Source of the DNA: Oscillospiraceae bacterium
GTDB taxonomy: Bacteria > Bacillota > Clostridia > Oscillospirales > Ruminococcaceae
Assembly: GCA_009776305.1 (NCBI GenBank)
Contig: WRLY01000001.1
Coordinates: 434,001-498,000 of the forward strand
Reading direction: 5' to 3'
Length of the DNA: 64,000 nt
Below the pieces are notes generated by a model that did no database searches, was not told the DNA's origin, and worked only from the letters and a program-made list of their open reading frames with translations. This document shows positions 1-64,000 of the stretch, one piece after another (the stretch's first letter is position 1; every line of letters starts with the position of its first letter). A program made the translations under genes and the position numbers.

Positions 1-1086
1 ACTCAGGACTATGTTACATGGGGTACTTATGACGCCGCAGGCGTTTTCACCCCTTCTGCCGACCAAGCCAATCCCCCTGCGGGTGCTGTTTCCATTCCTA
101 ACCCCGACGGTTTTCAGGACGCAGTAAACGCGGCTATTCGGGCGGGCGGTATAGACCTCGGCAGTAACAACCCTCTGACGATTACTTTCCCGGCGGGCGC
201 TCCCACTACCGGCACGCCTCCCGTATCGGCTACCGACAGAGTGTCTGCTACCAATACTTTTGCTTTCGACGATAATATTCCGACATTGCACGGCTTGACG
301 TTTACAGCGCCTGCGGGACTTGCGGGCAACAGGGTTGAAGTCAACCTTGCCGTTTCAAGCTCGGCAAGCGCGAGAACCGTCGTCGCGAGATGGTCGGGCG
401 ATGTGCTTACCGTAACCGTTCCCCAGGCGGGAAACCTTACGTTACCAACTGCGGGCGGCGCGACCACTGTGGAAGAAGCGATACAGGAAGCCATAGACGC
501 CGCAGCGCGTGACGACGCAAGGCGCATGATTACAGTTACGGCGACAGGCACTTTCAACGACACCGTGACCGGCGGCACACCCGACGCCAACAACCTTGCA
601 AACTTAATCGGCGGCAGAAACATGAGAATCGGACTGTCGGGCGGTCGTGACAACTTCTACCGTACAATGGCTACCCAAATGAGCACCGTGGTCATGGACG
701 GTGGACGTTTCGCAGGACCGCAAACCGTGCGCGACCTTGACCTTGTATTTATCGACTCGGGCGGGGTAATTTACGGGGAACATGCCGTACACGGCAGACT
801 TTTACTCGGACGTATTGATATCGCGACATTCCAAAACGTCAACGGTCTGCAAGAACACGGAACGTCATACTATAAAGAATCGCTTGCTTCCGGCGCGGCA
901 GAGGTAAAACAGCCCGAAAGCGACGGGGCGGGTGAAATTGTTTCAGGCGCGCTCGAAATGGCAAACGTAGACCTCTCGCAAGAATTTTCCGATATGATTA
1001 TAACCCAGAGAGGATTCCAGGCAAACTCAAGGATTATCACCGTTTCGGATACCATGCTTGAGGAGCTTATAAATCTCAAGAGATAA
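1..1086 (+). CDS. flgE: Flagellar hook protein FlgE, C-terminal part (5' end outside window)
   Basis: The reading frame is open from base 1, so the first 5' codons of the gene lie before the window; 361 residues are visible. The last 80 residues carry the C-terminal signature of hook/rod proteins: GALEMANVDLSQEF, then ITQRGFQANSR and an end in LEELINLKR. FlgE polymerises into the hook that joins the flagellar rod to the filament. The visible N-terminal 200 residues are rich in Ala, Gly, Thr and Asn and probably form the surface-exposed variable hook domains. The next genes are flbD, motA and motB, the usual order after flgE in Clostridia. The FlgE assignment is firm because of this context; a generic hook-basal body protein is the only real alternative. 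Confidence 0.88.
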   Translation, partial: TQDYVTWGTYDAAGVFTPSADQANPPAGAVSIPNPDGFQDAVNAAIRAGGIDLGSNNPLTITFPAGAPTTGTPPVSATDRVSATNTFAFDDNIPTLHGLTFTAPAGLAGNRVEVNLAVSSSASARTVVARWSGDVLTVTVPQAGNLTLPTAGGATTVEEAIQEAIDAAARDDARRMITVTATGTFNDTVTGGTPDANNLANLIGGRNMRIGLSGGRDNFYRTMATQMSTVVMDGGRFAGPQTVRDLDLVFIDSGGVIYGEHAVHGRLLLGRIDIATFQNVNGLQEHGTSYYKESLASGAAEVKQPESDGAGEIVSGALEMANVDLSQEFSDMIITQRGFQANSRIITVSDTMLEELINLKR

Positions 1087-1102
1087 CTTTTTAACCCCTT
1101 TT

Positions 1103-1135
1103 AAGCGGGGGCGGAATTAACGTTCCGCCCCGCTT
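1103..1135 (+). terminator. Hairpin between flgE and flbD (attenuator or processing site)
   Basis: A 13-bp GC-rich inverted repeat (arms 1103-1116 and 1123-1135, one bulged G, 6-nt loop) lies 17 bases after the flgE stop. No T-run follows, so it is more likely an mRNA-stabilising or partial-termination hairpin setting the ratio of abundant hook protein to downstream products than a full terminator. Confidence 0.5.
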
Positions 1136-1194
1136 TCGAGGGTTAAAAAGCTGTTTAGAACAGCTTTTAAAAATAAATGAGGAAACGATATAAA

Positions 1195-1395
1195 ATGATT
1201 GTCTTAACAAAATTGGACGGCAAGGAAATACTCATAAACGAACAGCTTATAGAGGCGGCGCACGAAACGCCTGACACGGTCATTGTAATGAATAACGGAC
1301 ACACCTATATTGTTACCGATACGTTAGACGAAATAATGAGAAAAATTACCGACTTTCGCCGTATGATACGGCGCAGGTCTTGCGGTAACGAATAA
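1195..1395 (+). CDS. flbD: FlbD family flagellar protein
   Basis: This 66-residue protein starts MIVLTKLDGKEILIN, the typical opening of the small FlbD family found after flgE in Firmicutes flagellar operons. The function is not well defined in the family. The ATG at 1195 was chosen over the ATG at 1177 because family members begin MI.LT.LDG and because a GAGGAA element lies upstream of 1195, while nothing ribosome-like precedes 1177. The C-terminus is Arg-rich (RRMIRRRSC). It is not the Caulobacter transcription factor also called FlbD. Confidence 0.82.
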   Translation: MIVLTKLDGKEILINEQLIEAAHETPDTVIVMNNGHTYIVTDTLDEIMRKITDFRRMIRRRSCGNE

Positions 1396-1428
1396 AAGCG
1401 TAAAAACGCTTAAAAGCGGAGGTATCCC

Positions 1429-2199
1429 TTGAATTTAACTATCATTATCGGTTGGGTTATATGTATCGCTCTGGTGGTGTTCGGAATATTCCAGGGCGGA
1501 GAAATAGGAATGTTCCTTGACGTACCCAGTGCCGCGATTACATTCGGCGGTACAATCGGCGCACTCATAGCCACTACGTCGCTCATGCATCTGAAAAAAG
1601 TCGGGAAATTATTCAAAATCTGTATATTCCCGCCAAAATTTGACCCGCGTCAGTACATAAAAGAAATTGTAGAATACGCCACCATAGCAAGAAGTAAAGG
1701 GCTTTTGGCGCTTGAAGAAAGTGCAAACAACGCCAAAGACCCGTTCATGAAACAGGCGCTTATGCTGATTGTTGACGCCAACGACCCCGATAAAGTCCGT
1801 GAAATGCTTGACAGCGCGGTTGACCACACCGCCGAAAGGCACAGCACGGGTTCGTCGTTTTTCGCGCGCGGCGTGTCTCTCGCTCCCGCTTTCGGGATGC
1901 TCGGTACGCTGGTAGGGCTTGTAATCATGCTTAACACCATGCAGGAAAGCCCCGAAACCCTCGGAACGTCTATGGCGGTGGCGATTATAACTACCTTTTA
2001 CGGCTCGCTTGCCGCAAACGTAATTTTTGCCCCCCTTGAAGAAGCTTTGAAAAGCGCCCACGCCGACGAGGAACTCTGTATGAATATTGTAATTGAGGGC
2101 GTTATGTCCATCGCGGCGGGTTCAAACCCGAAATTAATTCAGGAAAAACTTGAATTTATGTTACCGCGCACAGGAAAAAAAGACGAAAAATCGGCGTAA
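1429..2199 (+). CDS. motA: Flagellar motor stator protein MotA
   Basis: A 256-residue inner-membrane protein with four hydrophobic segments (about 1-25, 30-52, 145-170, 180-203). The motif APAFGMLGTLVGLVIML and the following VAIITTFYGSLAANV are the conserved third and fourth MotA helices that line the ion channel with MotB. MotA and MotB form the stator that converts ion flow into torque on FliG. Translation starts at TTG 1429, six bases after GGAGG. It is followed by motB in the usual order. Whether the stator uses H+ or Na+ cannot be decided from this sequence alone. Confidence 0.95.
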   Translation: MNLTIIIGWVICIALVVFGIFQGGEIGMFLDVPSAAITFGGTIGALIATTSLMHLKKVGKLFKICIFPPKFDPRQYIKEIVEYATIARSKGLLALEESANNAKDPFMKQALMLIVDANDPDKVREMLDSAVDHTAERHSTGSSFFARGVSLAPAFGMLGTLVGLVIMLNTMQESPETLGTSMAVAIITTFYGSLAANVIFAPLEEALKSAHADEELCMNIVIEGVMSIAAGSNPKLIQEKLEFMLPRTGKKDEKSA

Positions 2200-2207
2200 T
2201 TAAAGGG

Positions 2208-2284
2208 TTTTACAAAAATAACAAGTTTTTGTAAAAATTTCAAAAACAAAAATAATTGCTTTTTTCTTTATTTTATGATATACT
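2208..2284 (+). promoter_or_regulatory. AT-rich inverted repeat and sigma-A-like promoter before motB
   Basis: An 11-bp inverted repeat (arms 2208-2218 and 2226-2236) follows the motA stop. It is followed by a promoter-like pair, TTGCTT at 2256-2261 and TATACT at 2279-2284 with a 17-bp spacer. A transcript from here would begin a few bases before the AAGGAGAG ribosome site of motB. This suggests that motB and downstream genes can be transcribed separately from motA. Confidence 0.5.
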
Positions 2285-2302
2285 TATTGAAAGGAGAGTC
2301 TG

Positions 2303-3403
2303 ATGAGCAAGAAAAAGAAAGGACCTGAGGTTAAAAAAGGTCTTGACGAATGGTTTGCGACTTATTCCGACATGATTACGCTGCTGTTCTGTTTTTTCGT
2401 TTTGCTCTATGCCTCCTCAACTCAGGACGAAGTAAGGTTTCAGTACATATTTCAGGCGTTCAGTAGCGAGGGCAGGTACATTAACACCATCGTAGGTAAA
2501 GAGCCCGAAACCCCGAGAGAGGGCGATAATACCGAATTCAGCGACGACGTCCCTCCCATTGAACCTGGCGACCAGCACGGTGCTTCGCCCGGACAGACCA
2601 ATCAGCCGTATACTTTTGAGTCGCTGTACGCGGTACTAGCGGATATTGTAGAGGAAAACGACCTCCAGGACTCTATTGAAGTAAGCGCAACGCCGGGGCA
2701 GATGCGGATTCGCCTGCAAAACGATGTTTTGTTTGACGGGGACAGTTACGAGTTAAAACCGCTCGGCAGGCAAGCGCTCGACCTTATTTCCCCCGCAATA
2801 AGCGCAACGCGGGACTACATAGCCTCGGTTCAGGTGCAGGGACATACGGCAGACGTAGGCTCGGTGAATACTGTTATAAACGATTGGGATTTATCGTCCA
2901 TGAGAGCTACTTCGGTAGTAAAATATCTCGACCAAGTTAAAAACATGGTTGACAGCGAAAAGTTCAAAGCCGAGGGCTTTGCCCAGTATGTGCCTATAGC
3001 CCCGAACGATACCCCCGAAGGGCGGGCGCGTAACCGCAGGGTAGAAATAATAATCAACCGCAACAACATGTCGCCCGAAGAGCATCAGTTTGTAGACGAT
3101 ATAATGAAATACGACTACAATCAGCCTATTTTCGACGTGGATTACAAGGGTGACAGAGTAGAACCTCCGGGAACGCCTATAGAAAGCATAATTCACGGAA
3201 TAGTAAGTGACCTTGATGAGCGGTACGGGCATAATCCGTCTGCGGAAGACCCGATTCAGCCGTCAAGTCCTGTAGGACCCGACACGGGAAGCTTAACCTA
3301 TGTGGACGAAAGCGACTTTATGCCGCCCGAGGACGAGGAAAACGGAGCAAGTTCCGCGGCGCAAGCCGCTCCCCCGGCAGAACCTGAGGAAACAGACGAA
3401 TGA
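2303..3403 (+). CDS. motB: Flagellar motor stator protein MotB
   Basis: A 366-residue protein with a basic N-terminus, one membrane helix (about 24-42) and a periplasmic OmpA-like peptidoglycan-binding domain (about 125-250; GHTADVG near 179, RARNRRVEIIINR near 240). The motif TYSDMITLL contains Asp23, the ion-carrying carboxylate of the stator. The protein is longer than usual because of an acidic, Pro-rich tail of about 110 residues after the OmpA domain. The start at ATG 2303 has AAGGAGAG nine bases upstream. The usual next gene, fliL, is absent and fliM follows directly. Confidence 0.95.
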   Translation: MSKKKKGPEVKKGLDEWFATYSDMITLLFCFFVLLYASSTQDEVRFQYIFQAFSSEGRYINTIVGKEPETPREGDNTEFSDDVPPIEPGDQHGASPGQTNQPYTFESLYAVLADIVEENDLQDSIEVSATPGQMRIRLQNDVLFDGDSYELKPLGRQALDLISPAISATRDYIASVQVQGHTADVGSVNTVINDWDLSSMRATSVVKYLDQVKNMVDSEKFKAEGFAQYVPIAPNDTPEGRARNRRVEIIINRNNMSPEEHQFVDDIMKYDYNQPIFDVDYKGDRVEPPGTPIESIIHGIVSDLDERYGHNPSAEDPIQPSSPVGPDTGSLTYVDESDFMPPEDEENGASSAAQAAPPAEPEETDE

Positions 3404-3493
3404 GCACTCCCCCGATTACGTTAGTTTCGGGAAACGCCGAAGTTATTCATTACTAACGATTAATTGTTCATTATAAAAGCGAGGTGATTTGGT

Positions 3494-4486
3494 TTGGCGG
3501 ATGTGTTGACGCAGGAAGAAATAGACGCCATGCTAAGTAGCGCCCAGTCGGGCGGTTCAATTGCCGTAGCGGAAAAACCCGTTGATATTAAGGAATATGA
3601 CTTTCGCTCGCCTAAAAAATTCACCAAAGAGCGCATAAAAACTTTAGACAGTATATTTGACAACTATGCAAGACTGCTTTCGTCATATCTGACGGGACTT
3701 TTGCGGCTTTACTGTAAAGTCACCTTAGCCTCAATCGAGGAACAGAAGTATTTTGAATTTAATAATGCGTTGCCGGATTACGTTATGATGGGAATGGCGG
3801 AGCTTCGCATACAGGACGACGAGGTTGAGGACTTAAACGTTATAGTACAGTTTTCAAACTCATTGACATACATAATGATAGACCGACTTTTAGGCGGCGC
3901 GGGGGAATATAAGGATACCGACCGTGAGTTTACCGAAATCGAGGTAAGCGTCATGGAGAATATAGTCAAAAACACACTCGCGCTTATGAAAGAGCCGTGG
4001 GGAACTTTTGTTGAGGTTGAGCCGGTGCTTGACGCTATCGAAACAAACTCGAGAGTTATTTCTTCCGCAGGGTACGACGACACCATGATTATCTGCGTAC
4101 TTGAAATAATGATAACTGAAACCAAGGCACTGATTACGGTATGTATGCCCGCGATTGGGCTTGACGAAATCATGCAGAAATACACCACGCGGCAGACCCG
4201 CTCAGGACGAAAAATCGACGCCGGCAGGGAAAAAGAGCGTAGAGGCAATATATTTGACGGCGTGACCCATACAGCGCTTGACATTACGGCGGTACTCGGC
4301 GAGGTAGACCTTGATATGCTTGATGTTTTAAGGCTTCAGGTAAATGATATAATCCCTTTAGGCAAAAGCATAGAAAGCAATATAAATCTCACCGTCGGCG
4401 GCAAAAGATGGTTCGACGGCAAAATGGGAATTTTTAACAATAAAAAAGCCGTGAAAATAGAAAACGTTTTCGGAATGGAGCTTTAA
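3494..4486 (+). CDS. fliM: Flagellar switch protein FliM
   Basis: A 330-residue C-ring switch protein. The N-terminal LTQEEIDAMLSS (residues 5-16) is the CheY-P docking peptide, the middle CheC-like domain spans about 50-230, and the C-terminal SpoA domain ends GGKRWFDGKMGIFNNKKAVK. FliM sets the rotation direction together with FliG and FliY/FliN. Translation starts at TTG 3494, seven bases after GAGGTG. The neighbouring fliY and cheY support the call. Confidence 0.95.
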   Translation: MADVLTQEEIDAMLSSAQSGGSIAVAEKPVDIKEYDFRSPKKFTKERIKTLDSIFDNYARLLSSYLTGLLRLYCKVTLASIEEQKYFEFNNALPDYVMMGMAELRIQDDEVEDLNVIVQFSNSLTYIMIDRLLGGAGEYKDTDREFTEIEVSVMENIVKNTLALMKEPWGTFVEVEPVLDAIETNSRVISSAGYDDTMIICVLEIMITETKALITVCMPAIGLDEIMQKYTTRQTRSGRKIDAGREKERRGNIFDGVTHTALDITAVLGEVDLDMLDVLRLQVNDIIPLGKSIESNINLTVGGKRWFDGKMGIFNNKKAVKIENVFGMEL

Positions 4487-4616
4487 CGCCGGAGCGGCAG
4501 CCCTCGTTTTCAAAAGGCGTAAGAAGTCAGTTTCTTACCTGTTTAGCGCAGACTATAATCTTGTAAAACAGTTATAACATATATAACAGAAACCAAGGGA
4601 AAGGATAATCTCTTAT

Positions 4617-5795
4617 ATGGCATTGACCGAACTTACTGAAATGCAGAGAGACGCAATCGCGGAAGTCATGAATATAAGCATGGGCAACGCCGCGACCGCC
4701 GCGTCGGAACTGTTGAGCGCTAAGGTCTGGATTACCACCCCGCGCGTTTCTATACAAAAAGCCGAGACGCTCCGCGACGAATCGCTTGAACCTGCTATAT
4801 GCGTAAAAATCGTGTATGTCAAGGGTATTTCAGGCACAAATATGATGATTTTTAAGCAGGACGATGTTCAGCTTATTTTGAATCAGCTTATGGGACAGCC
4901 GCTTGAAGTCACTCCCGACTTTGAGTTTGACGAGTTGAATATAAGCGCTGTCAGCGAGGTTATGAACCAGATGATGGGTTCGTCCGCCACCGCTTTGTCG
5001 AATTTTTTGGGAACACAGGTAGACATTTCGGTGCCCACGCCGTATATAATGAATGAGATAAGGCTTTCAGACATTCACGATTACGATACTGACGAGGACG
5101 TTGTAGCCATTACCTTTGATATTACAATAGAGGGGGTAATAAAGTCTGAGTATGTGTCGGTCATGAGCCTTGAATTGGCGGAGGTTATATGCAATAAGAT
5201 GCTTGAGCCCGAACCGGAAGAGCCCGAGCCGGCAGTACCGGAACCCGCGCCTGCCGCCGCGCCCTCTCCGCCGCCGCAACAGCAGCCCCAGCAACCCGCG
5301 GCACAACCGAATTACGGGCAGCCTCCTCCCCCGCCGCCCGCAACCGCTTTCGGAGGAGCGCCTCCCCAACCCGGTGCACTTCCCCCGCCCGGTGCAATGC
5401 CATCTCCTTATGGGTACGGATACCCGCCGCCCGGCTACGGCTACGGGGCGCCACCCGGACAGCCGATTAATATACAAAACGCACAGCTTCATCAGTTTGA
5501 AGCCCCACAGTTCAATCTTCCCGGAGAGCAAGGGGATAACCTTAATCTGCTTTTAGGCGTTCCGCTACAGATTGCGGTCGAAATCGGAACAGCCAAGCGC
5601 AAGGTAAAGGAAATCCTTGAATTTACACAAGGCACGATTATCGAGCTTGAAAGACAGGCGGGCGCGCCGGTCGATGTAGTGGTAAACGGCAATCTAATCG
5701 CGAGAGGTGACGTCGTGGTTATAGACGATAACTTTGCGGTCAGAATAACCGAGATTTTAAAATCAAAATTTATGGATTCATTAGGTAAGGAGTAA
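4617..5795 (+). CDS. fliY: Flagellar switch protein FliY (CheC-like phosphatase plus FliN domain)
   Basis: A 392-residue switch protein. The N-terminal half has two copies of the CheC-type phosphatase signature (D/S, three residues, E, two residues, N): one near residue 12 (DAIAEVMN) and one near residue 105 (SAVSEVMN), both apparently intact. A long Pro/Gln/Gly-rich linker (about 200-295) follows, then a C-terminal FliN/SpoA domain (about 305-392). In Bacillus, FliY dephosphorylates CheY-P at the switch and substitutes for FliN. The compositional bias of the linker produces long open frames on the other strand that are not genes. Confidence 0.93.
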   Translation: MALTELTEMQRDAIAEVMNISMGNAATAASELLSAKVWITTPRVSIQKAETLRDESLEPAICVKIVYVKGISGTNMMIFKQDDVQLILNQLMGQPLEVTPDFEFDELNISAVSEVMNQMMGSSATALSNFLGTQVDISVPTPYIMNEIRLSDIHDYDTDEDVVAITFDITIEGVIKSEYVSVMSLELAEVICNKMLEPEPEEPEPAVPEPAPAAAPSPPPQQQPQQPAAQPNYGQPPPPPPATAFGGAPPQPGALPPPGAMPSPYGYGYPPPGYGYGAPPGQPINIQNAQLHQFEAPQFNLPGEQGDNLNLLLGVPLQIAVEIGTAKRKVKEILEFTQGTIIELERQAGAPVDVVVNGNLIARGDVVVIDDNFAVRITEILKSKFMDSLGKE

Positions 5796-5801
5796 TCACA
5801 A

Positions 5802-6164
5802 ATGGACAAGAAAATTTTACTTGTTGACGATGCGGCTTTTATGAGAATGCTCATAAAGGACACCTTGACAAAGAACGGCTACACTAATATTCTCGAAGCC
5901 GCTGACGGAGCTATTGCCTGTCAGGTTTACGATGCTGAGAAACCCGACCTTGTGGTCATGGACATTACCATGCCTAACATGACGGGTATTGAGGCTTTAG
6001 CGGCAATTAAAGGCAAAAACCCTGCCGCTAAGGTGATTATGTGTTCGGCTATGGGACAGGAGGCAATGGTTGTCGAGGCTATTAAACTCGGCGCTCTTGA
6101 CTTCATAGTGAAACCCTTTAAGCCTGACAGAATTCTTCAGACCGTTGGTAAGATTCTCGGGTAA
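5802..6164 (+). CDS. cheY: Chemotaxis response regulator CheY
   Basis: A 120-residue single-domain receiver. Asp9 and Asp10 bind Mg2+, Asp54 (VVMDITMP) is the phosphorylation site, Ser82 takes the switch Thr/Ser position and Lys104 (VKPF) is the conserved lysine. CheY-P binds the FliM N-terminus and changes rotation. The gene starts six bases after fliY, its phosphatase partner, and is followed by fliO; the order fliM-fliY-cheY-fliO matches Bacillus and Clostridia. Confidence 0.95.
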   Translation: MDKKILLVDDAAFMRMLIKDTLTKNGYTNILEAADGAIACQVYDAEKPDLVVMDITMPNMTGIEALAAIKGKNPAAKVIMCSAMGQEAMVVEAIKLGALDFIVKPFKPDRILQTVGKILG

Positions 6165-6219
6165 ACCCCCTGTTATTATTAAATGGTTTACATATTGTAA
6201 ACGGGGGCGGTAAAAAATT

Positions 6220-6681
6220 ATGAATTGGCTTCAAGTCATTATTTCCTTAATCGGGGTAATAGGGCTGATTTTCCTGTTGTTTTACCTTTTGAGGAAAATT
6301 AACAAGCAGGTCGCGACGACAAGCGGTAGCAAACTGAAAATAATCGACAGGGCGGCTACGGGCAGGGATTCTTCGTTGCTTGTAGTCAGTGTAGGCGGAA
6401 AGCTTATGTTGCTCGGCGTAAGTTCGGGCAAAATGACGGGAAATATAGAAAAAATTTGCGATTTAGACCTCAGCGAGGAGGAATATTTCGGACCGGAAGA
6501 CCAAACGGACAAGCCCGGTTTGAATTTTTCCGACGTGTTGAGCAATATCATGGTTTTTGGCGCGAAAAAGCGCGAATTGACCGAAAAAAAAACCAAAGGT
6601 GAGAGCCGTTCGCAAGGCGAAGGAGAGGAAGATACCGTTGAATCGGATAATCAAAAAAGCAATGAGGGAGAAAGGCTCTAA
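6220..6681 (+). CDS. fliO: Flagellar export protein FliO (FliZ-like)
   Basis: A 153-residue protein with one N-terminal membrane helix (about 5-24), then a small beta-rich domain (LKIIDRAATGRDSSLLVVSV and GGKLMLLGVS) typical of FliO/FliZ, and a charged Lys/Glu/Ser-rich tail. FliO helps assemble the FliP ring of the flagellar type III export gate. It lies directly before fliP, and its last 44 bases overlap the proposed fliP start. Confidence 0.85.
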   Translation: MNWLQVIISLIGVIGLIFLLFYLLRKINKQVATTSGSKLKIIDRAATGRDSSLLVVSVGGKLMLLGVSSGKMTGNIEKICDLDLSEEEYFGPEDQTDKPGLNFSDVLSNIMVFGAKKRELTEKKTKGESRSQGEGEEDTVESDNQKSNEGERL

Positions 6682-7645
6682 GCGAAAGGAAAAGCTTAAA
6701 GCCGTAAGAACCAAACTCTTTATTCGCTTTTTCGCGTCCCTTGCCTTAACTGCGGCGTTATTTTCAGTCGTTTTTGCTTTAAACCACTCTTTGAGTTCTT
6801 ATGCGGCGGAAGGCTCTTTTGAAACAGGGCTGATAAACGAGAGCGATGTGTCTAATCTTTCGCCTGAAGCGGTACAGCAGACCAACCCCGACTCAGAGCT
6901 TGCCCCGAACGAAAGCAGTGTGCTTTACGATATGATTGGCGTGGATGCCTCACAGCCGCTTGAAATCCTGTTATTAATAACAATCATTTCAATCGCGCCG
7001 TCGATTCTGCTGATGATGACCTGCTTTACGCGGATTATCATTGTGTTTAGTTTTATGCGAAACGCTATGGCGACCCAGCAGACGCCGCCGAACCAGGTTT
7101 TAGTGGGGCTTGCGTTATTTTTAACAATATTCATCATGTGGCCTGTTTTTACCCAAATCAATCAAGTCGCTTTCCAGCCTTATTCCGACGGCGAAATAAC
7201 CACATGGGAAGCCGTTGAGCTTGCGGGTGAGCCTTTAAAGACCTTTATGTTAAAACAGACGTCGCCTAGCACCATGTCGTTTTTCCTTGATTTAGCTGAC
7301 GCGGTGGTGTATACGCCCGAAACGGCGGATTCCGACCAGCCTGTTGAAGCCGACATACGAAACACCGAAATAACCCTTGATAATTATCAGGAGCAAATCG
7401 GGTTTCAAGTGGCTGTCCCCGCCTTTATGCTCAGTGAGCTTTCGCGGGCGTTTCAGATGGGATTTATGATTTTCGTGCCGTTTTTAATAATAGATATAGT
7501 TGTGGCGAGTACCCTCATGTCAATGGGTATGATGATGTTGCCGCCTGCCATGATTTCAATGCCGTTTAAAATCATGCTGTTTGTGTTGGTTGACGGCTGG
7601 CAGTTAATGGTTGAAAGCATAGCGACGTCGTTCAATATAAGTTAA
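6638..7645 (+). CDS. fliP: Flagellar export gate protein FliP
   Basis: A 335-residue protein if translation begins at TTG 6638, which has AGGAGAGGAA just upstream; an in-frame GTG at 6599 lacks this. The N-terminus has a basic stretch, a hydrophobic segment (about 30-50) and a likely signal cleavage site near SSYAAEG, as in other FliP proteins. The core motifs TCFTRIIIVFSFMRNA and VDGWQLMVESIA are present. It is longer than most FliP proteins (about 220-260) because of the N-terminus and an extra segment of about 25 residues (VVYTPETADSDQPVEADIRN) before the last two helices. FliP forms the export gate with FliQ and FliR. Confidence 0.93.
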   Translation: MNRIIKKAMREKGSKRKEKLKAVRTKLFIRFFASLALTAALFSVVFALNHSLSSYAAEGSFETGLINESDVSNLSPEAVQQTNPDSELAPNESSVLYDMIGVDASQPLEILLLITIISIAPSILLMMTCFTRIIIVFSFMRNAMATQQTPPNQVLVGLALFLTIFIMWPVFTQINQVAFQPYSDGEITTWEAVELAGEPLKTFMLKQTSPSTMSFFLDLADAVVYTPETADSDQPVEADIRNTEITLDNYQEQIGFQVAVPAFMLSELSRAFQMGFMIFVPFLIIDIVVASTLMSMGMMMLPPAMISMPFKIMLFVLVDGWQLMVESIATSFNIS

Positions 7646-7679
7646 TAACCCGATGAAAAATTAATGAAAGCGTGATTTT

Positions 7680-7952
7680 ATGACCCAGGAAGCGGTAATG
7701 GAAATCTTCACCGAGGCTGTGGCACTGGCATTGAAAATCGCCGCGCCAATGCTGTTAATAGCTATGCTGGTGGGTTTGATTATAGCCATTTTGCAGGCGG
7801 CGACGCAGGTGCATGAGCAGACGCTGACCTTTGCCCCGAAAGCCGTGGCAATTACCTTAGCTCTCCTTGCGGCAGGTCCTTGGATTACAAACGAAATCAT
7901 AGATTTTATGAGATACATATTCGGTTTAATGTCAAGCATGGAACTTGCGTAG
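7680..7952 (+). CDS. fliQ: Flagellar export gate protein FliQ
   Basis: A 90-residue protein with two membrane helices (about 17-38 and 52-75) and the FliQ motif ILQAATQVHEQTLTFAPK between them. FliQ packs around the FliP/FliR core of the export gate. It sits between fliP and fliR, with three bases separating it from fliR, so the two are probably translated in a coupled way. Confidence 0.95.
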   Translation: MTQEAVMEIFTEAVALALKIAAPMLLIAMLVGLIIAILQAATQVHEQTLTFAPKAVAITLALLAAGPWITNEIIDFMRYIFGLMSSMELA

Positions 7953-7955
7953 TTT

Positions 7956-8744
7956 ATGGAACAATTATGGAATCTTATAATATATAATTTTGTAGGCTGT
8001 TTGCTTGTTTTTGTCCGCATTACAGGGATTTTCACCTTTAATCCCATATTCGGGCGGCAAAATGTGCCTATGCGAGTGCGGGTTATGATGGCTATGACGC
8101 TGTCGGTCTGCGTGTTAGCGGGAATGGGAGGCACAACCGGCTTTATACCGCAAAGCGTGCCGGGTTTTGTGTTTATTCTTATTACCGAGGCGCTTTTGGG
8201 ACTCGTTTTCGGGTTCATGACCAATCTCATTCTGACTGTCCTGATTTATGCGGGCGAGGTCACGGATAATAAAATCGGACTTGCAATGGCAAACGTAATG
8301 GACCCCGGTAGCGGAATACAAATGCCCCTTTTCGCCAACCTATACTATTATTTATTTATACTTTATTTTTTTGTGACGGGCGGTCATCTTGAATACATAA
8401 GGCTTTTCGTTTTGTCTTATGATATAATTCCCATAGGCTTTCAGATAAATCTGACCACGGTAGCCTTAAGCTATAACATAGTTTTGTTTTTAGGCACGGT
8501 TTTGACGCTGGCTTTAAAGCTTGCCATACCGGTTGTAGCCGCAGGATTGATTGTTGAAATCTGCGTCGGGGTTATTATGAAAGCTGTTCCCACCATTCAG
8601 GTTTTTGTCATAAATATTCAGCTTAAAATCCTTGTAGGAATTCTTGTTATATTCGCGTTAGCAGGACCTATTTCAAGCTTTATTGATATGCTTCTCGGAG
8701 TGCTGTGGGAGAATTTATACGCGATTTTATATAATTTCATATAA
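7956..8744 (+). CDS. fliR: Flagellar export gate protein FliR
   Basis: A 262-residue integral membrane protein with several helices and the FliR motifs VRITGIFTFNPIFGRQNVP near the N-terminus and VEICVGVIMKAVPTIQVFVI near residue 205. FliR completes the FliP5-Q4-R1 export gate. The order fliP-fliQ-fliR-flhB-flhA is the standard export-gate cluster. Confidence 0.95.
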   Translation: MEQLWNLIIYNFVGCLLVFVRITGIFTFNPIFGRQNVPMRVRVMMAMTLSVCVLAGMGGTTGFIPQSVPGFVFILITEALLGLVFGFMTNLILTVLIYAGEVTDNKIGLAMANVMDPGSGIQMPLFANLYYYLFILYFFVTGGHLEYIRLFVLSYDIIPIGFQINLTTVALSYNIVLFLGTVLTLALKLAIPVVAAGLIVEICVGVIMKAVPTIQVFVINIQLKILVGILVIFALAGPISSFIDMLLGVLWENLYAILYNFI

Positions 8745-8801
8745 CAGATGTTTCCGCGAACCTTTAGCCGTCGGGAACTTCTGAAAAAGGATTGATTAAA
8801 T

Positions 8802-9878
8802 TTGCCCGGTCAGGAAAAAACCGAAAAAGCCACCCCGAAAAAACGCCGTGATGCGCGTGAAAAGGAAGGCAACGTACTTCAAAGCAAAGAAATAAACACC
8901 ACATTTTCTATTTTGGGAATATTTTTCGCCATGTCGTTGCTCGGACCCCTTATGTTAAGGGAAATCCTAAGCGTGCTAAGGTACTTTTTTTCAAGCGCAG
9001 GTGAAAACCGAGCTATCAACAACGAGTATTTTACCGAAATAGCCTTAAACATAGTGAAGTCTTGCGTTTTAATTGTGGGTCCAATCCTTATTATAGCGAT
9101 GTTTCTTGGGATAATCCCCCCTATTATTCAAACAAAAGGGCTTTTCACCATGAAACCGTTAAAACCTAAGTTTTCCAAACTAAATCCGATTACAGGTATG
9201 AAAAGGCTGTTTTCAATCCAGTCGGCGGTGGGGGTAATAAAAGGCATAATCACAATTACCGCCATTTGTGTAATTGTATTTTTACGGCTCAGGTCGATAA
9301 TGCCGGAAATTTTGAAGATGCCGCAAATGGAACTTTTGCAGTGCATACTGTTTACAGCTAAGAACATCTTTTCAATAGTTCTTACGATTATGATGATTTT
9401 TGCCTTTGTATCTGCGGGGGATTATGTCTTCCAGTGGTGGCAGTATGAGAAAAAGCTGAAAATGTCTAAGCAGGAAGTCAAAGACGAATATAAGCAAATC
9501 GAGGGTGACCCTAAAATTAAAAGCAAAATCAAGCAAAAACAGCGCGAAATTGCACAAAATCGCATGATGCAGGAAGTACCGACCTCGGACGTGGTGGTGA
9601 GAAATCCTACCCACTACGCCGTAGCCCTCCGATATGATACGGGAGGAGCCGCCTTTGCCGCGCCGAAAGTAGTCGCAAAAGGGCAGGACGTATTAGCGTT
9701 AAAAATTATAGAAATAGCCGAGGAAAATGACGTTCACGTAGTTGAGGACAGACCGCTCGCCCGCGCTTTGCACGATTCGGTCAAGGTCGGAGGCGAAATT
9801 CCCTACACGCTGTATACAGCGGTAGCCTCAATTTTCGCGGAATTAGATTCGATAAAGAAAAAATTAGACGTAGGGTAA
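8802..9878 (+). CDS. flhB: Flagellar export substrate-switch protein FlhB
   Basis: A 358-residue protein with a basic N-terminus (EKTEKATPKKRRDAREKG-like), four membrane helices and a cytoplasmic domain with the autocleavage motif NPTHY at residues 268-272. Self-cleavage between N and P switches export from rod/hook to filament substrates. The start is TTG 8802 with AAAAGG upstream. No other in-frame start would give the conserved N-terminus GQEKTEKATPKKRRDAR. Confidence 0.96.
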   Translation: MPGQEKTEKATPKKRRDAREKEGNVLQSKEINTTFSILGIFFAMSLLGPLMLREILSVLRYFFSSAGENRAINNEYFTEIALNIVKSCVLIVGPILIIAMFLGIIPPIIQTKGLFTMKPLKPKFSKLNPITGMKRLFSIQSAVGVIKGIITITAICVIVFLRLRSIMPEILKMPQMELLQCILFTAKNIFSIVLTIMMIFAFVSAGDYVFQWWQYEKKLKMSKQEVKDEYKQIEGDPKIKSKIKQKQREIAQNRMMQEVPTSDVVVRNPTHYAVALRYDTGGAAFAAPKVVAKGQDVLALKIIEIAEENDVHVVEDRPLARALHDSVKVGGEIPYTLYTAVASIFAELDSIKKKLDVG

Positions 9879-9944
9879 TGGCGGCAAAAATATATAAAGT
9901 TCGCCGGTAGTGTAAGAGTAAAAAATGAAAGGAAGCGCGTATTT

Positions 9945-12029
9945 ATGCTTAAACGTATGTTAAATAACGTATTCGCGGTTTTTGTTATAGTAATCGTGCT
10001 TTCTTTGGTTATACCCATGAACGAGTTTATGGGCGGGGCGCTCATAGACTTTCTCATCGCTTTGAATATCGCGCTTTCTCTTATAATACTGCTTATTACC
10101 ATGTATATAAAGGAAGCCTTGGAGTTTTCTATATTTCCGACCATTTTGCTCATAACTACGGTTTTCAGATTAGCTTTGAACATATCGACCACAAGAGGTA
10201 TCTTGACTTCGGGCTACGCGGGTGAAATCATAAAAACTTTCGGAGAGTTCGTAATGGGCGGTAACCCCGGAGTGGGTTTTATAATCTTTATTATCTTAGT
10301 TTTAGTAAACTTTTTGGTTATTACCAAGGGTGCGGAACGCGTGTCGGAAGTTGCGGCGCGTTTTACATTGGATGCTATGCCGGGTAAACAAATGGCAATC
10401 GACGCCGACTTAGCGGCGGGGGCTATTACCGACGAGGACGCTAAAAACAGACGTACAAGTATTCAACGTGAAGCCGACTTCTTCGGAGCCATGGACGGTG
10501 CGGTTAAATTCGTAAAGGGCGACGCGATTATGTCAATCATTACCGCGCTGATTAACCTTATAGGCGGTATGGCTTTCGGAATGGTAGGTAGCGGTATGAC
10601 TTTCGGCGAGGTTGCGGCTACCTATTCATTGGCTACCGTGGGCGACGGTCTCGCCTCTCAAATTCCGGCGCTCCTAATCGCTTTCGCAACCGGTATGGTA
10701 GTTACAAGAACCGCAAGTACGGGTAGCTTTAACTTAGAGCTTAAAACCCAGTTTACCCAAAATCCTACGGTTATGATTATAGCAGGCTTGGTGGTAATCG
10801 GGCTTATGGCAATCCCGGGTTTCCCGAAGCCTATATTGTTTATAATCGGTGCGTCGCTTTTGGTGCTTGGCTTATCGCTTGGTCGCCAGAAAAAAAATCT
10901 GCTGGCATTTGAAACCGCCGAGGCGGAGAAACAGGCGCAGATTGAGGAAGAGCAAGCCGTGGCGGCGGGCGGAGATGATTATTACCGCGATATAGACAAC
11001 GTGTTTAAGCTGTTGTCGGTTGACCAGATTGAAATGGAATTCGGGTACAGCCTTTTGCACCTTGTTGATGAAAAGAGCGGCGGAAGTTTTATAGAACGTC
11101 TTGTCATCTTCAGAAAAGACTTTGCCATGACTATGGGAATGGTTTTCCCGTCGGTGCGAATGAGAAACAACCCCGAAATAAACCCTAATCAGTACGTCAT
11201 CAAAATCAAAGGCGAGGAAGTGGCAAGAGGGGAAATCCTGTCCGACCACTATCTTGCGCTTGACAATGGAGACGTCACAACGCCTGTTGACGGCATAGAT
11301 ACAATAGAACCCGCGTTCGGCATACCCGCCCGCTGGATAAGCGAAGACAAAAAGGTAATGGCGGATGTGGCGGGGTACACCCTTATTGACCCTGTTTCGG
11401 TTATGATAACCCACCTTTCGGAGGTTATAAAACAGCACTGCCACGAAATTCTCTCCCGTCAGGACGTAAAGACTATGGTAGAGAATATGAGGGCAACCAA
11501 TCCGAGCGTGGTGGAAGACCTGATTCCCGGCATGATAAGTATAGGCTACCTGCAAAGGGTGCTTTCAATGTTGCTTAAAGAGGGTGTTCCCATAAGGGAT
11601 ATGGAAACCATACTTGAAACCCTTTCGGAAAACGTTTCCGCATTGAAAGACATGGATATTACCGTTGAATATGTAAGGCAGGCGCTCAAACGAACTGTTA
11701 CAAGACGTTTTGCGGAAGCAAACGCTTTAAGGGTAATTACCCTTGACCCGAAAATAGAGGATTCAATTATCGCGGGCGTCAAGAAGACCGACAGGGGCAG
11801 TGTTTATGTACCCGACCCCGATGCGGCGCAGAGCATTATAACCAAGACAACCGAGGAAGTGGAAAAGGTCAAGGACGTGCTTCCGAGTGTTATTGTTCTC
11901 ACATCGCCTATAGTGCGCGTATACTTTAAGAGGCTTATAGACCAGTATATTCCCGGACTTACCGTGCTTTCGTATAACGAAATAGATAACACGACCCAAA
12001 TTCAAGCCGTAGGCAACATAGCGATTTAA
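9945..12029 (+). CDS. flhA: Flagellar export protein FlhA
   Basis: A 694-residue export-gate component. The N-terminal half is membrane-embedded, with the FHIPEP signature region GAERVSEVAARFTLDAMPGK (residues about 128-147). The C-terminal half (about 350-694) is the cytoplasmic ring domain that docks export chaperones. In most Firmicutes flhF and flhG follow flhA; here fliA is next and neither is present in the window. Confidence 0.96.
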   Translation: MLKRMLNNVFAVFVIVIVLSLVIPMNEFMGGALIDFLIALNIALSLIILLITMYIKEALEFSIFPTILLITTVFRLALNISTTRGILTSGYAGEIIKTFGEFVMGGNPGVGFIIFIILVLVNFLVITKGAERVSEVAARFTLDAMPGKQMAIDADLAAGAITDEDAKNRRTSIQREADFFGAMDGAVKFVKGDAIMSIITALINLIGGMAFGMVGSGMTFGEVAATYSLATVGDGLASQIPALLIAFATGMVVTRTASTGSFNLELKTQFTQNPTVMIIAGLVVIGLMAIPGFPKPILFIIGASLLVLGLSLGRQKKNLLAFETAEAEKQAQIEEEQAVAAGGDDYYRDIDNVFKLLSVDQIEMEFGYSLLHLVDEKSGGSFIERLVIFRKDFAMTMGMVFPSVRMRNNPEINPNQYVIKIKGEEVARGEILSDHYLALDNGDVTTPVDGIDTIEPAFGIPARWISEDKKVMADVAGYTLIDPVSVMITHLSEVIKQHCHEILSRQDVKTMVENMRATNPSVVEDLIPGMISIGYLQRVLSMLLKEGVPIRDMETILETLSENVSALKDMDITVEYVRQALKRTVTRRFAEANALRVITLDPKIEDSIIAGVKKTDRGSVYVPDPDAAQSIITKTTEEVEKVKDVLPSVIVLTSPIVRVYFKRLIDQYIPGLTVLSYNEIDNTTQIQAVGNIAI

Positions 12030-12102
12030 AATCATCGCCGCAGATGATACCAAAATTGTCAATTGTCAATAATCCATTGTCAATTGTTTCTTCGGGGGTT
12101 TT

Positions 12103-12843
12103 ATGGGGGCGGATAGCACTGCGTTATTCAAAAAATATAAAGTTACCCGTGATGTGGAATTGCGAAATGAGCTGGTACTTATGTATATGCACGTGGTCAA
12201 GTATGTCGCCATGTCGCTCAGGAACGTATACGCCAAATACGGAGACCTTGACGACATTGTGAACGAGGGGGTAATAGCGTTAATCAGCGCCGTAGACACC
12301 TTTGACGTCGAAAGGGGCGTAAAATTCGAGACTTACGCCAATTTGAAAATCAAAGGCGCGGTGATTGACTACGTGAGAAAGCAGGACTGGATACCGCGGC
12401 AGGTCAGAAAGTTCGGCAAAGAGCTTGATGAAACCTATAATAACCTTTATAACGAGCTCGGACGCGCCCCGACTAATAACGAAATTTCAGAGAAAATGGG
12501 GCTGACAAGAGAAAAATTCGCAAAGAACATGGCGGACGCGGCAAGCACCGTGACCCTTTCCTTTGAGGAATTGCTGTACGAAGACAATTTCAGTGACAAG
12601 GGGCTTACGAGTAACGATGCCGACCGAAGGCTTTACGAAAAAGAGTTGAAACAAATAATTGCCGACGCCATAGATACGCTGAACCCAAAGGAAAAGCAGG
12701 TTATTTCCCTGCATTATTATGAAAAGTTAAAATTTAACGAAATCGCCAAAGTAATTGGTGTTTCGGAATCGCGGGTGTGCCAGATTCATTCAAAATCTAT
12801 GCTGAATTTAAAACGCAAGCTTGAGGAATATATCAAAATGTAG
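12103..12843 (+). CDS. fliA: RNA polymerase sigma factor FliA/SigD (sigma-28)
   Basis: A 246-residue sigma-70 family factor. Region 2 is seen in YGDLDDIVNEGVIALISAVD and FDVERGVKFETYANLKIKGA, followed by the FliA/WhiG-type DYVRKQDWIPRQVR. Region 4 at the C-terminus carries the helix-turn-helix FNEIAKVIGVSESRVCQIHS. It would direct RNA polymerase to late flagellar and chemotaxis promoters. The position after flhA fits SigD of Bacillus. The 73-base gap before it has two copies of an ATTGTCAATTGT-like direct repeat. Confidence 0.93.
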   Translation: MGADSTALFKKYKVTRDVELRNELVLMYMHVVKYVAMSLRNVYAKYGDLDDIVNEGVIALISAVDTFDVERGVKFETYANLKIKGAVIDYVRKQDWIPRQVRKFGKELDETYNNLYNELGRAPTNNEISEKMGLTREKFAKNMADAASTVTLSFEELLYEDNFSDKGLTSNDADRRLYEKELKQIIADAIDTLNPKEKQVISLHYYEKLKFNEIAKVIGVSESRVCQIHSKSMLNLKRKLEEYIKM

Positions 12844-12910
12844 GGATGCGTCTGCGGACGAACAGAAGATTTTCCCCCTGTAAAAACAACAGCAACTATG
12901 TGAGGTAAAA

Positions 12911-13660
12911 ATGTACAGAGGATTTTACAACGCTGCGCAATCCATGATTTTGCGTCAGCGCGAGCTTGACTCAATCAGTAACAACGTAACCAACATAAAC
13001 ACCCCCGGCTACCGTAAAGACCATGTGATTACAAATACCTTTATGGAAGAGCTTATTTTAGTGCGCGGAAGAACCAGACTGAGCGGGATTTTCCGTCAGA
13101 CTTATGTTGAAAACAATTATGTTAATTTGGAGCAGTCTAACTTTGATTTTACTGAGAGCCGTTTCGATATGGCGATTTGGGGCAACGTATACTTCAACGT
13201 ACGCACCATGACCGAAGAGCCTAACGTCTATCAAACCCGAAACGGTCAGTTTGAGCTTGACAACGAGGGTTATCTGATTCTCGGCAGAGCAGGGCGGGTA
13301 CAGGGTCAAAACGGTGATATTTATATCGGCAGCGACGACTTTATAGTCGATTCCGACGGCGTGATTAGGAACAATGACGGCATAATTGACACGCTTTTGC
13401 TTACTTATATTCCGCCCGACGCCGATGTGGGAAAGATTTCCGACACCCTTTTCAGTTATGACGGCGGTGAGGGATTACCCGAGGGTGAAACCTTTGAAAT
13501 TATACAGGGCGCTTTTGAAAAATCCAATGTTGACGCTAACAAAGAAATGGCGCGTATGATGGAAATTCAACGTTTGTATGAGGCAAGCAGTCAAATTCTC
13601 AGATATTTAGATACCATGAACGCAAGGTCAACATCGATTGCGAAATCGGGAACGGCGTGA
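12911..13660 (+). CDS. Flagellar basal-body rod/hook protein (FlgF/FlgG family, FlhO-like)
   Basis: A 249-residue member of the rod/hook family. The N-terminus RQRELDSISNNVTNINTPGY is the FLG_BBR_N motif and the C-terminus QGAFEKSNVDANKEMARMME with IQRLYEASSQIL is the matching C-terminal motif. It would form part of the distal rod. Two such genes lie in tandem after the sigma factor, as with flhO and flhP in Bacillus. Deciding between FlgF and FlgG would need an alignment. Confidence 0.85.
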   Translation: MYRGFYNAAQSMILRQRELDSISNNVTNINTPGYRKDHVITNTFMEELILVRGRTRLSGIFRQTYVENNYVNLEQSNFDFTESRFDMAIWGNVYFNVRTMTEEPNVYQTRNGQFELDNEGYLILGRAGRVQGQNGDIYIGSDDFIVDSDGVIRNNDGIIDTLLLTYIPPDADVGKISDTLFSYDGGEGLPEGETFEIIQGAFEKSNVDANKEMARMMEIQRLYEASSQILRYLDTMNARSTSIAKSGTA

Positions 13661-13788
13661 TTAAAGGTTTAAAAAGCCGCCCCAATAGAAAATCTGCTCG
13701 TTTTTCCGGCGCGTTTCCTGTCAGAACGGTTTCTTAAAATTAACAATTACGGTGTTCGCTTTGCGAACGGATTACGAAAGGAAGAATT

Positions 13789-14547
13789 ATGAACATTTCT
13801 TTTTTCACCGGCGTTTCGGGAATGATTGCCCAGCAAGAGGGCATGAATATATACGCCAATAATATAGCTAATGTCAACACCGTGGGATTTAAGGCTATGC
13901 GCCCGTCATTCGCTGAATGTCTTTATGTAAGGTATCGCGAAACCGAGCCGCAGTGGGAAACGGGGCATGGTCAGTACTTAATGAAAACTGACCTCATGTG
14001 GGAGGAGGGGCTTTTTTCTTCCACCGACCAGCCTCTTGACTTCGCGCTTCCGAACGACGGGTTCTTTATGGTAATTGACAGGAACGGAGAAACCCTGCTG
14101 ACCCGCGACGGCGCATTTGCCATGACCTTTAACGAAGACAGCGGTGCGTGGGAGCTTATAAGCGCCGCAGGCGAGTACGTCTTGGATTACGAACAGAACC
14201 GTATACAAATACCCTTTGAAATTACGGAAGACGAGGACGGCAACCAAACAGTGACGACGCTCGTCGATTACGCCGCCCTTGAAGAAATGGTCGGGGTCTT
14301 TACCGTGCCGAATAACTGGGGACTTGACAACGCCGACAAGAACAGGTTTGTCATCACTGAGCGTTCCGGAGATGCCGTTCCCGCCCCCGAATACGACAAG
14401 GTTAGAATGGCTCTTGAAAAGTCAACGGTAGACCTTGCAGGTGATATGGTGAGGATTATAGAAACTCAACGTTCCTATCAGCTTTCGGCTAAAATTATTC
14501 AGACCTCTGATGAATTTATCAGAATCGCCAATAATTTGAGAAGTTAA
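13789..14547 (+). CDS. Flagellar basal-body rod/hook protein (FlgF/FlgG family, FlhP-like)
   Basis: A 252-residue paralogue of the preceding gene. The N-terminal motif GMNIYANNIANVNTVGFKA and the C-terminal MALEKSTVDLAGDMVRIIET with QRSYQLSAKIIQTSDEF are typical rod/hook ends. The central part differs strongly from its neighbour, as expected of two distinct rod components. A GTTCGC-TTT-GCGAAC hairpin and an AAAGGAAG ribosome site precede the start. Confidence 0.85.
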   Translation: MNISFFTGVSGMIAQQEGMNIYANNIANVNTVGFKAMRPSFAECLYVRYRETEPQWETGHGQYLMKTDLMWEEGLFSSTDQPLDFALPNDGFFMVIDRNGETLLTRDGAFAMTFNEDSGAWELISAAGEYVLDYEQNRIQIPFEITEDEDGNQTVTTLVDYAALEEMVGVFTVPNNWGLDNADKNRFVITERSGDAVPAPEYDKVRMALEKSTVDLAGDMVRIIETQRSYQLSAKIIQTSDEFIRIANNLRS

Positions 14548-14699
14548 TAATATAGCCGATTATTGTCCTTTAAATTGAACGACTATAACCGAGCGCAACG
14601 CCCCCACCTTAGGGGATGGCGGGACTCCTTTAAGCGGCGCGATCCAATCGCCTGTTTCTGACCTAAATGTTTAATTAAAAAAACTGAAAGGAAACCCTT
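14548..14699 (+). promoter_or_regulatory. Untranslated leader of cheC with two possible hairpins
   Basis: This 152-base gap has no open frame. It contains two GC-rich foldable segments: 14600-14623, where CCCC pairs with GGGG across ACCTTA, and 14636-14652, where GGCG(C)GAT pairs with ATCGCC across CCA. A GAAAGGAAA ribosome site follows. I recognised no known riboswitch class. Confidence 0.3.
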
Positions 14700-15317
14700 A
14701 TGATTCAGAAATTTGAAGACCTTAATGAAATGCACATCGACGTATTAATGGAAATAGGGAACATAGGCTCGGGCAACGCGTCTACGGCGCTGTCTTCCAT
14801 GATTGGCAGGGAAATCAAAATTAAAATGCCCGCAGTGGAAATACTCGAATTTCAGGAAGCGTTGGAGCATTGCGGCTCGCCCGAAGAATTAAGGGCGGGG
14901 GTGCTTATACGGCTCAAGGAAGATATTCAGGGCATGATATTGTTGCTGATTGAGAAAGAATTCGCTGAGATTATACTCAATATTTTCTTCGGAAAAGAAA
15001 AAATTGACCTTTTGAATTTGGACGAGGGCGACATTTCCGCCTTGTCTGAAATCGGAAATATAATGGGCAGTTCTTACGTCAGCGCGATTGCCACCTTAAC
15101 GGGGCTTAGTGTGGGCGTTGAGGCGCCCTCCTTTACCGTTGATATGCTGGGCGCGATTATGAGCGTGCCGGTGATTGAGTTCGGCGAGGTAGGCGACAAA
15201 CTGCTTTGCATTGACAAATCAATCGAAATAGACGGCGTGAGCATAAAGTCGAATATGATGCTGATTCCTACCGTTGATTCGCTTTCGCTTCTGTTCAAAA
15301 GGCTGGGACTATTATGA
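14700..15317 (+). CDS. cheC: CheY-P phosphatase CheC
   Basis: A 205-residue CheC. Two phosphatase signatures are visible: HIDVLMEIGNIGSGNAST near residue 17 and DISALSEIGNIMGSSYVS near residue 115. CheC dephosphorylates CheY-P and forms a complex with CheD that feeds back on receptor modification. The stop codon overlaps the start of cheD (ATGA), so translation is probably coupled. With FliY this makes two CheY-P phosphatases encoded in one operon. Confidence 0.93.
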   Translation: MIQKFEDLNEMHIDVLMEIGNIGSGNASTALSSMIGREIKIKMPAVEILEFQEALEHCGSPEELRAGVLIRLKEDIQGMILLLIEKEFAEIILNIFFGKEKIDLLNLDEGDISALSEIGNIMGSSYVSAIATLTGLSVGVEAPSFTVDMLGAIMSVPVIEFGEVGDKLLCIDKSIEIDGVSIKSNMMLIPTVDSLSLLFKRLGLL

Positions 15318-15799
15318 GTAAACCCTTAAACGTTGGTATTTCAGACTGGAAAGTAAATAAAGGCGAGGGTGTGATTGTCACTTATGCCCTTGGCTCTTGC
15401 GTGGGAATTTGCCTGTACGACAAAACCAACCAAATCGGCGGGCTGTCGCATATCATGCTTCCCGACAGTAAAGGCGTTACGGCAAGCGCCGCCGTAAACC
15501 GAATGAAATTCGCCGATACCGCCATCCCCGACATGTTAGCTAAAATGCTGACAATGGGCGCGGTCAAAACCCGCATAACCGCAAAAATAGCAGGTGGTGC
15601 GCTTATGTTCGCGGCGTCAAGCGAGAAATTCAATATAGGTGAGCGTAATGTCGCGGCGGTAAAAGCGGCGCTTCAGGCATTGAAAATTCCGATTATGTCG
15701 TCTGATACAGGTTCAAACTTCGGACGCACGGTTTTTTTCCATACTGAAGACGGAAAGGTGGAGGTAAAGTCCACGGTGAAAGGTGTAAAAATTTTGTAA
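15314..15799 (+). CDS. cheD: Chemoreceptor glutamine deamidase CheD
   Basis: A 161-residue CheD. The catalytic Cys29 lies in ALGSCVGICLYD and the catalytic His46 in GGLSHIMLP. CheD deamidates glutamines on chemoreceptors and binds CheC. The gene overlaps the cheC stop by four bases. cheA, cheB and cheW, often nearby in Bacillus, are not in this window. Confidence 0.94.
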   Translation: MSKPLNVGISDWKVNKGEGVIVTYALGSCVGICLYDKTNQIGGLSHIMLPDSKGVTASAAVNRMKFADTAIPDMLAKMLTMGAVKTRITAKIAGGALMFAASSEKFNIGERNVAAVKAALQALKIPIMSSDTGSNFGRTVFFHTEDGKVEVKSTVKGVKIL

Positions 15800-15861
15800 A
15801 AATTTTATTCAGCAGAAACGGTACTAAAAAGCCGTTACTGCAAAAGGGAGGAAAATAAGAA

Positions 15862-16704
15862 ATAAAACTTCTGACCTTAATCGAAAACACCGCCGCCAGC
15901 GAGAAGCTTTATACCGAACACGGGCTTTCTTTTTACATAGAGCATAAAGGGAAAAGGATTTTATTAGACGCGGGCGCTTCGGGGCTGTTCGCGAAAAATG
16001 CGGCGCGAATGTTAATAAATCTTGAAAGGCTTGATGCGGCAGTGCTTTCGCACAACCACATTGACCACGCGGGCGGCTTTGACGCGCTTCTCGGTTTTTG
16101 CCCCAAAATAAAAATATACGCTAAAAAAGACGTTTTGAACGGATTTTATAAAAAAGCGGGATTTTTCAGCGTACCTATAGGTCTCGGCAAGGAATATTTT
16201 GTCAAACGTGCGGATAATTTTGTGCTGTTTAACAGGTTTCAGCAGATTGCGGACGGTATTTTTTTGATGTCAAACGAGGTTTTCGATGATTGTTTTAAAG
16301 ACAATTCCCTGCTTATGAAAAAGTATGGTAAAATCGTTGCCGACGACTATTCGCATGAGCTTTTTATGGTGATTTTCCCTACTTTGGAGCCAAAAGACGG
16401 ATATGTTATAATTTCAAGCTGTACCCATTCGGGTATTGTCAATATATTGAACACAGCACGCCAAACTTGGGAGGGTGCGCCTGTTTTGGGATTTGTCGGG
16501 GGAATACATCTGACAAAAAATTCCGGTAAAAAGCTTATATGTCCACTTGAAGAAATAGAAAAAACCGCCTCTGAAATAAAGGCAATGGATATAGGTCCGG
16601 TATATGTCTGTCATTGCACGGGGCAAAAAGGCTACGAACGCCTGAAAATTCACCTCGGCGACCAGATTCAATATCTGCGGGCAGGCGAGGAACTCGAATT
16701 CTGA
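15862..16704 (+). CDS. Metallo-beta-lactamase-fold hydrolase with apparent AUA start
   Basis: A 280-residue MBL-fold hydrolase. The metal motif HNHIDH occupies residues 64-69. The N-terminus reads (M)KLLTLIENTAASEKLYTE, as expected for the family of small MBL proteins often annotated as MBL fold metallo-hydrolases, with substrate unknown. No ATG, GTG or TTG lies between the upstream stop at 15856 and ATG 16009, and starting at 16009 would remove about 49 conserved residues. The codon at the expected Met position is ATA 15862, ten bases after GGGAGG. A CTG at 15871 is less well spaced. It follows cheD by 62 bases, but a link to motility is not implied. Confidence 0.85.
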   Translation: MKLLTLIENTAASEKLYTEHGLSFYIEHKGKRILLDAGASGLFAKNAARMLINLERLDAAVLSHNHIDHAGGFDALLGFCPKIKIYAKKDVLNGFYKKAGFFSVPIGLGKEYFVKRADNFVLFNRFQQIADGIFLMSNEVFDDCFKDNSLLMKKYGKIVADDYSHELFMVIFPTLEPKDGYVIISSCTHSGIVNILNTARQTWEGAPVLGFVGGIHLTKNSGKKLICPLEEIEKTASEIKAMDIGPVYVCHCTGQKGYERLKIHLGDQIQYLRAGEELEF

Positions 16705-16706
16705 CA

Positions 16707-16795
16707 ATAAAAAATAAAACGCGGCTTTTATTCCTGTTTAAAATAAAAACACGATGGTTTTTATTTTAAAGGACTTATATAAGCGGCGTTTTTTA
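16707..16795 (+). terminator. Terminator-like nested hairpins after the flagellar/MBL operon
   Basis: A perfect 14-bp AT-rich inverted repeat (16737-16750 and 16757-16770, 6-nt loop) sits inside a weaker outer stem whose right arm, AAGCGGCG, is followed by six T. This would end transcription before glgP. The following AT-rich stretch to 16867 shows nothing else. Confidence 0.55.
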
Positions 16796-16867
16796 TAAAT
16801 TATGTAAAATTTATGTAAAAATCGTGAAAAAACTATACAAAATCGTACATAACCTATAATTTTCTTC

Positions 16868-16896
16868 TTGAAAAATAAATTAATTTGTAGTATAAT
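16868..16896 (+). promoter_or_regulatory. Sigma-A promoter of the glgP operon
   Basis: TTGAAA at 16868-16873 and TATAAT at 16891-16896, spaced by 17 bp, lie 74 bases upstream of glgP. This is a near-consensus vegetative promoter and gives an untranslated leader of about 65-70 bases. Confidence 0.8.
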
Positions 16897-16970
16897 TATA
16901 AAGACGGCTGAAAATTTACCGTATTCACATTAAATGATTGAAATTCAATATAGTATGAAAGGACACCGAG

Positions 16971-19370
16971 ATGAACGAATTAATTACAAAGCAAGAGCTA
17001 AAGCATCAGCTAAACGGAATTCTTGAGTTTGATTTGCGGGTTGCCCCCAAGGACGCCAATCTTAATCAAATTCACAAAGCGCTGTCTAAAATTATGGTCA
17101 ACTACCTAAAAGGAAAACGGCACAAGTTTTTAAACCGCGTAAATTCAAGCGGAGAAAAACAGGCGTATTACATATCTATAGAGTTTTTGATTGGGCGTTC
17201 GCTTAAAACAAATATCTTCAATCTCGGACTTAACGAGGTTGTAAGCGAGGCGCTAAAAGAAGAATTAGGCGTAAGCTTAGATAAAGTATATGAAACCGAA
17301 CCCGACGCAGGGCTCGGTAACGGCGGTTTGGGGCGGCTTGCGGCGTGTTATATGGATGCGCTGGCTACCTGTGAGTTTCCCGCTACGGGTTATTCTTTGC
17401 TTTACGAATTCGGGATTTTCAAACAAAAGCTTGAGGACGGTTGGCAGACCGAGTTCCCCGACGACTGGTTACCCGGCGGCGGCGTTTGGCTTAACCCCGT
17501 GCCCGACCACGCGATTGCGGTGAATTTTGACGGCGAAATCAAAGAATACTGGGAAGACAACTATCACCACATCGCCCACGTTAATTATAACACGGTTTAT
17601 GCCGTGCCTCACGACATGTACATTTCAGGCTATGACAGCAACGGCGTGTCTAAGCTCCGCCTTTGGAAGTCGCAGGCAATGACGTTCAACATGGGCGAGT
17701 TCAACGAGGGCAACTATGACGCGGCTATGGGCGGAAATAATATAGACAACGCCTTGACCAAGGTGCTTTATCCCAATGAAAATCACCGTCAGGGTAAAGC
17801 CTTGAGGCTTCGTCAGCAGTATTTCATGTGCGCCGCCTCTATAGGCGATATCGTAATGCGCCACATGAATACCTACGGAACATTAGATAATCTGCACGAA
17901 AAAGCGGCAATCCACATTAACGATACCCACCCGACCCTTGCAATTCCCGAGCTTATGAGAATCTTGCTTGACGACTGCGGATACAGTTGGGCAAAGGCGT
18001 GGCATATTATACAGCATACATTCGCCTATACCAACCACACGGTAATGGCGGAAGCTCTTGAATCATGGGACAAGGACTTGGTTCAAAGGATTTTACCGCG
18101 CATTTATTCGATTATCTGTGAAATCAACCGTCGCTATTGCGAAGGGCTTATGGAGCGTTATGAAGACCAGACAAAGGTAGACAAATTGTCTATAATCAGT
18201 AATAACAAGGTCAATATGGCGAACCTTTGCATTGACGGCTCACACTCGGTCAACGGAGTGTCAAGACTTCATTCCGACATTATAAAGGAATCTGTTTTCA
18301 AAGAACAGTATGAAGACCACCCGTTAAAGTTCAAAAACGTCACGAACGGCATAGCCTATCGCCGCTGGTTATTACAGTCGAACAAGAAACTTACGAACTT
18401 ACTTTCGGATTTAATCGGCGAGGACTTCAAGAAAGACGGACAGAAACTAAGCAGACTGCGGGTTTTTGAGAATGACTCGGTGGTTCATGAAAAGCTTGCT
18501 AAAATTAAGCGGAGCAATAAATCGGATTTTTCGTCCTGGGTTAAGAAACGCTACGGCATAGTTTTAAACCCCGACAGTATTTTTGACGTTCAGGCAAAAC
18601 GTCTGCATGAGTATAAGCGTCAACAGCTTAACGCCTTAAATATAATCGCCGATTATAATTTACTGCTTGAAAACCCCGACGCCGACTTCACGCCTAAAAC
18701 CTATATTTTCGCGGCTAAGGCGGCGCCCGGATATTATTTGGCAAAGCAAATCATCAAGCTGATTTGGTGCTTGGGGGAAGAGCTTAAAAAGAACCCTAAG
18801 ATTAACGAGAAATTAAGCGTGGCTTTCCTTGAGGATTACAGCGTTTCCCTCTCCGAGATTATGATGCCCGCAGCTGAGGTCAGCGAGCAGATTTCCCTTG
18901 CGGGAACTGAAGCGTCGGGTACGGGGAACATGAAGTTTATGCTAAACGGCGCAATCACCCTCGGCACTTATGACGGCGCTAACGTGGAAATTCACGAGCA
19001 TGTCGGCGATGACAATATCTTTATTTTCGGAATGAGTACGCCGGAAGTGAATATTATGCGTGCCAACGGCTATACTCCCGAAGGGTATTACACCCATAAT
19101 CAGGTAATAAAATCGGCAATCAACCGTATTCAAAACGGCATAAACGGAAACCAATTTGATGAGGTTTTAGAAATGTTTAAGACCAGCGACCGCTATATGT
19201 GTCTTGCCGACTTCGACAGTTACCGCAACGCCCAGGCAAAACTCAGTCGCGCTTATCTTGACAAGGGCAACTGGAACAAAATGTCGCTTGTCAACATTGC
19301 CGAGGCGGGATACTTTTCAGCCGACCGTTCGGTTTCGGAATATGCGACTAATATCTGGAATTTAGTGTAA
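16971..19370 (+). CDS. glgP: Glycogen/maltodextrin phosphorylase
   Basis: A 799-residue GT35 phosphorylase, the normal family length. It cleaves alpha-1,4-glucan with phosphate to give glucose-1-phosphate. The motif EASGTGNMKFMLNGAITLGT carries the lysine that binds pyridoxal phosphate, and DAGLGNGGLGRLAACYMDA near residue 110 is the substrate/cofactor region. It starts at ATG 16971 after GAAAGGA. A GH13 glucosidase and pyruvate kinase follow in the same direction, which suggests an operon taking storage glucan toward pyruvate. Confidence 0.96.
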   Translation: MNELITKQELKHQLNGILEFDLRVAPKDANLNQIHKALSKIMVNYLKGKRHKFLNRVNSSGEKQAYYISIEFLIGRSLKTNIFNLGLNEVVSEALKEELGVSLDKVYETEPDAGLGNGGLGRLAACYMDALATCEFPATGYSLLYEFGIFKQKLEDGWQTEFPDDWLPGGGVWLNPVPDHAIAVNFDGEIKEYWEDNYHHIAHVNYNTVYAVPHDMYISGYDSNGVSKLRLWKSQAMTFNMGEFNEGNYDAAMGGNNIDNALTKVLYPNENHRQGKALRLRQQYFMCAASIGDIVMRHMNTYGTLDNLHEKAAIHINDTHPTLAIPELMRILLDDCGYSWAKAWHIIQHTFAYTNHTVMAEALESWDKDLVQRILPRIYSIICEINRRYCEGLMERYEDQTKVDKLSIISNNKVNMANLCIDGSHSVNGVSRLHSDIIKESVFKEQYEDHPLKFKNVTNGIAYRRWLLQSNKKLTNLLSDLIGEDFKKDGQKLSRLRVFENDSVVHEKLAKIKRSNKSDFSSWVKKRYGIVLNPDSIFDVQAKRLHEYKRQQLNALNIIADYNLLLENPDADFTPKTYIFAAKAAPGYYLAKQIIKLIWCLGEELKKNPKINEKLSVAFLEDYSVSLSEIMMPAAEVSEQISLAGTEASGTGNMKFMLNGAITLGTYDGANVEIHEHVGDDNIFIFGMSTPEVNIMRANGYTPEGYYTHNQVIKSAINRIQNGINGNQFDEVLEMFKTSDRYMCLADFDSYRNAQAKLSRAYLDKGNWNKMSLVNIAEAGYFSADRSVSEYATNIWNLV

Positions 19371-19389
19371 ATTTTTAAGGAGCGTTTAT

Positions 19390-21351
19390 ATGACTAAACC
19401 CGTACCAATTTACGACTCTTTTAAGCAAGAATATAAAACCCCGTTCGGGGCGGTGCAAAGGAATACCGACTGTGTTTTTACCCTTCGCTTTCCGAATTTT
19501 ATGCAGGCGGAACAGGTTTCACTTATCATGTTTCGTCCCGGTCATAAGGAAAAATTCCTGCCGCTTGAGTATTATTCCAACGAGGACAATCTTTATAACC
19601 TTTACACCTGTACTTATACGCCGCAGGACGTAGGCTTGCATCAATATTATTTTTCCGTAGTAATGGGGGGAACTCGCAGCTTAATCAAGCGCTCGGGAGC
19701 AAGCGAGGGCTCGCTTAAAGGGACGGAACTTTTTCACCTTACAGTTTACGACGAAAGCGTTAAGCCTATAGAATGGCTTAAAGGCGGAATCATGTATCAG
19801 ATTTTCCCTGACCGCTTTAATAAAAGTGTCCCCGAAAATGATGAAGACCGCCCCCCCTCCCCCGTAGGGAGAACCCTGCATGTTGACTGGAATCAAACGC
19901 CCGACTGGAAACCCAATGCCCAGGGCATGATTACCAACACCGATTTTTTCGGGGGGAATCTGAAAGGGATTGAGGAAAAACTGCCCTATCTTTATTCGCT
20001 CGGAGTTACCTGCATTTACTTAAATCCTATTTTTGAATCTCACGAGAATCACAGATACAACACCGCGAATTATCATAAAATCGACCCCCTGCTGGGGAAA
20101 GAGGCGGATTTTGTCAGCCTTTGCGAAAAAGCTAAAAGGCTCGGAATGGGCATCATTTTGGACGGCGTTTTCAGCCATACCGGAGCCGACAGCGTGTATT
20201 TTAACAAATTCGGGCGTTACGGCTCTAACGTCGGGGCTTTCCGCGACCCCGAAAGTCCTTACAGGGCGTGGTATAATTTCATACATTACCCCAATGTCTA
20301 TGAATCATGGTGGGGCTTTGAAACCTTGCCCAACGTCAAAGAGAACGACCCCAATTACACCGAATTTATCTGCGGTACAGACGGTGTTTTGCAAAAATGG
20401 CTGAAGCTCGGCGCGTCGGGCTGGCGGCTTGATGTGGTTGATGAATTGCCGGACGAGTTTATTGACAACCTTAACCGCGCCGTTAAAGCCGTGGGCGAAG
20501 ACAAGGCGATTTACGGCGAGGTGTGGGAGGACGCGACCACAAAGGAAAGCTACGGGACAAGGCGACGTTATCTGACAGGCGGACAGCTTGACAGTGTGAT
20601 GAATTATCCTTTCAAGGAATGTATTTTAAATTATGTAAGACATTCGGACGCGCAGTTACTTCGGGACGGGGTTATGACCATTCTCGAACGTTATCCTAAA
20701 GCTTCGGCTGATATATTAATGAATTTTCTCTCCACCCATGATATAGAACGCGCCCTGACCCGCCTTGCCGGGAAAGAGCTCGGCAATAACGACCGCGAAT
20801 GGCAGGCGAAAAACACCCTTTCGGACGCCGAATACATGTACGGAATCGCACTCATGAAGTGTGCTATGGTTTTGCAGTTCTTCCTGCCCGGAATCCCTTG
20901 TATTTATTACGGTGACGAGGCGGGGGCGGAAGGGTACAAAGACCCCTTTAACCGTCGAACCTACCCTTGGGGCGGGGAAAACACCGATTTGCTTAAATTC
21001 ACCCGCGAGCTTGCGGCTGTAAGGAAAGCTTGTAAGGTTTTTGCTTCGGGCTATTTGGAATTTATTGAAGTCACTGCCGAAACCTGTGTGTTTTTGCGTA
21101 AAGACCGTGAGATTAATCAAGCCGCCGTAATATTCCTGAATAAATCCAAAGCCCCGCGCCGCTTTTCGCTAAAGTCGGTAGTCGGGGAGATAAGAAATCC
21201 GGAATTCATACGTGCTTCGGAGGAGGACGGCAGAAGGGTTTATGTCGCCCCTTACGACTATGCGGTAGTGAAATATGAATTAGCCGCACAAGACGCCGAC
21301 TTCAACCTCAATCATCAAAAGGTAAGAGAGGACATTTTAATTTATGAATAA
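19390..21351 (+). CDS. GH13 alpha-glucosidase/neopullulanase-like enzyme
   Basis: A 653-residue alpha-amylase family enzyme. An N-terminal beta-sandwich (about 1-125) precedes the catalytic barrel. Landmarks are YQIFPDRF at the barrel start, DGVFSHTG, the nucleophile Asp in GWRLDVVDELPDEF, the acid/base Glu in YGEVWED and the third carboxylate in LSTHDIERA. This pattern fits neopullulanase/maltogenic amylase-type enzymes that act on alpha-1,4/1,6 glucans. No signal peptide is seen, so the enzyme is probably cytoplasmic and complements glgP by dealing with branches or short oligosaccharides. Its end overlaps the pyk start by eight bases. Confidence 0.88.
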   Translation: MTKPVPIYDSFKQEYKTPFGAVQRNTDCVFTLRFPNFMQAEQVSLIMFRPGHKEKFLPLEYYSNEDNLYNLYTCTYTPQDVGLHQYYFSVVMGGTRSLIKRSGASEGSLKGTELFHLTVYDESVKPIEWLKGGIMYQIFPDRFNKSVPENDEDRPPSPVGRTLHVDWNQTPDWKPNAQGMITNTDFFGGNLKGIEEKLPYLYSLGVTCIYLNPIFESHENHRYNTANYHKIDPLLGKEADFVSLCEKAKRLGMGIILDGVFSHTGADSVYFNKFGRYGSNVGAFRDPESPYRAWYNFIHYPNVYESWWGFETLPNVKENDPNYTEFICGTDGVLQKWLKLGASGWRLDVVDELPDEFIDNLNRAVKAVGEDKAIYGEVWEDATTKESYGTRRRYLTGGQLDSVMNYPFKECILNYVRHSDAQLLRDGVMTILERYPKASADILMNFLSTHDIERALTRLAGKELGNNDREWQAKNTLSDAEYMYGIALMKCAMVLQFFLPGIPCIYYGDEAGAEGYKDPFNRRTYPWGGENTDLLKFTRELAAVRKACKVFASGYLEFIEVTAETCVFLRKDREINQAAVIFLNKSKAPRRFSLKSVVGEIRNPEFIRASEEDGRRVYVAPYDYAVVKYELAAQDADFNLNHQKVREDILIYE

Positions 21352-23110
21352 GACAAAAATTGTTTGCACTTTAGGTCCTGCCACCGAAGACGACGCAGTT
21401 CTGCGTGAGCTTATGAAAAGCGGAATGAACGTGGCAAGGCAGAATTTTTCTCACGGCGACCACGAAAATCACGCCAAGATTTTCAAACAGGTTAAAAGAA
21501 TCCGCGAGGAATTAGGCTTGCCTGTCGCCTCTCTGCTTGACACCGTAGGACCCGAAGTGAGGGTCAAGACCTTTAAGAACGGTAATGTCACCTTGGTTGA
21601 TAAGCAAAACTTTATACTTTCCACCATTGAATGTGAGGGCGATACCGAACGGGTTTCCATTACTTATGCTGATTTACCCAAAGACATTGAAATAGGGACG
21701 TCGGTTCTTGTGGACGACGGCTTAATTGAACTTAAAGTTATGGATTTTGTCCCTTGTGAGTGTGCTAAAACCGGCAAAAAAGGCACGGATATTATAACCC
21801 GCGTTATTCACGGCGGGGTGCTTAAAAACAGTAAATCCTGTAATTTCCCCGGCAAAAAACTCTCTATGCCCTATATTTCAAACCGCGACAAGGAAGATAT
21901 AATTTTCGGGGCAAAGCTCGGCTTTGATTTTATAGCCGCTTCTTTTGTGCGGTGTGACGAGGACGTGCTGGAGGTTCGTAAGATTTTAGAGGAAAACGGC
22001 GGGGGTGCGGTTAGGGTTATAGCCAAAATCGAGAATCAGGAGGGCGTTGACAATATAGACGACATTATTCGCGTTGCCGACGGTATAATGGTAGCCCGCG
22101 GCGACATGGGGGTTGAAATACCCTTTGAGGAATTGCCGCGTATTCAGAAAATGTTAATCAGGCGCGCCTACCTTGCGGGTATGCCTGTAATAACGGCAAC
22201 CCAAATGCTTGAATCTATGGTCAAAAACCCGCGTCCGACCAGAGCCGAAACCACCGACGTTGCTAATGCGATTTATGACGGCACGAGCGCGATTATGCTT
22301 TCGGGCGAGACAGCGGCGGGAGCTTTTCCTATAGAAGCTGTTCGGACAATGGTAAAAATAGCCGAATGTACCGAGGCTAATATAAATTACGCCGAACGTT
22401 TTCGCAGTTGGGCTTTTGACAAAGGCATGAACGTGACCAACGCGATAGCCCACGCCACGGTGACGACTGCGCTTGACTTAGAGGCAAAGGCTATTTTAAC
22501 CGTAACTCACGGCGGAAATACAGCGCGTCTGTTATCCAAATTCCGTCCTCATCAGCCCGTATTAGGCTGTACGCCAAGCGAGATGTCGTGGCGGCAGATG
22601 AGTATGAGCTGGGGCGTGAGACCGATTATGGCGGAGGAAGAGGACAACACCGACGACCTTTTGCAACACGCGGTAGAGCGGGCGGTTGAAGAGGGTTATC
22701 TTGAGAACGGCGACCTTGTGGTTATAACTGCGGGAGTTCCCGTTGGGTTTTCGGGTACTACCAACCTCATGAAAGTGCATACCGTTGGCGATATTTTAGT
22801 CAGCGGGACAGGTATAACCGAAAAAATAGTGACCGCGCCACTTTGCGTTGTCCTGACAGTGGAGGACGCGCTCCGCGATTTCGCGAAAGGCGACATTTTA
22901 GTCGCGCCTAAGACTGACAACTCGCTAATGCGGATTTTACGCTCGGCAAGCGGAATTATAGTCGAGGAAGACGGAGCTGACAGCCATGCAGCGATTGTAG
23001 GACTTACGCTGGATATTCCCGTAATAGTCGGGGCGAAGAACGCCACCAAAATCCTTAAAAGTGGTGTAGCGGCAACGTTGGACGCGAGAAAAGGAATGGT
23101 TTTGAATTAG
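21344..23110 (+). CDS. pyk: Pyruvate kinase with C-terminal PEP-utilizing domain
   Basis: A 588-residue pyruvate kinase making ATP and pyruvate from PEP and ADP. MNKTKIVCTLGPAT is the family start; the catalytic region includes AKIENQEGVDNID and GIMVARGDMGVEIPFE, and MVKNPRPTRAETTDVANAI is the effector/signature region. After the regulatory domain an extra domain of about 75 residues (about 512-588) carries GADSHAAIVG and IPVIVGAKN, like the PEP-utilizing mobile domain found in Bacillus-type enzymes. The ATG overlaps the end of the GH13 gene, implying translational coupling. Confidence 0.95.
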   Translation: MNKTKIVCTLGPATEDDAVLRELMKSGMNVARQNFSHGDHENHAKIFKQVKRIREELGLPVASLLDTVGPEVRVKTFKNGNVTLVDKQNFILSTIECEGDTERVSITYADLPKDIEIGTSVLVDDGLIELKVMDFVPCECAKTGKKGTDIITRVIHGGVLKNSKSCNFPGKKLSMPYISNRDKEDIIFGAKLGFDFIAASFVRCDEDVLEVRKILEENGGGAVRVIAKIENQEGVDNIDDIIRVADGIMVARGDMGVEIPFEELPRIQKMLIRRAYLAGMPVITATQMLESMVKNPRPTRAETTDVANAIYDGTSAIMLSGETAAGAFPIEAVRTMVKIAECTEANINYAERFRSWAFDKGMNVTNAIAHATVTTALDLEAKAILTVTHGGNTARLLSKFRPHQPVLGCTPSEMSWRQMSMSWGVRPIMAEEEDNTDDLLQHAVERAVEEGYLENGDLVVITAGVPVGFSGTTNLMKVHTVGDILVSGTGITEKIVTAPLCVVLTVEDALRDFAKGDILVAPKTDNSLMRILRSASGIIVEEDGADSHAAIVGLTLDIPVIVGAKNATKILKSGVAATLDARKGMVLN

Positions 23111-23135
23111 TATATTGAACGGAGGAAAAACTAAA

Positions 23136-23966
23136 GTGAGGAAAACAGCAAAATTACTGACTATTTTAGCGATTTTAACAGCTATTTGCCTGAGCTTTAC
23201 GGCTTGCAGTGACGGCGGCGCTGCTCCACCCGCGCAAACCCGGACTACCCGAACCCGCGACACTCAAGCACCTGCGGCTTTAAACACAACCCCTTATGTT
23301 GCCGATAACGATACCGGTGGCGCTCTTTCCGGAGAGGCGGGCGTTAATGAAAACGACCAAGATGAAGATAATGAAGATGAAAGCGGCACGGATTCGGCAG
23401 ATTCTAACCCTATGGGCGCAAGGCTCGGCACATGGGATGGAGACACGCTTATAAATGAATGGGCTAACATATCCTTTACTGTTCCCGAAGGCTTTACAAG
23501 GCTTTCCGAGGGCGAGATGCAAGCGGTTTTGGGTCTCGGGGAGGACATTATGGTGAGCGGCGGCGCTATTACCGAGGCTGAAATCGACTTTTCAAAGTCA
23601 ACATACGCTTATGAATTTTTCCTTATGGGCGAAAATATGTATCCTCAGATTTTCCTTATGTATCAGGCGGATTCTATCGGTTCATTAGGCGTTGAAGGCT
23701 TTTTTAAGATTACAATTGACGCGGTGCTTGTCGCATACGAATCTATGGGTATAGCGGTTGAAGTATTACCGTCTTCAAGCATTGAAATCGCGGGTCAGGA
23801 ATACTTCTTAGGTTCAACGAAGTCGGAAATCGGAACGATAACGCTTAACCAGGACTTTGCCATACGCGAGCAAGGAAACGTATTTATAGTTTTTTGCATG
23901 ACCTATATGGACGAGGATAAAGATATGGTCTATGACGCGATTAATTCGGTTACGGAAGCGAATTAA
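23136..23966 (+). CDS. Predicted secreted lipoprotein of unknown function
   Basis: A 276-residue protein from GTG 23136, ten bases after GGAGG; an upstream in-frame TTG at 23115 lies before the ribosome site and is unlikely. The first 20 residues are a lipoprotein signal (RKTAKLLTILAILTAICLSF) ending at a TAC lipobox. A Thr/Arg/Asp/Glu-rich low-complexity linker (about 25-95) leads to a globular domain (about 100-276). The domain resembles small lipoproteins of unknown function, and I cannot name a family. It ends the glgP-pyk transcript before a strong terminator. Confidence 0.75.
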   Translation: MRKTAKLLTILAILTAICLSFTACSDGGAAPPAQTRTTRTRDTQAPAALNTTPYVADNDTGGALSGEAGVNENDQDEDNEDESGTDSADSNPMGARLGTWDGDTLINEWANISFTVPEGFTRLSEGEMQAVLGLGEDIMVSGGAITEAEIDFSKSTYAYEFFLMGENMYPQIFLMYQADSIGSLGVEGFFKITIDAVLVAYESMGIAVEVLPSSSIEIAGQEYFLGSTKSEIGTITLNQDFAIREQGNVFIVFCMTYMDEDKDMVYDAINSVTEAN

Positions 23967-23980
23967 ATTTGCTCTTAAAT

Positions 23981-24020
23981 AAAAAAACAAACCGCCCCCT
24001 TTCGGGCGGTTTGTTTTTTT
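23981..24020. terminator. Bidirectional terminator between pyk operon and atpC
   Basis: A perfect 17-bp inverted repeat (23981-23997 and 24004-24020, 6-nt loop) has a GC core (ACCGCCC / GGGCGGT), an A-run on the left and a T-run on the right, so it can terminate both strands. The atpC stop codon lies inside its right edge. Confidence 0.92.
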
Positions 24021-24420
24021 ATTTTCCTGCCGCATCAAGGCGGTTAAGGGCGCGTTTTAGCTTAAATTCAGCAACGGCGTGTTCGTTTGCGCTTAGTGAA
24101 ACGTCGGAAAGCCTTTTTTCGGCGGTTTTCTTTGCCTCTTCGGCGCGTTCCACATCGATTTTATCGCCCCATTCACAGCTTTGCGCCAAAATCGTGGTTT
24201 TGTCCAATCCTACTTTAAGAATACCGGACGACACCGCCGCGAGTCGGTACTGACCGTCAATCTTGATTCTGACTTTTCCAATACCGAGCGCCGCAACATA
24301 AGGCTCGTGTTTGGCAAGTATACCCACATCTCCGACAGTAGTACGCGCAATTACGTTTTCGGTTTCGCCTTTAAAAAAGACGCCGCGCGGGGTGATTATT
24401 TGAAGTTTAAATGGGGTCAT
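24019..24420 (-). CDS. atpC: F-type ATP synthase epsilon subunit
   Basis: A 133-residue epsilon subunit of the F1 central stalk. The beta-sandwich starts FKLQIITPRGVFFKGE and includes VGDVGILAKHEPYVAALGIG; the C-terminal helical pair follows from about residue 90. It couples rotation to the F0 ring and can inhibit ATP hydrolysis. It is the last ATP synthase gene, but it is split from atpD by a lipoprotein gene and has its own promoter-like sequence 78-106 bases upstream. Confidence 0.93.
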   Translation of the reverse strand: MTPFKLQIITPRGVFFKGETENVIARTTVGDVGILAKHEPYVAALGIGKVRIKIDGQYRLAAVSSGILKVGLDKTTILAQSCEWGDKIDVERAEEAKKTAEKRLSDVSLSANEHAVAEFKLKRALNRLDAAGK

Positions 24421-24497
24421 TATGATACCTCAAAATCAATTTCATTAAAAAGATTTGCGGGGGCGGCGGGAGTGGATAAGACGTACAATATATGCAA

Positions 24498-24526
24498 AAT
24501 ATACCATAATATTGGTATATTGTCAA
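24498..24526 (-). promoter_or_regulatory. Promoter for atpC with a palindrome across the core
   Basis: On the minus strand TTGACA (24526-24521) and TATATT (24503-24498) are separated by 17 bp. An inverted repeat ATATACC/GGTATAT (24499-24505 and 24514-24520, 8-nt spacer) fills the spacer and overlaps the -10 box, the classic position for a repressor operator. The promoter lies just after the lipoprotein stop and about 78 bases before atpC. Confidence 0.7.
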
Positions 24527-24539
24527 GAGAGGCTGCTTG

Positions 24540-24917
24540 CTAACTTACCCTTTTGAAAACCATAGTCTCAACTTCGCTTACGAGGGTGAGGTTATCACCG
24601 CTGATTTCAACCTTACCGTCCTGGGAATAGGAGTCGCCGAGCAAACGAATGGTGGATTTAATATTACTGCCACTAATTTTATATTCACCGTTTCCTGTAC
24701 CGGTAACGTTTCTGCCGTCAGCCGTGAGAACATATCCAATATCAATCGTTCCGTCAGCTTTATATTCATAAGTTACAACAAAAACTGTCCCAGGCTGTCC
24801 GATGTCGATATTGGTTTCCCATTTACCGACTATATCAGTTTTCAGAGATGAATCACAGCCTGCAAACAATGTAACCGAAAGACATAATACGAGCAATAGA
24901 ACTAATGACTTTTTCAT
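24540..24917 (-). CDS. Small predicted lipoprotein inserted between atpD and atpC
   Basis: A 125-residue protein from ATG 24917, preceded by AAAAGGAGA. The N-terminus (KKSLVLLLVLCLSVTLFAGC) is a textbook lipoprotein signal with lipobox FAGC. The rest is predicted beta-rich: GKWETNIDIG, then several short strands with TYEYKADGTIDIGY and GDNLTLVSEVETMVFKRV. The layout resembles small lipocalin-like lipoproteins of Firmicutes, but this is only an impression. A role in ATP synthase function is not implied by the sequence; its placement inside the operon is unusual. Confidence 0.8.
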   Translation of the reverse strand: MKKSLVLLLVLCLSVTLFAGCDSSLKTDIVGKWETNIDIGQPGTVFVVTYEYKADGTIDIGYVLTADGRNVTGTGNGEYKISGSNIKSTIRLLGDSYSQDGKVEISGDNLTLVSEVETMVFKRVS

Positions 24918-24953
24918 ACGTTCTCCTTTTAGCACATGTAAAGCTTTTGTTCA

Positions 24954-26372
<1,419 letters not shown>

Positions 26373-26450
26373 TTACCGAGTGCCTTGCACCTCTGAGATA
26401 GCGGAATTTTTTAAGCGGCGCATCTAAACCGCCCGCTTATGACTAAGCCG

Positions 26451-27440
26451 TTAATTTAAAAGTCTTTCAATCGCCGCAGTTTCTTCCTTGGTAAATTCGG
26501 CTTTCCCTGCTGCTTCTACGTTTTCGACAATCTGCTCGGAGCTACTTGCACCGATTAAAACTGTAGTTACCGCCTCATTGTTCAAAACCCATGAAATCGC
26601 CATTTGTGAAAGGCTCTGCCCGCGCGATTTCGCAACATCGTTAAGTCCGTTCAGCCGCTTAATCATAGCGTCGTCAAGTTCATCCTTTAGCCATGTGCGA
26701 TTTTTCCCGATTCTTGAGTCTGCGGGAATACCGTTAAGATACCTGTTGGTCAAAAAACCTTGATAAAGCGGTTGGAAAACCGCAAGCCCGAAGCCCTCTT
26801 TCAGGGCAAGCTTGTCAAGCCCGTCGGCCTCAATCCACCTGTTAAGCATGGAATAAGACGGCTGATTAACTATAAAAGGCGTTTTAAGCTCACGAATAAT
26901 GGGTAGAATAGCTTTCATCTGCTCACTGTTGTAATTAGACAATCCGGTGTAGAGTGCCTTTCCGCTTTTAACAATTTGGTCTAAAGCAAGAGCGGTTTCC
27001 TCTGCCGGTGTGTCGGGGTCGGGTCGGTGGTGGTAGAATATATCCACATAGTCAAGTTTCATACGTTTAAGGCTTTGGTCAAGGGAGGAAATAAGGTACT
27101 TGCGCGAACCGAAGTCGCCGTAAGGACCGTCCCACATATCGTAGCCCGCTTTAGTTGAAATTACCATTTCATCACGGTAATGGCGCAAGCCCCTGTCAAG
27201 TATTTTCCCGAAATTTTCCTCAGCGGAGCCGTTGTAAGGGTTGCCGTAGTTGTTGGCAAGGTCAAAATGGGTGATTCCCAAATCAAACGCGGTACGACAC
27301 ATTTTTTCGGCGTTTGCGAACGGGTCAAGAAAGCTGAAATTGTGCCAAAACCCAAGGGAAACAGAGGGCAACTTTAAGCCGCTCCTTCCGCAACGGTTAT
27401 AGGGCATTTTTTCGTAACGGGTTTGATTGGCGGTATACAT
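26451..27440 (-). CDS. Aldo/keto reductase (YghZ/GpR-like) inside the ATP synthase operon
   Basis: A 329-residue NADP-dependent aldo/keto reductase. The catalytic tetrad is visible: Asp and Tyr in THFDLANNYGNP, Lys in VISTKAGYDMW and His in DIFYHHRPDPDTP. The overall pattern, MPYNRCGRSGLKLP and GLSNYNSEQM, resembles the YghZ/L-glyceraldehyde-3-phosphate reductase group (AKR14). ATG 27440 is preceded by AAGGAGA. It stands between atpG and atpD in the same direction, a place where ATP synthase operons normally have nothing. The substrate is unknown. Confidence 0.9.
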   Translation of the reverse strand: MYTANQTRYEKMPYNRCGRSGLKLPSVSLGFWHNFSFLDPFANAEKMCRTAFDLGITHFDLANNYGNPYNGSAEENFGKILDRGLRHYRDEMVISTKAGYDMWDGPYGDFGSRKYLISSLDQSLKRMKLDYVDIFYHHRPDPDTPAEETALALDQIVKSGKALYTGLSNYNSEQMKAILPIIRELKTPFIVNQPSYSMLNRWIEADGLDKLALKEGFGLAVFQPLYQGFLTNRYLNGIPADSRIGKNRTWLKDELDDAMIKRLNGLNDVAKSRGQSLSQMAISWVLNNEAVTTVLIGASSSEQIVENVEAAGKAEFTKEETAAIERLLN

Positions 27441-27472
27441 AATATGTCTCCTTATAAACTATTAGCGGTTTT

Positions 27473-28384
27473 TTATGAAATGGCGTTAGCCCCGCCGACA
27501 ATCTCATTAATTTCATTTGTAATTTTTTCCTGCCGTGCGCGGTTATACTGAAGCGAAAGCTTTTCAATCATTTCCTCGGCGTTGTCCGAGGCGCTTTCCA
27601 TTGCGTTACGGCGGGCGCTCTGCTCGGATGCAAAAGATTCAACACAGGCGCAGTTGATTATACTTAACAGAATCATGGGTATAATCCTGTCGAAAACCGC
27701 CTCGGGAGAGGGGTCATAATTTACAAACCGAGCAATCTTACTATCCGAATGGTCGGAACTTTCGACCATTTCGGGTTTTTCGGTAATTCCCTCTGCCTTT
27801 TCTTTGGTTGTATCAAACGGCAAAAGCTTTAAGTCAGTAGCGTCCTGTCGGAGCGCTGAAATATACGCGGTATAGAAAATCCTCACTTCGTCAACCTCGC
27901 CGGTTTTGAACAAATCGGAGGCGATATTGGCTATATCGGCACACTGACTTGCCTTTACGTTTTCGGCAAAATAAGGATATTCCGCAACAATGTCATGCTT
28001 ATACTTCTTGAAATAATCGACGGTTCGTTTACCAATGGCTATTATCTTAGGCGGCGTGCTATCGTCGGCGCTATTTGAAGAAACAAGGCGTAAAATATTC
28101 GAGTTAAAGCCACCCGCAAGCTCTCTGTCGCCGGCAATCACGATAAAAAGTCTGTTTTTGACCTCGCGTTTTGCCGTGAAAATAGTTGCGAAATCTTTCT
28201 TTTCAGCCGCTATTTCCTTGAGGAGTTCGTCAAGCGCGTTAAAATAAGGACGCAAAATTGCCGCCTTGGCTTTTGCGCGGCGAAGCTTGGACGACGCCAC
28301 CATTTCCATAGCTCGGGTGATTTGCAGGGTGGAACCGACGCTTTTTATGCGGCGTTTAATGGATTTCATGTTTCCTTTAGGCAT
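27473..28384 (-). CDS. atpG: F-type ATP synthase gamma subunit
   Basis: A 303-residue gamma subunit, the rotating central stalk. The N-terminal helix (SIKRRIKSVGSTLQITRAME and MVASSKLRRAK) and the C-terminal helix (SARRNAMESASDNAEEMIEK, then LSLQYNRARQEKITNEINEI) are the conserved coiled-coil ends. It starts at ATG 28384 after TTAAGGT. A 38-codon gene precedes it by 23 bases. Confidence 0.95.
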   Translation of the reverse strand: MPKGNMKSIKRRIKSVGSTLQITRAMEMVASSKLRRAKAKAAILRPYFNALDELLKEIAAEKKDFATIFTAKREVKNRLFIVIAGDRELAGGFNSNILRLVSSNSADDSTPPKIIAIGKRTVDYFKKYKHDIVAEYPYFAENVKASQCADIANIASDLFKTGEVDEVRIFYTAYISALRQDATDLKLLPFDTTKEKAEGITEKPEMVESSDHSDSKIARFVNYDPSPEAVFDRIIPMILLSIINCACVESFASEQSARRNAMESASDNAEEMIEKLSLQYNRARQEKITNEINEIVGGANAIS

Positions 28385-28407
28385 AATACTTTTACCTTAA
28401 ATTAATA

Positions 28408-28524
28408 TTAATAAGCTTCAAAATAAGCAATCCTTCTCAAAACAAAGGATAAAGTCACAAGTGCAAGCGCCGCCGCCGAAAAAGCAAGCGAAACAATGCC
28501 TAAAACCAAAGCTGCTTTTGACAT
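28408..28524 (-). CDS. 38-residue single-helix membrane microprotein between atpA and atpG
   Basis: A short gene with a strong ribosome site: GGGAGG, seven bases, ATG at 28524. The product starts MSKAALVLGIVSLAFSAAAL, continues as one Ala/Leu/Val-rich membrane helix (about 5-29), then RR and ends IAYFEAY. The positive-inside rule puts the C-terminus in the cytoplasm only weakly, because charges are few. It fills the 159-base gap between atpA and atpG exactly (19 bases after atpA, 23 before atpG), so it is cotranscribed. I know of no ATP synthase subunit like it; it is not subunit c, which has two helices. Confidence 0.75.
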   Translation of the reverse strand: MSKAALVLGIVSLAFSAAALALVTLSFVLRRIAYFEAY

Positions 28525-28543
28525 GAGAGAACCTCCCTAAAAC

Positions 28544-30070
28544 TTAAACCACGTGTTTCTTTATAAAATCTTCGGTAAACGCAGTCAGGAATTTTTTAAC
28601 GGCTTTGGTGCTTTCGGCGTCTAATTGCTTTTGCGCCCTAATCCCGTCAAGAATTTCATGGTGATTTTGGTCGATATACTTAGAAAGCTCGACCTCATAC
28701 TCGGGTATTTTACTTACGGGAACATTTTTCAGATAGTTGTTTACCACCGCGTAGATGATTATTACCTGATTTTCAACGCTTACCGGGGCGTTTTTACCCT
28801 GCTTTAAAACCTCCACAATACGCTCGCCCTGCGCCAGACGGTTCTTGGTGTCCTCGTCCAAGTCTGAGCCGAACTGTGAAAAAGCCTGCAATTCTTTATA
28901 CTGGGAATATTCTAATTTCAGCGTACCTGAAACCTTTTTCATAGGTTTAATTTGGGCATTTCCGCCTACACGCGATACCGAGATTCCGGGGTTTACCGCA
29001 GGACGGATTCCGGCGTTGAAAAGCTCGGTTTCAAGGAAAATCTGCCCGTCTGTAATTGAAATAACGTTGGTAGGTATATACGCCGAAATATCACCCGCCT
29101 GGGTTTCGATAATCGGCAGAGCGGTCAACGAGCCGCCGCCGTAGTCTTTGTTAAGCTTTGCGGCGCGTTCCAAAAGCCTTGAATGGAGATAGAATACGTC
29201 TCCCGGATATGCCTCGCGTCCCGGCGGACGCTTCAGGAGCAACGATAAAGCGCGGTAAGCTACGGCGTGTTTGGACAGGTCGTCGTAGACCACCAAAACG
29301 TCCTTGCCCTGCTCCATGAAATATTCACCCATAGCGCAACCGGTGTAAGGCGCGATGTATTGAATCGGAGCCAGTTCAGCCGCACCTGCCGAAACGACAA
29401 TGGTATAACCGAGCGCACCCGCCGCCCTAAGCTCTTCAACTACGGTAGCAACGGTTGAGCTTTTTTGTCCGATAGCGACATAGATACAAATAACGTCTTC
29501 TTTTTTCTGATTTATAATAGTGTCGATAGCAATTGAGGTTTTACCCGTCTGACGGTCGCCTATAATAAGCTCCCGCTGTCCGCGCCCAATGGGAATCATT
29601 GAGTCAATTGCTTTTATCCCTGTTTGCAGGGGAACGCGAACCGTCTCTCTTGTAATTACGCCCGGCGCGATTTTTTCAATCGGGCGGCTTTCAGAGGCGT
29701 CAATAGGTCCTTTTCCGTCAATGGGCTGACCAAGGGAATTCACAACACGTCCCAACAGCTGACCACCCACGGGAACAGAAACGATGTTCCCTGTGCGCTT
29801 TACTGTATCTCCCTCGCGTATTTCGGCGTCGCTACCAAGCATAACCGCGCCTATGAAGTCCTGCTCAAGGTTTAAAGCCATGCATCGTATACCGTTCTCG
29901 AACTCAAGAAGTTCCCCCAGCATACATTTTTCAAGCCCGTGCAAGCGCACAATGCCGTCACCCACGGTCACAACTGTTCCCGTGTCGGAAAGGCTTATCT
30001 TCTCCCCGAAGTTTTTAATTTGCTCCTTGATAAGGGCGGTAATTTCATCAGGGCGTAAATCCACTGCCAT
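28544..30070 (-). CDS. atpA: F-type ATP synthase alpha subunit
   Basis: A 508-residue alpha subunit of usual length. The Walker A motif [15 protein letters not shown], the [18 protein letters not shown]-terminal region and the signature [14 protein letters not shown] near residue 365 identify it. Alpha subunits alternate with beta in F1 and bind non-catalytic nucleotides. ATG 30070 follows AAAGGAAC. The preceding gene is an unrelated 162-residue protein instead of atpH directly. Confidence 0.97.
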
Positions 30071-30104
30071 AAAGTTTCATGTTCCTTTCGCATATTCGCA
30101 TTTG

Positions 30105-30593
30105 TTATAGCTTTGACATAGTTTCCGCGATAAACTCCGCCGCGGACTTTATATTGTCGGGCAAAGGATAGACATTCGGCAAATCCTTTACGCCTTTAAA
30201 CAACTCGCTTTTACCATAATAATCGTCAAGCCCTGTGTACAGGAAAACCGGTAGCGCCGCCGTAAGAATCGAATGGGTCAGCTCATTGGCTCTCCATGTC
30301 CCTTCGTCTCCCGCAAAAGTAAGGCTGTCGGTAAAGACCAGCGAACAATCGCAGGAATTTATGTACTTATAAATCTGCTCATACCCGCCCTCGGGAAAAG
30401 CGCTTTCTTTTACATAGCCTATTTTACAATCATGCTTTTTTAAAGTTTCGGTTAGCTTTTCGGAAATTTTAGCGCATACTTTTAACTCTTTCAGTTCTTT
30501 TTTCATTTGACGCCTGTCGGAGTTATCACCATTATGTTTTTTCAAATGCTCCAAATAAGAGGCTCTTATGATATAAATACGTGTAGGTTTCAT
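30105..30593 (-). CDS. Uncharacterised 162-residue protein between atpH and atpA
   Basis: A soluble protein from ATG 30593 (MKPTRIYIIRAS), with GGACGG a few bases upstream; an extended frame to 30707 would overlap atpH heavily and is less likely. The start looks like a Rossmann-type first strand. A later segment, CDCSLVFTD followed by GDEGTWRANELTHSILTAAL and PVFLYTG, recalls the aspartate-glycine-threonine/glutamate arrangement of nucleoside 2-deoxyribosyltransferase-like and TIR-like folds. This resemblance is weak and I do not assign a function. It lies in the ATP synthase operon with 28 and 34 bases to its neighbours. Confidence 0.7.
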   Translation of the reverse strand: MKPTRIYIIRASYLEHLKKHNGDNSDRRQMKKELKELKVCAKISEKLTETLKKHDCKIGYVKESAFPEGGYEQIYKYINSCDCSLVFTDSLTFAGDEGTWRANELTHSILTAALPVFLYTGLDDYYGKSELFKGVKDLPNVYPLPDNIKSAAEFIAETMSKL

Positions 30594-30621
30594 TTTACCG
30601 TCCAATTTTGTTATAACGATG

Positions 30622-31179
30622 TTACAGTATTGTCTCGGCGATTTCTCTCTTGAGAGATTCGAGGCGGTTCTTAACACTTCCGTCAATCCGCGTTCCACCG
30701 TAATCAACGACTACGCCGCCAATCAGGTTTTTGTCGGTTTTTTCTGAAAGCTCAATTTGATTCCCCGTAATCTGCGCCATCTTTGAAATAATCTTGTCCC
30801 GCTGCTCGGCACTCAGAGCAAACGCCGAGGTTACGGTAACAGGAGTTATTCCGAATTTGTCGTGATATTTTCTCCGAAAATCGCGATATATTCCGCTGAA
30901 ACGCCCCAATCTGCCTTTTTCCGTGAGGACACACAGAAAGTTCATGGTGTATGGCGAAACTTTCCCATCAAACACTTTTTTAACCACATCAAGCTTATCC
31001 CCGCGCGAAACCGTGGGGACAAGGGAAAGCTTAACAAGTTCCGGCGCATCGACAAGGGCGTCGTTTACGACCTTTAATTCCGAAAGCGCAACCTCAAAAC
31101 CTGATTTGTCGTTTTGGTGCTTTTCCTCAAACAGCTCAAACAGCGCGGAGGAATAAATATTCTCGACAGATGTTGGCAT
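30622..31179 (-). CDS. atpH: F-type ATP synthase delta subunit
   Basis: A 185-residue delta subunit (OSCP-like) joining F1 to the peripheral stalk. The N-terminal helical domain (SVENIYSSALFELFEEK) and the C-terminal segment TDKNLIGGVVVDYGGTRID with GSVKNRLESLKREI are typical. ATG 31179 follows AGAGGTG. The 71-base gap upstream includes a GC-rich segment able to fold. Confidence 0.92.
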   Translation of the reverse strand: MPTSVENIYSSALFELFEEKHQNDKSGFEVALSELKVVNDALVDAPELVKLSLVPTVSRGDKLDVVKKVFDGKVSPYTMNFLCVLTEKGRLGRFSGIYRDFRRKYHDKFGITPVTVTSAFALSAEQRDKIISKMAQITGNQIELSEKTDKNLIGGVVVDYGGTRIDGSVKNRLESLKREIAETIL

Positions 31180-31250
31180 TAAACACCTCTAAAAGCATAG
31201 AATTATTGACCTTAGGGGGCGGCATAACCCGTCACCCCCGCTATAATTTG

Positions 31251-31757
31251 TTAAACCTTAACCAAAAAGCTCTCGATAATCGCCTTATTATCCGCCTCGT
31301 TAATTTCCTTTTGCGCCACGGCAGAAGCCGTCATGATGACAAGCTCGGAAATCTGGTCTTTGATTTCGTTGACAGCGCGTTTCTTTTCAAGCTCGATGCT
31401 TTCCTCGGCGCGTTCACGAATCATAACGGCGTTTTTGTTAGCCTCGGAAATAATTTCCTGCTCTTTTGCAGAGGCACGCGAGGTCGCCGCAGAAACGATT
31501 TCCTGCGCCTCCTCTTTGCTCTTGGCAAGTTTAAGGGTATACTCCGATTCAACCTTTTCGGCGTTCTCTCTCGAAACCTTAGCCGCCTCGACCTCGCGGC
31601 TTATCATATCTTTCCTTTTGTCAAGCATTTCAACAACCTTTTTATGCAAAAGGAAACGATAAAGCAAAAGGATAATCAATGTGTTGGTAAGAGTGAACGC
31701 AATTGTGCCCAAATCTATACCCACAAGGGGCAAGGTTGTAAGAAACATCGGGTTCAT
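31251..31757 (-). CDS. atpF: F-type ATP synthase b subunit
   Basis: A 168-residue b subunit from ATG 31757, eight bases after GGAGG; a TTG at 31763 is too close to that site. One N-terminal membrane helix (about 14-36) is followed by a long charged coiled coil (HKKVVEMLDKRKDMISREVE onward) that forms the peripheral stalk. It lies between atpE and atpH, as usual. Confidence 0.93.
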   Translation of the reverse strand: MNPMFLTTLPLVGIDLGTIAFTLTNTLIILLLYRFLLHKKVVEMLDKRKDMISREVEAAKVSRENAEKVESEYTLKLAKSKEEAQEIVSAATSRASAKEQEIISEANKNAVMIRERAEESIELEKKRAVNEIKDQISELVIMTASAVAQKEINEADNKAIIESFLVKV

Positions 31758-31782
31758 AGACAAGTCCTCCGTCTTTACAAAA

Positions 31783-32884
<1,102 letters not shown>

Positions 32885-32907
32885 AAAATCCCCCCTATTG
32901 AATAGCT

Positions 32908-33306
32908 CTACGGCTTATTTTTCAGTATTGTAACAGTGTAATGGATTTTAGGGAAAAAAAGCGGGAGCAGAGCCGTGAATATATTCACCAAATCGAAAGC
33001 GAATAAAATCGCGTAAATTCCCGCCATGCCCAAAAAACGCACTCCGAACCAAACACCCGCCGAAGCCCGCGCTTTTACGGCGTTTTTTCTTTTAAGGGTT
33101 TTTTCGGTGGAATAGGCAAGCAGATAAAAGTTTACCCCTGATATAACCGCACCGAAAAAGATACCGGTGAAAATCCTGAAATCTATGGTTTTCGCAAAAG
33201 CCGAGTATATAAGTCCGATTAACCCAAGCGCCGAAACGCCGATTAAAAAGGTCAAGCGCATGGCGTAAAGCTCACGGAAAGGCAGGTTATTTTTTTCGGT
33301 TTTCAT
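32908..33306 (-). CDS. atpI: ATP synthase protein I (AtpI-like)
   Basis: A 132-residue protein with four hydrophobic segments, taken from ATG 33306 (MKTEKNNLPFREL); ATG 33318 is another option. Length, topology and position directly before atpB match AtpI, which assists c-ring assembly and, with AtpZ, Mg2+/Ca2+ handling in some bacteria. Its start overlaps the end of the preceding atpZ-like gene by about 20 bases, implying coupled translation. Confidence 0.7.
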   Translation of the reverse strand: MKTEKNNLPFRELYAMRLTFLIGVSALGLIGLIYSAFAKTIDFRIFTGIFFGAVISGVNFYLLAYSTEKTLKRKNAVKARASAGVWFGVRFLGMAGIYAILFAFDLVNIFTALLPLFFPKIHYTVTILKNKP

Positions 33307-33616
33307 AGTAATAATCATAGTCTTTCGGGTCATTTTTAAGCGAACGATGAAATGGGTCTTGCTCCGGCTTTGCGTTTTTGCTTAAAGAGTCACCGTCGCC
33401 GTATTTTTTGATAATCTTCCAAAGGTACGAAACCAATGAAAAAATCATCGTGAAAATCCCCAAAAAGATAAATATTATAATACACCAATCGGGTAAATTC
33501 AGCCTGTTCGACAGCCACGCGCCACCGCCGATAAATAAAAGCAACGGAGTTATCACCACAAAGGCGATGTGACTGACGAGTATATAAGCAGAAAAAGGAC
33601 TTTCTTTATTAGACAT
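33287..33616 (-). CDS. AtpZ-like small membrane protein
   Basis: A 109-residue protein with two membrane helices (about 10-30 and 42-67) and a hydrophilic, charged tail (DPFHRSLKNDPKDYDYYYE). Two-helix proteins encoded before atpI at the head of ATP synthase operons are usually AtpZ, the AtpI partner. The helices show the expected GGGAWLSNRLNLPDW loop between them. The identification rests mainly on position and topology. Confidence 0.65.
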   Translation of the reverse strand: MSNKESPFSAYILVSHIAFVVITPLLLFIGGGAWLSNRLNLPDWCIIIFIFLGIFTMIFSLVSYLWKIIKKYGDGDSLSKNAKPEQDPFHRSLKNDPKDYDYYYENRKK

Positions 33617-33628
33617 GTCTTTCGCCCG

Positions 33629-34294
33629 TCACTCATCAAGTATAAGTTGGTCTAAAAGCCATTCACCGTCCTGCTTGTACATAATGCGCTCAAAGATAAC
33701 ATCAACATCGCTTATTGAAAGCTGTACAACAAGAGCCGCCTCGGTGGCTGAAAGCGCCTTTAAGGAATAGGACGGGTTATTCCAGTTCACAGGGAATTCA
33801 TCATAAGGAACAAATTCGGCAAAGTCGGCGTTGATTCCGAGCTGTCCGTTTTTATCAAAATAAATCCTGCCGAAGTTGCTGTAATAATCGCTGCCGTCGT
33901 CAAGCATGTTGTTTTTGACCCTTTCGGCTTCTTCGGGTATAAAAGTTTTGTCAACAAAGCTTTCTAATTCTTCAAGGGTTTTGAATTCCTCGCTGTCAAC
34001 GTAATAGGTATTGTTTTCAGGACGGTTTCCGTAAGGCTCGGGCTTAACAGGAAGTCCTCGGGTTACATAAATCCCTATAATATCGTGATTATTCCGAATC
34101 AAACGCTCTGCCGCATCAAGCATTTCGTCCTCAAGCTCATCAGAAGGTCTGTAGTTTGAATGATAATTTCTGTGGGCGGCGTCCGAACCCTCGTCTTTGT
34201 CTTTGCCGATTAATAAAAATGCGAAAATCGCCGCCGTCACGGCAAGCAAGAAGACAACGATAGTCGCAATAAAAGCAGATTTACTGCTGTTCAT
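33629..34294 (-). CDS. Membrane-anchored extracytoplasmic protein of unknown function, first gene of the atp operon
   Basis: A 221-residue protein with an N-terminal anchor (SKSAFIATIVVFLLAVTAAI, to about residue 30) and an external domain. The segment LEELESFVDKTFIPEEAERV and the following GRIYFDKNGQLGINADFAEF recall IseA-type domains (inhibitors of cell-wall DL-endopeptidases), but the similarity is not strong enough to name it. It is 12 bases from atpZ and directly downstream of the operon promoter, so it is expressed with the ATP synthase. Confidence 0.72.
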   Translation of the reverse strand: MNSSKSAFIATIVVFLLAVTAAIFAFLLIGKDKDEGSDAAHRNYHSNYRPSDELEDEMLDAAERLIRNNHDIIGIYVTRGLPVKPEPYGNRPENNTYYVDSEEFKTLEELESFVDKTFIPEEAERVKNNMLDDGSDYYSNFGRIYFDKNGQLGINADFAEFVPYDEFPVNWNNPSYSLKALSATEAALVVQLSISDVDVIFERIMYKQDGEWLLDQLILDE

Positions 34295-34377
34295 GATAAA
34301 ACATTTCTCTTTCTATTTATTTTTTAATTTCAACACATTACGGGAAATCGCGACACTCTTATGACATCACAATAATC

Positions 34378-34406
34378 ATTATACAATATAATTTTTAATT
34401 TTTCAA
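34378..34406 (-). promoter_or_regulatory. Sigma-A promoter of the ATP synthase operon
   Basis: On the minus strand TTGAAA (34406-34401) and TATAAT (34383-34378) are spaced by exactly 17 bp, about 84 bases before the first gene of the operon at 34294. The surrounding 34300-34440 stretch is very AT-rich. No equally good promoter was seen for the divergent plus-strand gene at 34531. Confidence 0.8.
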
Positions 34407-34530
34407 GGGTTTATTTTAAAAAATTTTATATTTTACCTTAAACAGGGCAGAATATTAGCAGAATATTGCTTATGCAGTACCGCAAAGAGGGTTTTGCAAG
34501 CACAATAATTCGGAGAAAAGACTTAAACTC

Positions 34531-37500
34531 ATGATTACTGAAAAAATAAACGAAATAACCGCGTCCCCGTGGGAAACGCGTCCCATAAGTGCGCTGTACG
34601 CCTCGCTCAGGCGTCTAAGACGCCTTTTGGCTAAAAGCGGCGAAAACGGCGGCGTTTCGGAAAAGCGCCTGCTCGAAAAAGAATTAGGCATGTTAATACG
34701 GGCGCATAAAGGGGTTTATATAAACACGTTTACCGCCGACCCGAAACGTTCGGGATTCGGGAAACCCGCCATAACTCCGGTTCTCGGAGGAGTTATAAGC
34801 TCGCTCAGGGTTATTGACGAGGGAACGGTAACAGACGCGGTTTCAAAAGTTGCGGCGGTCAAGCCCCTGTCCTCAATGGACATTGACACTCTTATTTGGC
34901 AGGCGAAATACTGCATTATAACCGATGCGGTGAATTCCTTAAATTCAAATTCATCTGATTCGGAAACAAATTACGCCGACTGTGCGGGAAAGTTAGGCGC
35001 ACTGTCCGACCTTGACCCCGAGGCGATTTGCGTGGCTTTGAATCCGGTGGAATTGCTCTACTCGGAGGATAAGCTATACCCCGAATTAACCGAAGAAACC
35101 CGCGCCAAATACAGGCGAATGACCTCCGAAATAGCGATTGCAACCGGCATAGACGAGGCGAGGCTTTCCCGCGAATACATGAGTCTGCGAAAAACAGCCG
35201 CCCCTGATAATAACAACACCCATATAGGAGAAATAATCACCCTTGATTATCGGCGGGTTTTCCCTTTTGTTAAGCTGAAAAGATATTTACTGTTACTGTT
35301 TTTGACGTCGGTAATTCCTGCCGCTATTTTTGCTTTTTTTACAGTTTCCCCAAACCTTAACCCCCTCTTTTTTACATTCGTGTTTTTGCTGGTGTATATA
35401 CCCGGACTTGCCATTGTAAAGCCGCTCGCAGATTATATAGCCATAAAGTCCGTTAAAGGCGCGGGGCTTTTGCCCCGCTTAGACCTTAAAGGTAAAATTC
35501 CGCCGAGGGCAAAAACCTTATGCGTGATTTCTACCCTTATAGCCTCCGAAAAGGATATAATAAGCGGTTTTGAAAAATTAAATGCCGCCAAGCTTAAAAA
35601 TAAAGCCGAGAATATAAAATTCGCGCTACTTTGCGACCTTAAACCCGCAGGGGAAGAAATAATGCCCGAAGATGAGAAATTACTGAATTATGCTTGCGAA
35701 GTCTTCGGGAGAGCCAAAGGCGACTTTGTAATCCTGTTCAGAGCACGCAAGTACTGCAAGACGCAAGGTTTGTGGCAGGGGGAAGAAAGAAAAAGAGGCG
35801 CGATTTTGGCGCTGGCGAGGCTTTTACGGGCGGACGAAGAAAAGCGGAACTGTCAGGAGGCGGATTCCGCCTTTCGCGCAGTTTACGGTAGTCGCGCCGC
35901 CTTGCATGACATTGCATATATAATGGCGCTGGATTATGACACTATGCCGCTCATGGACAGTGTTTCGGAACTTGTGGGAATAGCTCTTCACCCCCTTCAC
36001 AAGAACACCGGAATAATTGCCCCGAGAATAACAACTACGCTCGACAGTTATTTGAAAACCGGATTTTCCCGCGCTATGTCGGGTAACGGAGGCTGTGCGG
36101 GCGCGTCAAGTTACGACTGCTTTTCGGGGGAGATGTATCAGGATTGTTTCGGAGAGGGGATTTTCACAGGAAAAGGACTGATTAACGTTGACCTACTCCT
36201 TAAAAACTGTGATGATTCGGGGCGTTTCCCCCACGAACGCATACTTTCCCACGATATTTTAGAGGGGGGCTGCATAGGGGTAAAATATGCGGGGGACGTG
36301 GAATTCAACGACAGTTTTCCCGACACCTCGGCGGCTTATTTTAAGCGCCAACACAGATGGCTTCGCGGAGATTTACAAAACTTCAGATATGTCTTCGACA
36401 AAGGCTTTTCGCCGCTTACGAGATGGAAGCTTTTAGATAACGTCAGGCGGGCGGTAACGCCGCCGGTTATTTTTATATGCTTTATTGTTTCGGCTCTTAT
36501 GCCTATTTTTACGCCGAACAACTCGGCTCGCCCCTACATTATCGCCGTCGCGGGGTTACTTGCCATTACCATGCCTTTTTTAATGGGCTTTTTCCCCTCT
36601 GTAATAAGGGGCAGGAGATTTGCGTTTTACAGGCGTTTTTATTCCCCCGTTATTTCTCAGACCAAACAGCTTTTACGGCAATGTCTGCTTGAAATCATGT
36701 TCGCGCCCAAAGCCGCCATTATATCCGCCGACGCGGTAATCAGAACTTTATGGCGTATGCTTGTATCTAAAAAGCATCTGCTTGACTGGGCTACAGCGGC
36801 GGCGTTCGAGGGGCTGAAAACAGGATTTTCACACATACTCGCGGCTGAAATTATTTCAGCAGGTTTATTGATTTTTGCGGTTATAAGTGACAACGTTTTA
36901 ATGTTTATTTTAAGTGTAATTTTTCTTTGCGCTTTGCCTTTGACACTTTATATAGACAGAACCGTCGGAACAGCAAAACCTAAAATCACTAAGAATATGC
37001 GGCGGGAGCTTATAGAAAACTCGCGTAAGATGTGGGGATTTTATGAGGACTACGTCACGGTGGAACATCATTTTTTACCGCCCGACAATGTGCAGTATAG
37101 CCCTGTTTATCGCGTTTCGGCGCGGACTTCGCCGACTAATATAGGAATGTATATGCTTTCCTGTGCGGTGGCGAATATTTTCGGATTCATAAACAATCAC
37201 GAATTTGAAAAACGGGTTTCCGATACAATAGAAACCATCGAAAAGCTTGACAAATGGAACGGCAATTTAATGAACTGGTATGAAACGCGAGGGCTGAAAG
37301 TGATTTCCCCCTTTGTTTCTTCGGTTGACAGCGGGAATTTTGTCTGCTGTCTTGTAGCTGTAAAAGAGGCTCTTAAAAACGCAAGCGTTTCCACCGATTT
37401 AATATCACGGATTGAAAAAATCGCCGCTGACACCGACTTAAAGGCTTTCTACAACAAAGCGCGGAATCTTTTCAGCATTGGGTACGACGTCCAAAAGGGG

Positions 37501-40500
37501 GAGCTTTCCCGCCATAATTACGACCTGATTATGTCAGAGGCGCGAATGTTGTCCTATTACGCTATTGCGACGGGGCAGGTTCAAAAAACCCACTGGCGCG
37601 CTCTTGGGCGGACTATGGGAAGAAGCGGGCGTTACGCTGCCCCCGTCGCCTGGACGGGCACTATGTTTGAATATTTTATGCCGGAATTACTGCTCGGCTC
37701 AAAGGAGGGAAGTATGGAATACGAAGCTTTAAGGTTCTCCCTGCATTGTCAGCAAAAGCGCGGGCGGGAAACGGGTCTGCCTTTCGGCATGTCCGAGAGC
37801 GGGTATTATGCCTTTGACGAGTCTTTGAACTACCAGTATAAAGCCCACGGCGTACAAACGGTAGGGCTTAAAGGCGGCTTAAACAAAGAAAGGGTGATTT
37901 CACCCTATTCAAGCTTTTTATCCCTTGCGACCGACCCGATTGGCTCTTATAATAATTTGGCAAGACTGGAGAAACTCGGCGTTACACACCAGCGGTACGG
38001 GTTTTACGAGGCAGCGGATTTCACTAAGCACAGGGTAGGCTCGGGGTTCGCGGTGGTCAAAAGCCATATGGCGCACCATGTAGGAATGTCTCTTGCGGGG
38101 GTGTGCAACGCGCTCTCTGACGGGAAACTGCAAAAACTATTTCTGTCCGACCCCGATATGAAACGGGCAGAAGAATTACTGGAGGAAAAAATAATGGCGG
38201 GAGAACCTGTTCTTGCCACACCTGAATGGCAGGAGGAGCAGACTTACAGAATCAATTCAACCGAGTTCACGCAGTTCAGTCCGTTTGAAATAAAAGTGAA
38301 TCCGCTCTCAAACAGCCTTTTAACGGTTTTAACCACCGACATGGGTATAAGCGCTACGCTGTTTAATAAAAAAAGCGCGTTTTATAAGACCGAGGATTTG
38401 TTCAATCCCCGCGGGACATTGTTTGCCTTTGCGGAAAACGAGAATATAATGCCGTTCCTCAACCACCCGGTCTGCCGTCGGAATGAAACCATACAAAATC
38501 CTGAAAAAAGTGTAATTTTCATGCAAAACAGTACCGAGCATTATTTGAATTACAAGAATTTACACCTCGGGGAACAGATTTATCTGCATCCCTCAAAAGC
38601 TATTGAAATCCGCCGTTTTGCCGCTGAAAATCTTACGGGCATGAAAAGGCAACTGACCCTTGCGATATACCTCGAACCCGCGTTGGCGCGTTTTCGCGAT
38701 ATATCGGCTCACCCGGCGTTCATGGATTTGTTTTTGAAATTAAAATATGATGAGGAAAACAGCCTTATTATCGTAAAGAGAAAAGAAAGAAAAGGCGACG
38801 CCGAGACGGTTATGGCTATAGGTTTCAAAAACGATGAGGACTTTACATTTTCTTTCAACCGCGAAGACATTGTAAAAAGAAACGGCGGTATGCTTTCAGC
38901 ATTGGAAAAGGCGCGGGAGCGCGATATAAACGTCGCTTTCGTGCCTTGTCCCTGCGTGTTTATTAAAGCCGATTTCCCGCTTGACGCTTTCGGGAAAAAA
39001 GAAGCCGAATTATTTATATGCTACGGAACAAGCGAAAAAGAAGCTGTAAGTTTAGCTACTGAAATGAGGCGCGGCGAGGTAAACAATCCAAGCGAGGAAA
39101 TCATTTCTCCGCTTGTGAGGGAAACCATGTACGGCAGGTTAGCGGCAAGGATTTTGCCCCATATACTGTATGTCCCTCATATTTCGGACGGGGGCAAAAA
39201 AGCTGTAATGAAAAACAACTTAGACAAAAAAGAGCTTTGGAAACTCGGCATATCGGGGGATTACCCCATAGTGCTTTTCGACTTCTATGAAAGGAGCGTG
39301 GGCGGCGCTTGCGCCGCCGGTGCTGACGCTGTTATTGAAATGAAAAAGGCACTGTCTTTATGCGGGGTGGAATTTGATTTAGTCATGCTTTACGGGAACG
39401 AGGCGCAAAGACGGCTTGCCGAGCAGTTGAGGCGCGAAATCGGCGCGGAGGCTTTCATTATAGGTAAAAATACGGCAGAACCCGGACTGTTAAACCTAAT
39501 CCGCGCCGCCGCCTGTTATACCCAACGCTCGGACGAGCTTGCTCCCACGGCTAAACTCAAGGTAAAAGAGCCCGAGTTTTTGCCGGTTATAAGCTGTGAA
39601 AAGCCTGAGAGGGAAGAAAATTGCCACGGGGCAGTTTCTGCTTTTGAGGGGGAGAGCTTTATAATAGAGGAAAGTCCGGAGCTTCCGTGGTGCAATGTGC
39701 TTGCGTCGAGCCGTTTCGGGACATTGGTGTCGGATAAATCATTAGGCTTCTCATGGGCGCTGAACAGCCGCGAGAATAAAATGAGCCCTTGGAACAATGA
39801 CCTGCGTGCCGATAATAAAGGCGAAATGCTTTTAATGAAACCGGATTCGGAAAAGGTTATTTACGACCTTATTGACGGTAGCAGGGCTGTGTTTTCCCCC
39901 AACAGGGCAGAATATTACGGCGCGGTTAAAGGCGTTTACGCCAAAACAAGCGTTTATGTCTACGAAAAAGGCACAGGTAAGGAAATCGTCTTAGAGCTCG
40001 AAAACCGCTCAGGGAAAACCAGGAGCTTTCAGATTGCCTATTACGCCGAGCCTGTTCTCGGCGTTACGAGGGAGGGCGCGGGACTCATAAAGCCTGAAAT
40101 TTGCGATAACACGCTGATATTTAAAAACCCGTCCAACGGTGTGTTTTCGGGAGCGATGCTTTTATATACAGAAAGTAATAATTGCAGGTATATAACTAAA
40201 AGACAAAAATTCTTCGAGGGAAACTGGACGGAAACTGAAAAACCTGAAATTCACCCCGCTCATGATATAATTGGAGCGGTAGTAGTCAAAATCGAGCTCC
40301 CCCCAAAGCATAAGGATAAAATAAAATTTATTCTTGCCTTTACCAAAAACATGAAGAATCCGCTGACCATAAAAGACGCGCTGAAAGGTAAACATCCCGC
40401 CCCGCTGATTGAGGCTAAGAAAATTGACACCGGGGACAAAAGGCTTGATGCGCTTTACAGATGGTGGTTGCCGTGGCAGACAATCGGTTGCAGAATTTGG

Positions 40501-41688
40501 GCGCGGACGGGATTTTACCAGAACAGCGGGGCTTACGGCTACAGAGACCAACTTCAGGATTGCCTTTGCGCTATGCACATCCGCCCCGAAATAGCCAAGA
40601 GCCAAATTATACGCGCCTGTTGCGCTCAGTTTCCCGAGGGTGATGTTCTGCACTGGTGGCACGATATGGAAACCCACAACAAAGGCGTAAGAACCCGTTA
40701 TTCGGACGATTTGCTGTGGCTGCCTTATGTCGTGTCGGAATATGTTGACTTCACCAAGGATTACGGAATTTTGGAAATCACGGTTCATTACTGCCACGGA
40801 CCGCTTCTTGCCGATAACGAGCATGAAAAGTATATTGAGGTGGCGCGTTCAAGCGCGAAAGAAAGCGTTTACCTCCACTGTAAGTGCGCTCTTGACAAGG
40901 CTTATGCCAAGGGCGGTCACGAGCTTCTCCTGATGGGGTGCGGCGACTGGTGCGACGGGTACAATAACGTCGGGGAAGATGGTCGGGGTGAAAGCGTCTG
41001 GCTTTCGATGTTTTATGTAATGGTTTGCAAAAATTTCACCAAAATTGCCGCGATGAACGGTGATGTTGATTACGCCGAGGAGCTTAAAAGCCGCGCCAAA
41101 GGATTAGTTTCGGCAATTGAGGCTTTTGCGTGGGATTCGGAGGGCGAGCATTACCTGAGAGCATTCTACGACAACGGACGGGAAATGGGCGCGGCAAAAA
41201 ATGACCGCTGTAAAATAGATTTATTGCCGCAGGCATTTGCGGTTTTAGCCGAATTACCCGACGAGCAAAGAAAATCAGCCGCGCTGAACAGCGCAGACGA
41301 ACAGCTTTGCGATATGAGAAATAAAATAATCAAGCTGTTCACGCCGCCTTTCTGTAAGGGCAAATCATGGCAGACTCCGGGCTATGTCGAGAGCTACCCC
41401 GAGGGGGTACGGGAAAACGGCGGTCAGTACACCCATGCGGCGGTATGGTTAGCGCTGGCGTTTCACAGAGCGGGTAAAAACGGGGAAAGCCGTTTTCAGG
41501 AGAAAGCCGAGGCGCTTTCTCGTATGCTCGCGCCGTTCGGCAGGGGAGCGGAATACAAGACCGAGCCGTATTATATGGTGGCGGATATTTATACTAATCC
41601 GCAGGCGTATGGAAGGGGCGGGTGGAGTCTTTATACGGGGAGCGCGGGGTGGTATTTTTGTTTGCTGAGGGAGGTTTTTGGGGAATAA
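34531..41688 (+). CDS. Cyclic beta-1,2-glucan synthase-like protein (GT84, glycoamylase-like and GH94 domains)
   Basis: A single 2385-residue polypeptide. The N-terminal part has membrane helices (about 245-300, 645-720, 790-830) around a processive glycosyltransferase with MALDYDTMP and the QxxRW motif RQHRWLRGD near residue 605. A middle glycoamylase-like domain (about 850-1290; SPYSSFLSLATDPIGSYNNL and MAHHVGMSLAG) follows, then a GH94 phosphorylase-type beta-sandwich (from about 1720) and helical barrel, with MGCGDWCDGYNN near 2137. This domain order is that of NdvB/ChvB cyclic beta-1,2-glucan synthases, though somewhat shorter than the usual 2800. It would make or remodel a beta-1,2-glucan at the membrane. 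GDWNDG, common in GH94, reads GDWCDG here. It is monocistronic. Confidence 0.88.
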   Translation: MITEKINEITASPWETRPISALYASLRRLRRLLAKSGENGGVSEKRLLEKELGMLIRAHKGVYINTFTADPKRSGFGKPAITPVLGGVISSLRVIDEGTVTDAVSKVAAVKPLSSMDIDTLIWQAKYCIITDAVNSLNSNSSDSETNYADCAGKLGALSDLDPEAICVALNPVELLYSEDKLYPELTEETRAKYRRMTSEIAIATGIDEARLSREYMSLRKTAAPDNNNTHIGEIITLDYRRVFPFVKLKRYLLLLFLTSVIPAAIFAFFTVSPNLNPLFFTFVFLLVYIPGLAIVKPLADYIAIKSVKGAGLLPRLDLKGKIPPRAKTLCVISTLIASEKDIISGFEKLNAAKLKNKAENIKFALLCDLKPAGEEIMPEDEKLLNYACEVFGRAKGDFVILFRARKYCKTQGLWQGEERKRGAILALARLLRADEEKRNCQEADSAFRAVYGSRAALHDIAYIMALDYDTMPLMDSVSELVGIALHPLHKNTGIIAPRITTTLDSYLKTGFSRAMSGNGGCAGASSYDCFSGEMYQDCFGEGIFTGKGLINVDLLLKNCDDSGRFPHERILSHDILEGGCIGVKYAGDVEFNDSFPDTSAAYFKRQHRWLRGDLQNFRYVFDKGFSPLTRWKLLDNVRRAVTPPVIFICFIVSALMPIFTPNNSARPYIIAVAGLLAITMPFLMGFFPSVIRGRRFAFYRRFYSPVISQTKQLLRQCLLEIMFAPKAAIISADAVIRTLWRMLVSKKHLLDWATAAAFEGLKTGFSHILAAEIISAGLLIFAVISDNVLMFILSVIFLCALPLTLYIDRTVGTAKPKITKNMRRELIENSRKMWGFYEDYVTVEHHFLPPDNVQYSPVYRVSARTSPTNIGMYMLSCAVANIFGFINNHEFEKRVSDTIETIEKLDKWNGNLMNWYETRGLKVISPFVSSVDSGNFVCCLVAVKEALKNASVSTDLISRIEKIAADTDLKAFYNKARNLFSIGYDVQKGELSRHNYDLIMSEARMLSYYAIATGQVQKTHWRALGRTMGRSGRYAAPVAWTGTMFEYFMPELLLGSKEGSMEYEALRFSLHCQQKRGRETGLPFGMSESGYYAFDESLNYQYKAHGVQTVGLKGGLNKERVISPYSSFLSLATDPIGSYNNLARLEKLGVTHQRYGFYEAADFTKHRVGSGFAVVKSHMAHHVGMSLAGVCNALSDGKLQKLFLSDPDMKRAEELLEEKIMAGEPVLATPEWQEEQTYRINSTEFTQFSPFEIKVNPLSNSLLTVLTTDMGISATLFNKKSAFYKTEDLFNPRGTLFAFAENENIMPFLNHPVCRRNETIQNPEKSVIFMQNSTEHYLNYKNLHLGEQIYLHPSKAIEIRRFAAENLTGMKRQLTLAIYLEPALARFRDISAHPAFMDLFLKLKYDEENSLIIVKRKERKGDAETVMAIGFKNDEDFTFSFNREDIVKRNGGMLSALEKARERDINVAFVPCPCVFIKADFPLDAFGKKEAELFICYGTSEKEAVSLATEMRRGEVNNPSEEIISPLVRETMYGRLAARILPHILYVPHISDGGKKAVMKNNLDKKELWKLGISGDYPIVLFDFYERSVGGACAAGADAVIEMKKALSLCGVEFDLVMLYGNEAQRRLAEQLRREIGAEAFIIGKNTAEPGLLNLIRAAACYTQRSDELAPTAKLKVKEPEFLPVISCEKPEREENCHGAVSAFEGESFIIEESPELPWCNVLASSRFGTLVSDKSLGFSWALNSRENKMSPWNNDLRADNKGEMLLMKPDSEKVIYDLIDGSRAVFSPNRAEYYGAVKGVYAKTSVYVYEKGTGKEIVLELENRSGKTRSFQIAYYAEPVLGVTREGAGLIKPEICDNTLIFKNPSNGVFSGAMLLYTESNNCRYITKRQKFFEGNWTETEKPEIHPAHDIIGAVVVKIELPPKHKDKIKFILAFTKNMKNPLTIKDALKGKHPAPLIEAKKIDTGDKRLDALYRWWLPWQTIGCRIWARTGFYQNSGAYGYRDQLQDCLCAMHIRPEIAKSQIIRACCAQFPEGDVLHWWHDMETHNKGVRTRYSDDLLWLPYVVSEYVDFTKDYGILEITVHYCHGPLLADNEHEKYIEVARSSAKESVYLHCKCALDKAYAKGGHELLLMGCGDWCDGYNNVGEDGRGESVWLSMFYVMVCKNFTKIAAMNGDVDYAEELKSRAKGLVSAIEAFAWDSEGEHYLRAFYDNGREMGAAKNDRCKIDLLPQAFAVLAELPDEQRKSAALNSADEQLCDMRNKIIKLFTPPFCKGKSWQTPGYVESYPEGVRENGGQYTHAAVWLALAFHRAGKNGESRFQEKAEALSRMLAPFGRGAEYKTEPYYMVADIYTNPQAYGRGGWSLYTGSAGWYFCLLREVFGE

Positions 41689-41736
41689 TAGCAATATTTC
41701 ATTAAATAGATATTTGGGGGGCTTGTGAGTACAATC

Positions 41737-41773
41737 CCTGTTATCCGATAAACATCGTTTATCGGATAACAGG
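41737..41773. repeat. Perfect 17-bp palindrome with 3-nt loop
   Basis: Arms 41737-41753 and 41757-41773 are exact reverse complements (core TTATCCGATAAAC) around ATC. Neither side has a T-run, so it is not a typical terminator, although it lies between convergent genes. No second copy was seen in the window. Confidence 0.75.
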
Positions 41774-41779
41774 ATAAAA

Positions 41780-41805
41780 ATAAGGGCGGCAACTGCCGCC
41801 CTTAT
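41780..41805. terminator. Terminator of the folC operon
   Basis: A 12-bp GC-rich inverted repeat (41780-41791 and 41794-41805; core AAGGGCGGC) is followed on the minus strand by TTATTTTTATCC. It overlaps the folC stop codon and would end the minus-strand operon; it may also stop the plus-strand transcript. Confidence 0.7.
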
Positions 41806-43061
41806 ATACTTTTCTTATAAACCGCCCCCGCCAGCCTCAAGCTTCCCGTCACCAACACCACCCCGCCGCCGCATAACTCCTCTGCCAATTCCACCGCCCG
41901 TCTTGTTTCGCTCACGGTGAAAATGCTCCCGCCGTCAAACCCGAAGAGGGTCGCGGCGCGGTACAGGTCGGAACAGCTCACCGCGTTTTCGGCGAAACCA
42001 TCAGTGAGTATAATATAATGTGCGAAAGGCTCCAATTCTTCCAGTGCGCCGAGATAATCCTTGCCGTTCAGCGTTCCGAAAACAACCGCTTTTCTCACCC
42101 GCCAACCGTCAAAAGCCGCTTTCGCCGCTATTATGCTTTGACGGTTGTGTGCGCCGTCAATAATTACGGGCGGGTTTTTTCTTATAATTTGCAGTCTCGC
42201 GGGTATTTGCGCAGATTTTAAGCCGTGCTTTATATGTTTGCTTTCGATTCCAATGGTTTTTAGTACTTCAATAGCTGTTATCGCGTTTAAAACCTGATGT
42301 GCACCGCCCATAATTGTGGAAAATTCTTCCCCCTTATAAACAAACGAATTGCCGTAAATCGAGGTTTTCGCGCCGCCGATTTGGTCGGCGTCCGGAATAA
42401 TAAGCTCGGCGTTTGTCTTTTCGGCGCGGGTTTTTATTTCCACATACGCCGCTCTACCCTGAACGGGGTACATAACGCAAGGCTTGCCGTCCTTTATAAT
42501 TCCCGCTTTGTGTGCCGCTATTTCGGAAAGCGTCATGCCGAGAATATCGGCATGGTCGTAGTCTATAGCGGTGATTACGCTTATTTCGGATGCGACTGTG
42601 TTGGTGCAGTCTAATAGCCCGCCGATTCCCGTTTCAAGCACTACTATATCGGCTTTCTTCTTTTTGAAATACAAAAACGCCGCCGCCGTCAATATTTCAA
42701 ATTGAGAGCAATCGTTTGAATTTTTTATTTGCCGCGCCGCGTGAATTGCTGCCTCTACGCTCTCGGCAAAGTCCTTTTGAGAAATAAGTCGATTCTGCAA
42801 TTGTATGCGTTCCCGAATGTCAAAAATATACGGAGAGGTGAATTTTCCAACTTTATACCCCGAGTCTATCAAGGCGCGAGAAATGAATTCCGTAACGCTA
42901 CCCTTTCCGTTAGTGCCGGCAATGTGTACGAAACGAAGTTGGTTATGGGGATTTCCGAGAACGTCACAAAGGGCGGTAAACCGGCTTAAATCGGAAACCG
43001 GTTTACCGCCCGCCGAAAACTCGGAAAGCGCGTCTATTGTAGAATCAAACATGTTTTTCAT
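41802..43061 (-). CDS. folC: Bifunctional folylpolyglutamate/dihydrofolate synthase
   Basis: A 419-residue Mur ligase-like enzyme that adds glutamates to folates. The ATP-binding loop HIAGTNGKGSVTEFI lies near residue 47, followed by GKFTSPYIFDIRERIQL; DGAHNRQSI near residue 295 is the C-terminal domain motif. It begins five bases after the ispH-rpsA stop, so it is the last gene of that operon and depends on its transcript. Confidence 0.93.
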   Translation of the reverse strand: MKNMFDSTIDALSEFSAGGKPVSDLSRFTALCDVLGNPHNQLRFVHIAGTNGKGSVTEFISRALIDSGYKVGKFTSPYIFDIRERIQLQNRLISQKDFAESVEAAIHAARQIKNSNDCSQFEILTAAAFLYFKKKKADIVVLETGIGGLLDCTNTVASEISVITAIDYDHADILGMTLSEIAAHKAGIIKDGKPCVMYPVQGRAAYVEIKTRAEKTNAELIIPDADQIGGAKTSIYGNSFVYKGEEFSTIMGGAHQVLNAITAIEVLKTIGIESKHIKHGLKSAQIPARLQIIRKNPPVIIDGAHNRQSIIAAKAAFDGWRVRKAVVFGTLNGKDYLGALEELEPFAHYIILTDGFAENAVSCSDLYRAATLFGFDGGSIFTVSETRRAVELAEELCGGGVVLVTGSLRLAGAVYKKSI

Positions 43062-43066
43062 TAATA

Positions 43067-45238
43067 TTAAATCTGAACAGCAGTTTCGCCGCCAATAGCA
43101 GCATCGTCGTCCTGTACAGGTAATTCTCCGGTGCTTTCATCAGGTTTTTTGTCGTCGTCGGAATAAACAACTTCAGACTCCTTCATAGAACTGCCCTCGC
43201 TAACGGGTATATATTCCGATTCAGGCGGAATCCCCAAAGCCTCGTCCGAGTTTTCAACCGTCGATTGCTCTTCAGGTTCAAGCAATGCCTTAATCGAAAG
43301 ACTGATTCTGCTCTTTTCCTCGTCTATGTCGGTAATCTGAGCGTCAACCTTTTGCCCCACGCTTAAAACCTGAGCCACGTTAGAAACCCTTTCGCGGGAA
43401 ATCTGCGAAATATGAATTAACCCGTCAACGCCGGGGATAATCTGTGCAAACGCGCCGAAAGGCGTCAGGCTTACGATTTCAGCGTTTACAATATCGCCGA
43501 CCGCATAATCTCTCGCGAAATTAGACCACGGATTAGCATCGGGGTCTTTTGCGCCGAGGGAAACCCTCTTCTTTTCGGGGTCAAAGCTTTTAACGTAAAC
43601 ATCAAGCTTATCGCCCACCGAAACCAATTCTTTCGGATGTCTGATTCGACTCCAGGTAAGCTCTGAAAGGTGAACCATACCGTCAACTCCGCCAAGGTCA
43701 ACAAAAACGCCATAGCTTTCAATCGACTTAACCTCGCCTTTATAGCGTTTGCCCTCCTTGATGTCCCCCCAGAATTGTTCTTTTTTAGCGTCGTTTTCTT
43801 CTCTTTGGGCGGCGCGAATTGAGCCGACTATGCGACCTCTGCTCTCGTTTACTTCTATGATTTTGAATTTAACTTCTTTTTTGCTTAAATCCTCAAGCTT
43901 ACCGCTTTTAGGTACGCCGCTTTGAGAAGCGGGAACAAACACCCTCGCGCCCTCGCACACGACAATTACGCCGCCCTTGACTACCGCCGCGACGTTCCCT
44001 GTCAGGGTCGTGTTGTCGGTTTCGGCTTGAACGATTTTTTCAAGTCCCAACGCCGAATCAACCTTTTTCTTGGAAAGGTATACCACCCCTTCCGCGTCGT
44101 TGATTGAAATTACCACACAATCAATTTCGTCCCCGGAGCTTACAACGTCAGCCGGAAACTTGCCCGGGTCGTTTGACAGCTCGTCCGCGGGTATGTAGCC
44201 CGAATGTTTTGTTCCGATGTCAACCACAGCCTCGGTTTTGTTTACCGACACAACCGTAGCCTTGACCCTATTCCCTATATATACTCTCTTAAAGGTTTTG
44301 TCAATTTCCGCCATAAAATCAATGTCGCCGCTACTTTCAACGCCCTCAACATTGTTTTTTAATTCCTCGCTCATAATACTATGAACCTCCTCAATTTTTT
44401 CCGCCGGAGTGGAAGCCCCTGCGGTTAATCCTATTATTTTAACGTCCCTGTTATTTTTTCCGGACAATAAAATCTTGACTTTTTCTATATCAAGTTGAGC
44501 CGAATTCTCAATAAAAAGGGTTTCGGTACGCCTCTCGCATATATCGGCTAATTTCCTTGAATTACTGCTTTCGGCAGAGCCGAGAACCACCATAACATCA
44601 CATTTGGAGGCTAAGGTTTCCGCCTCCTTTTGTCTTCTGATAGTTGTACTACATATTGTATCAAAAATTTGCAGGTTTGTATAGTGTTTTTTGATAATTT
44701 CTCTGCAATCTTGCCATTTTGACCGAGCAAAGGTGGTTTGCGCCACTAAAATTAGTGCATTATGACCAAGGTTGGGTTGGCTGTTTATTAAATTTTCGGC
44801 TTCTTCAGGTGAATTTACGGTAATGCAGACAGTACCTTTACAGCAATGTCCGATAATTCCCTTAACCTCGGGGTGGAGGGGGTCGCCCGCAATAATGACC
44901 GAGCAACCCGCCTTTGATTTTTCAGAGACGATTTTATGAATCTTTGAAACATGCGGGCAGGTCAAATCCTCGTATTCAAGCCCAAGCGCCTTAATGCTGT
45001 CGTATTCGTCCGCGCCTATGCCGTGGCTTCTGATGATTAAGGTCTTATCACGCGGGCAGTCGGAAATCTTATTTATTTTGAGTATACCGAGGGATTCGAG
45101 CCGCTTTAAAACGTCGTTGTTGTGAATCAGCTTGCCGTATACCGCGCCGTTTTCCGCTAATTTCTCGGAGCGGCTCACGGCGCGCTTTACTCCGTAGCAA
45201 AAACCGGCGGTTTCAGCGGTCAGAATTTCAATTCTCAT
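43067..45238 (-). CDS. Fusion of IspH (LytB) with ribosomal protein S1
   Basis: One 723-residue frame joins two proteins. Residues 1-about 285 are 4-hydroxy-3-methylbut-2-enyl diphosphate reductase, the last MEP-pathway step; the Fe-S cysteines lie in TAGFCYGVKRAV, DLTCPHVSKIH and DTICSTTIRRQ. From about 325 four S1 RNA-binding repeats follow (e.g. GYIPADELS, VFVPASQSG, DGMVHLSELTWSRI, DGLIHISQISRER). The tail is acidic. No frameshift or internal stop separates the parts. This fusion is known in Clostridia. Confidence 0.95.
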   Translation of the reverse strand: MRIEILTAETAGFCYGVKRAVSRSEKLAENGAVYGKLIHNNDVLKRLESLGILKINKISDCPRDKTLIIRSHGIGADEYDSIKALGLEYEDLTCPHVSKIHKIVSEKSKAGCSVIIAGDPLHPEVKGIIGHCCKGTVCITVNSPEEAENLINSQPNLGHNALILVAQTTFARSKWQDCREIIKKHYTNLQIFDTICSTTIRRQKEAETLASKCDVMVVLGSAESSNSRKLADICERRTETLFIENSAQLDIEKVKILLSGKNNRDVKIIGLTAGASTPAEKIEEVHSIMSEELKNNVEGVESSGDIDFMAEIDKTFKRVYIGNRVKATVVSVNKTEAVVDIGTKHSGYIPADELSNDPGKFPADVVSSGDEIDCVVISINDAEGVVYLSKKKVDSALGLEKIVQAETDNTTLTGNVAAVVKGGVIVVCEGARVFVPASQSGVPKSGKLEDLSKKEVKFKIIEVNESRGRIVGSIRAAQREENDAKKEQFWGDIKEGKRYKGEVKSIESYGVFVDLGGVDGMVHLSELTWSRIRHPKELVSVGDKLDVYVKSFDPEKKRVSLGAKDPDANPWSNFARDYAVGDIVNAEIVSLTPFGAFAQIIPGVDGLIHISQISRERVSNVAQVLSVGQKVDAQITDIDEEKSRISLSIKALLEPEEQSTVENSDEALGIPPESEYIPVSEGSSMKESEVVYSDDDKKPDESTGELPVQDDDAAIGGETAVQI

Positions 45239-45302
45239 TGTATTTTTCCCTGAAAAATTGTTTTTATGTTAATTTTTTTAAATTACCGCAAAGCTCAAAT
45301 TA

Positions 45303-45923
45303 TCAATGGTCAACCTCTTTGTATATTTGCTCCTGCAATTCCTTAATCGCTCCCATAACCCTTTCCGAAACCCTTTTCAGCTCCCGCCTGTCCTCTTTGT
45401 TTTCAATTCTGAGCTCCGACGCGGGAATCATGTCCCCCACGGCGTAGTCCAGCCGCCTTTTCCTGCCGCCCAGCCTGTACATTAAGCAAATCGGTAAAAC
45501 AGGCGCGTCAGCCATCGAGGCAATCATCGCGACCCCGCTTTTCCCCTTGCCGAGGGTTCCGTCTTTGGAGCGGGTACCTTCGGGAAAAATCATGAAAATC
45601 CTGCCCTTTTGCAAGTCCTCAAACGCCCTTTGAATCGCCTTTTCGCTACCCGGACCGCGCACTACGGGGAACGCCCCGAGGGTTCTGATTAACTTTGCGA
45701 AAAGCTTGTTTTCAAAAAGGGACGCCTTTGCCATGAAAGAATATTTCCCTTTAATAAACGCTGCGGCAATTGGCGGGTCCCAGTAATACTGATGATTGCA
45801 GGCTACAATAAAACCACCTTTGAGCGAAACTTCGCGAGGGGGGATTTTTTCCTTGTTGTGAAAATAAATCTTGTACTTTAAAAGCATGAAAATTTTTACT
45901 AAGCTTTGCACTAAAAGATACAT
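45303..45923 (-). CDS. plsC: 1-acyl-sn-glycerol-3-phosphate acyltransferase
   Basis: A 206-residue PlsC-family acyltransferase making phosphatidic acid at the membrane. The catalytic NHX4D motif is CNHQYYWDPP near residue 42, and the substrate-binding FPEGTRSKDG is near residue 113. A hydrophobic N-terminal segment could anchor it. ATG 45923 follows AGGAGA. It sits between cmk and ispH-rpsA, an order common in Clostridia. Confidence 0.93.
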   Translation of the reverse strand: MYLLVQSLVKIFMLLKYKIYFHNKEKIPPREVSLKGGFIVACNHQYYWDPPIAAAFIKGKYSFMAKASLFENKLFAKLIRTLGAFPVVRGPGSEKAIQRAFEDLQKGRIFMIFPEGTRSKDGTLGKGKSGVAMIASMADAPVLPICLMYRLGGRKRRLDYAVGDMIPASELRIENKEDRRELKRVSERVMGAIKELQEQIYKEVDH

Positions 45924-45940
45924 TGTCTTCTCCTGTGTGA

Positions 45941-46696
45941 TTATATTTTTTGTTTTATAATTTCCATAATCTTTTCAACAGACTGTTCAAAATTAAATTC
46001 CGTAGTGTCAAGTAAAATCGCGTCTTCGGCTTGTTTAAGCGGGGCGTGCGCCCGTGAGGAATCGTCTTTGTCGCGTTTTTCCAAGTCTGCCAAAACCTCG
46101 TCAAAAGATACGGATATATCAGAGCCGCCTTTTTCTTTCAATTCTTCAAAGCGGCGGCGGGCACGTTCACGGGGGTCGGCAGAAAGGAAAATTTTGACCT
46201 TGGCGTTCGGCAAAATGACCGTGCCTATATCGCGACCATCCATGACTACGTTGTTTTTAAGGGCGAAATCCCGCTGTAAATCAAGCAGAAATTCCCTCAC
46301 CGCACCGTAAGACGATACTTTTGAGGCTAACATGGAGGCTTCGGGGGTACGCAATTTTCCTGTGACGTCGTTATTGTTTATTATAATGTACTGAACGCCG
46401 TCAATAAGTTTAATTTCAAGCGTAATTTTATTAAGTATGTCCTCAACGGCTTTTTCGTTATAAGCGTCAACATCATTTTCCTTGCAAAAAACCCCGACCG
46501 CACGGTAAAGCGCGCCTGTGTCCATGTAGACGAAACCGAGCCGTTTGGCGCATTCTCTTGCTATAGTGCTTTTCCCCGCGCCTACGGGACCGTCTATTGC
46601 CACCGCCATACCGGCGGACGCAGTGCTCTCGCCTGCCGCAGTAGCGGAACAGGGCTCCTCATTTAGTCGAGGGGGGCAATTCTGTTCTTTTGACAT
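45941..46696 (-). CDS. cmk: Cytidylate kinase with N-terminal extension
   Basis: A 251-residue CMP/dCMP kinase. The Walker A loop DGPVGAGKSTIARECA is followed by YMDTGALYRAVG; GRDIGTVILPNAKVKIFL and ADPRERARRRFEEL are the lid and base-binding regions. ATG 46696 lies ten bases after GGAGG; ATG 46705 is too close. The kinase fold begins about 28 residues after the start, at a second Met (MAVAID), so there is an unusual Ser/Ala/Pro-rich N-terminal extension, or translation begins at that internal Met. Confidence 0.92.
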   Translation of the reverse strand: MSKEQNCPPRLNEEPCSATAAGESTASAGMAVAIDGPVGAGKSTIARECAKRLGFVYMDTGALYRAVGVFCKENDVDAYNEKAVEDILNKITLEIKLIDGVQYIIINNNDVTGKLRTPEASMLASKVSSYGAVREFLLDLQRDFALKNNVVMDGRDIGTVILPNAKVKIFLSADPRERARRRFEELKEKGGSDISVSFDEVLADLEKRDKDDSSRAHAPLKQAEDAILLDTTEFNFEQSVEKIMEIIKQKI

Positions 46697-46715
46697 ATTT
46701 AACATTCCTCCGTTA

Positions 46716-47936
46716 TTAATTGCCTACAGCCGCCGCATAAGCCGTCGAAAACGCAATTTGCAGATTAAACCCGCCGGTAAAACCTGCTACGTCTATGATT
46801 TCCCCTGCGAAATGCAAGCCTTTTATTAGTTTGGATTCCATATTTTTAGGGTTAATTTCCCGCGTGTCAATTCCGCCGTCGGTAATTACAGCCTCGTCAA
46901 TTGAGCTAAAACCCGCAAAAGTCAGCGTAAAGCCTTTCAAAACGCTAAGTAATCTTTGCCGTTCTGTTACTGTGATTTCATTCACGCGCTTGTCGGGCAG
47001 TATATTTGATTTAATTATTACAGGGAGTATAAGTTTTTTAGGGAGCAAATCGCCAAGCGCGTTTTGGAGCTGCTTGTTTTTGTTCTCGGAAAAATCCCGT
47101 AAAATCCTGTTGTCAAGCTTTTTTTCATCAAGGGCGGGTTTGAGGTCTATTAAAATTTTATACGGCGCATTTTCATCATTAATATAAAACGATGCTGAAA
47201 GCGCTAACGGTCCGCTCAATCCGAAATGTGTAAAAAGGATTTCGCCCTGCTCGGAATACGCGATTTTTTTATTTGGCGATATGAGCGAAACCTTCACATT
47301 TTTCAACGACAACCCCGAAAGTTCCGAATAATCTTCGCGGGTTACTATCGGTACAAGCGAGGGTTTGGGATTTATGACTGTATGACCGAGCGTGCGGGCA
47401 AGCCTATAACCGTCTCCTGTCGAGCCTGTTTTGGGATAGGAAAGCCCGCCTGTAGCAAGAATAAGCTTGGGGGCGTAATACGAGCTTTTTTCACATTTTA
47501 CGCCGACAAGAACATTTTTTTCAACAAGAATTGAGGTTGCGCGGTCGCTTATGGTTTTTACACCGAGTATATTTAACCGAGAATTTAACGATTCGACAAC
47601 ATCGGAGGCTTTATCGGAAACCGGAAAAACTCTGTTTCCGCGCTCTGTTTTGAGGGGTACTCCGAGTTCTTCAAAAAAGCCCATTAGAGCCGCGCTGTCA
47701 AATTTATTCAGTGCACTCTGCATAAAACGCGGGTTGGTTTTAATGTTTTTTAAAATATTTTCAATACCTGAATTATTAGTAATGTTACAGCGACCTTTTC
47801 CTGTAATGGCAAGCTTTCGCATAAGCTTGCCGCTATGTTCGATTAAAAGCACTTTTTTAGAATTTTCGGCGGCTGTAATTGCTGCAAAACAGCCTGCCGC
47901 TCCGCCGCCTGCTATAATTATATCGAAATTTTCCAT
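46716..47936 (-). CDS. FAD-dependent oxidoreductase of the HI0933/YhiN family
   Basis: A 406-residue flavoprotein from ATG 47936 (AGGTAG upstream). The FAD-binding GxGxxG motif is IIIAGGGAAGCFAAI at the N-terminus, followed by KLAITGKGRCNITNN, a signature of this family. The C-terminal motif LHFAGEIIDVAGFTGGFNLQ is equally characteristic. The reaction is not established for most members. It lies between an RpiR regulator and cmk in one operon. Confidence 0.9.
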   Translation of the reverse strand: MENFDIIIAGGGAAGCFAAITAAENSKKVLLIEHSGKLMRKLAITGKGRCNITNNSGIENILKNIKTNPRFMQSALNKFDSAALMGFFEELGVPLKTERGNRVFPVSDKASDVVESLNSRLNILGVKTISDRATSILVEKNVLVGVKCEKSSYYAPKLILATGGLSYPKTGSTGDGYRLARTLGHTVINPKPSLVPIVTREDYSELSGLSLKNVKVSLISPNKKIAYSEQGEILFTHFGLSGPLALSASFYINDENAPYKILIDLKPALDEKKLDNRILRDFSENKNKQLQNALGDLLPKKLILPVIIKSNILPDKRVNEITVTERQRLLSVLKGFTLTFAGFSSIDEAVITDGGIDTREINPKNMESKLIKGLHFAGEIIDVAGFTGGFNLQIAFSTAYAAAVGN

Positions 47937-47967
47937 AAGAAATCTACCTGTATTTTTTAGCGGTAAT

Positions 47968-48852
47968 TTAATTCGGCGGCATGCCGGTATCATAGACATT
48001 CTCTTGTTTCCAAATTTCTTCAAGCTCGGAAAAGACTTTTTCTATTTCACCGCGCTTTTTCATTCCCACAGCGACAATCAGCGCGTTAATCAACGCAAGC
48101 GGCGCGACAAGGCTGTCGGCAAAGCTCGCCATATCGCTCTTTGCAAGCAAAAGACAATCGGCTAAAGGTGCCAGCGGTGAAACGGGGCTGTCGGTAATCG
48201 CTACAATTCCGACCCCCTTGGTTTTAGCGAAACGGGCGGTTTCAGCCGCTGAATTTGAATAACGCGGAAATGAAATGCAAATCAGTGTGTCGTCGCTCCC
48301 TGCGCGAATAAGCTGCTGTTTTATGCCGCTACTGTCCGCCGCATGTATTAGAATAACATTATCGAAAATTAAATGCAGGTAATAATCTAAAAACCGCGCC
48401 AACAGCCCTGAACTCATAGCACCGAAAATATATATTTTATCAGCTCCGGCAATTTTGCCGACGGCAAGCTCAAATTGCTCTGAATCAGCCGATTCAAGGG
48501 TTGTGCGGATTTGGCTTATATCGTGATTTAGTACGCTTTGCAGAATATTGTTTTTATTAATTCTGTTGTCGGCGATTTCAAGCCTTTGGAGGGCGGTACT
48601 GCGCTTTTTGGTGTAGGCTTGCAGACTTTTCTGCATTTCGGGATAGCCCTCAAAACCTAATTCTATAGCGAAACGCACTACCGTGCTTTCGCTTATACCG
48701 ACCGCCTCTCCTAATTTCAGCGCGGTCATGTAGGAAGCTTTTTCGTAATGCTCCAAAATATAACCCGAAATCAACTTTTGTCCTTTTGAGAAACCGCCGA
48801 GTTTTTCTTTTATTTTAGTAATCGGGTCATTCATTCCGGTTTTCGGGCTCAT
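47968..48852 (-). CDS. RpiR/MurR-family transcriptional regulator
   Basis: A 294-residue regulator. The N-terminal helix-turn-helix (about 18-85) includes TALKLGEAVGISESTVVRFA, and the C-terminal SIS domain (about 125-265) includes KIYIFGAMSSGLLARFLDYY for phosphosugar binding. Such regulators respond to sugar phosphates, often in amino sugar or cell-wall metabolism. The downstream genes give no clear target. A promoter lies 34-62 bases upstream. Confidence 0.92.
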   Translation of the reverse strand: MSPKTGMNDPITKIKEKLGGFSKGQKLISGYILEHYEKASYMTALKLGEAVGISESTVVRFAIELGFEGYPEMQKSLQAYTKKRSTALQRLEIADNRINKNNILQSVLNHDISQIRTTLESADSEQFELAVGKIAGADKIYIFGAMSSGLLARFLDYYLHLIFDNVILIHAADSSGIKQQLIRAGSDDTLICISFPRYSNSAAETARFAKTKGVGIVAITDSPVSPLAPLADCLLLAKSDMASFADSLVAPLALINALIVAVGMKKRGEIEKVFSELEEIWKQENVYDTGMPPN

Positions 48853-48885
48853 GTCTTTAAAAGCCTTTCTGAATTCTTATATAAT

Positions 48886-48914
48886 ATAATACACTATTTT
48901 TGTAAAAAAATCAA
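48886..48914 (-). promoter_or_regulatory. Sigma-A promoter upstream of the RpiR regulator
   Basis: On the minus strand TTGATT (48914-48909) and TATTAT (48891-48886) are spaced by 17 bp, about 34 bases before the start at 48852. It could drive the operon rpiR-flavoprotein-cmk-plsC-ispH/rpsA-folC. Confidence 0.6.
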
Positions 48915-48916
48915 GT

Positions 48917-49012
48917 AGGGGCAAACCTTGTATTCGCCCGGGGCAACCTTGTATTCATCCGAAAAGCAAGTGCAGATAATTAAAATTTTGGGCAGACACA
49001 AGGTCTGCCCCT
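48917..49012. repeat. Three related short palindromic repeat units
   Basis: Two tandem, similar units (48917-48939 and 48940-48960; shared core CCTTGTATTC) and a third inverted unit (48990-49012; GGGCAGAC and GTCTGCCC around ACAAG) lie in the gap between the regulator and the bactofilin gene. All have the layout GGGGC...ACAAGG...GCCCC. The third also forms a hairpin after the bactofilin stop and may act as its terminator. The units look like a small dispersed repeat family. Confidence 0.6.
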
Positions 49013-49036
49013 AAAGGTTTTACATAAACGTATTAA

Positions 49037-50194
49037 TTACTCTGCTATACTGATTGATTCGGGAAAAATATTTCTGCTTTCCTCTTTGTTGAGGAAAGTG
49101 GTACTGACGTAACCTTGTATAATTGCTCCGTCGTCTACTGTAATGGTAGACGCGCTGATGTCGCCGAAAATAACCGCGTCGCCTTTAAGTTCGGCTTTCC
49201 CCCCAATTTCAAGATTGCCCTTGATTTTTCCGTTGACCTTTGCGTATGTAGACACAAGGTCTCCGATTAAAAGGGTATCGCGTCCCATTAAGACATTGCC
49301 TTTCATGCGGATGTTACCCTGAATTTGCGAGGTTAGCATTTGCGCGTTATTGCAGGTAAGGTTTCCTATTACCTTGCCGTTAAGTTCGATATTCTTAGTG
49401 GTTTCGATGTCCCCGCGAATGTTTCCGTCAATATTCATGTTGGCAAAAGAACGGACATTACCCTCAATGACGGTGTTTCTTGAAATCACCGTCAATTCTT
49501 CATTCAAGCCCGCCATTGCGTCAACTGCCGGATAGGGGTTGAGCATGGTTGAATCGTTTTGCTGGGGTTGCGGAATAGCGCCCAAACCGTTCATTCCGTA
49601 ATTATTAGCATAATCTCCAAACACGTTGGTATTAGGGTTAGCGTAACTTGCATCTCTGCCTTGCGGAACGGGAGCAGTTCTTACGGGCGGAACTGGAAAC
49701 GGCGCGTTATTAAATGAATTAGGCATAGCCTGACCTCCTCCGCCGTAAATGGGCGAGGGATAAAGCGGGTCGTTTCCGTTTTGCTGATTAAGACTCATAT
49801 TGCGGAAATCCTGATTCATATCCTGACCTCTGTTAGAAACATTCTGGGTGTAGGACGCGCTTGAAAACGGCGAACCGTGAGAAAAAGCGTCACCGTTCGC
49901 AGGCGTATTCGGAGTAAGCGGCAGATTCTGCGGGAAAGCCGCACTTTGCTGTTCTGCGGAAAGCTTTTCGGAAACAGCACGCTCCGCAGTAGCGGCGGCA
50001 TGTTCCGGACGCTCCGAATTTTCGTTGCGTTCAGTCGGCGCGGGTTGCAGACGTTGACCAACAGGTTCGTCTTCTACCGCACGGCGCAAATCCTCCACCT
50101 GTGAGGATTTTATTCTATCGGATTTTTCGGGTTGCTCTTTAGCTCCGCCGGTCAGTTCTTTAACCGCTTGCGTGAAATTCTCCTTGATTCCCAT
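49037..50194 (-). CDS. Bactofilin-domain protein with long disordered N-terminus
   Basis: A 385-residue protein. Residues 1-about 230 are low in complexity (Asn, Gln, Pro, Gly). The C-terminal part (about 235-375) is a right-handed beta-helix bactofilin domain with regular repeats (ISRNTVIEGNVRSF, NMNIDGNIRGDIETTKNIEL, LNGKVIGNLTCNNA, KINGKIKGNLEIGG-like). Bactofilins form filaments at the membrane and organise cell-wall enzymes. Next to it is a membrane-anchored polysaccharide deacetylase gene, a plausible partner. ATG 50194 follows AAAGGAA. Confidence 0.88.
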   Translation of the reverse strand: MGIKENFTQAVKELTGGAKEQPEKSDRIKSSQVEDLRRAVEDEPVGQRLQPAPTERNENSERPEHAAATAERAVSEKLSAEQQSAAFPQNLPLTPNTPANGDAFSHGSPFSSASYTQNVSNRGQDMNQDFRNMSLNQQNGNDPLYPSPIYGGGGQAMPNSFNNAPFPVPPVRTAPVPQGRDASYANPNTNVFGDYANNYGMNGLGAIPQPQQNDSTMLNPYPAVDAMAGLNEELTVISRNTVIEGNVRSFANMNIDGNIRGDIETTKNIELNGKVIGNLTCNNAQMLTSQIQGNIRMKGNVLMGRDTLLIGDLVSTYAKVNGKIKGNLEIGGKAELKGDAVIFGDISASTITVDDGAIIQGYVSTTFLNKEESRNIFPESISIAE

Positions 50195-50288
50195 TTTTTT
50201 GTATTCCTTTCACTTAGTCGCTCTTACTTCTCAGAACGGGTATTCAACACCGCTCAACGCCCATATTTCGGGTATTGAATAGAGGCTC

Positions 50289-51410
50289 TTAAAATTGCAC
50301 GGGTTTGGTTTCGGGGGTTATTACGCTGAAAGTGTAACCTCTCGGGTCGGCAAGCAATACCTTTATTATATCTTCAATTACGGAAACGGTATTGTGTCCA
50401 CCCGGACGGTCATGAAAAAGTATAACCGCGCGGTCTAAATTGCTCACGTCTTCGGGTACTGAATTGTACATAGCCGTCCAGCTCTCGTCAAAGGCGTCGC
50501 GGCTGTCAACGTTCCAGTCGAAGTATACAAAACCGCGCCGCGTCATTTCGGCTATAATATCATCGCGTACATGCCTGTTGTAGTCATTGATGCTTCCGCC
50601 GGGGAAACGGTAGAGATAAGGTTTGTAGCCCGTTTGTTCATAAACCAAATTAAACGCCTGATTAAAATCGTCTAAAAACGCTTCTACGCTCAAATAGATT
50701 TCATCATACTTATGGCTCATGGAGTGTATGCCTATTTCGTGACCGTTGTCAAGCATGGAGTTAAGAAAATTTTTCCCGTTTTCGGTATCGTCAGGCATAA
50801 CAAAGAAAGTCGCTTTTACGCCGTGCGTGTTGAGATACCTGAGAATACTGTCGGTAACGCCTGTAGTCGGTCCGTCATCAAAAGTAAGATAAACAAAACC
50901 GGTATCGTCCATGTACTCCGCAGGAGTAACGACTTCGGAGTACAGGTGCGGGAAAAGCTCCGCATAAGGCGACTCTTCACCGGTTAAAGACTGTTCGTCA
51001 GAATCATCTGAAACAACTCCCGCGTCGGTCGGTATGCCTGTTTCAGGGGTGTTGCCGTCCGATTGTGAATCGACGCCCGAAACGTCCGTTTCGTCGTTAT
51101 CCTCAAGCACGTCGCTGAAAGCTTGCCTGTCGGTTTGATATATAGTATTTACCAAATCTTTATTATCAATTCCTAAAACTTCCAAAGCCTCAAGAATTTC
51201 ATCTATTTCGCTTTCTGTGTTTCGTGAGCTACCGCCCATGTTATATAAAGCCTGCAACGCGTTCTTATCCGAATTCAATTTTTCTATTTCACGGGACTTT
51301 TCGCTGTGTCCTAACGCCAAAAGTATTGTAGAGACTGCAAGCCCTAATATGATTAGAAGAAAAACGCTGACAATCAAGTGTTTGAAGAACCTGACGCTTC
51401 CGAGATACAA
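50289..51410 (-). CDS. Membrane-anchored polysaccharide deacetylase
   Basis: A 373-residue enzyme. An N-terminal anchor (FFKHLIVSVFLLIILGLAV) is followed by a coiled-coil and acidic linker, then a NodB domain (about 168-360). Motif 1, TFDDGP, has the catalytic Asp pair and motif 2, HSMSHKY, the metal-binding histidines; RFPGGS and LFHDRPGGHNT are the later motifs. It would deacetylate peptidoglycan or another extracellular glycan. Translation begins at TTG 51410, seven bases after GGAGGG, about 90 bases from a TTGACA/TATTAT promoter. Confidence 0.92.
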   Translation of the reverse strand: MYLGSVRFFKHLIVSVFLLIILGLAVSTILLALGHSEKSREIEKLNSDKNALQALYNMGGSSRNTESEIDEILEALEVLGIDNKDLVNTIYQTDRQAFSDVLEDNDETDVSGVDSQSDGNTPETGIPTDAGVVSDDSDEQSLTGEESPYAELFPHLYSEVVTPAEYMDDTGFVYLTFDDGPTTGVTDSILRYLNTHGVKATFFVMPDDTENGKNFLNSMLDNGHEIGIHSMSHKYDEIYLSVEAFLDDFNQAFNLVYEQTGYKPYLYRFPGGSINDYNRHVRDDIIAEMTRRGFVYFDWNVDSRDAFDESWTAMYNSVPEDVSNLDRAVILFHDRPGGHNTVSVIEDIIKVLLADPRGYTFSVITPETKPVQF

Positions 51411-51500
51411 AAGGATTCCCTCCGGTTTCTGAAAATAATCTTTTTATGAATTTATAACTTACATAGATTTGATTACAAGTAAGCGTAATTTGCTATAATA

Positions 51501-51529
51501 ATAATACTATAATATAACCGCATTGTCAA
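51501..51529 (-). promoter_or_regulatory. Sigma-A promoter for the deacetylase-bactofilin pair
   Basis: On the minus strand TTGACA (51529-51524) and TATTAT (51506-51501) are separated by 17 bp. The leader to the TTG start is about 85 bases. The bactofilin gene follows the deacetylase by 94 bases and has no clear promoter of its own. Confidence 0.75.
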
Positions 51530-51615
51530 GGAAAATTGTGTTTTATGAAGATTTTCAATAAAAAGATAAAGTTTTTGTCAGTTTTTTACCTAAATTTAAG
51601 GCGTAATGCCCATAA

Positions 51616-52044
51616 TTATGGTATGGCAGAACGTGCCAGTTCATCGCAGCGTTCGTTTTCGGGATGACCCGCGTGACCCTTGACCCAAATAAATTCGACA
51701 TTATGCGTGTCGCATAAATCAAGAAGTTTCTCCCATAAATCGGCGTTTAAAGCGGGTTTTTTATCGCCTTTCACCCAGTTGTTGCGTTTCCAGCTTTTTG
51801 CCCAGCCTTTGACGATTCCGTCCGCGACATAGCGCGAATCGGTTTGTAAAACCACGTCGCAGGGATATTTCAACGCCGAAAGTGCTTCAATCACGGCGGT
51901 GAGTTCCATGCGGTTATTGGTGGTATCGGGTGCGCCGCCTTTAAGTTCCTTTTGGCGAGCTTTGAAACGCAGAATAGCCCCCCAGCCGCCAGGACCGGGG
52001 TTGCCCGAACACGCGCCGTCGGTGAAAATACAAACTTTTTCCAT
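51616..52044 (-). CDS. rnhA: Ribonuclease HI
   Basis: A 142-residue RNase HI that cuts RNA in RNA-DNA hybrids. The catalytic residues are Asp9 ([19 protein letters not shown]), Glu47 ([12 protein letters not shown]), Asp69 ([12 protein letters not shown]) and the C-terminal Asp in [12 protein letters not shown]. Length is typical of the bacterial enzyme. It lies 35 bases after the P-type ATPase in the same direction. Confidence 0.96.
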
Positions 52045-52079
52045 TTTTCCCTCCTTTATTATTGGGGCAAACCCACCGG

Positions 52080-54449
52080 TTACTTTTTACTTTTATACCG
52101 CAAAACAATTTTTTCCGCCAATCGTGGGAAAATGATACAAAGCGGGAGCGTAAATACGCAAAGAAAAAAGGTTACAACGTGCATTTGAGCGGTGAACTCC
52201 GTTACCGAAAGCAGGTCGTCAAAAATATTTACCGACAGCGAAAACAAAACCCCGCAAAGTGCAATCAGCGCAAGCCTTTGCTTGTTTATAGGGCGGCAGA
52301 TTCCGCATAGAATCGCAAAGGATACCATGCCGAGAACAATGGTCGCCGCAGTGCGGGTCTCTTCAAAAGAGAAATCGAAAATCCCTGCGAATAAAGTCAG
52401 TAAAGCTATTCCAATCACGGCGCAAAGACCGTATGGAACGGCTTTTATGAGTACGTTTTGTAAAAATCCGCCGCGTACAAGGCTACGGTTTTTCTCAAAC
52501 GCCAATATAAAAGCGGGTAATCCTATAAAAAGACTGCTTATCAGCGTCATTTGAACCGGCAAAAAAGGGTAAGGCACGGTTAAAAACAGGAAAATTACAG
52601 CCAAAAGCAGTGAATATACGGTTTTAGCCAAAAACAACGCCGCGCCGCGTTCAAGGTTGTTGATACTGCGCCGTCCCTCCGCTACGGCTTTCGGGAGGGA
52701 AGAAAAATTGTTGTCTAAAAGCACAAGACTTGAAACATTCCGCGCCGCCTCACTGCCCGATTGCATAGCTACAGAACAATCAGCTTCTTTAAGCGGCAAC
52801 ACGTCGTTTACACCGTCGCCGACCATGCCGACGGTGTGGTTTTGTCTGAGGGTTTTTATAAGCTCTAATTTCATTTGCGGCGTGACCCGCCCGAAAATTG
52901 TATACTTTTCGGCGATTTCTGCGATATTTACACTATAAGTATAATTTTTATCCTGCGACGGATTATCATTTACGGAGATTTTGCTCATATCTATATAATT
53001 TTCCGCATCTTTTACCCCTGCCGAAAGAGCCGCGCTTTTAACCGTCAGCGGGTTATCCCCCGATATTATTTTTATTTTAACGCCATGCCTGTGAAAATAA
53101 TTGAGGGTTTTTTTAGCTTCCGGGCGAACCACATCGCTTACGGATAAAACGGCGACAGGTTTCAAGGCTTGAGGCAGGCTATTATTATCATCAATGCCAA
53201 GGTGGGATTTGGCTAATATTAAAACTCTTTTGCCCTCGGATATGAGTTGCTTGGATAAAACGGAGTTGCCTAAAATAAACTCTTCAGCACCGAGAATATA
53301 ACTTCCTTTGTTTTTAAAGCTCGCGCCGCTCCACTTGCGGGAGCTTGAAAAGGGGACTGTTTTCTCGGCTTGCCAGTCGGTGCTTTTTGAATATGTCTTT
53401 CTTATGGCTGAAGCGGTGGGGTTTTTGTCGGGAAGAACACTCATAAGGGTGCAAAGCGCGTTTTCGATTTCGCGTAAGTCTGAATTATAAAGCGGGGTAA
53501 GGCTTTCAATGTTCATGTCGCCGGAGGTTATCGTCCCCGTTTTGTCAAGGCAGAGCAGGTCAACCCGCGCAAGGGTTTCGGCGCAGTACATGTCGCGTGC
53601 GAGTGCGTTATGGGATGAAAGTCTTATAACGCTGATTGCCATGACTATACCGGTGGTTAAAATCAGCCCTTGCGGTATCATGCCAATCAGAGCCGCGACC
53701 GAGCTGTTGATGGCGTCAGCCATGTCGTCGCCTGTGAAAAACAGGGATTTTATAAAAAGAATAATTCCTACTGGGACAATCACAAATGTCATGCTTTTTA
53801 TGATTTTATCAATTGAGCGCAACGTTTCTGAAACGGGTTTTTTAAGGTATTTCGCACCTTTCATTATAGAAAAAGCAAAGCTGTCCTCTCCGATTTTCCT
53901 TACTATGGCGGCGGCTTCCCCGCAGATTACAAAACTGCCCGAAAGGAGGGAATCCCCTGCTTTTTTACCTACAGGATGGCTCTCGCCTGTAACAAGGCTT
54001 TCATTGACCTCAATTTCGCCTGTTAAAATTTCACTATCGGCGGGAATTTGCATACCTTCGCTTAGAATTATAACCTCGTCAAGGACAATAAGTGAAATGG
54101 GTATTTCGGTTATTTTGCCATCGCGCAGAACCGCTGCCTTTGCCGCGCTTATGAGCGAAAGTCGGTCTATGACCCGTTTGGCTCTTATTTCCTGAATTAT
54201 GCCTATAGCGATGTTGGCAATGATTACGCCTATGAACAACATGTTTTCATATTCGCCCGTCAGAAAAACCGCCGCCGCCAAACAAAGGTTCAGCATATTG
54301 AAAAACGTCAGCGTGTTTGTCCGAAAAATTTCGGCTATGGATTTGGAGGGAATATTTTGTTCTCCGTTGACTTGCCCCGATTTTTCGCGGTCAGAAACCT
54401 CGTATGATGTTAAGCCCTGTAAATTTTGGTAATTATTTTTATAATTCAT
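52080..54449 (-). CDS. P-type cation-transporting ATPase (CtpE-like), apparently leaderless
   Basis: A 789-residue P-type ATPase. The phosphorylated Asp302 lies in [13 protein letters not shown], the actuator motif [13 protein letters not shown] and the hinge motif [15 protein letters not shown] are intact. It has no N-terminal heavy-metal domain, and the sequence resembles HAD-IC/CtpE-type transporters, for which Ca2+ transport has been proposed; the ion is unknown here. ATG 54449 has no ribosome site and lies only seven bases after a TATACT -10 box, so the mRNA probably starts at or next to the AUG. Confidence 0.9.
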
Positions 54450-54456
54450 GTTATAT

Positions 54457-54485
54457 AGTATAGTCTTTTTTTTAAAATTTGTAAA
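54457..54485 (-). promoter_or_regulatory. Promoter of the P-type ATPase gene
   Basis: On the minus strand TTTACA (54485-54480) and TATACT (54462-54457) are separated by 17 bp. Seven bases separate the -10 box from ATG 54449, giving a leaderless or nearly leaderless transcript. Confidence 0.7.
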
Positions 54486-54505
54486 GGGAAAATGAAAATA
54501 ACCTC

Positions 54506-54534
54506 TCGACAAACCGCAAAAATTATGCTATACT
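54506..54534 (+). promoter_or_regulatory. Promoter upstream of the NUDIX gene
   Basis: TCGACA at 54506-54511 and TATACT at 54529-54534 with a 17-bp spacer lie 75 bases before the NUDIX start. The same transcript could continue through the SRP RNA and dnaX, since no terminator was seen between them. Confidence 0.6.
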
Positions 54535-54608
54535 GGGTATAATATTGCCGGGATGGACGTATAACTTCTCTGTTTCGGCGTCTACAATATCGGAAAGGGC
54601 GGATAGAT

Positions 54609-55025
54609 TTGGTACACGAAAAGTCTTGCGGCGCCATAGTTTACAGGAAATTTCACGGCAATACAGAGATTTTACTAATCAGGCACATAAAGTCGGGATA
54701 CTGGTCATTCCCTAAGGGTCACGCGGAGGAGGGTGAAACAGAAGTCCAGACCGCCGAACGGGAAATCAAGGAAGAAACGGGACTTGATGTTTTTATAGAT
54801 TCGGGTTTTCGCGAAACTGTAACCTTTTCTCCGCGGCGCGACGCCACAAAAACAGTTGTTTATTTTGTTGCAAGGGCAAAGAACTATGAGGTTTCCCCGC
54901 AGGCGGGTGAAATTTCCGAAATAAAGTGGGTGGAAATAGGCAAAGCAAACAAACACCTTACATACGATAATGACCGGGTGATTGTCAGTCGGGCAAAGGC
55001 GTTTATAGCGTTGATGAAAAATTAA
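54609..55025 (+). CDS. NUDIX hydrolase (Ap4A hydrolase-like)
   Basis: A 138-residue NUDIX hydrolase. The NUDIX box GHAEEGETEVQTAEREIKEE (residues 37-56) continues TGL and matches GX5EX7REUXEEXGU fully. The start CGAIVYRK and SFPKGHAEEGE are like bis(5'-nucleosyl)-tetraphosphatases. Translation begins at TTG 54609, after AAAGGGCGG. It is divergent from the P-type ATPase and just upstream of the SRP RNA. Confidence 0.9.
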   Translation: MVHEKSCGAIVYRKFHGNTEILLIRHIKSGYWSFPKGHAEEGETEVQTAEREIKEETGLDVFIDSGFRETVTFSPRRDATKTVVYFVARAKNYEVSPQAGEISEIKWVEIGKANKHLTYDNDRVIVSRAKAFIALMKN

Positions 55026-55030
55026 GAAAT

Positions 55031-55166
55031 GCCCTGAATCCTGCTTGCAGCCGCAAGCCCCGCACAAGGACGCCCCGCGAACCATGTCAGGCGGGGAACC
55101 GAGCAGCATTAAGCGGTCAGCGACCTGTGTTGCGTTAAAGCTTGCGGTTGCAAGCAGGATTCAGGC
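55031..55166 (+). ncRNA. ffs: Signal recognition particle RNA (small bacterial type)
   Basis: A 136-base RNA with a long near-perfect terminal helix: 55031-55057 pairs with 55141-55166 (GAATCCTGCTTGCA with TGCAAGCAGGATTC). The apical domain IV is clear: GTCAGG (55086-55091), a three-pair stem capped by the GGAA tetraloop (55095-55098), then AGCAGC (55102-55107). These are the universally conserved Ffh-binding elements. Length fits the short 4.5S-like type without an Alu domain. The order SRP RNA-dnaX-ebfC-recR matches Bacillus subtilis scr-dnaX-yaaK-recR, which confirms the call. Confidence 0.95.
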
Positions 55167-55192
55167 AAAATCAGAATAAAGTCGGTGATAAT

Positions 55193-56773
55193 ATCTACTT
55201 AGCCTTATACAGAAAATACCGTCCTATGACGTTTAGGGACGTTTTTTCGCAGGAGCATATAACTACCACCCTGCAAAACCAAATTATAAACAACCAGACT
55301 GTGCATGCCTATCTTTTTACAGGCTCGAGGGGGACGGGGAAAACTACCTGTGCGAGAATTTTGGCAAAGGCAATCAACTGCCTTTCTCCCGAGAACGGCA
55401 ACCCCTGTCTTAAATGCGAAGCCTGTGAGATGATTGAAAACGGTGCTCAGGACGTAAGCGAAATAGACGCGGCTTCTAATAACGGCGTGGACGATGTACG
55501 GGTTTTGCGTGATGAAACCCGTTATGCACCCGTAAGTCTTAAATACCGCGTTTATATAATCGACGAGGTTCACATGTTAAGTGCGGGTGCTTTCAACGCG
55601 CTGTTAAAAACGCTTGAAGAGCCGCCCGCCCACGTTGTTTTTATACTTGCCACGACCGAGAATCATAAAGTCCCCGCCACCATACTTTCAAGATGTCAGC
55701 GGTTTGAGTTCAGGCGGGTTAATTCAGCCGACTGCGCGACCGCGCTGAAAAGTGCCGCTAAATCGGAGAACGTGAAAATGACCGACAGTGCCGCCGAGCT
55801 GATTGCAAGGCTTTCGGACGGCGGAATGAGGGACGCGCTGTCGCTTTTGGAAACCTGTATTTCTCATCTTTCCGGTAACGCTGATAAATCGGAAATTACC
55901 GAAGAAATAGTCAGAAACGCTGCCGGAGTTGCGGGTAGCGAGCATGTTTTCGGGATTTCCAACGCCGTTTCAGAGGGTAATACCGGCGCGGCGCTGAAAG
56001 TTGTAAATTCCCTCTACGAGCAGTCAAAAGATATGGGGAGACTGTTGGTTGAGCTTATACGGCATTACAGGAATCTTATGTTGCTTAAACTTATGCCGAA
56101 TGAAACCGAGATGATTTCGTGGTTTCCCGAAGAGGTAGAAGATTACCGCCGCCTTTGCGGGAAATATGATTTAAAACGTATATTGAAATGTCTTGCTTTT
56201 TTAGAAGAGTATTCTGAGAAAATGTCGCGTCGGGATAAAAGACTTGCGACAGAAATGTGCATAATTGAAATGTGCTTAGATGAAGACACACACAATACAG
56301 CGGCAGCTATCCAACAACCAATCCAACAGCCCGCGCCGCCGAAAGCACAAATCCCCGCCCCTTTGCCTCCCGAACCGCAACCGGATTTGCCCCCGCAGAC
56401 CAATCAGCACGCGGACTTTGAAAAACAGGCGGTCGGTGGCGTAGCGCCGCTGTGGGGAGCGGTTTTAAGGGAATTGCCTGCGTTTTTAGCGGGAATGTTG
56501 GAGGATGCGGAGGTCAATTTAAGTGAAGACATACTTGAAATAACCGATAATGAATTCACGGGAGGCGTGATTGAAAACGCCGACAACAGGGCTAAAATCA
56601 TTGCCGCAGTTTTTAAAGTAACGGGAAAAAACGCGGAACTGCGGTTTATAAAAAGGAGCGTGGGAAAACCCGACTTTCCGCCCCAAATCGCAGAGAGCGG
56701 CGAACAGCATGAAAAATTAAACCAAACAATGGATTTACTAAAACAAAAAGGAATAAAGGTGATTGAAAAATGA
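55193..56773 (+). CDS. dnaX: DNA polymerase III gamma/tau subunit with apparent AUC start
   Basis: A 526-residue clamp-loader subunit. The N-terminus reads (M)YLALYRKYRPMTFRDVFSQE, which in other bacteria begins MYQALYRKYRP. Walker A is GSRGTGKTTCARILAKAI, the zinc-binding cysteines are CLSPENGNPCLKCEAC, and IDEVHMLS is Walker B. The codon at the Met position is ATC 55193, three bases after GGTGAT. The only other in-frame starts, TTG 55142 and 55148, lie inside the SRP RNA 3' end without a ribosome site. A Pro/Gln-rich linker (about 380-420) leads to a tau-like domain. Confidence 0.93.
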   Translation: MYLALYRKYRPMTFRDVFSQEHITTTLQNQIINNQTVHAYLFTGSRGTGKTTCARILAKAINCLSPENGNPCLKCEACEMIENGAQDVSEIDAASNNGVDDVRVLRDETRYAPVSLKYRVYIIDEVHMLSAGAFNALLKTLEEPPAHVVFILATTENHKVPATILSRCQRFEFRRVNSADCATALKSAAKSENVKMTDSAAELIARLSDGGMRDALSLLETCISHLSGNADKSEITEEIVRNAAGVAGSEHVFGISNAVSEGNTGAALKVVNSLYEQSKDMGRLLVELIRHYRNLMLLKLMPNETEMISWFPEEVEDYRRLCGKYDLKRILKCLAFLEEYSEKMSRRDKRLATEMCIIEMCLDEDTHNTAAAIQQPIQQPAPPKAQIPAPLPPEPQPDLPPQTNQHADFEKQAVGGVAPLWGAVLRELPAFLAGMLEDAEVNLSEDILEITDNEFTGGVIENADNRAKIIAAVFKVTGKNAELRFIKRSVGKPDFPPQIAESGEQHEKLNQTMDLLKQKGIKVIEK

Positions 56774-57126
56774 AAGCGAGATTACCCAAAGAATACCAAA
56801 ACAAAGGCGCCGGAAATATGAACGACATGATTCGTCAGGCGCAGAAAATGCAGGAGCAGGTTAAAATCAAGCAGGAAGAGCTTGCCGAGCGGGAGTTTTC
56901 CACTACGGCGGGCGGCGGCATGATTGAGCTTGTTATGACGGGTGCGCATGAGCTGAAATCGGTGAAAATTAACCCCGACCTGATTGACCCTGAAGCCCCC
57001 GAGGATTTGGAAGATATGGTCATCGCGGGCGTAAACGCGATGATACAAAAGGTTGATGAGGAAAGCGCGGCTGAAATGGAAAAGGTTACGGGCGGCTTGG
57101 ATTTGGGAATGGGAATAGGGCTTTAA
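56770..57126 (+). CDS. YbaB/EbfC family nucleoid-associated protein
   Basis: A 118-residue DNA-binding protein. MNDMIRQAQKMQEQVKIKQE and the following segment with GGGMIELVMTGAHELKSVKI are the family core; the end is Gly/Met-rich. The ATG overlaps the dnaX stop (ATGA), so translation is coupled. The first 16 residues (KARLPKEYQNKGAGN) are an N-terminal extension; an internal start at MNDMIRQ is possible. Confidence 0.92.
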   Translation: MKARLPKEYQNKGAGNMNDMIRQAQKMQEQVKIKQEELAEREFSTTAGGGMIELVMTGAHELKSVKINPDLIDPEAPEDLEDMVIAGVNAMIQKVDEESAAEMEKVTGGLDLGMGIGL

Positions 57127-57383
57127 AGGTTGATTGATTCGCGCAACATCGTTTCAAAAATATGGCGACAGCCGTAGCCGTAACCGCGTTTAAAGTTTAT
57201 TAAACTTATTTCCGATAAATAATCCCCCTCGGCGGTTTCGTATTCAAAAAACAGCTTTTTCCCCTCTTCGTCAAGATGTTCGGATATTTTTTCGCTTAAA
57301 TTTAATTTTTTAGTGAAAGCTTGGCTGTAATTTAAAGGCAGGGGTTCAAGCGAATAATAGAGTTCGTCAAGTATGTTTTTCAT
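57123..57383 (-). CDS. DUF6809-like small protein
   Basis: An 86-residue protein from ATG 57383, with AAAGGA upstream. The start MKNILDELYYSLEPLPLN and the end FKRGYGYGCRHIFETMLRE match my memory of DUF6809 proteins, common in Clostridia and of unknown function. It lies on the opposite strand inside the dnaX-recR operon, overlaps the ebfC stop by four bases and is divergent from an HTH gene. A promoter with perfect boxes but a 15-bp spacer precedes it. Confidence 0.75.
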   Translation of the reverse strand: MKNILDELYYSLEPLPLNYSQAFTKKLNLSEKISEHLDEEGKKLFFEYETAEGDYLSEISLINFKRGYGYGCRHIFETMLRESINL

Positions 57384-57401
57384 GGTGTTAAATCCTTTCT
57401 G

Positions 57402-57428
57402 ATTATAACGAAGCTCGCTCCGTGTCAA
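57402..57428 (-). promoter_or_regulatory. Promoter of the DUF6809 gene with a short spacer
   Basis: On the minus strand TTGACA (57428-57423) and TATAAT (57407-57402) are both perfect but are only 15 bp apart. The spacer contains the imperfect palindrome GGAGCGAGCTTC. It lies in the gap with the divergent HTH gene, a natural place for autoregulation. Confidence 0.55.
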
Positions 57429-57446
57429 TAGTTTTTGGAGATTATT

Positions 57447-57668
57447 ATGAAAAATTTTAGCGAATGTTTAAAAGTGTTGAGAGAATCGAAAAAACTAACA
57501 CAGAAACAGGTTGCCAACGGTATGGGCATATCTGAACGCGCCTATCAAAGATATGAAGGCGAAGGCGCGAAACCCTCTTTTGATGCGCTTATTGCACTTT
57601 CTGATTTTTTTGATATATCGGCGGATTATTTTTTGGGACGTTTGGACGATAAGAAAGGACAAGAATAA
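57447..57668 (+). CDS. XRE-family HTH regulator
   Basis: A 73-residue, single-domain regulator from ATG 57447 with GGAG nine bases upstream. The helix-turn-helix is LTQKQVANGMGISERAYQRY, followed by GAKPSFDALIALSDFFDISA and DYFLGR, typical of Cro/C1-type proteins in Firmicutes. Its stop codon directly touches the recR start (TAAATG), so the two are translated together. The divergent DUF6809 gene is the obvious candidate target. Confidence 0.88.
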   Translation: MKNFSECLKVLRESKKLTQKQVANGMGISERAYQRYEGEGAKPSFDALIALSDFFDISADYFLGRLDDKKGQE

Positions 57669-58268
57669 ATGCCCGAATACACCCCCCTACCGCTTGTTTT
57701 AGCGGCGGAGCAGTTTGCGCGGCTACCCGGAATCGGCATGAAAACAGCGCAGAGGCTTGCCTATCATATACTGACCATTCCCGACGAAGATGTTGAGGAA
57801 TTCGCGAACACCTTGGTTGCGGCGCGGCGGGCGGTGCGTTGCTGTGCGGTTTGCCAAAACTTTACCGAAAAGGAAACCTGCGCCGTTTGCTCCGATAATA
57901 GGCGTGACGGTACGGTGATATGCGTGGTTGAAGCGCCTCGGGACGTGAGTGCGATTGAGCGGGCAGGCGGCTTTGAGGGAGCATACCATGTATTGCACGG
58001 ATTGCTGTCGCCTATGGACGGAACGGGACCCGAGCATATTCGCATAAAAGAGCTGATGACGCGACTTTCAGGAGAAGTCGGCGAGGTGATTATGGCGACT
58101 AATCCGACGGTTGAGGGCGAGGCGACGGCGAGTTATATCAGTAGGCTGATTAAACCCATGGGGGTAAAGGTAACGCGGTTAGCTTACGGACTGCCTGTGG
58201 GGGCGAGCTTAGAGTTTGCAGATGATGTGACGCTTGTGAGGGCGTTGGAGAATAGGAATGTAATATAA
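57669..58268 (+). CDS. recR: Recombination mediator RecR
   Basis: A 199-residue RecR. The N-terminal helix-hairpin-helix RLPGIGMKTAQRLAYHIL, the zinc finger CCAVCQNFTEKETCAVC near residue 58 and the Toprim segment VICVVEAPRDVSAIERAGGF are all present. RecR acts with RecF and RecO to load RecA on SSB-coated DNA. It ends the dnaX cluster before a strong terminator. Confidence 0.96.
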   Translation: MPEYTPLPLVLAAEQFARLPGIGMKTAQRLAYHILTIPDEDVEEFANTLVAARRAVRCCAVCQNFTEKETCAVCSDNRRDGTVICVVEAPRDVSAIERAGGFEGAYHVLHGLLSPMDGTGPEHIRIKELMTRLSGEVGEVIMATNPTVEGEATASYISRLIKPMGVKVTRLAYGLPVGASLEFADDVTLVRALENRNVI

Positions 58269-58300
58269 AAAACGGTTGCTCTTGAAAGCAACCGTTTTTT
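58267..58300. terminator. Bidirectional terminator between recR and jag
   Basis: A perfect 14-bp inverted repeat (58267-58280 and 58287-58300, 6-nt loop) with GC core CGGTTGCT / AGCAACCG, a T-run on the plus strand and an A-run on the other. It separates the convergent recR and rpmH-jag operons and lies 18 bases after the jag stop. Confidence 0.92.
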
Positions 58301-58317
58301 TATATTACTTATTTAAC

Positions 58318-59262
58318 TTATAACTCAATCTTCCCTGCCGACGCGTTCTTTTCAAAATCTACCGTATCCTGTGAAATTTCTACGTTCTCGGAAGGGCTTG
58401 TGCTACGCTTGTATTCGCGCTCAAATGAAGTCTGAAAGCCGCTTGACTGTTTGTAGGAGCGTCCCGGTGTAATCGGGCGGTTTCCGCGGTTATCCCGATT
58501 GTCCCTGCCGCCGCGGTTATCTCTGAAGTCCCGATTGTCGCGTCCGCCTCTGGGTTTCGGAACATTTGCGGAAATTACCACCTTGCGGAAAGGCTCTTCA
58601 CCCACCGAACTGCTGAAAACGCCCTGTATTTCCGCTACTTTACTGTGGATAATACGCCTTTCGTAAGGGTTCATGGGTTCAAGAGTAATGCGTCTGCCCT
58701 GTTTTAAAACCTTGCTTGCTGTACGGGCAGCTAAGGTTTCAAGGGTCTCGCGGCGTTTTTCGCGGTATCCGTTGCAATCGACCGATATGCGCTTAAAATG
58801 CCCGCCTGAGCGATTATTAGCTAAAATTGCAAGATACTGCAAACTGTCAAGGGTTTCGCCCCTGCGCCCTATTGCTATGCCGAGCTTGTCACCGACTATG
58901 TCGAGAACTGCGGAATCTTCCTTTTCAATAACGTCTATGTGGAAACCGTCCGCGCCGAGACCTTTGAGTATATTCTCAATATAGGTAATAACGCGGGAAT
59001 AGTCGCCGCTTTCCGAAACCGCCGACTGCGATTGCGCTGTCGGTTTTGCGGAACTTGATGCTTTTACCGCAACTGCGTCCTCTTTTACGTCGGCGCCGGC
59101 GTTGATGATATAATCGCCCTTAGTGCCGCCGAAAAGCTTTTTTACAGGCTGTTCAATCACGTTATATTTTACGTCAAGCTCGTCAACGCCGTATTTTGCG
59201 AAAAATTCATAAGCCTGCGCTTTGGCTTCATCTAAGGATTTACCGCTGAATTTTTTTTCCAT
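58318..59262 (-). CDS. jag: Jag/KhpB family RNA-binding protein with RG/RD-rich tail
   Basis: A 314-residue protein. The Jag N-terminal domain (about 1-55; KKFSGKSLDEAKAQAYEFF) is followed by a linker, a KH domain with GRRG in IGRRGETLDSLQYLAIL and an R3H domain with NPYERRIIHSKVAEI. After residue about 234 there is an unusual tail with repeated RDNRD/RGGRDNR units, resembling RGG-type RNA-binding regions. KhpB binds many RNAs with KhpA and affects cell elongation in other Firmicutes. Its ATG touches the yidC stop. Confidence 0.92.
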   Translation of the reverse strand: MEKKFSGKSLDEAKAQAYEFFAKYGVDELDVKYNVIEQPVKKLFGGTKGDYIINAGADVKEDAVAVKASSSAKPTAQSQSAVSESGDYSRVITYIENILKGLGADGFHIDVIEKEDSAVLDIVGDKLGIAIGRRGETLDSLQYLAILANNRSGGHFKRISVDCNGYREKRRETLETLAARTASKVLKQGRRITLEPMNPYERRIIHSKVAEIQGVFSSSVGEEPFRKVVISANVPKPRGGRDNRDFRDNRGGRDNRDNRGNRPITPGRSYKQSSGFQTSFEREYKRSTSPSENVEISQDTVDFEKNASAGKIEL

Positions 59263-60696
59263 TTATTCTTCCCCTTCATCAGTTGGTTTTTCGTCATCAA
59301 TTGTTGGTTGCTTATCGGGTTCAGGTTCGGGCTTGTCATATTCTGAAAGGTCTACATCAGGAACTTCACCGTATTTTTCAAGGTCGGCTTTACGCGCTTC
59401 TTCAAGTTTTTTGCGGAAGTATTCCTTTTGCTCCTTACCGCTCATGTCAGAAAGCTTTTCTTCCTTTATGACCTCGTTACCGTCTTGGTCAACGTCTACG
59501 ATTTTAGCTGTGGCGTCAACCATGCCGTTTTTGATTTTTGCGTTTGCACGGGCTTCTTCCCTCATTCTTTCGGGAGGCCAGAACTTATATATGATTACAC
59601 TCTGGGCTATACCGAACAGATAACCGATTGACCAGTAAAGCCCCGCCCCTGCCGGTACGGCAAATATGATGAACAGGGTGATTATGGGACCCATTAAAAT
59701 CATTGCTTTCATGCCGCCTGATTTTGACACTTCGGGCATGGTTCTTCTTTGGATAAATTGCTGTACCGCCACCTGAGCTACCGAGAAAACAAAGCCGAGC
59801 ATGGCAAGAAGCCACAGCCTGTTAAATGTCGTGTAATGCGGTGTTTCGCCAAGGTGTATGCCGAGGAAAACCATGTTTTCGTTTAATCTTTTAAGCTTTG
59901 CCCCATTATCCTGACTAAGGGTGGAAAAAGCTTCGGGGGAGCGGGAATACTGCAAAATGGAATGAAGCTCGCTCTGCAAACCTCTGTATTTCGCATCCAC
60001 GCCTTTAAGTGCGATTTTCACGGGTTCTGACAGTCGTGATTCAGCGCCGGTCAGAAAGCTCAAGTTGTAGGCTACATATTCCCCCACAAGCTCCCGCTCA
60101 TAGTTGGAAACGGAGGTGGAAACAATAACATCTTTTAATTCCGGAAGCGTTCCGTCAAAATTATAGACGACCTGCTGCCTGTCCGGATTGTCCTCAACCT
60201 TTTTGAAAATTTCAACATCTTCGCTTTCGGCAAATTCAAGAAAAAGTTCAAAATCCCCCTCGCTTGAACGCACTATAGAGGTATATTCGGTTTGTATACC
60301 GAGCTCCTGCACAGCGGCTATTGTTTCCTTATCGAAACGTTCAACGTGAGTCATAGGCTTATAAACCACGTCCAACATACCGAAAAGGAGAATCATGGTA
60401 AGAATCATAGGTCCGCAACCGCCCATCGGGTTGTAGCCCTCTTTTTGGAGTTTTTGCATTTCCTCCTGCATTTTCTGCTGATTCCCGCGGTACTTTTTTT
60501 GTATTTCCTGTACACGGGGCATGAAAAGCTGAGAAACCGCCATGTTTTTCTGCTGTTTGAGCATTAAGGGAAAGCTTGCCGCTCTTGCTATGATGGTAAA
60601 TAAAATTACCGCCACGCCGAAGTTGTTGACCAAAAGATACAAAAGCCACATTACATAACCGAGCGGAGTACCTATTAGTGAATATATAAATCCTAT
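59263..60696 (-). CDS. yidC: Membrane protein insertase YidC with apparent AUA start and large external loop
   Basis: A 477-residue insertase. The first residues read (M)GFIYSLIGTPLGYVMWLLY and NFGVAVILFTIIARAASFPL, matching short YidC/SpoIIIJ proteins, with the groove arginine Arg38. The Met position is coded by ATA 60696, five bases after GGTGAT; the next in-frame start, ATG 60651, has no ribosome site and would remove the conserved PLG segment. Between the second and third membrane helices there is a segment of about 170 residues (about 125-295), much longer than in Bacillus. The C-terminus is long and acidic. Confidence 0.93.
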   Translation of the reverse strand: MGFIYSLIGTPLGYVMWLLYLLVNNFGVAVILFTIIARAASFPLMLKQQKNMAVSQLFMPRVQEIQKKYRGNQQKMQEEMQKLQKEGYNPMGGCGPMILTMILLFGMLDVVYKPMTHVERFDKETIAAVQELGIQTEYTSIVRSSEGDFELFLEFAESEDVEIFKKVEDNPDRQQVVYNFDGTLPELKDVIVSTSVSNYERELVGEYVAYNLSFLTGAESRLSEPVKIALKGVDAKYRGLQSELHSILQYSRSPEAFSTLSQDNGAKLKRLNENMVFLGIHLGETPHYTTFNRLWLLAMLGFVFSVAQVAVQQFIQRRTMPEVSKSGGMKAMILMGPIITLFIIFAVPAGAGLYWSIGYLFGIAQSVIIYKFWPPERMREEARANAKIKNGMVDATAKIVDVDQDGNEVIKEEKLSDMSGKEQKEYFRKKLEEARKADLEKYGEVPDVDLSEYDKPEPEPDKQPTIDDEKPTDEGEE

Positions 60697-60732
60697 GGGG
60701 AATCACCCGCCTTTTTTAATTTTGCTGTTATT

Positions 60733-60981
60733 TTACCTTTTTTTGTTATTGGATTTTTGTCTCCATGTGAAAACCTGCGGCACATTATCCTCGCCGCCGT
60801 TATAAGGGTTGCACCTTATTAAGCGTCTGAACGCCAAATAACCGCCTTTGACCACGCCAAAGCGTTCCAACGCTGTAATAGCGTAGGCGGAGCAGCTTGG
60901 CGTGAAGCGGCAGGAAGGCGGTAAGATTTTTGACAAAGTTATTCTGTAGAGTCTGATAAAAGCAATAAAAATATATTTCAT
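60733..60981 (-). CDS. yidD: Membrane protein insertion efficiency factor YidD
   Basis: An 82-residue YidD. The pattern FIRLYRITLSKILPPSCRFT, PSCSAYAITALERFG and RLIRCNPYNGGEDNVP with its three cysteines is diagnostic. YidD is thought to help YidC-dependent insertion, and it lies between rnpA and yidC as usual. The N-terminal part may be an amphipathic helix. Confidence 0.95.
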   Translation of the reverse strand: MKYIFIAFIRLYRITLSKILPPSCRFTPSCSAYAITALERFGVVKGGYLAFRRLIRCNPYNGGEDNVPQVFTWRQKSNNKKR

Positions 60982-61027
60982 TTTATATTATTTTTTACAC
61001 GTTAAAACAACGGCAACATATTGCCGT

Positions 61028-61378
61028 CTACACGCGAGGTAGAAGTTGTTTTATCAAAAGTCCGTAAATTTGTCTTGAATCAAGCTCGGGGGTTTTGCCT
61101 CTCGCTACGAACACAAAATCGTAGCGCTTGTCCGTTTTTTCAAGCATAAGAGGGTTTGCAAGACGGAAAGCTTCTTTAATTATGCGTCTTGCGCGGTTTC
61201 TCTTTACCGCGTTTCCGATTTTTTTGGACGCCATAACACCGAGGCGGTTTCCCCGCCGCTTGCTTTCCTTATAATAACAGACAAAGGCATAGGTGACTAT
61301 GCTTTCCCCTTTTTTGAACAGATGTTGGAATTCCCCGTTCTTTCTGACGCTGTAGTAGTTTTTTGCAAATTTTGACAT
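61028..61378 (-). CDS. rnpA: Ribonuclease P protein component
   Basis: A 116-residue basic protein. The RNR signature is KRNRARRIIKEAFR near residue 58, preceded by GVMASKKIGNAV. RnpA assists the RNase P RNA in removing tRNA 5' leaders. It lies after rpmH, as in nearly all bacteria. Confidence 0.95.
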   Translation of the reverse strand: MSKFAKNYYSVRKNGEFQHLFKKGESIVTYAFVCYYKESKRRGNRLGVMASKKIGNAVKRNRARRIIKEAFRLANPLMLEKTDKRYDFVFVARGKTPELDSRQIYGLLIKQLLPRV

Positions 61379-61461
61379 TTTAACCTGTGAAACCTGATAA
61401 ATTTCATCAAAAAAATCGCACCCTTATACTTAGCACAGCTTAAATATAAGGCTTTTGCCGA

Positions 61462-61596
61462 TTAATAAGACAAAGTCTTTCTGCCTCTGGCGCGTCTTCT
61501 CGCCAGAACTTTTCTGCCTGTACGCGTTCTCATTCTTTTTCTGAAACCGTGTTCTTTGAGTCTTTGACGTTTTTTGGGTTGATATGTCCTTTTCAT
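61462..61596 (-). CDS. rpmH: 50S ribosomal protein L34
   Basis: A 44-residue, very basic protein: it starts [20 protein letters not shown] and ends [10 protein letters not shown], the L34 pattern. ATG 61596 lies nine bases after AGGAGG. A longer open frame overlaps it in another phase, but only this one has the conserved sequence. It is the first gene of rpmH-rnpA-yidD-yidC-jag. Confidence 0.97.
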
Positions 61597-61772
61597 TATT
61601 CTCCGCCTCCTTTTTAAACATAAATACGATTACGATATAATAGAAGTCATCGTTTGGTCGGGGAGCCCCGACGCGCAGTCGATAGCTTTAACGCGTAGCC
61701 GATAGTCCTAACACGCAATTTGCCGCTTTGTAGCTTAAATGTGGGTATGCCGTACATGAATACAGCCATATA
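61597..61772 (-). promoter_or_regulatory. Long rpmH leader with tandem repeats and a hairpin
   Basis: About 170 untranslated bases separate the promoter from rpmH. They contain two tandem 20-bp units (61671-61690 and 61691-61710, 15 of 20 identical, sharing ACGCG and CGATAG), a partial third unit, and a hairpin GTCGGGGAGCCCCGAC (61657-61672). No DnaA boxes of the TTATCCACA type were seen. Confidence 0.5.
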
Positions 61773-61801
61773 ATTATATAATAATTTTTCACACATGTCA
61801 A
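61773..61801 (-). promoter_or_regulatory. Consensus sigma-A promoter of rpmH operon
   Basis: On the minus strand TTGACA (61801-61796) and TATAAT (61778-61773) are both perfect and separated by 17 bp. This is one of the two best promoters in the window, which fits a ribosomal protein operon. Confidence 0.88.
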
Positions 61802-61835
61802 GTGGTAAATGGAAATATTGTAGCTTAATTTAAAA

Positions 61836-62147
61836 TTAAACCATTACAAACCTACATTTTTTCATATCGACTTTACCGTCCGGAGTAAAAATAACCCCTT
61901 CTTTTTCCAAAAGAACGCGCTGAACATCTTTTCCGCCGAACACATATCCATCGGCAAGCGAGCCGTCTTTGAAGACTACGCGGTGGCAGGGGGTATTTTC
62001 AGGGTCGTTGTTGCGGTGCAGTGCGTAACCGACTATACGTGCGCCGCGCGGTTTCCCCGCCGCGAAAGCTATATCGCCGTAGGTCGATACACAGCCTTGG
62101 GGGATTTTGCGGACTAATTCAAAGACGCGGGCTGAAAATTCGGACAT
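61836..62147 (-). CDS. MGMT-family DNA alkyltransferase domain protein
   Basis: A 103-residue protein from ATG 62147 with AGGAGA upstream. It consists only of the C-terminal DNA-binding domain of O6-methylguanine-DNA methyltransferases: VRKIPQGCVSTYGDIAFAAG, then the active-site motif NTPCHRVV with Cys54. Because the Cys is kept, it is not a typical alkyltransferase-like (ATL) protein, where Trp replaces it, but the N-terminal domain of Ogt is missing. It may transfer methyl groups or only recognise damage. Confidence 0.88.
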   Translation of the reverse strand: MSEFSARVFELVRKIPQGCVSTYGDIAFAAGKPRGARIVGYALHRNNDPENTPCHRVVFKDGSLADGYVFGGKDVQRVLLEKEGVIFTPDGKVDMKKCRFVMV

Positions 62148-62173
62148 AAGCTCTCCTGCGTATCGGCAAAACA

Positions 62174-62204
62174 CCGCGCGGATTGCGTTTCACAATCCGC
62201 GCGG
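62174..62204. terminator. Hairpin terminator after the DUF6465 gene
   Basis: A perfect 12-bp GC-rich inverted repeat (62174-62185 and 62193-62204; CCGCGCGGATTG / CAATCCGCGCGG) with a 7-nt loop. On the minus strand it is followed by TGTTTTGCC, a weak T-run. Confidence 0.65.
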
Positions 62205-62226
62205 AATTTTAGGTTTAATTAAAAAC

Positions 62227-62832
62227 TTAATCGAACAGGTCTGCTAAAATAAGCGCTTTTCTCACATCGCCCTGATAGCTTATAACACCTTTATTGATAG
62301 CGGCTGAAAAATCATACTTGCCCTTTGCAATTTTCATGATTTCATCGTAAGAAACTTCAAGCGTGCCGTCGCGGTCATTGTAAACCTCTTGGATAATGTG
62401 CTTGGTTTTTTTGCCGTCTTCTTCTTTAACCGCAATGAAGAACGTTCCGAAATCGTTTACTATAACCTGAATAGCTATAGGCGCCTCAACCCCGGAAACA
62501 TCAACCTTTTCGATTTTCTGCCAAAGCGCAGTCGTAACGAGGTCAAGGGAGGGCTGAATCACCTTTTTCCTGCCGCCTCTCGCGGCTGTAGTTTCGGTTT
62601 TGGGAGCTGTCTTTTTTGCCGCAGGTTTTGCTACAGATTTAGTTGCGGGTTTAGCCGCCGCTGTCTTTTTCGCCGCAGGTTTTGCTACTGCCGGTTTTAC
62701 CGTTGCAGGTTTTGTTGCCGCCGGCTTTGCCGCAACAGGTTTTGTTGCTACGGGTTTTGCCGCAGTTTTCTGCTCTTTCGAGCTAACTGTAGGGGTTTTA
62801 ACAACTGTTGTGATTTTTACATCATCTGCCAT
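62227..62832 (-). CDS. DUF6465-like protein with Lys/Pro/Ala-rich N-terminus
   Basis: A 201-residue protein from ATG 62832 (AAAGGA upstream). Residues 20-85 are Ala/Lys/Pro/Thr-rich, with repeated units such as KPAAKKTA and KPVATKP, like histone H1 tails or some nucleoid proteins. The C-terminal 110 residues (PSLDLVTTALWQKIEKVDVS onward, ending RKALILADLFD) form a compact domain that I link to DUF6465 of Clostridia from memory. Function is unknown. DNA or cell-wall binding by the basic tail is a guess. Confidence 0.75.
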   Translation of the reverse strand: MADDVKITTVVKTPTVSSKEQKTAAKPVATKPVAAKPAATKPATVKPAVAKPAAKKTAAAKPATKSVAKPAAKKTAPKTETTAARGGRKKVIQPSLDLVTTALWQKIEKVDVSGVEAPIAIQVIVNDFGTFFIAVKEEDGKKTKHIIQEVYNDRDGTLEVSYDEIMKIAKGKYDFSAAINKGVISYQGDVRKALILADLFD

Positions 62833-62924
62833 GCCAATAAAATTCCTTTCAACACAAGTAAATTCACGGCACGCCGTCATTTGCAAAAATCAAGATATAG
62901 TGTGCAAATTGTGTGCCAAACTTT

Positions 62925-62963
62925 TTATGTATACATAATAACATAAAGATGTGCAGAATTCAA
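62925..62963 (-). promoter_or_regulatory. Promoter of the DUF6465 gene overlapped by a 14-bp palindrome
   Basis: On the minus strand TTGAAT (62963-62958) and TATTAT (62940-62935) are separated by 17 bp. The perfect palindrome TTATGTATACATAA (62925-62938) covers the -10 box and the start region, where a repressor could bind. The leader to ATG 62832 is about 95 bases. The stretch 62964-63117 upstream is AT-rich and I see nothing in it. Confidence 0.6.
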
Positions 62964-63117
62964 GGAAATATTTAAAAAGCATGACCATTAAAATGAAAAA
63001 TCAGCAAAATCACCAAAAAATACATCGAATCACATTATTAATTTGTCAATCATATAATTGTTTAAAGGCTAAAAACACACAAAAAATGTTTTGACGGTTC
63101 CGAAATGAAAAAAACTC

Positions 63118-63146
63118 TTGACAAAAATAAAAATGCTTGTTATAAT
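63118..63146 (+). promoter_or_regulatory. Consensus sigma-A promoter of the tRNA cluster
   Basis: TTGACA at 63118-63123 and TATAAT at 63141-63146, both perfect, are 17 bp apart. The first tRNA begins 25 bases downstream. This is the strength expected for stable RNA genes. Confidence 0.9.
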
Positions 63147-63171
63147 GTATGTCGTAAGTGTTTTAATTTTT

Positions 63172-63242
63172 GCGGGTGTAGTTCAATGGCAGAATCCCAG
63201 CCTTCCAAGCTGGTCGTGTGGGTTCGATTCCCATCACCCGCT
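63172..63242 (+). tRNA. tRNA-Gly (TCC)
   Basis: Acceptor arms GCGGGTG and CACCCGC pair fully, the anticodon loop CTTCCAA gives TCC, and the T arm has GGTTCGATTCC. The discriminator is T, normal for bacterial tRNA-Gly. CCA is not encoded. Confidence 0.95.
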
Positions 63243-63352
63243 TGCCGCGAGTTTGCGGCGCTTTATTCCGCCGCCCTATGAAACAAGCGATAATAAGCTT
63301 GATTGGTGGCGGGGTTTTTATCTTGATTTTTCTATATTGGTTTTTTCATTTT

Positions 63353-63426
<74 letters not shown>

Positions 63427-63500
63427 GTCGCGAGCTATGACGGGCGATGATAGCTTTTTCCTAACGGCAATCCGTAGTAATATTAACTATTCATTATCTT

Positions 63501-63574
63501 GGTGGGTATGGCGCAGTTGGTAGCGCGTCAGATTGTGGCTCTGAAGGCCGTGGGTTCGAACCCCACTATCCACC
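63501..63574 (+). tRNA. tRNA-His (GTG)
   Basis: Acceptor arms GTGGGTA and TATCCAC pair, with the extra G-1 at 63501 opposite C73 at 63574, a hallmark of tRNA-His. Anticodon stem TCAGA/TCTGA encloses TTGTGGC, anticodon GTG. CCA is not encoded. Confidence 0.95.
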
Positions 63575-63593
63575 CTTTCTATTAATAAAGTAT

Positions 63594-63628
63594 AAAAAAG
63601 CGGGAACTTTTAAAGTTCCCGCTTTTTT
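63594..63628 (+). terminator. Terminator after the tRNA cluster
   Basis: A long inverted repeat with arms GCGGGAACTTT and AAAGTTCCCGC, flanked by six A on the left and a T-run on the right. It ends the tRNA transcript about 20 bases after tRNA-His. Confidence 0.92.
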
Positions 63629-63779
63629 ATTTTTTAGCTGTTGGTTTTTGTGGTTTTTTTGCCGAAAAATAACTGAAAAAATTTTTTTATTTTTAAAGAG
63701 TTTATTATTACTTTAACGGGTTTGTAAATAATGCCGAAAAAATTATTAACAAAAGGTGGGTTTTTGTGCTTGTTTTGCA

Positions 63780-63808
63780 TTGAATTTTGTTGGTTTTTGT
63801 CGTATAAT
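63780..63808 (+). promoter_or_regulatory. Promoter upstream of the response regulator
   Basis: TTGAAT at 63780-63785 and TATAAT at 63803-63808 with a 17-bp spacer lie 43 bases before the start at 63852. The T-rich stretch 63629-63779 shows nothing else. Confidence 0.65.
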
Positions 63809-63851
63809 GGAAATAGAATATTAAAACCCTATTTTATTATGGGAGCGTGGC

Positions 63852-64000
63852 ATGGAAAGAAATCTTAAAGTGTTGCTTGTAGAAGACGAGCCCGCCGAGT
63901 GCAGAGCCATAATCCGTTATGTAAACAGCACCGATGGGGTACAACTTGTAGGTGTAACAAACAGCGCCGAAAGGGCTGTCGAACATGTGAAAGACAGTCT
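63852..64000 (+). CDS. Response regulator receiver domain (3' end outside window)
   Basis: The first 49 residues of a response regulator. MERNLKVLLVEDEPAECRAI has the acidic pair (Glu11, Asp12, Glu13 region) of a receiver domain, followed by VQLVGVTNSAERAVEHVKDS, typical of the second strand and helix. The phosphorylation Asp and output domain lie beyond the window edge, so the type (LytTR, AraC or other) cannot be told. ATG 63852 is preceded by GGGAG. Confidence 0.85.
   Translation, partial: MERNLKVLLVEDEPAECRAIIRYVNSTDGVQLVGVTNSAERAVEHVKDS

Follow-up and report, generated by a model that had tools for sequence, protein, structure and literature searches.

AUA and AUC as probable start codons of yidC, dnaX and an MBL-fold hydrolase gene in an Oscillospiraceae genome

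To our knowledge, conserved non-canonical start codons have been described for few bacterial genes. One of them is infC of Escherichia coli, where initiation factor IF3 regulates its own synthesis through a start codon of the AUU/AUC/AUA type (hereafter AUH). The three genes considered here resemble infC in carrying an AUH codon behind a strong Shine-Dalgarno element at similar spacing. Neither yidC nor dnaX, however, codes for an initiation factor as infC does, which leaves no direct feedback loop, and the AUH start of yidC is confined, among the loci seen, to one genus-level clade. Binns and Masters are also said to have found in 2002 an AUU start in pcnB of E. coli, a different gene from a different phylum, in which the weak codon limits translation as we infer for the genes of this study. 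A report on Staphylococcus describes an AUA start for infC of S. aureus, as well as AUA and AUU starts for ccpN and cvfC1, respectively, the former being also present in Bacillus subtilis (PMC13009471). According to the same report, three AUU/AUA starts with extended Shine-Dalgarno elements yield in S. aureus about 10% of the AUG output in poor medium, and ccpN reaches up to 30% in rich medium (PMC13009471). Both ccpN and cvfC1 share with the genes described here a conserved non-canonical start and an extended start-proximal Shine-Dalgarno, but they are other genes, and their output, well below that of AUG, was measured, whereas the present starts are known from comparative sequence. An open-text literature search gave, among the matches listed, no report of a non-AUG start in yidC or dnaX. 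The genes yidC (in most of a genus-level clade) and dnaX (in a subclade) would constitute added natural cases of a seemingly retained weak start codon.

The window, that is, the whole stretch of 64,000 nucleotides that was analysed, comes from a gut bacterium and contains three AUH codons that can be read directly where the sequence-only reading had placed them, each behind a Shine-Dalgarno element and at the N-terminus expected from the protein family. The gene for an MBL-fold hydrolase of 280 aa (15862..16704, plus strand; Pfam Lactamase_B, 3.5e-13) opens with AUA at 15862..15864, where the alignment of its relatives begins, behind GGGAGG at 15846..15851 (computed pairing -13.0); an in-frame TAA lies two codons upstream and the first canonical codon appears only at codon 50 (ATG 16009). 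On the minus strand, the gene for the membrane protein insertase YidC (59263..60696, 477 aa; Pfam 60KD_IMP, 2.2e-34; TIGR03592, 2.5e-35) has as upstream neighbours rnpA, encoding the RNase P protein (61028..61378; Pfam Ribonuclease_P, 3.5e-24), and yidD (60733..60981; Pfam YidD, 1.6e-25). Its AUA codon (60694..60696) is preceded by GGGTGAT at 60702..60708 (computed pairing -13.8) and by an in-frame TGA three codons upstream, and direct reading places the first canonical codon, ATG at 60651, at codon 16. Because the in-frame stop is so close in both genes, no ATG, GTG or TTG is left upstream of the AUH codon, and gene callers restricted to these three codons would misplace the N-termini, to codon 16 in yidC and to codon 50 in the MBL gene. 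In dnaX, encoding DNA polymerase III gamma/tau (55193..56773, plus strand, 526 aa; TIGR02397, 2.1e-124), the AUC codon at 55193..55195 follows GGTGAT at 55184..55189 (computed pairing -11.1, spacing class 7), position 1 of the TIGR02397 profile falls on the second residue of the protein read from AUC, and the next canonical codon downstream is the ATG at codon 12. The earlier claim that canonical codons are missing, which stands for the family position and for the upstream region of the MBL gene and yidC, has to be corrected for dnaX: its frame contains TTG at 55148 and at 55142, 15 and 17 codons ahead of AUC, with a computed Shine-Dalgarno pairing of only -2.6 and -4.3, respectively.

Comparison of the 5' regions in related genomes, proposed as a check by the sequence-only reading, revealed AUH at the same site in 75 of 81 yidC loci, in 8/8 dnaX genes and in 3/5 MBL genes, a retention that indicates more than chance. 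For yidC, the strongest of the three cases, 81 distinct loci of the genus-level clade were set against 51 from outside it, belonging to other genera and families. The 75 AUH codons (ATA 46, ATT 23, ATC 6) are all accompanied by a Shine-Dalgarno, with a mean computed pairing of -11.8 and a spacing class of 8 or 9 in 69 of them. When one rule was applied to both sets (Shine-Dalgarno pairing of -6 or better), a canonical codon was found in 6/81 clade loci versus 46/51 of the others; a laxer threshold raised the latter figure to 47, and the last four show ATG at the site by eye. Some AUH codon with a Shine-Dalgarno is also found next to the canonical one in 21 of those 51 loci. AUH codons being this frequent, their mere presence is weak proof, and it is the absence of a canonical codon that provides real evidence. 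These figures supersede a loose count, without any Shine-Dalgarno requirement, in which a canonical codon was accepted anywhere in a span that began 60 nt upstream (or at the in-frame stop) and ended with codon 8, and 53/97 loci scored positive. Coding periodicity of yidC starts at the AUH codon: across 68 loci, mean column entropy is 0.78, 0.27 and 1.58 at positions 1, 2 and 3 of codons 2-15, and 1.69, 1.61 and 1.72 in the same three phases of the 45 nt upstream.

A quick tree of yidC needs 4 changes between AUH and canonical states over 87 rows, which is consistent with a single origin, and on these comparisons the weak start seems to be long established in the genus-level clade. Its retention over most of the group suggests that production of the protein is held down. 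Within the 81 clade loci 20 changes of start codon are needed, about 17 of them, by subtraction, among ATA, ATT and ATC. Only one of 18 third-base replacements leads to G (p 0.007 if one third were expected, 0.04 if one quarter), a pattern that offers a modest argument. The third-base record of yidC is a natural experiment on the tolerance of start selection. As for dnaX, ATC or ATT is present in all eight genomes whose DnaX identity is 67% or more (own genome counted) and in 0/34 of the other genus members read, which points to a trait of the window's subclade. Among five close genomes, again with the own one counted, the MBL gene starts with AUH in three and with ATG in two, and so this weak start appears to come and go among relatives.

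The position of the AUH codons, their conservation and the absence of canonical alternatives (in dnaX, of upstream TTG codons with a usable Shine-Dalgarno) leave their use as starts well supported, as had been proposed, and we consider it probable that AUA and AUC are real starts whose weakness, behind a strong Shine-Dalgarno, keeps initiation low. That these codons stem from errors of sequencing or assembly, or from gene decay, can practically be dismissed: although the window's genome is a draft, 71% complete, the same state is common to many independent genomes, which excludes for yidC and dnaX the assembly error considered at the outset, the MBL AUH is shared by two relatives, and the frames are intact with good family scores. 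It is also very improbable that a canonical codon, either one further upstream or the first inside the gene, is the true start. Besides the two TTG codons of the window, the dnaX relative G249 carries, nine codons ahead of the start, an ATG whose computed Shine-Dalgarno is fair (-9.7), the upstream ATGs of G017 and G043 follow poor elements, and 31/75 AUH loci of yidC show some upstream canonical codon. Nevertheless, such a codon has a usable Shine-Dalgarno in just 2/75, the remaining 44 have none after the in-frame stop and ahead of AUH, as is also true for dnaX of G012 and G020, and the first internal canonical codon of yidC has a Shine-Dalgarno in only 9/75 and would drop conserved residues of the protein. 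In one group of yidC loci (L237-L268) there is mostly a GTG 9 nt upstream of AUH, inside the Shine-Dalgarno, which might conceivably act as an alternative start. A further reading, to which we give a small but real chance, holds that the AUH starts are genuine but neutral, a strong Shine-Dalgarno making the codon matter little. The MBL gene would fit it, and so would mnmG, whose start, read by eye, is ACG in some relatives and AUG in others. Against it, the third base of yidC changes often and yet has switched to G in one clade only, and S. aureus reporters lose most of their output despite an extended Shine-Dalgarno (PMC13009471).

Relaxed IF3 discrimination had been offered by the sequence-only reading next to low-level initiation as regulation. 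In its wider form, with IF3, 16S methylation or the initiator tRNA altered and AUH drifting in, without purpose, at any gene with a strong Shine-Dalgarno, generally relaxed start selection looks doubtful to us. In an ortholog test counting each gene once and taking as canonical any start at, or within two codons of, that of the relative, 121 genes of the own genome gave 88 canonical and 3 AUH starts, with 30 in neither class; non-canonical starts thus amount to 3/91 resolved genes, compared to 1/126 (a CTG), 0/103 and 0/68 in three congeners. The own genome may therefore be richer in AUH starts than its relatives, a mild lineage effect, and the SpoIIE-type phosphatase gene, mraZ and mnmG (as ACG) are likely additional cases. 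Yet a strict sequence-only scan of 1658 genes from four genomes found no excess, with 5 AUH among 47 hits versus about 3.7 expected (from 106 of 1331 opportunities, in a count biased towards AUH for genes with hits of both kinds). Several other approaches were discarded. An initial ortholog census flagged 14/134 genes of the own genome, of which by reading the MBL gene alone was real, the other flags being due to alignments reaching into the conserved Shine-Dalgarno or to frame overlaps. An unconstrained 64-codon start model (464 kb, own genome) was too noisy, neighbouring codons sharing the Shine-Dalgarno signal, and so were two sequence-only start scans, in one of which many decoy codons matched or beat AUH codons; the model and the scans served only to raise candidates. 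Regarding the machinery, a glycine of the IF3 C-terminal domain is lost in 21/30 genus loci and kept in 30/30 others, but the subclade of the window does not show this loss, and the absence of Arg112 is found in 26/30 loci outside the genus as well, so IF3 divergence was rejected as the cause. A hand-written pattern for the initiator tRNA had no match, but the incomplete genome gave one initiator-type tRNA among 29 tRNA matches, ordinary in our own reading (CAU anticodon, three G-C stem pairs), and the 16S 3' end of a congener looks ordinary too. Finally, infC has an AUH codon with a Shine-Dalgarno in 60/60 loci, in 46 of which no canonical codon competes with it, as would be sensible under working discrimination, and relaxation would not predict fixation of AUH in one gene over a clade. 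Relaxed IF3 discrimination as a general state is accordingly not supported, and of the two original proposals low-level initiation as regulation fits best, given that AUH is kept in yidC while its third base varies.

Under low-level initiation, the usual initiator tRNA, with its CAU anticodon, would read AUA and AUC despite a mismatch at the third position, and the strong start-proximal Shine-Dalgarno (GGTGAT-like in yidC and dnaX) would partly offset the weak codon. The outcome would be low protein output from possibly abundant transcripts, yidC lying behind rnpA-yidD and dnaX directly behind a small SRP RNA. We infer such damping, and any response to IF3, from the literature. A more far-reaching and rather unlikely extension is that infC and yidC, joined in one subclade by dnaX, form a small IF3-responsive gene set with a shared translational throttle, which in the dnaX subclade would include a TrmL-like gene, a PadR regulator and others; what was observed of it is the AUH architecture shared with infC. 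If true, membrane-insertion and clamp-loader output would track the IF3-to-ribosome ratio alongside IF3 itself. The SRP RNA (55051..55150, plus strand; Rfam RF00169, 60.4 bits) ends 42 nt ahead of the dnaX start, and its proximity was rejected as a cause of the AUH codon because relatives with an AUG-started dnaX have an SRP RNA before the gene too.

The AUH start codons (AUA, AUU or AUC) that the sequence-only reading had assigned to the MBL-fold hydrolase gene, dnaX and yidC are all found as described. In the MBL gene (ATA 15862, plus strand) an in-frame TAA stands two codons before the start, and the frame holds no canonical codon (ATG, GTG or TTG) until codon 50; in yidC (ATA 60696, minus strand) an in-frame TGA stands three codons before the start, and codon 16 is the first canonical one. 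The further claim that no canonical codon lies at the required N-terminus holds for all three genes; farther upstream, at distances of 15 and 17 codons, dnaX (ATC 55193, plus strand) carries two in-frame TTGs, both without usable Shine-Dalgarno. When the dnaX frame is read from ATC, the TIGR02397 (dnaX_nterm) model starts at residue 2. Position, absence of alternatives, conservation and Shine-Dalgarno support the AUH codons as starts. The window's own genome (1.54 Mb in 7 contigs, 71% complete) belongs to a genus represented by 71 genomes.

For yidC, the loci of 22 genomes of the genus, the window's among them, were combined with at least 77 from named genomes (best 80 matches), the N-terminus being present in 75, and with three more of the genus and six of sister genera. 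The resulting 106 loci represent 87 distinct proteins, 81 within the genus-level clade; only identical proteins were merged, and some genus and named genomes are perhaps of the same species. Among the matches listed, the closest named records are for the most part metagenome-assembled genomes labelled Oscillospiraceae, Clostridia or Ruminiclostridium. Start states, assigned mostly by a spacing rule and by hand from sequence in 11 of the 87, are ATA in 46 clade loci, ATT in 23, ATC in 6, ATG in 4 (L052, L053, L235, L236) and TTG in one (L043), the last (L253) being ambiguous and probably GTG. In 44 of the 75 AUH loci there is no ATG, GTG or TTG from the in-frame stop to the AUH codon; an upstream canonical codon has a usable Shine-Dalgarno in 2/75, and the first downstream one in 9/75. 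In the 68 loci without length shift, codons 2-15 are periodic as coding sequence, with entropies of 0.78/0.27/1.58, a pattern missing from the 45 nt before the AUH (1.69/1.61/1.72); the invariance of the first two AUH bases there is not evidence, because rows were chosen so.

One rule was applied both to the clade and to 51 yidC loci outside it; it asked for a spacing class of 5-12 and a Shine-Dalgarno of -6 or better, in the stretch that runs from the in-frame stop, or from 40 codons upstream, as far as codon 11. Of the 51, 8 belong to four sister genera in the family and the others to the order's other families, with one genome (G034) represented twice. By this rule 46 of the 51 have a canonical codon available, versus 6 of the 81 clade loci. 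A laxer threshold raises the former to 47, and the other four (L056, L316, L329, L351) have ATG at the site by eye. Since 21 of the 51 also carry an AUH codon with some Shine-Dalgarno beside the canonical one, the contrast lies in the absent canonical codon. For AUH-started loci, 75/81 vs 0/51, Fisher's test gives ~3e-30, relatedness ignored. A quick tree, with several long branches and warnings and unsure in its details, is consistent with a single origin of the yidC AUH near the clade base, followed by reversion to ATG in one four-member clade and to TTG in a single row; L253 is placed close to the base. Across the 81 rows the start codon requires 20 changes, 17 of them among ATA, ATT and ATC once the ATG clade, the TTG row and L253 are each subtracted. 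Only one of 18 third-base changes is to G (probability 0.007 under a null of one third, 0.04 under one quarter), a record that is supportive, not strong, evidence for a retained weak start. AUH-started clade proteins that are not cut off measure 437-537 aa versus 390-411 aa for the four ATG-started ones, differing in the stretch after the second membrane segment; length and start codon covary, but the ATG rows are a single clade.

The dnaX start was read in 43 genus genomes (23, then 20 more), yielding AUH in 8, CTG in one (G005) and canonical codons in 33, with one (G247) not called by the script. The eight are the window's genome (G000) and its seven closest DnaX relatives (67-79% identity), the next matches by score being at 52-53%; the codon is ATC in G000, G020, G023, G043 and G249, and ATT in G012, G017 and G228. 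Canonical codons are absent from in-frame stop to AUH in G012 and G020. Upstream ATGs occur in G017 and G043, where their Shine-Dalgarno is poor, and in G249, where one lies nine codons upstream with a computed Shine-Dalgarno of -9.7. MBL conservation is weak as judged from five of these eight genomes: ATA in G000 and G023, ATT in G012, ATG in G017 and G020, and ATG or TTG in more distant readable rows.

At such codons, formyl-Met-tRNA would initiate with a mismatched third base, which IF3 would disfavor, keeping output low. In vitro data in PMC10158994 indicate that IF3 disfavors the AUU/CAU mismatch. According to PMC13009471, Staphylococcus aureus AUU/AUA starts give ~10% of AUG output in poor medium, and ccpN up to 30% in rich medium; low output was measured there, and is suggested here by likeness. 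A small SRP RNA (55051-55150, same strand) ends 42 nt before dnaX, and rnpA and yidD precede yidC; both genes may sit on well-transcribed RNA, where output could easily be held down by a weak codon. Such damping is a conjecture, because 18 of the 20 dnaX loci scanned in the genus have the SRP RNA in front, irrespective of start codon. These loci mostly lack a long T run before dnaX. AUH starts as such are already known; in open PMC text, none of the matches listed reports that yidC or dnaX has one. What appears new is the genes, and the near fixation of the AUH over a genus-level clade (yidC) and a subclade (dnaX).

The known AUH case is infC, with an AUH codon behind a Shine-Dalgarno in 30/30 genus loci and 30/30 outside (best 30 of 57 listed matches); 7 loci of each set have, in addition, a nearby canonical codon with some Shine-Dalgarno. 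An ortholog start test, counting each gene once per genome, gave for the own genome 121 genes (88 canonical, 3 AUH, 30 unresolved), for G023 155 (125 canonical, 1 CTG, 29 unresolved), and for the relatives G010 and G014 120 (103, 0 AUH, 17) and 101 (68, 0 AUH, 33). The three AUH genes are dnaX, a TrmL-like gene (likely ATC; locus L094, minus strand) and a PadR gene (likely ATT; L098:17422). A strict scan of 1658 genes in four genomes, by contrast, showed no AUH excess (5 AUH among 47 matches vs 3.7 expected from 106/1331 opportunities). Together, these tests argue that AUH starts belong to particular genes and may be somewhat more frequent in the own lineage. Other candidates in the own genome are a SpoIIE-type phosphatase (likely ATT; L098:1524; no canonical codon from in-frame stop to codon 21), an ambiguous ATT at mraZ (L093, minus strand; GTG inside the Shine-Dalgarno) and ACG at the family start of mnmG (L107:14027), behind AGGAGGG and without canonical codons from in-frame stop to codon 26, its relatives having ATA, ATT or ATG by eye. 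The names TrmL and MraZ are presumed. An mreC-like gene (name by reading) of G023 (L280:11637) has CTG where G014 has ATG.

Among 29 tRNA matches of the incomplete own genome, by reading, a single tRNA is of initiator type; its anticodon is CAU and its stem has three G-C pairs. No initiator-type tRNA with another anticodon is among them. No 16S gene was found in that genome; the 16S 3' tail of its congener G014 is ordinary. Relaxed IF3 discrimination, the other proposal, finds no footing in the window's IF3, which has nothing foreign to other families at the 12 to 13 positions compared, given the E. coli IF3 numbering and sequence that we assumed. A glycine of the IF3 C-terminal domain is lost in 21 of the 30 genus loci (L132-L161) and kept in all 30 others, a one-residue insertion adjoining it in the alignment; the window's subclade is normal at that glycine.
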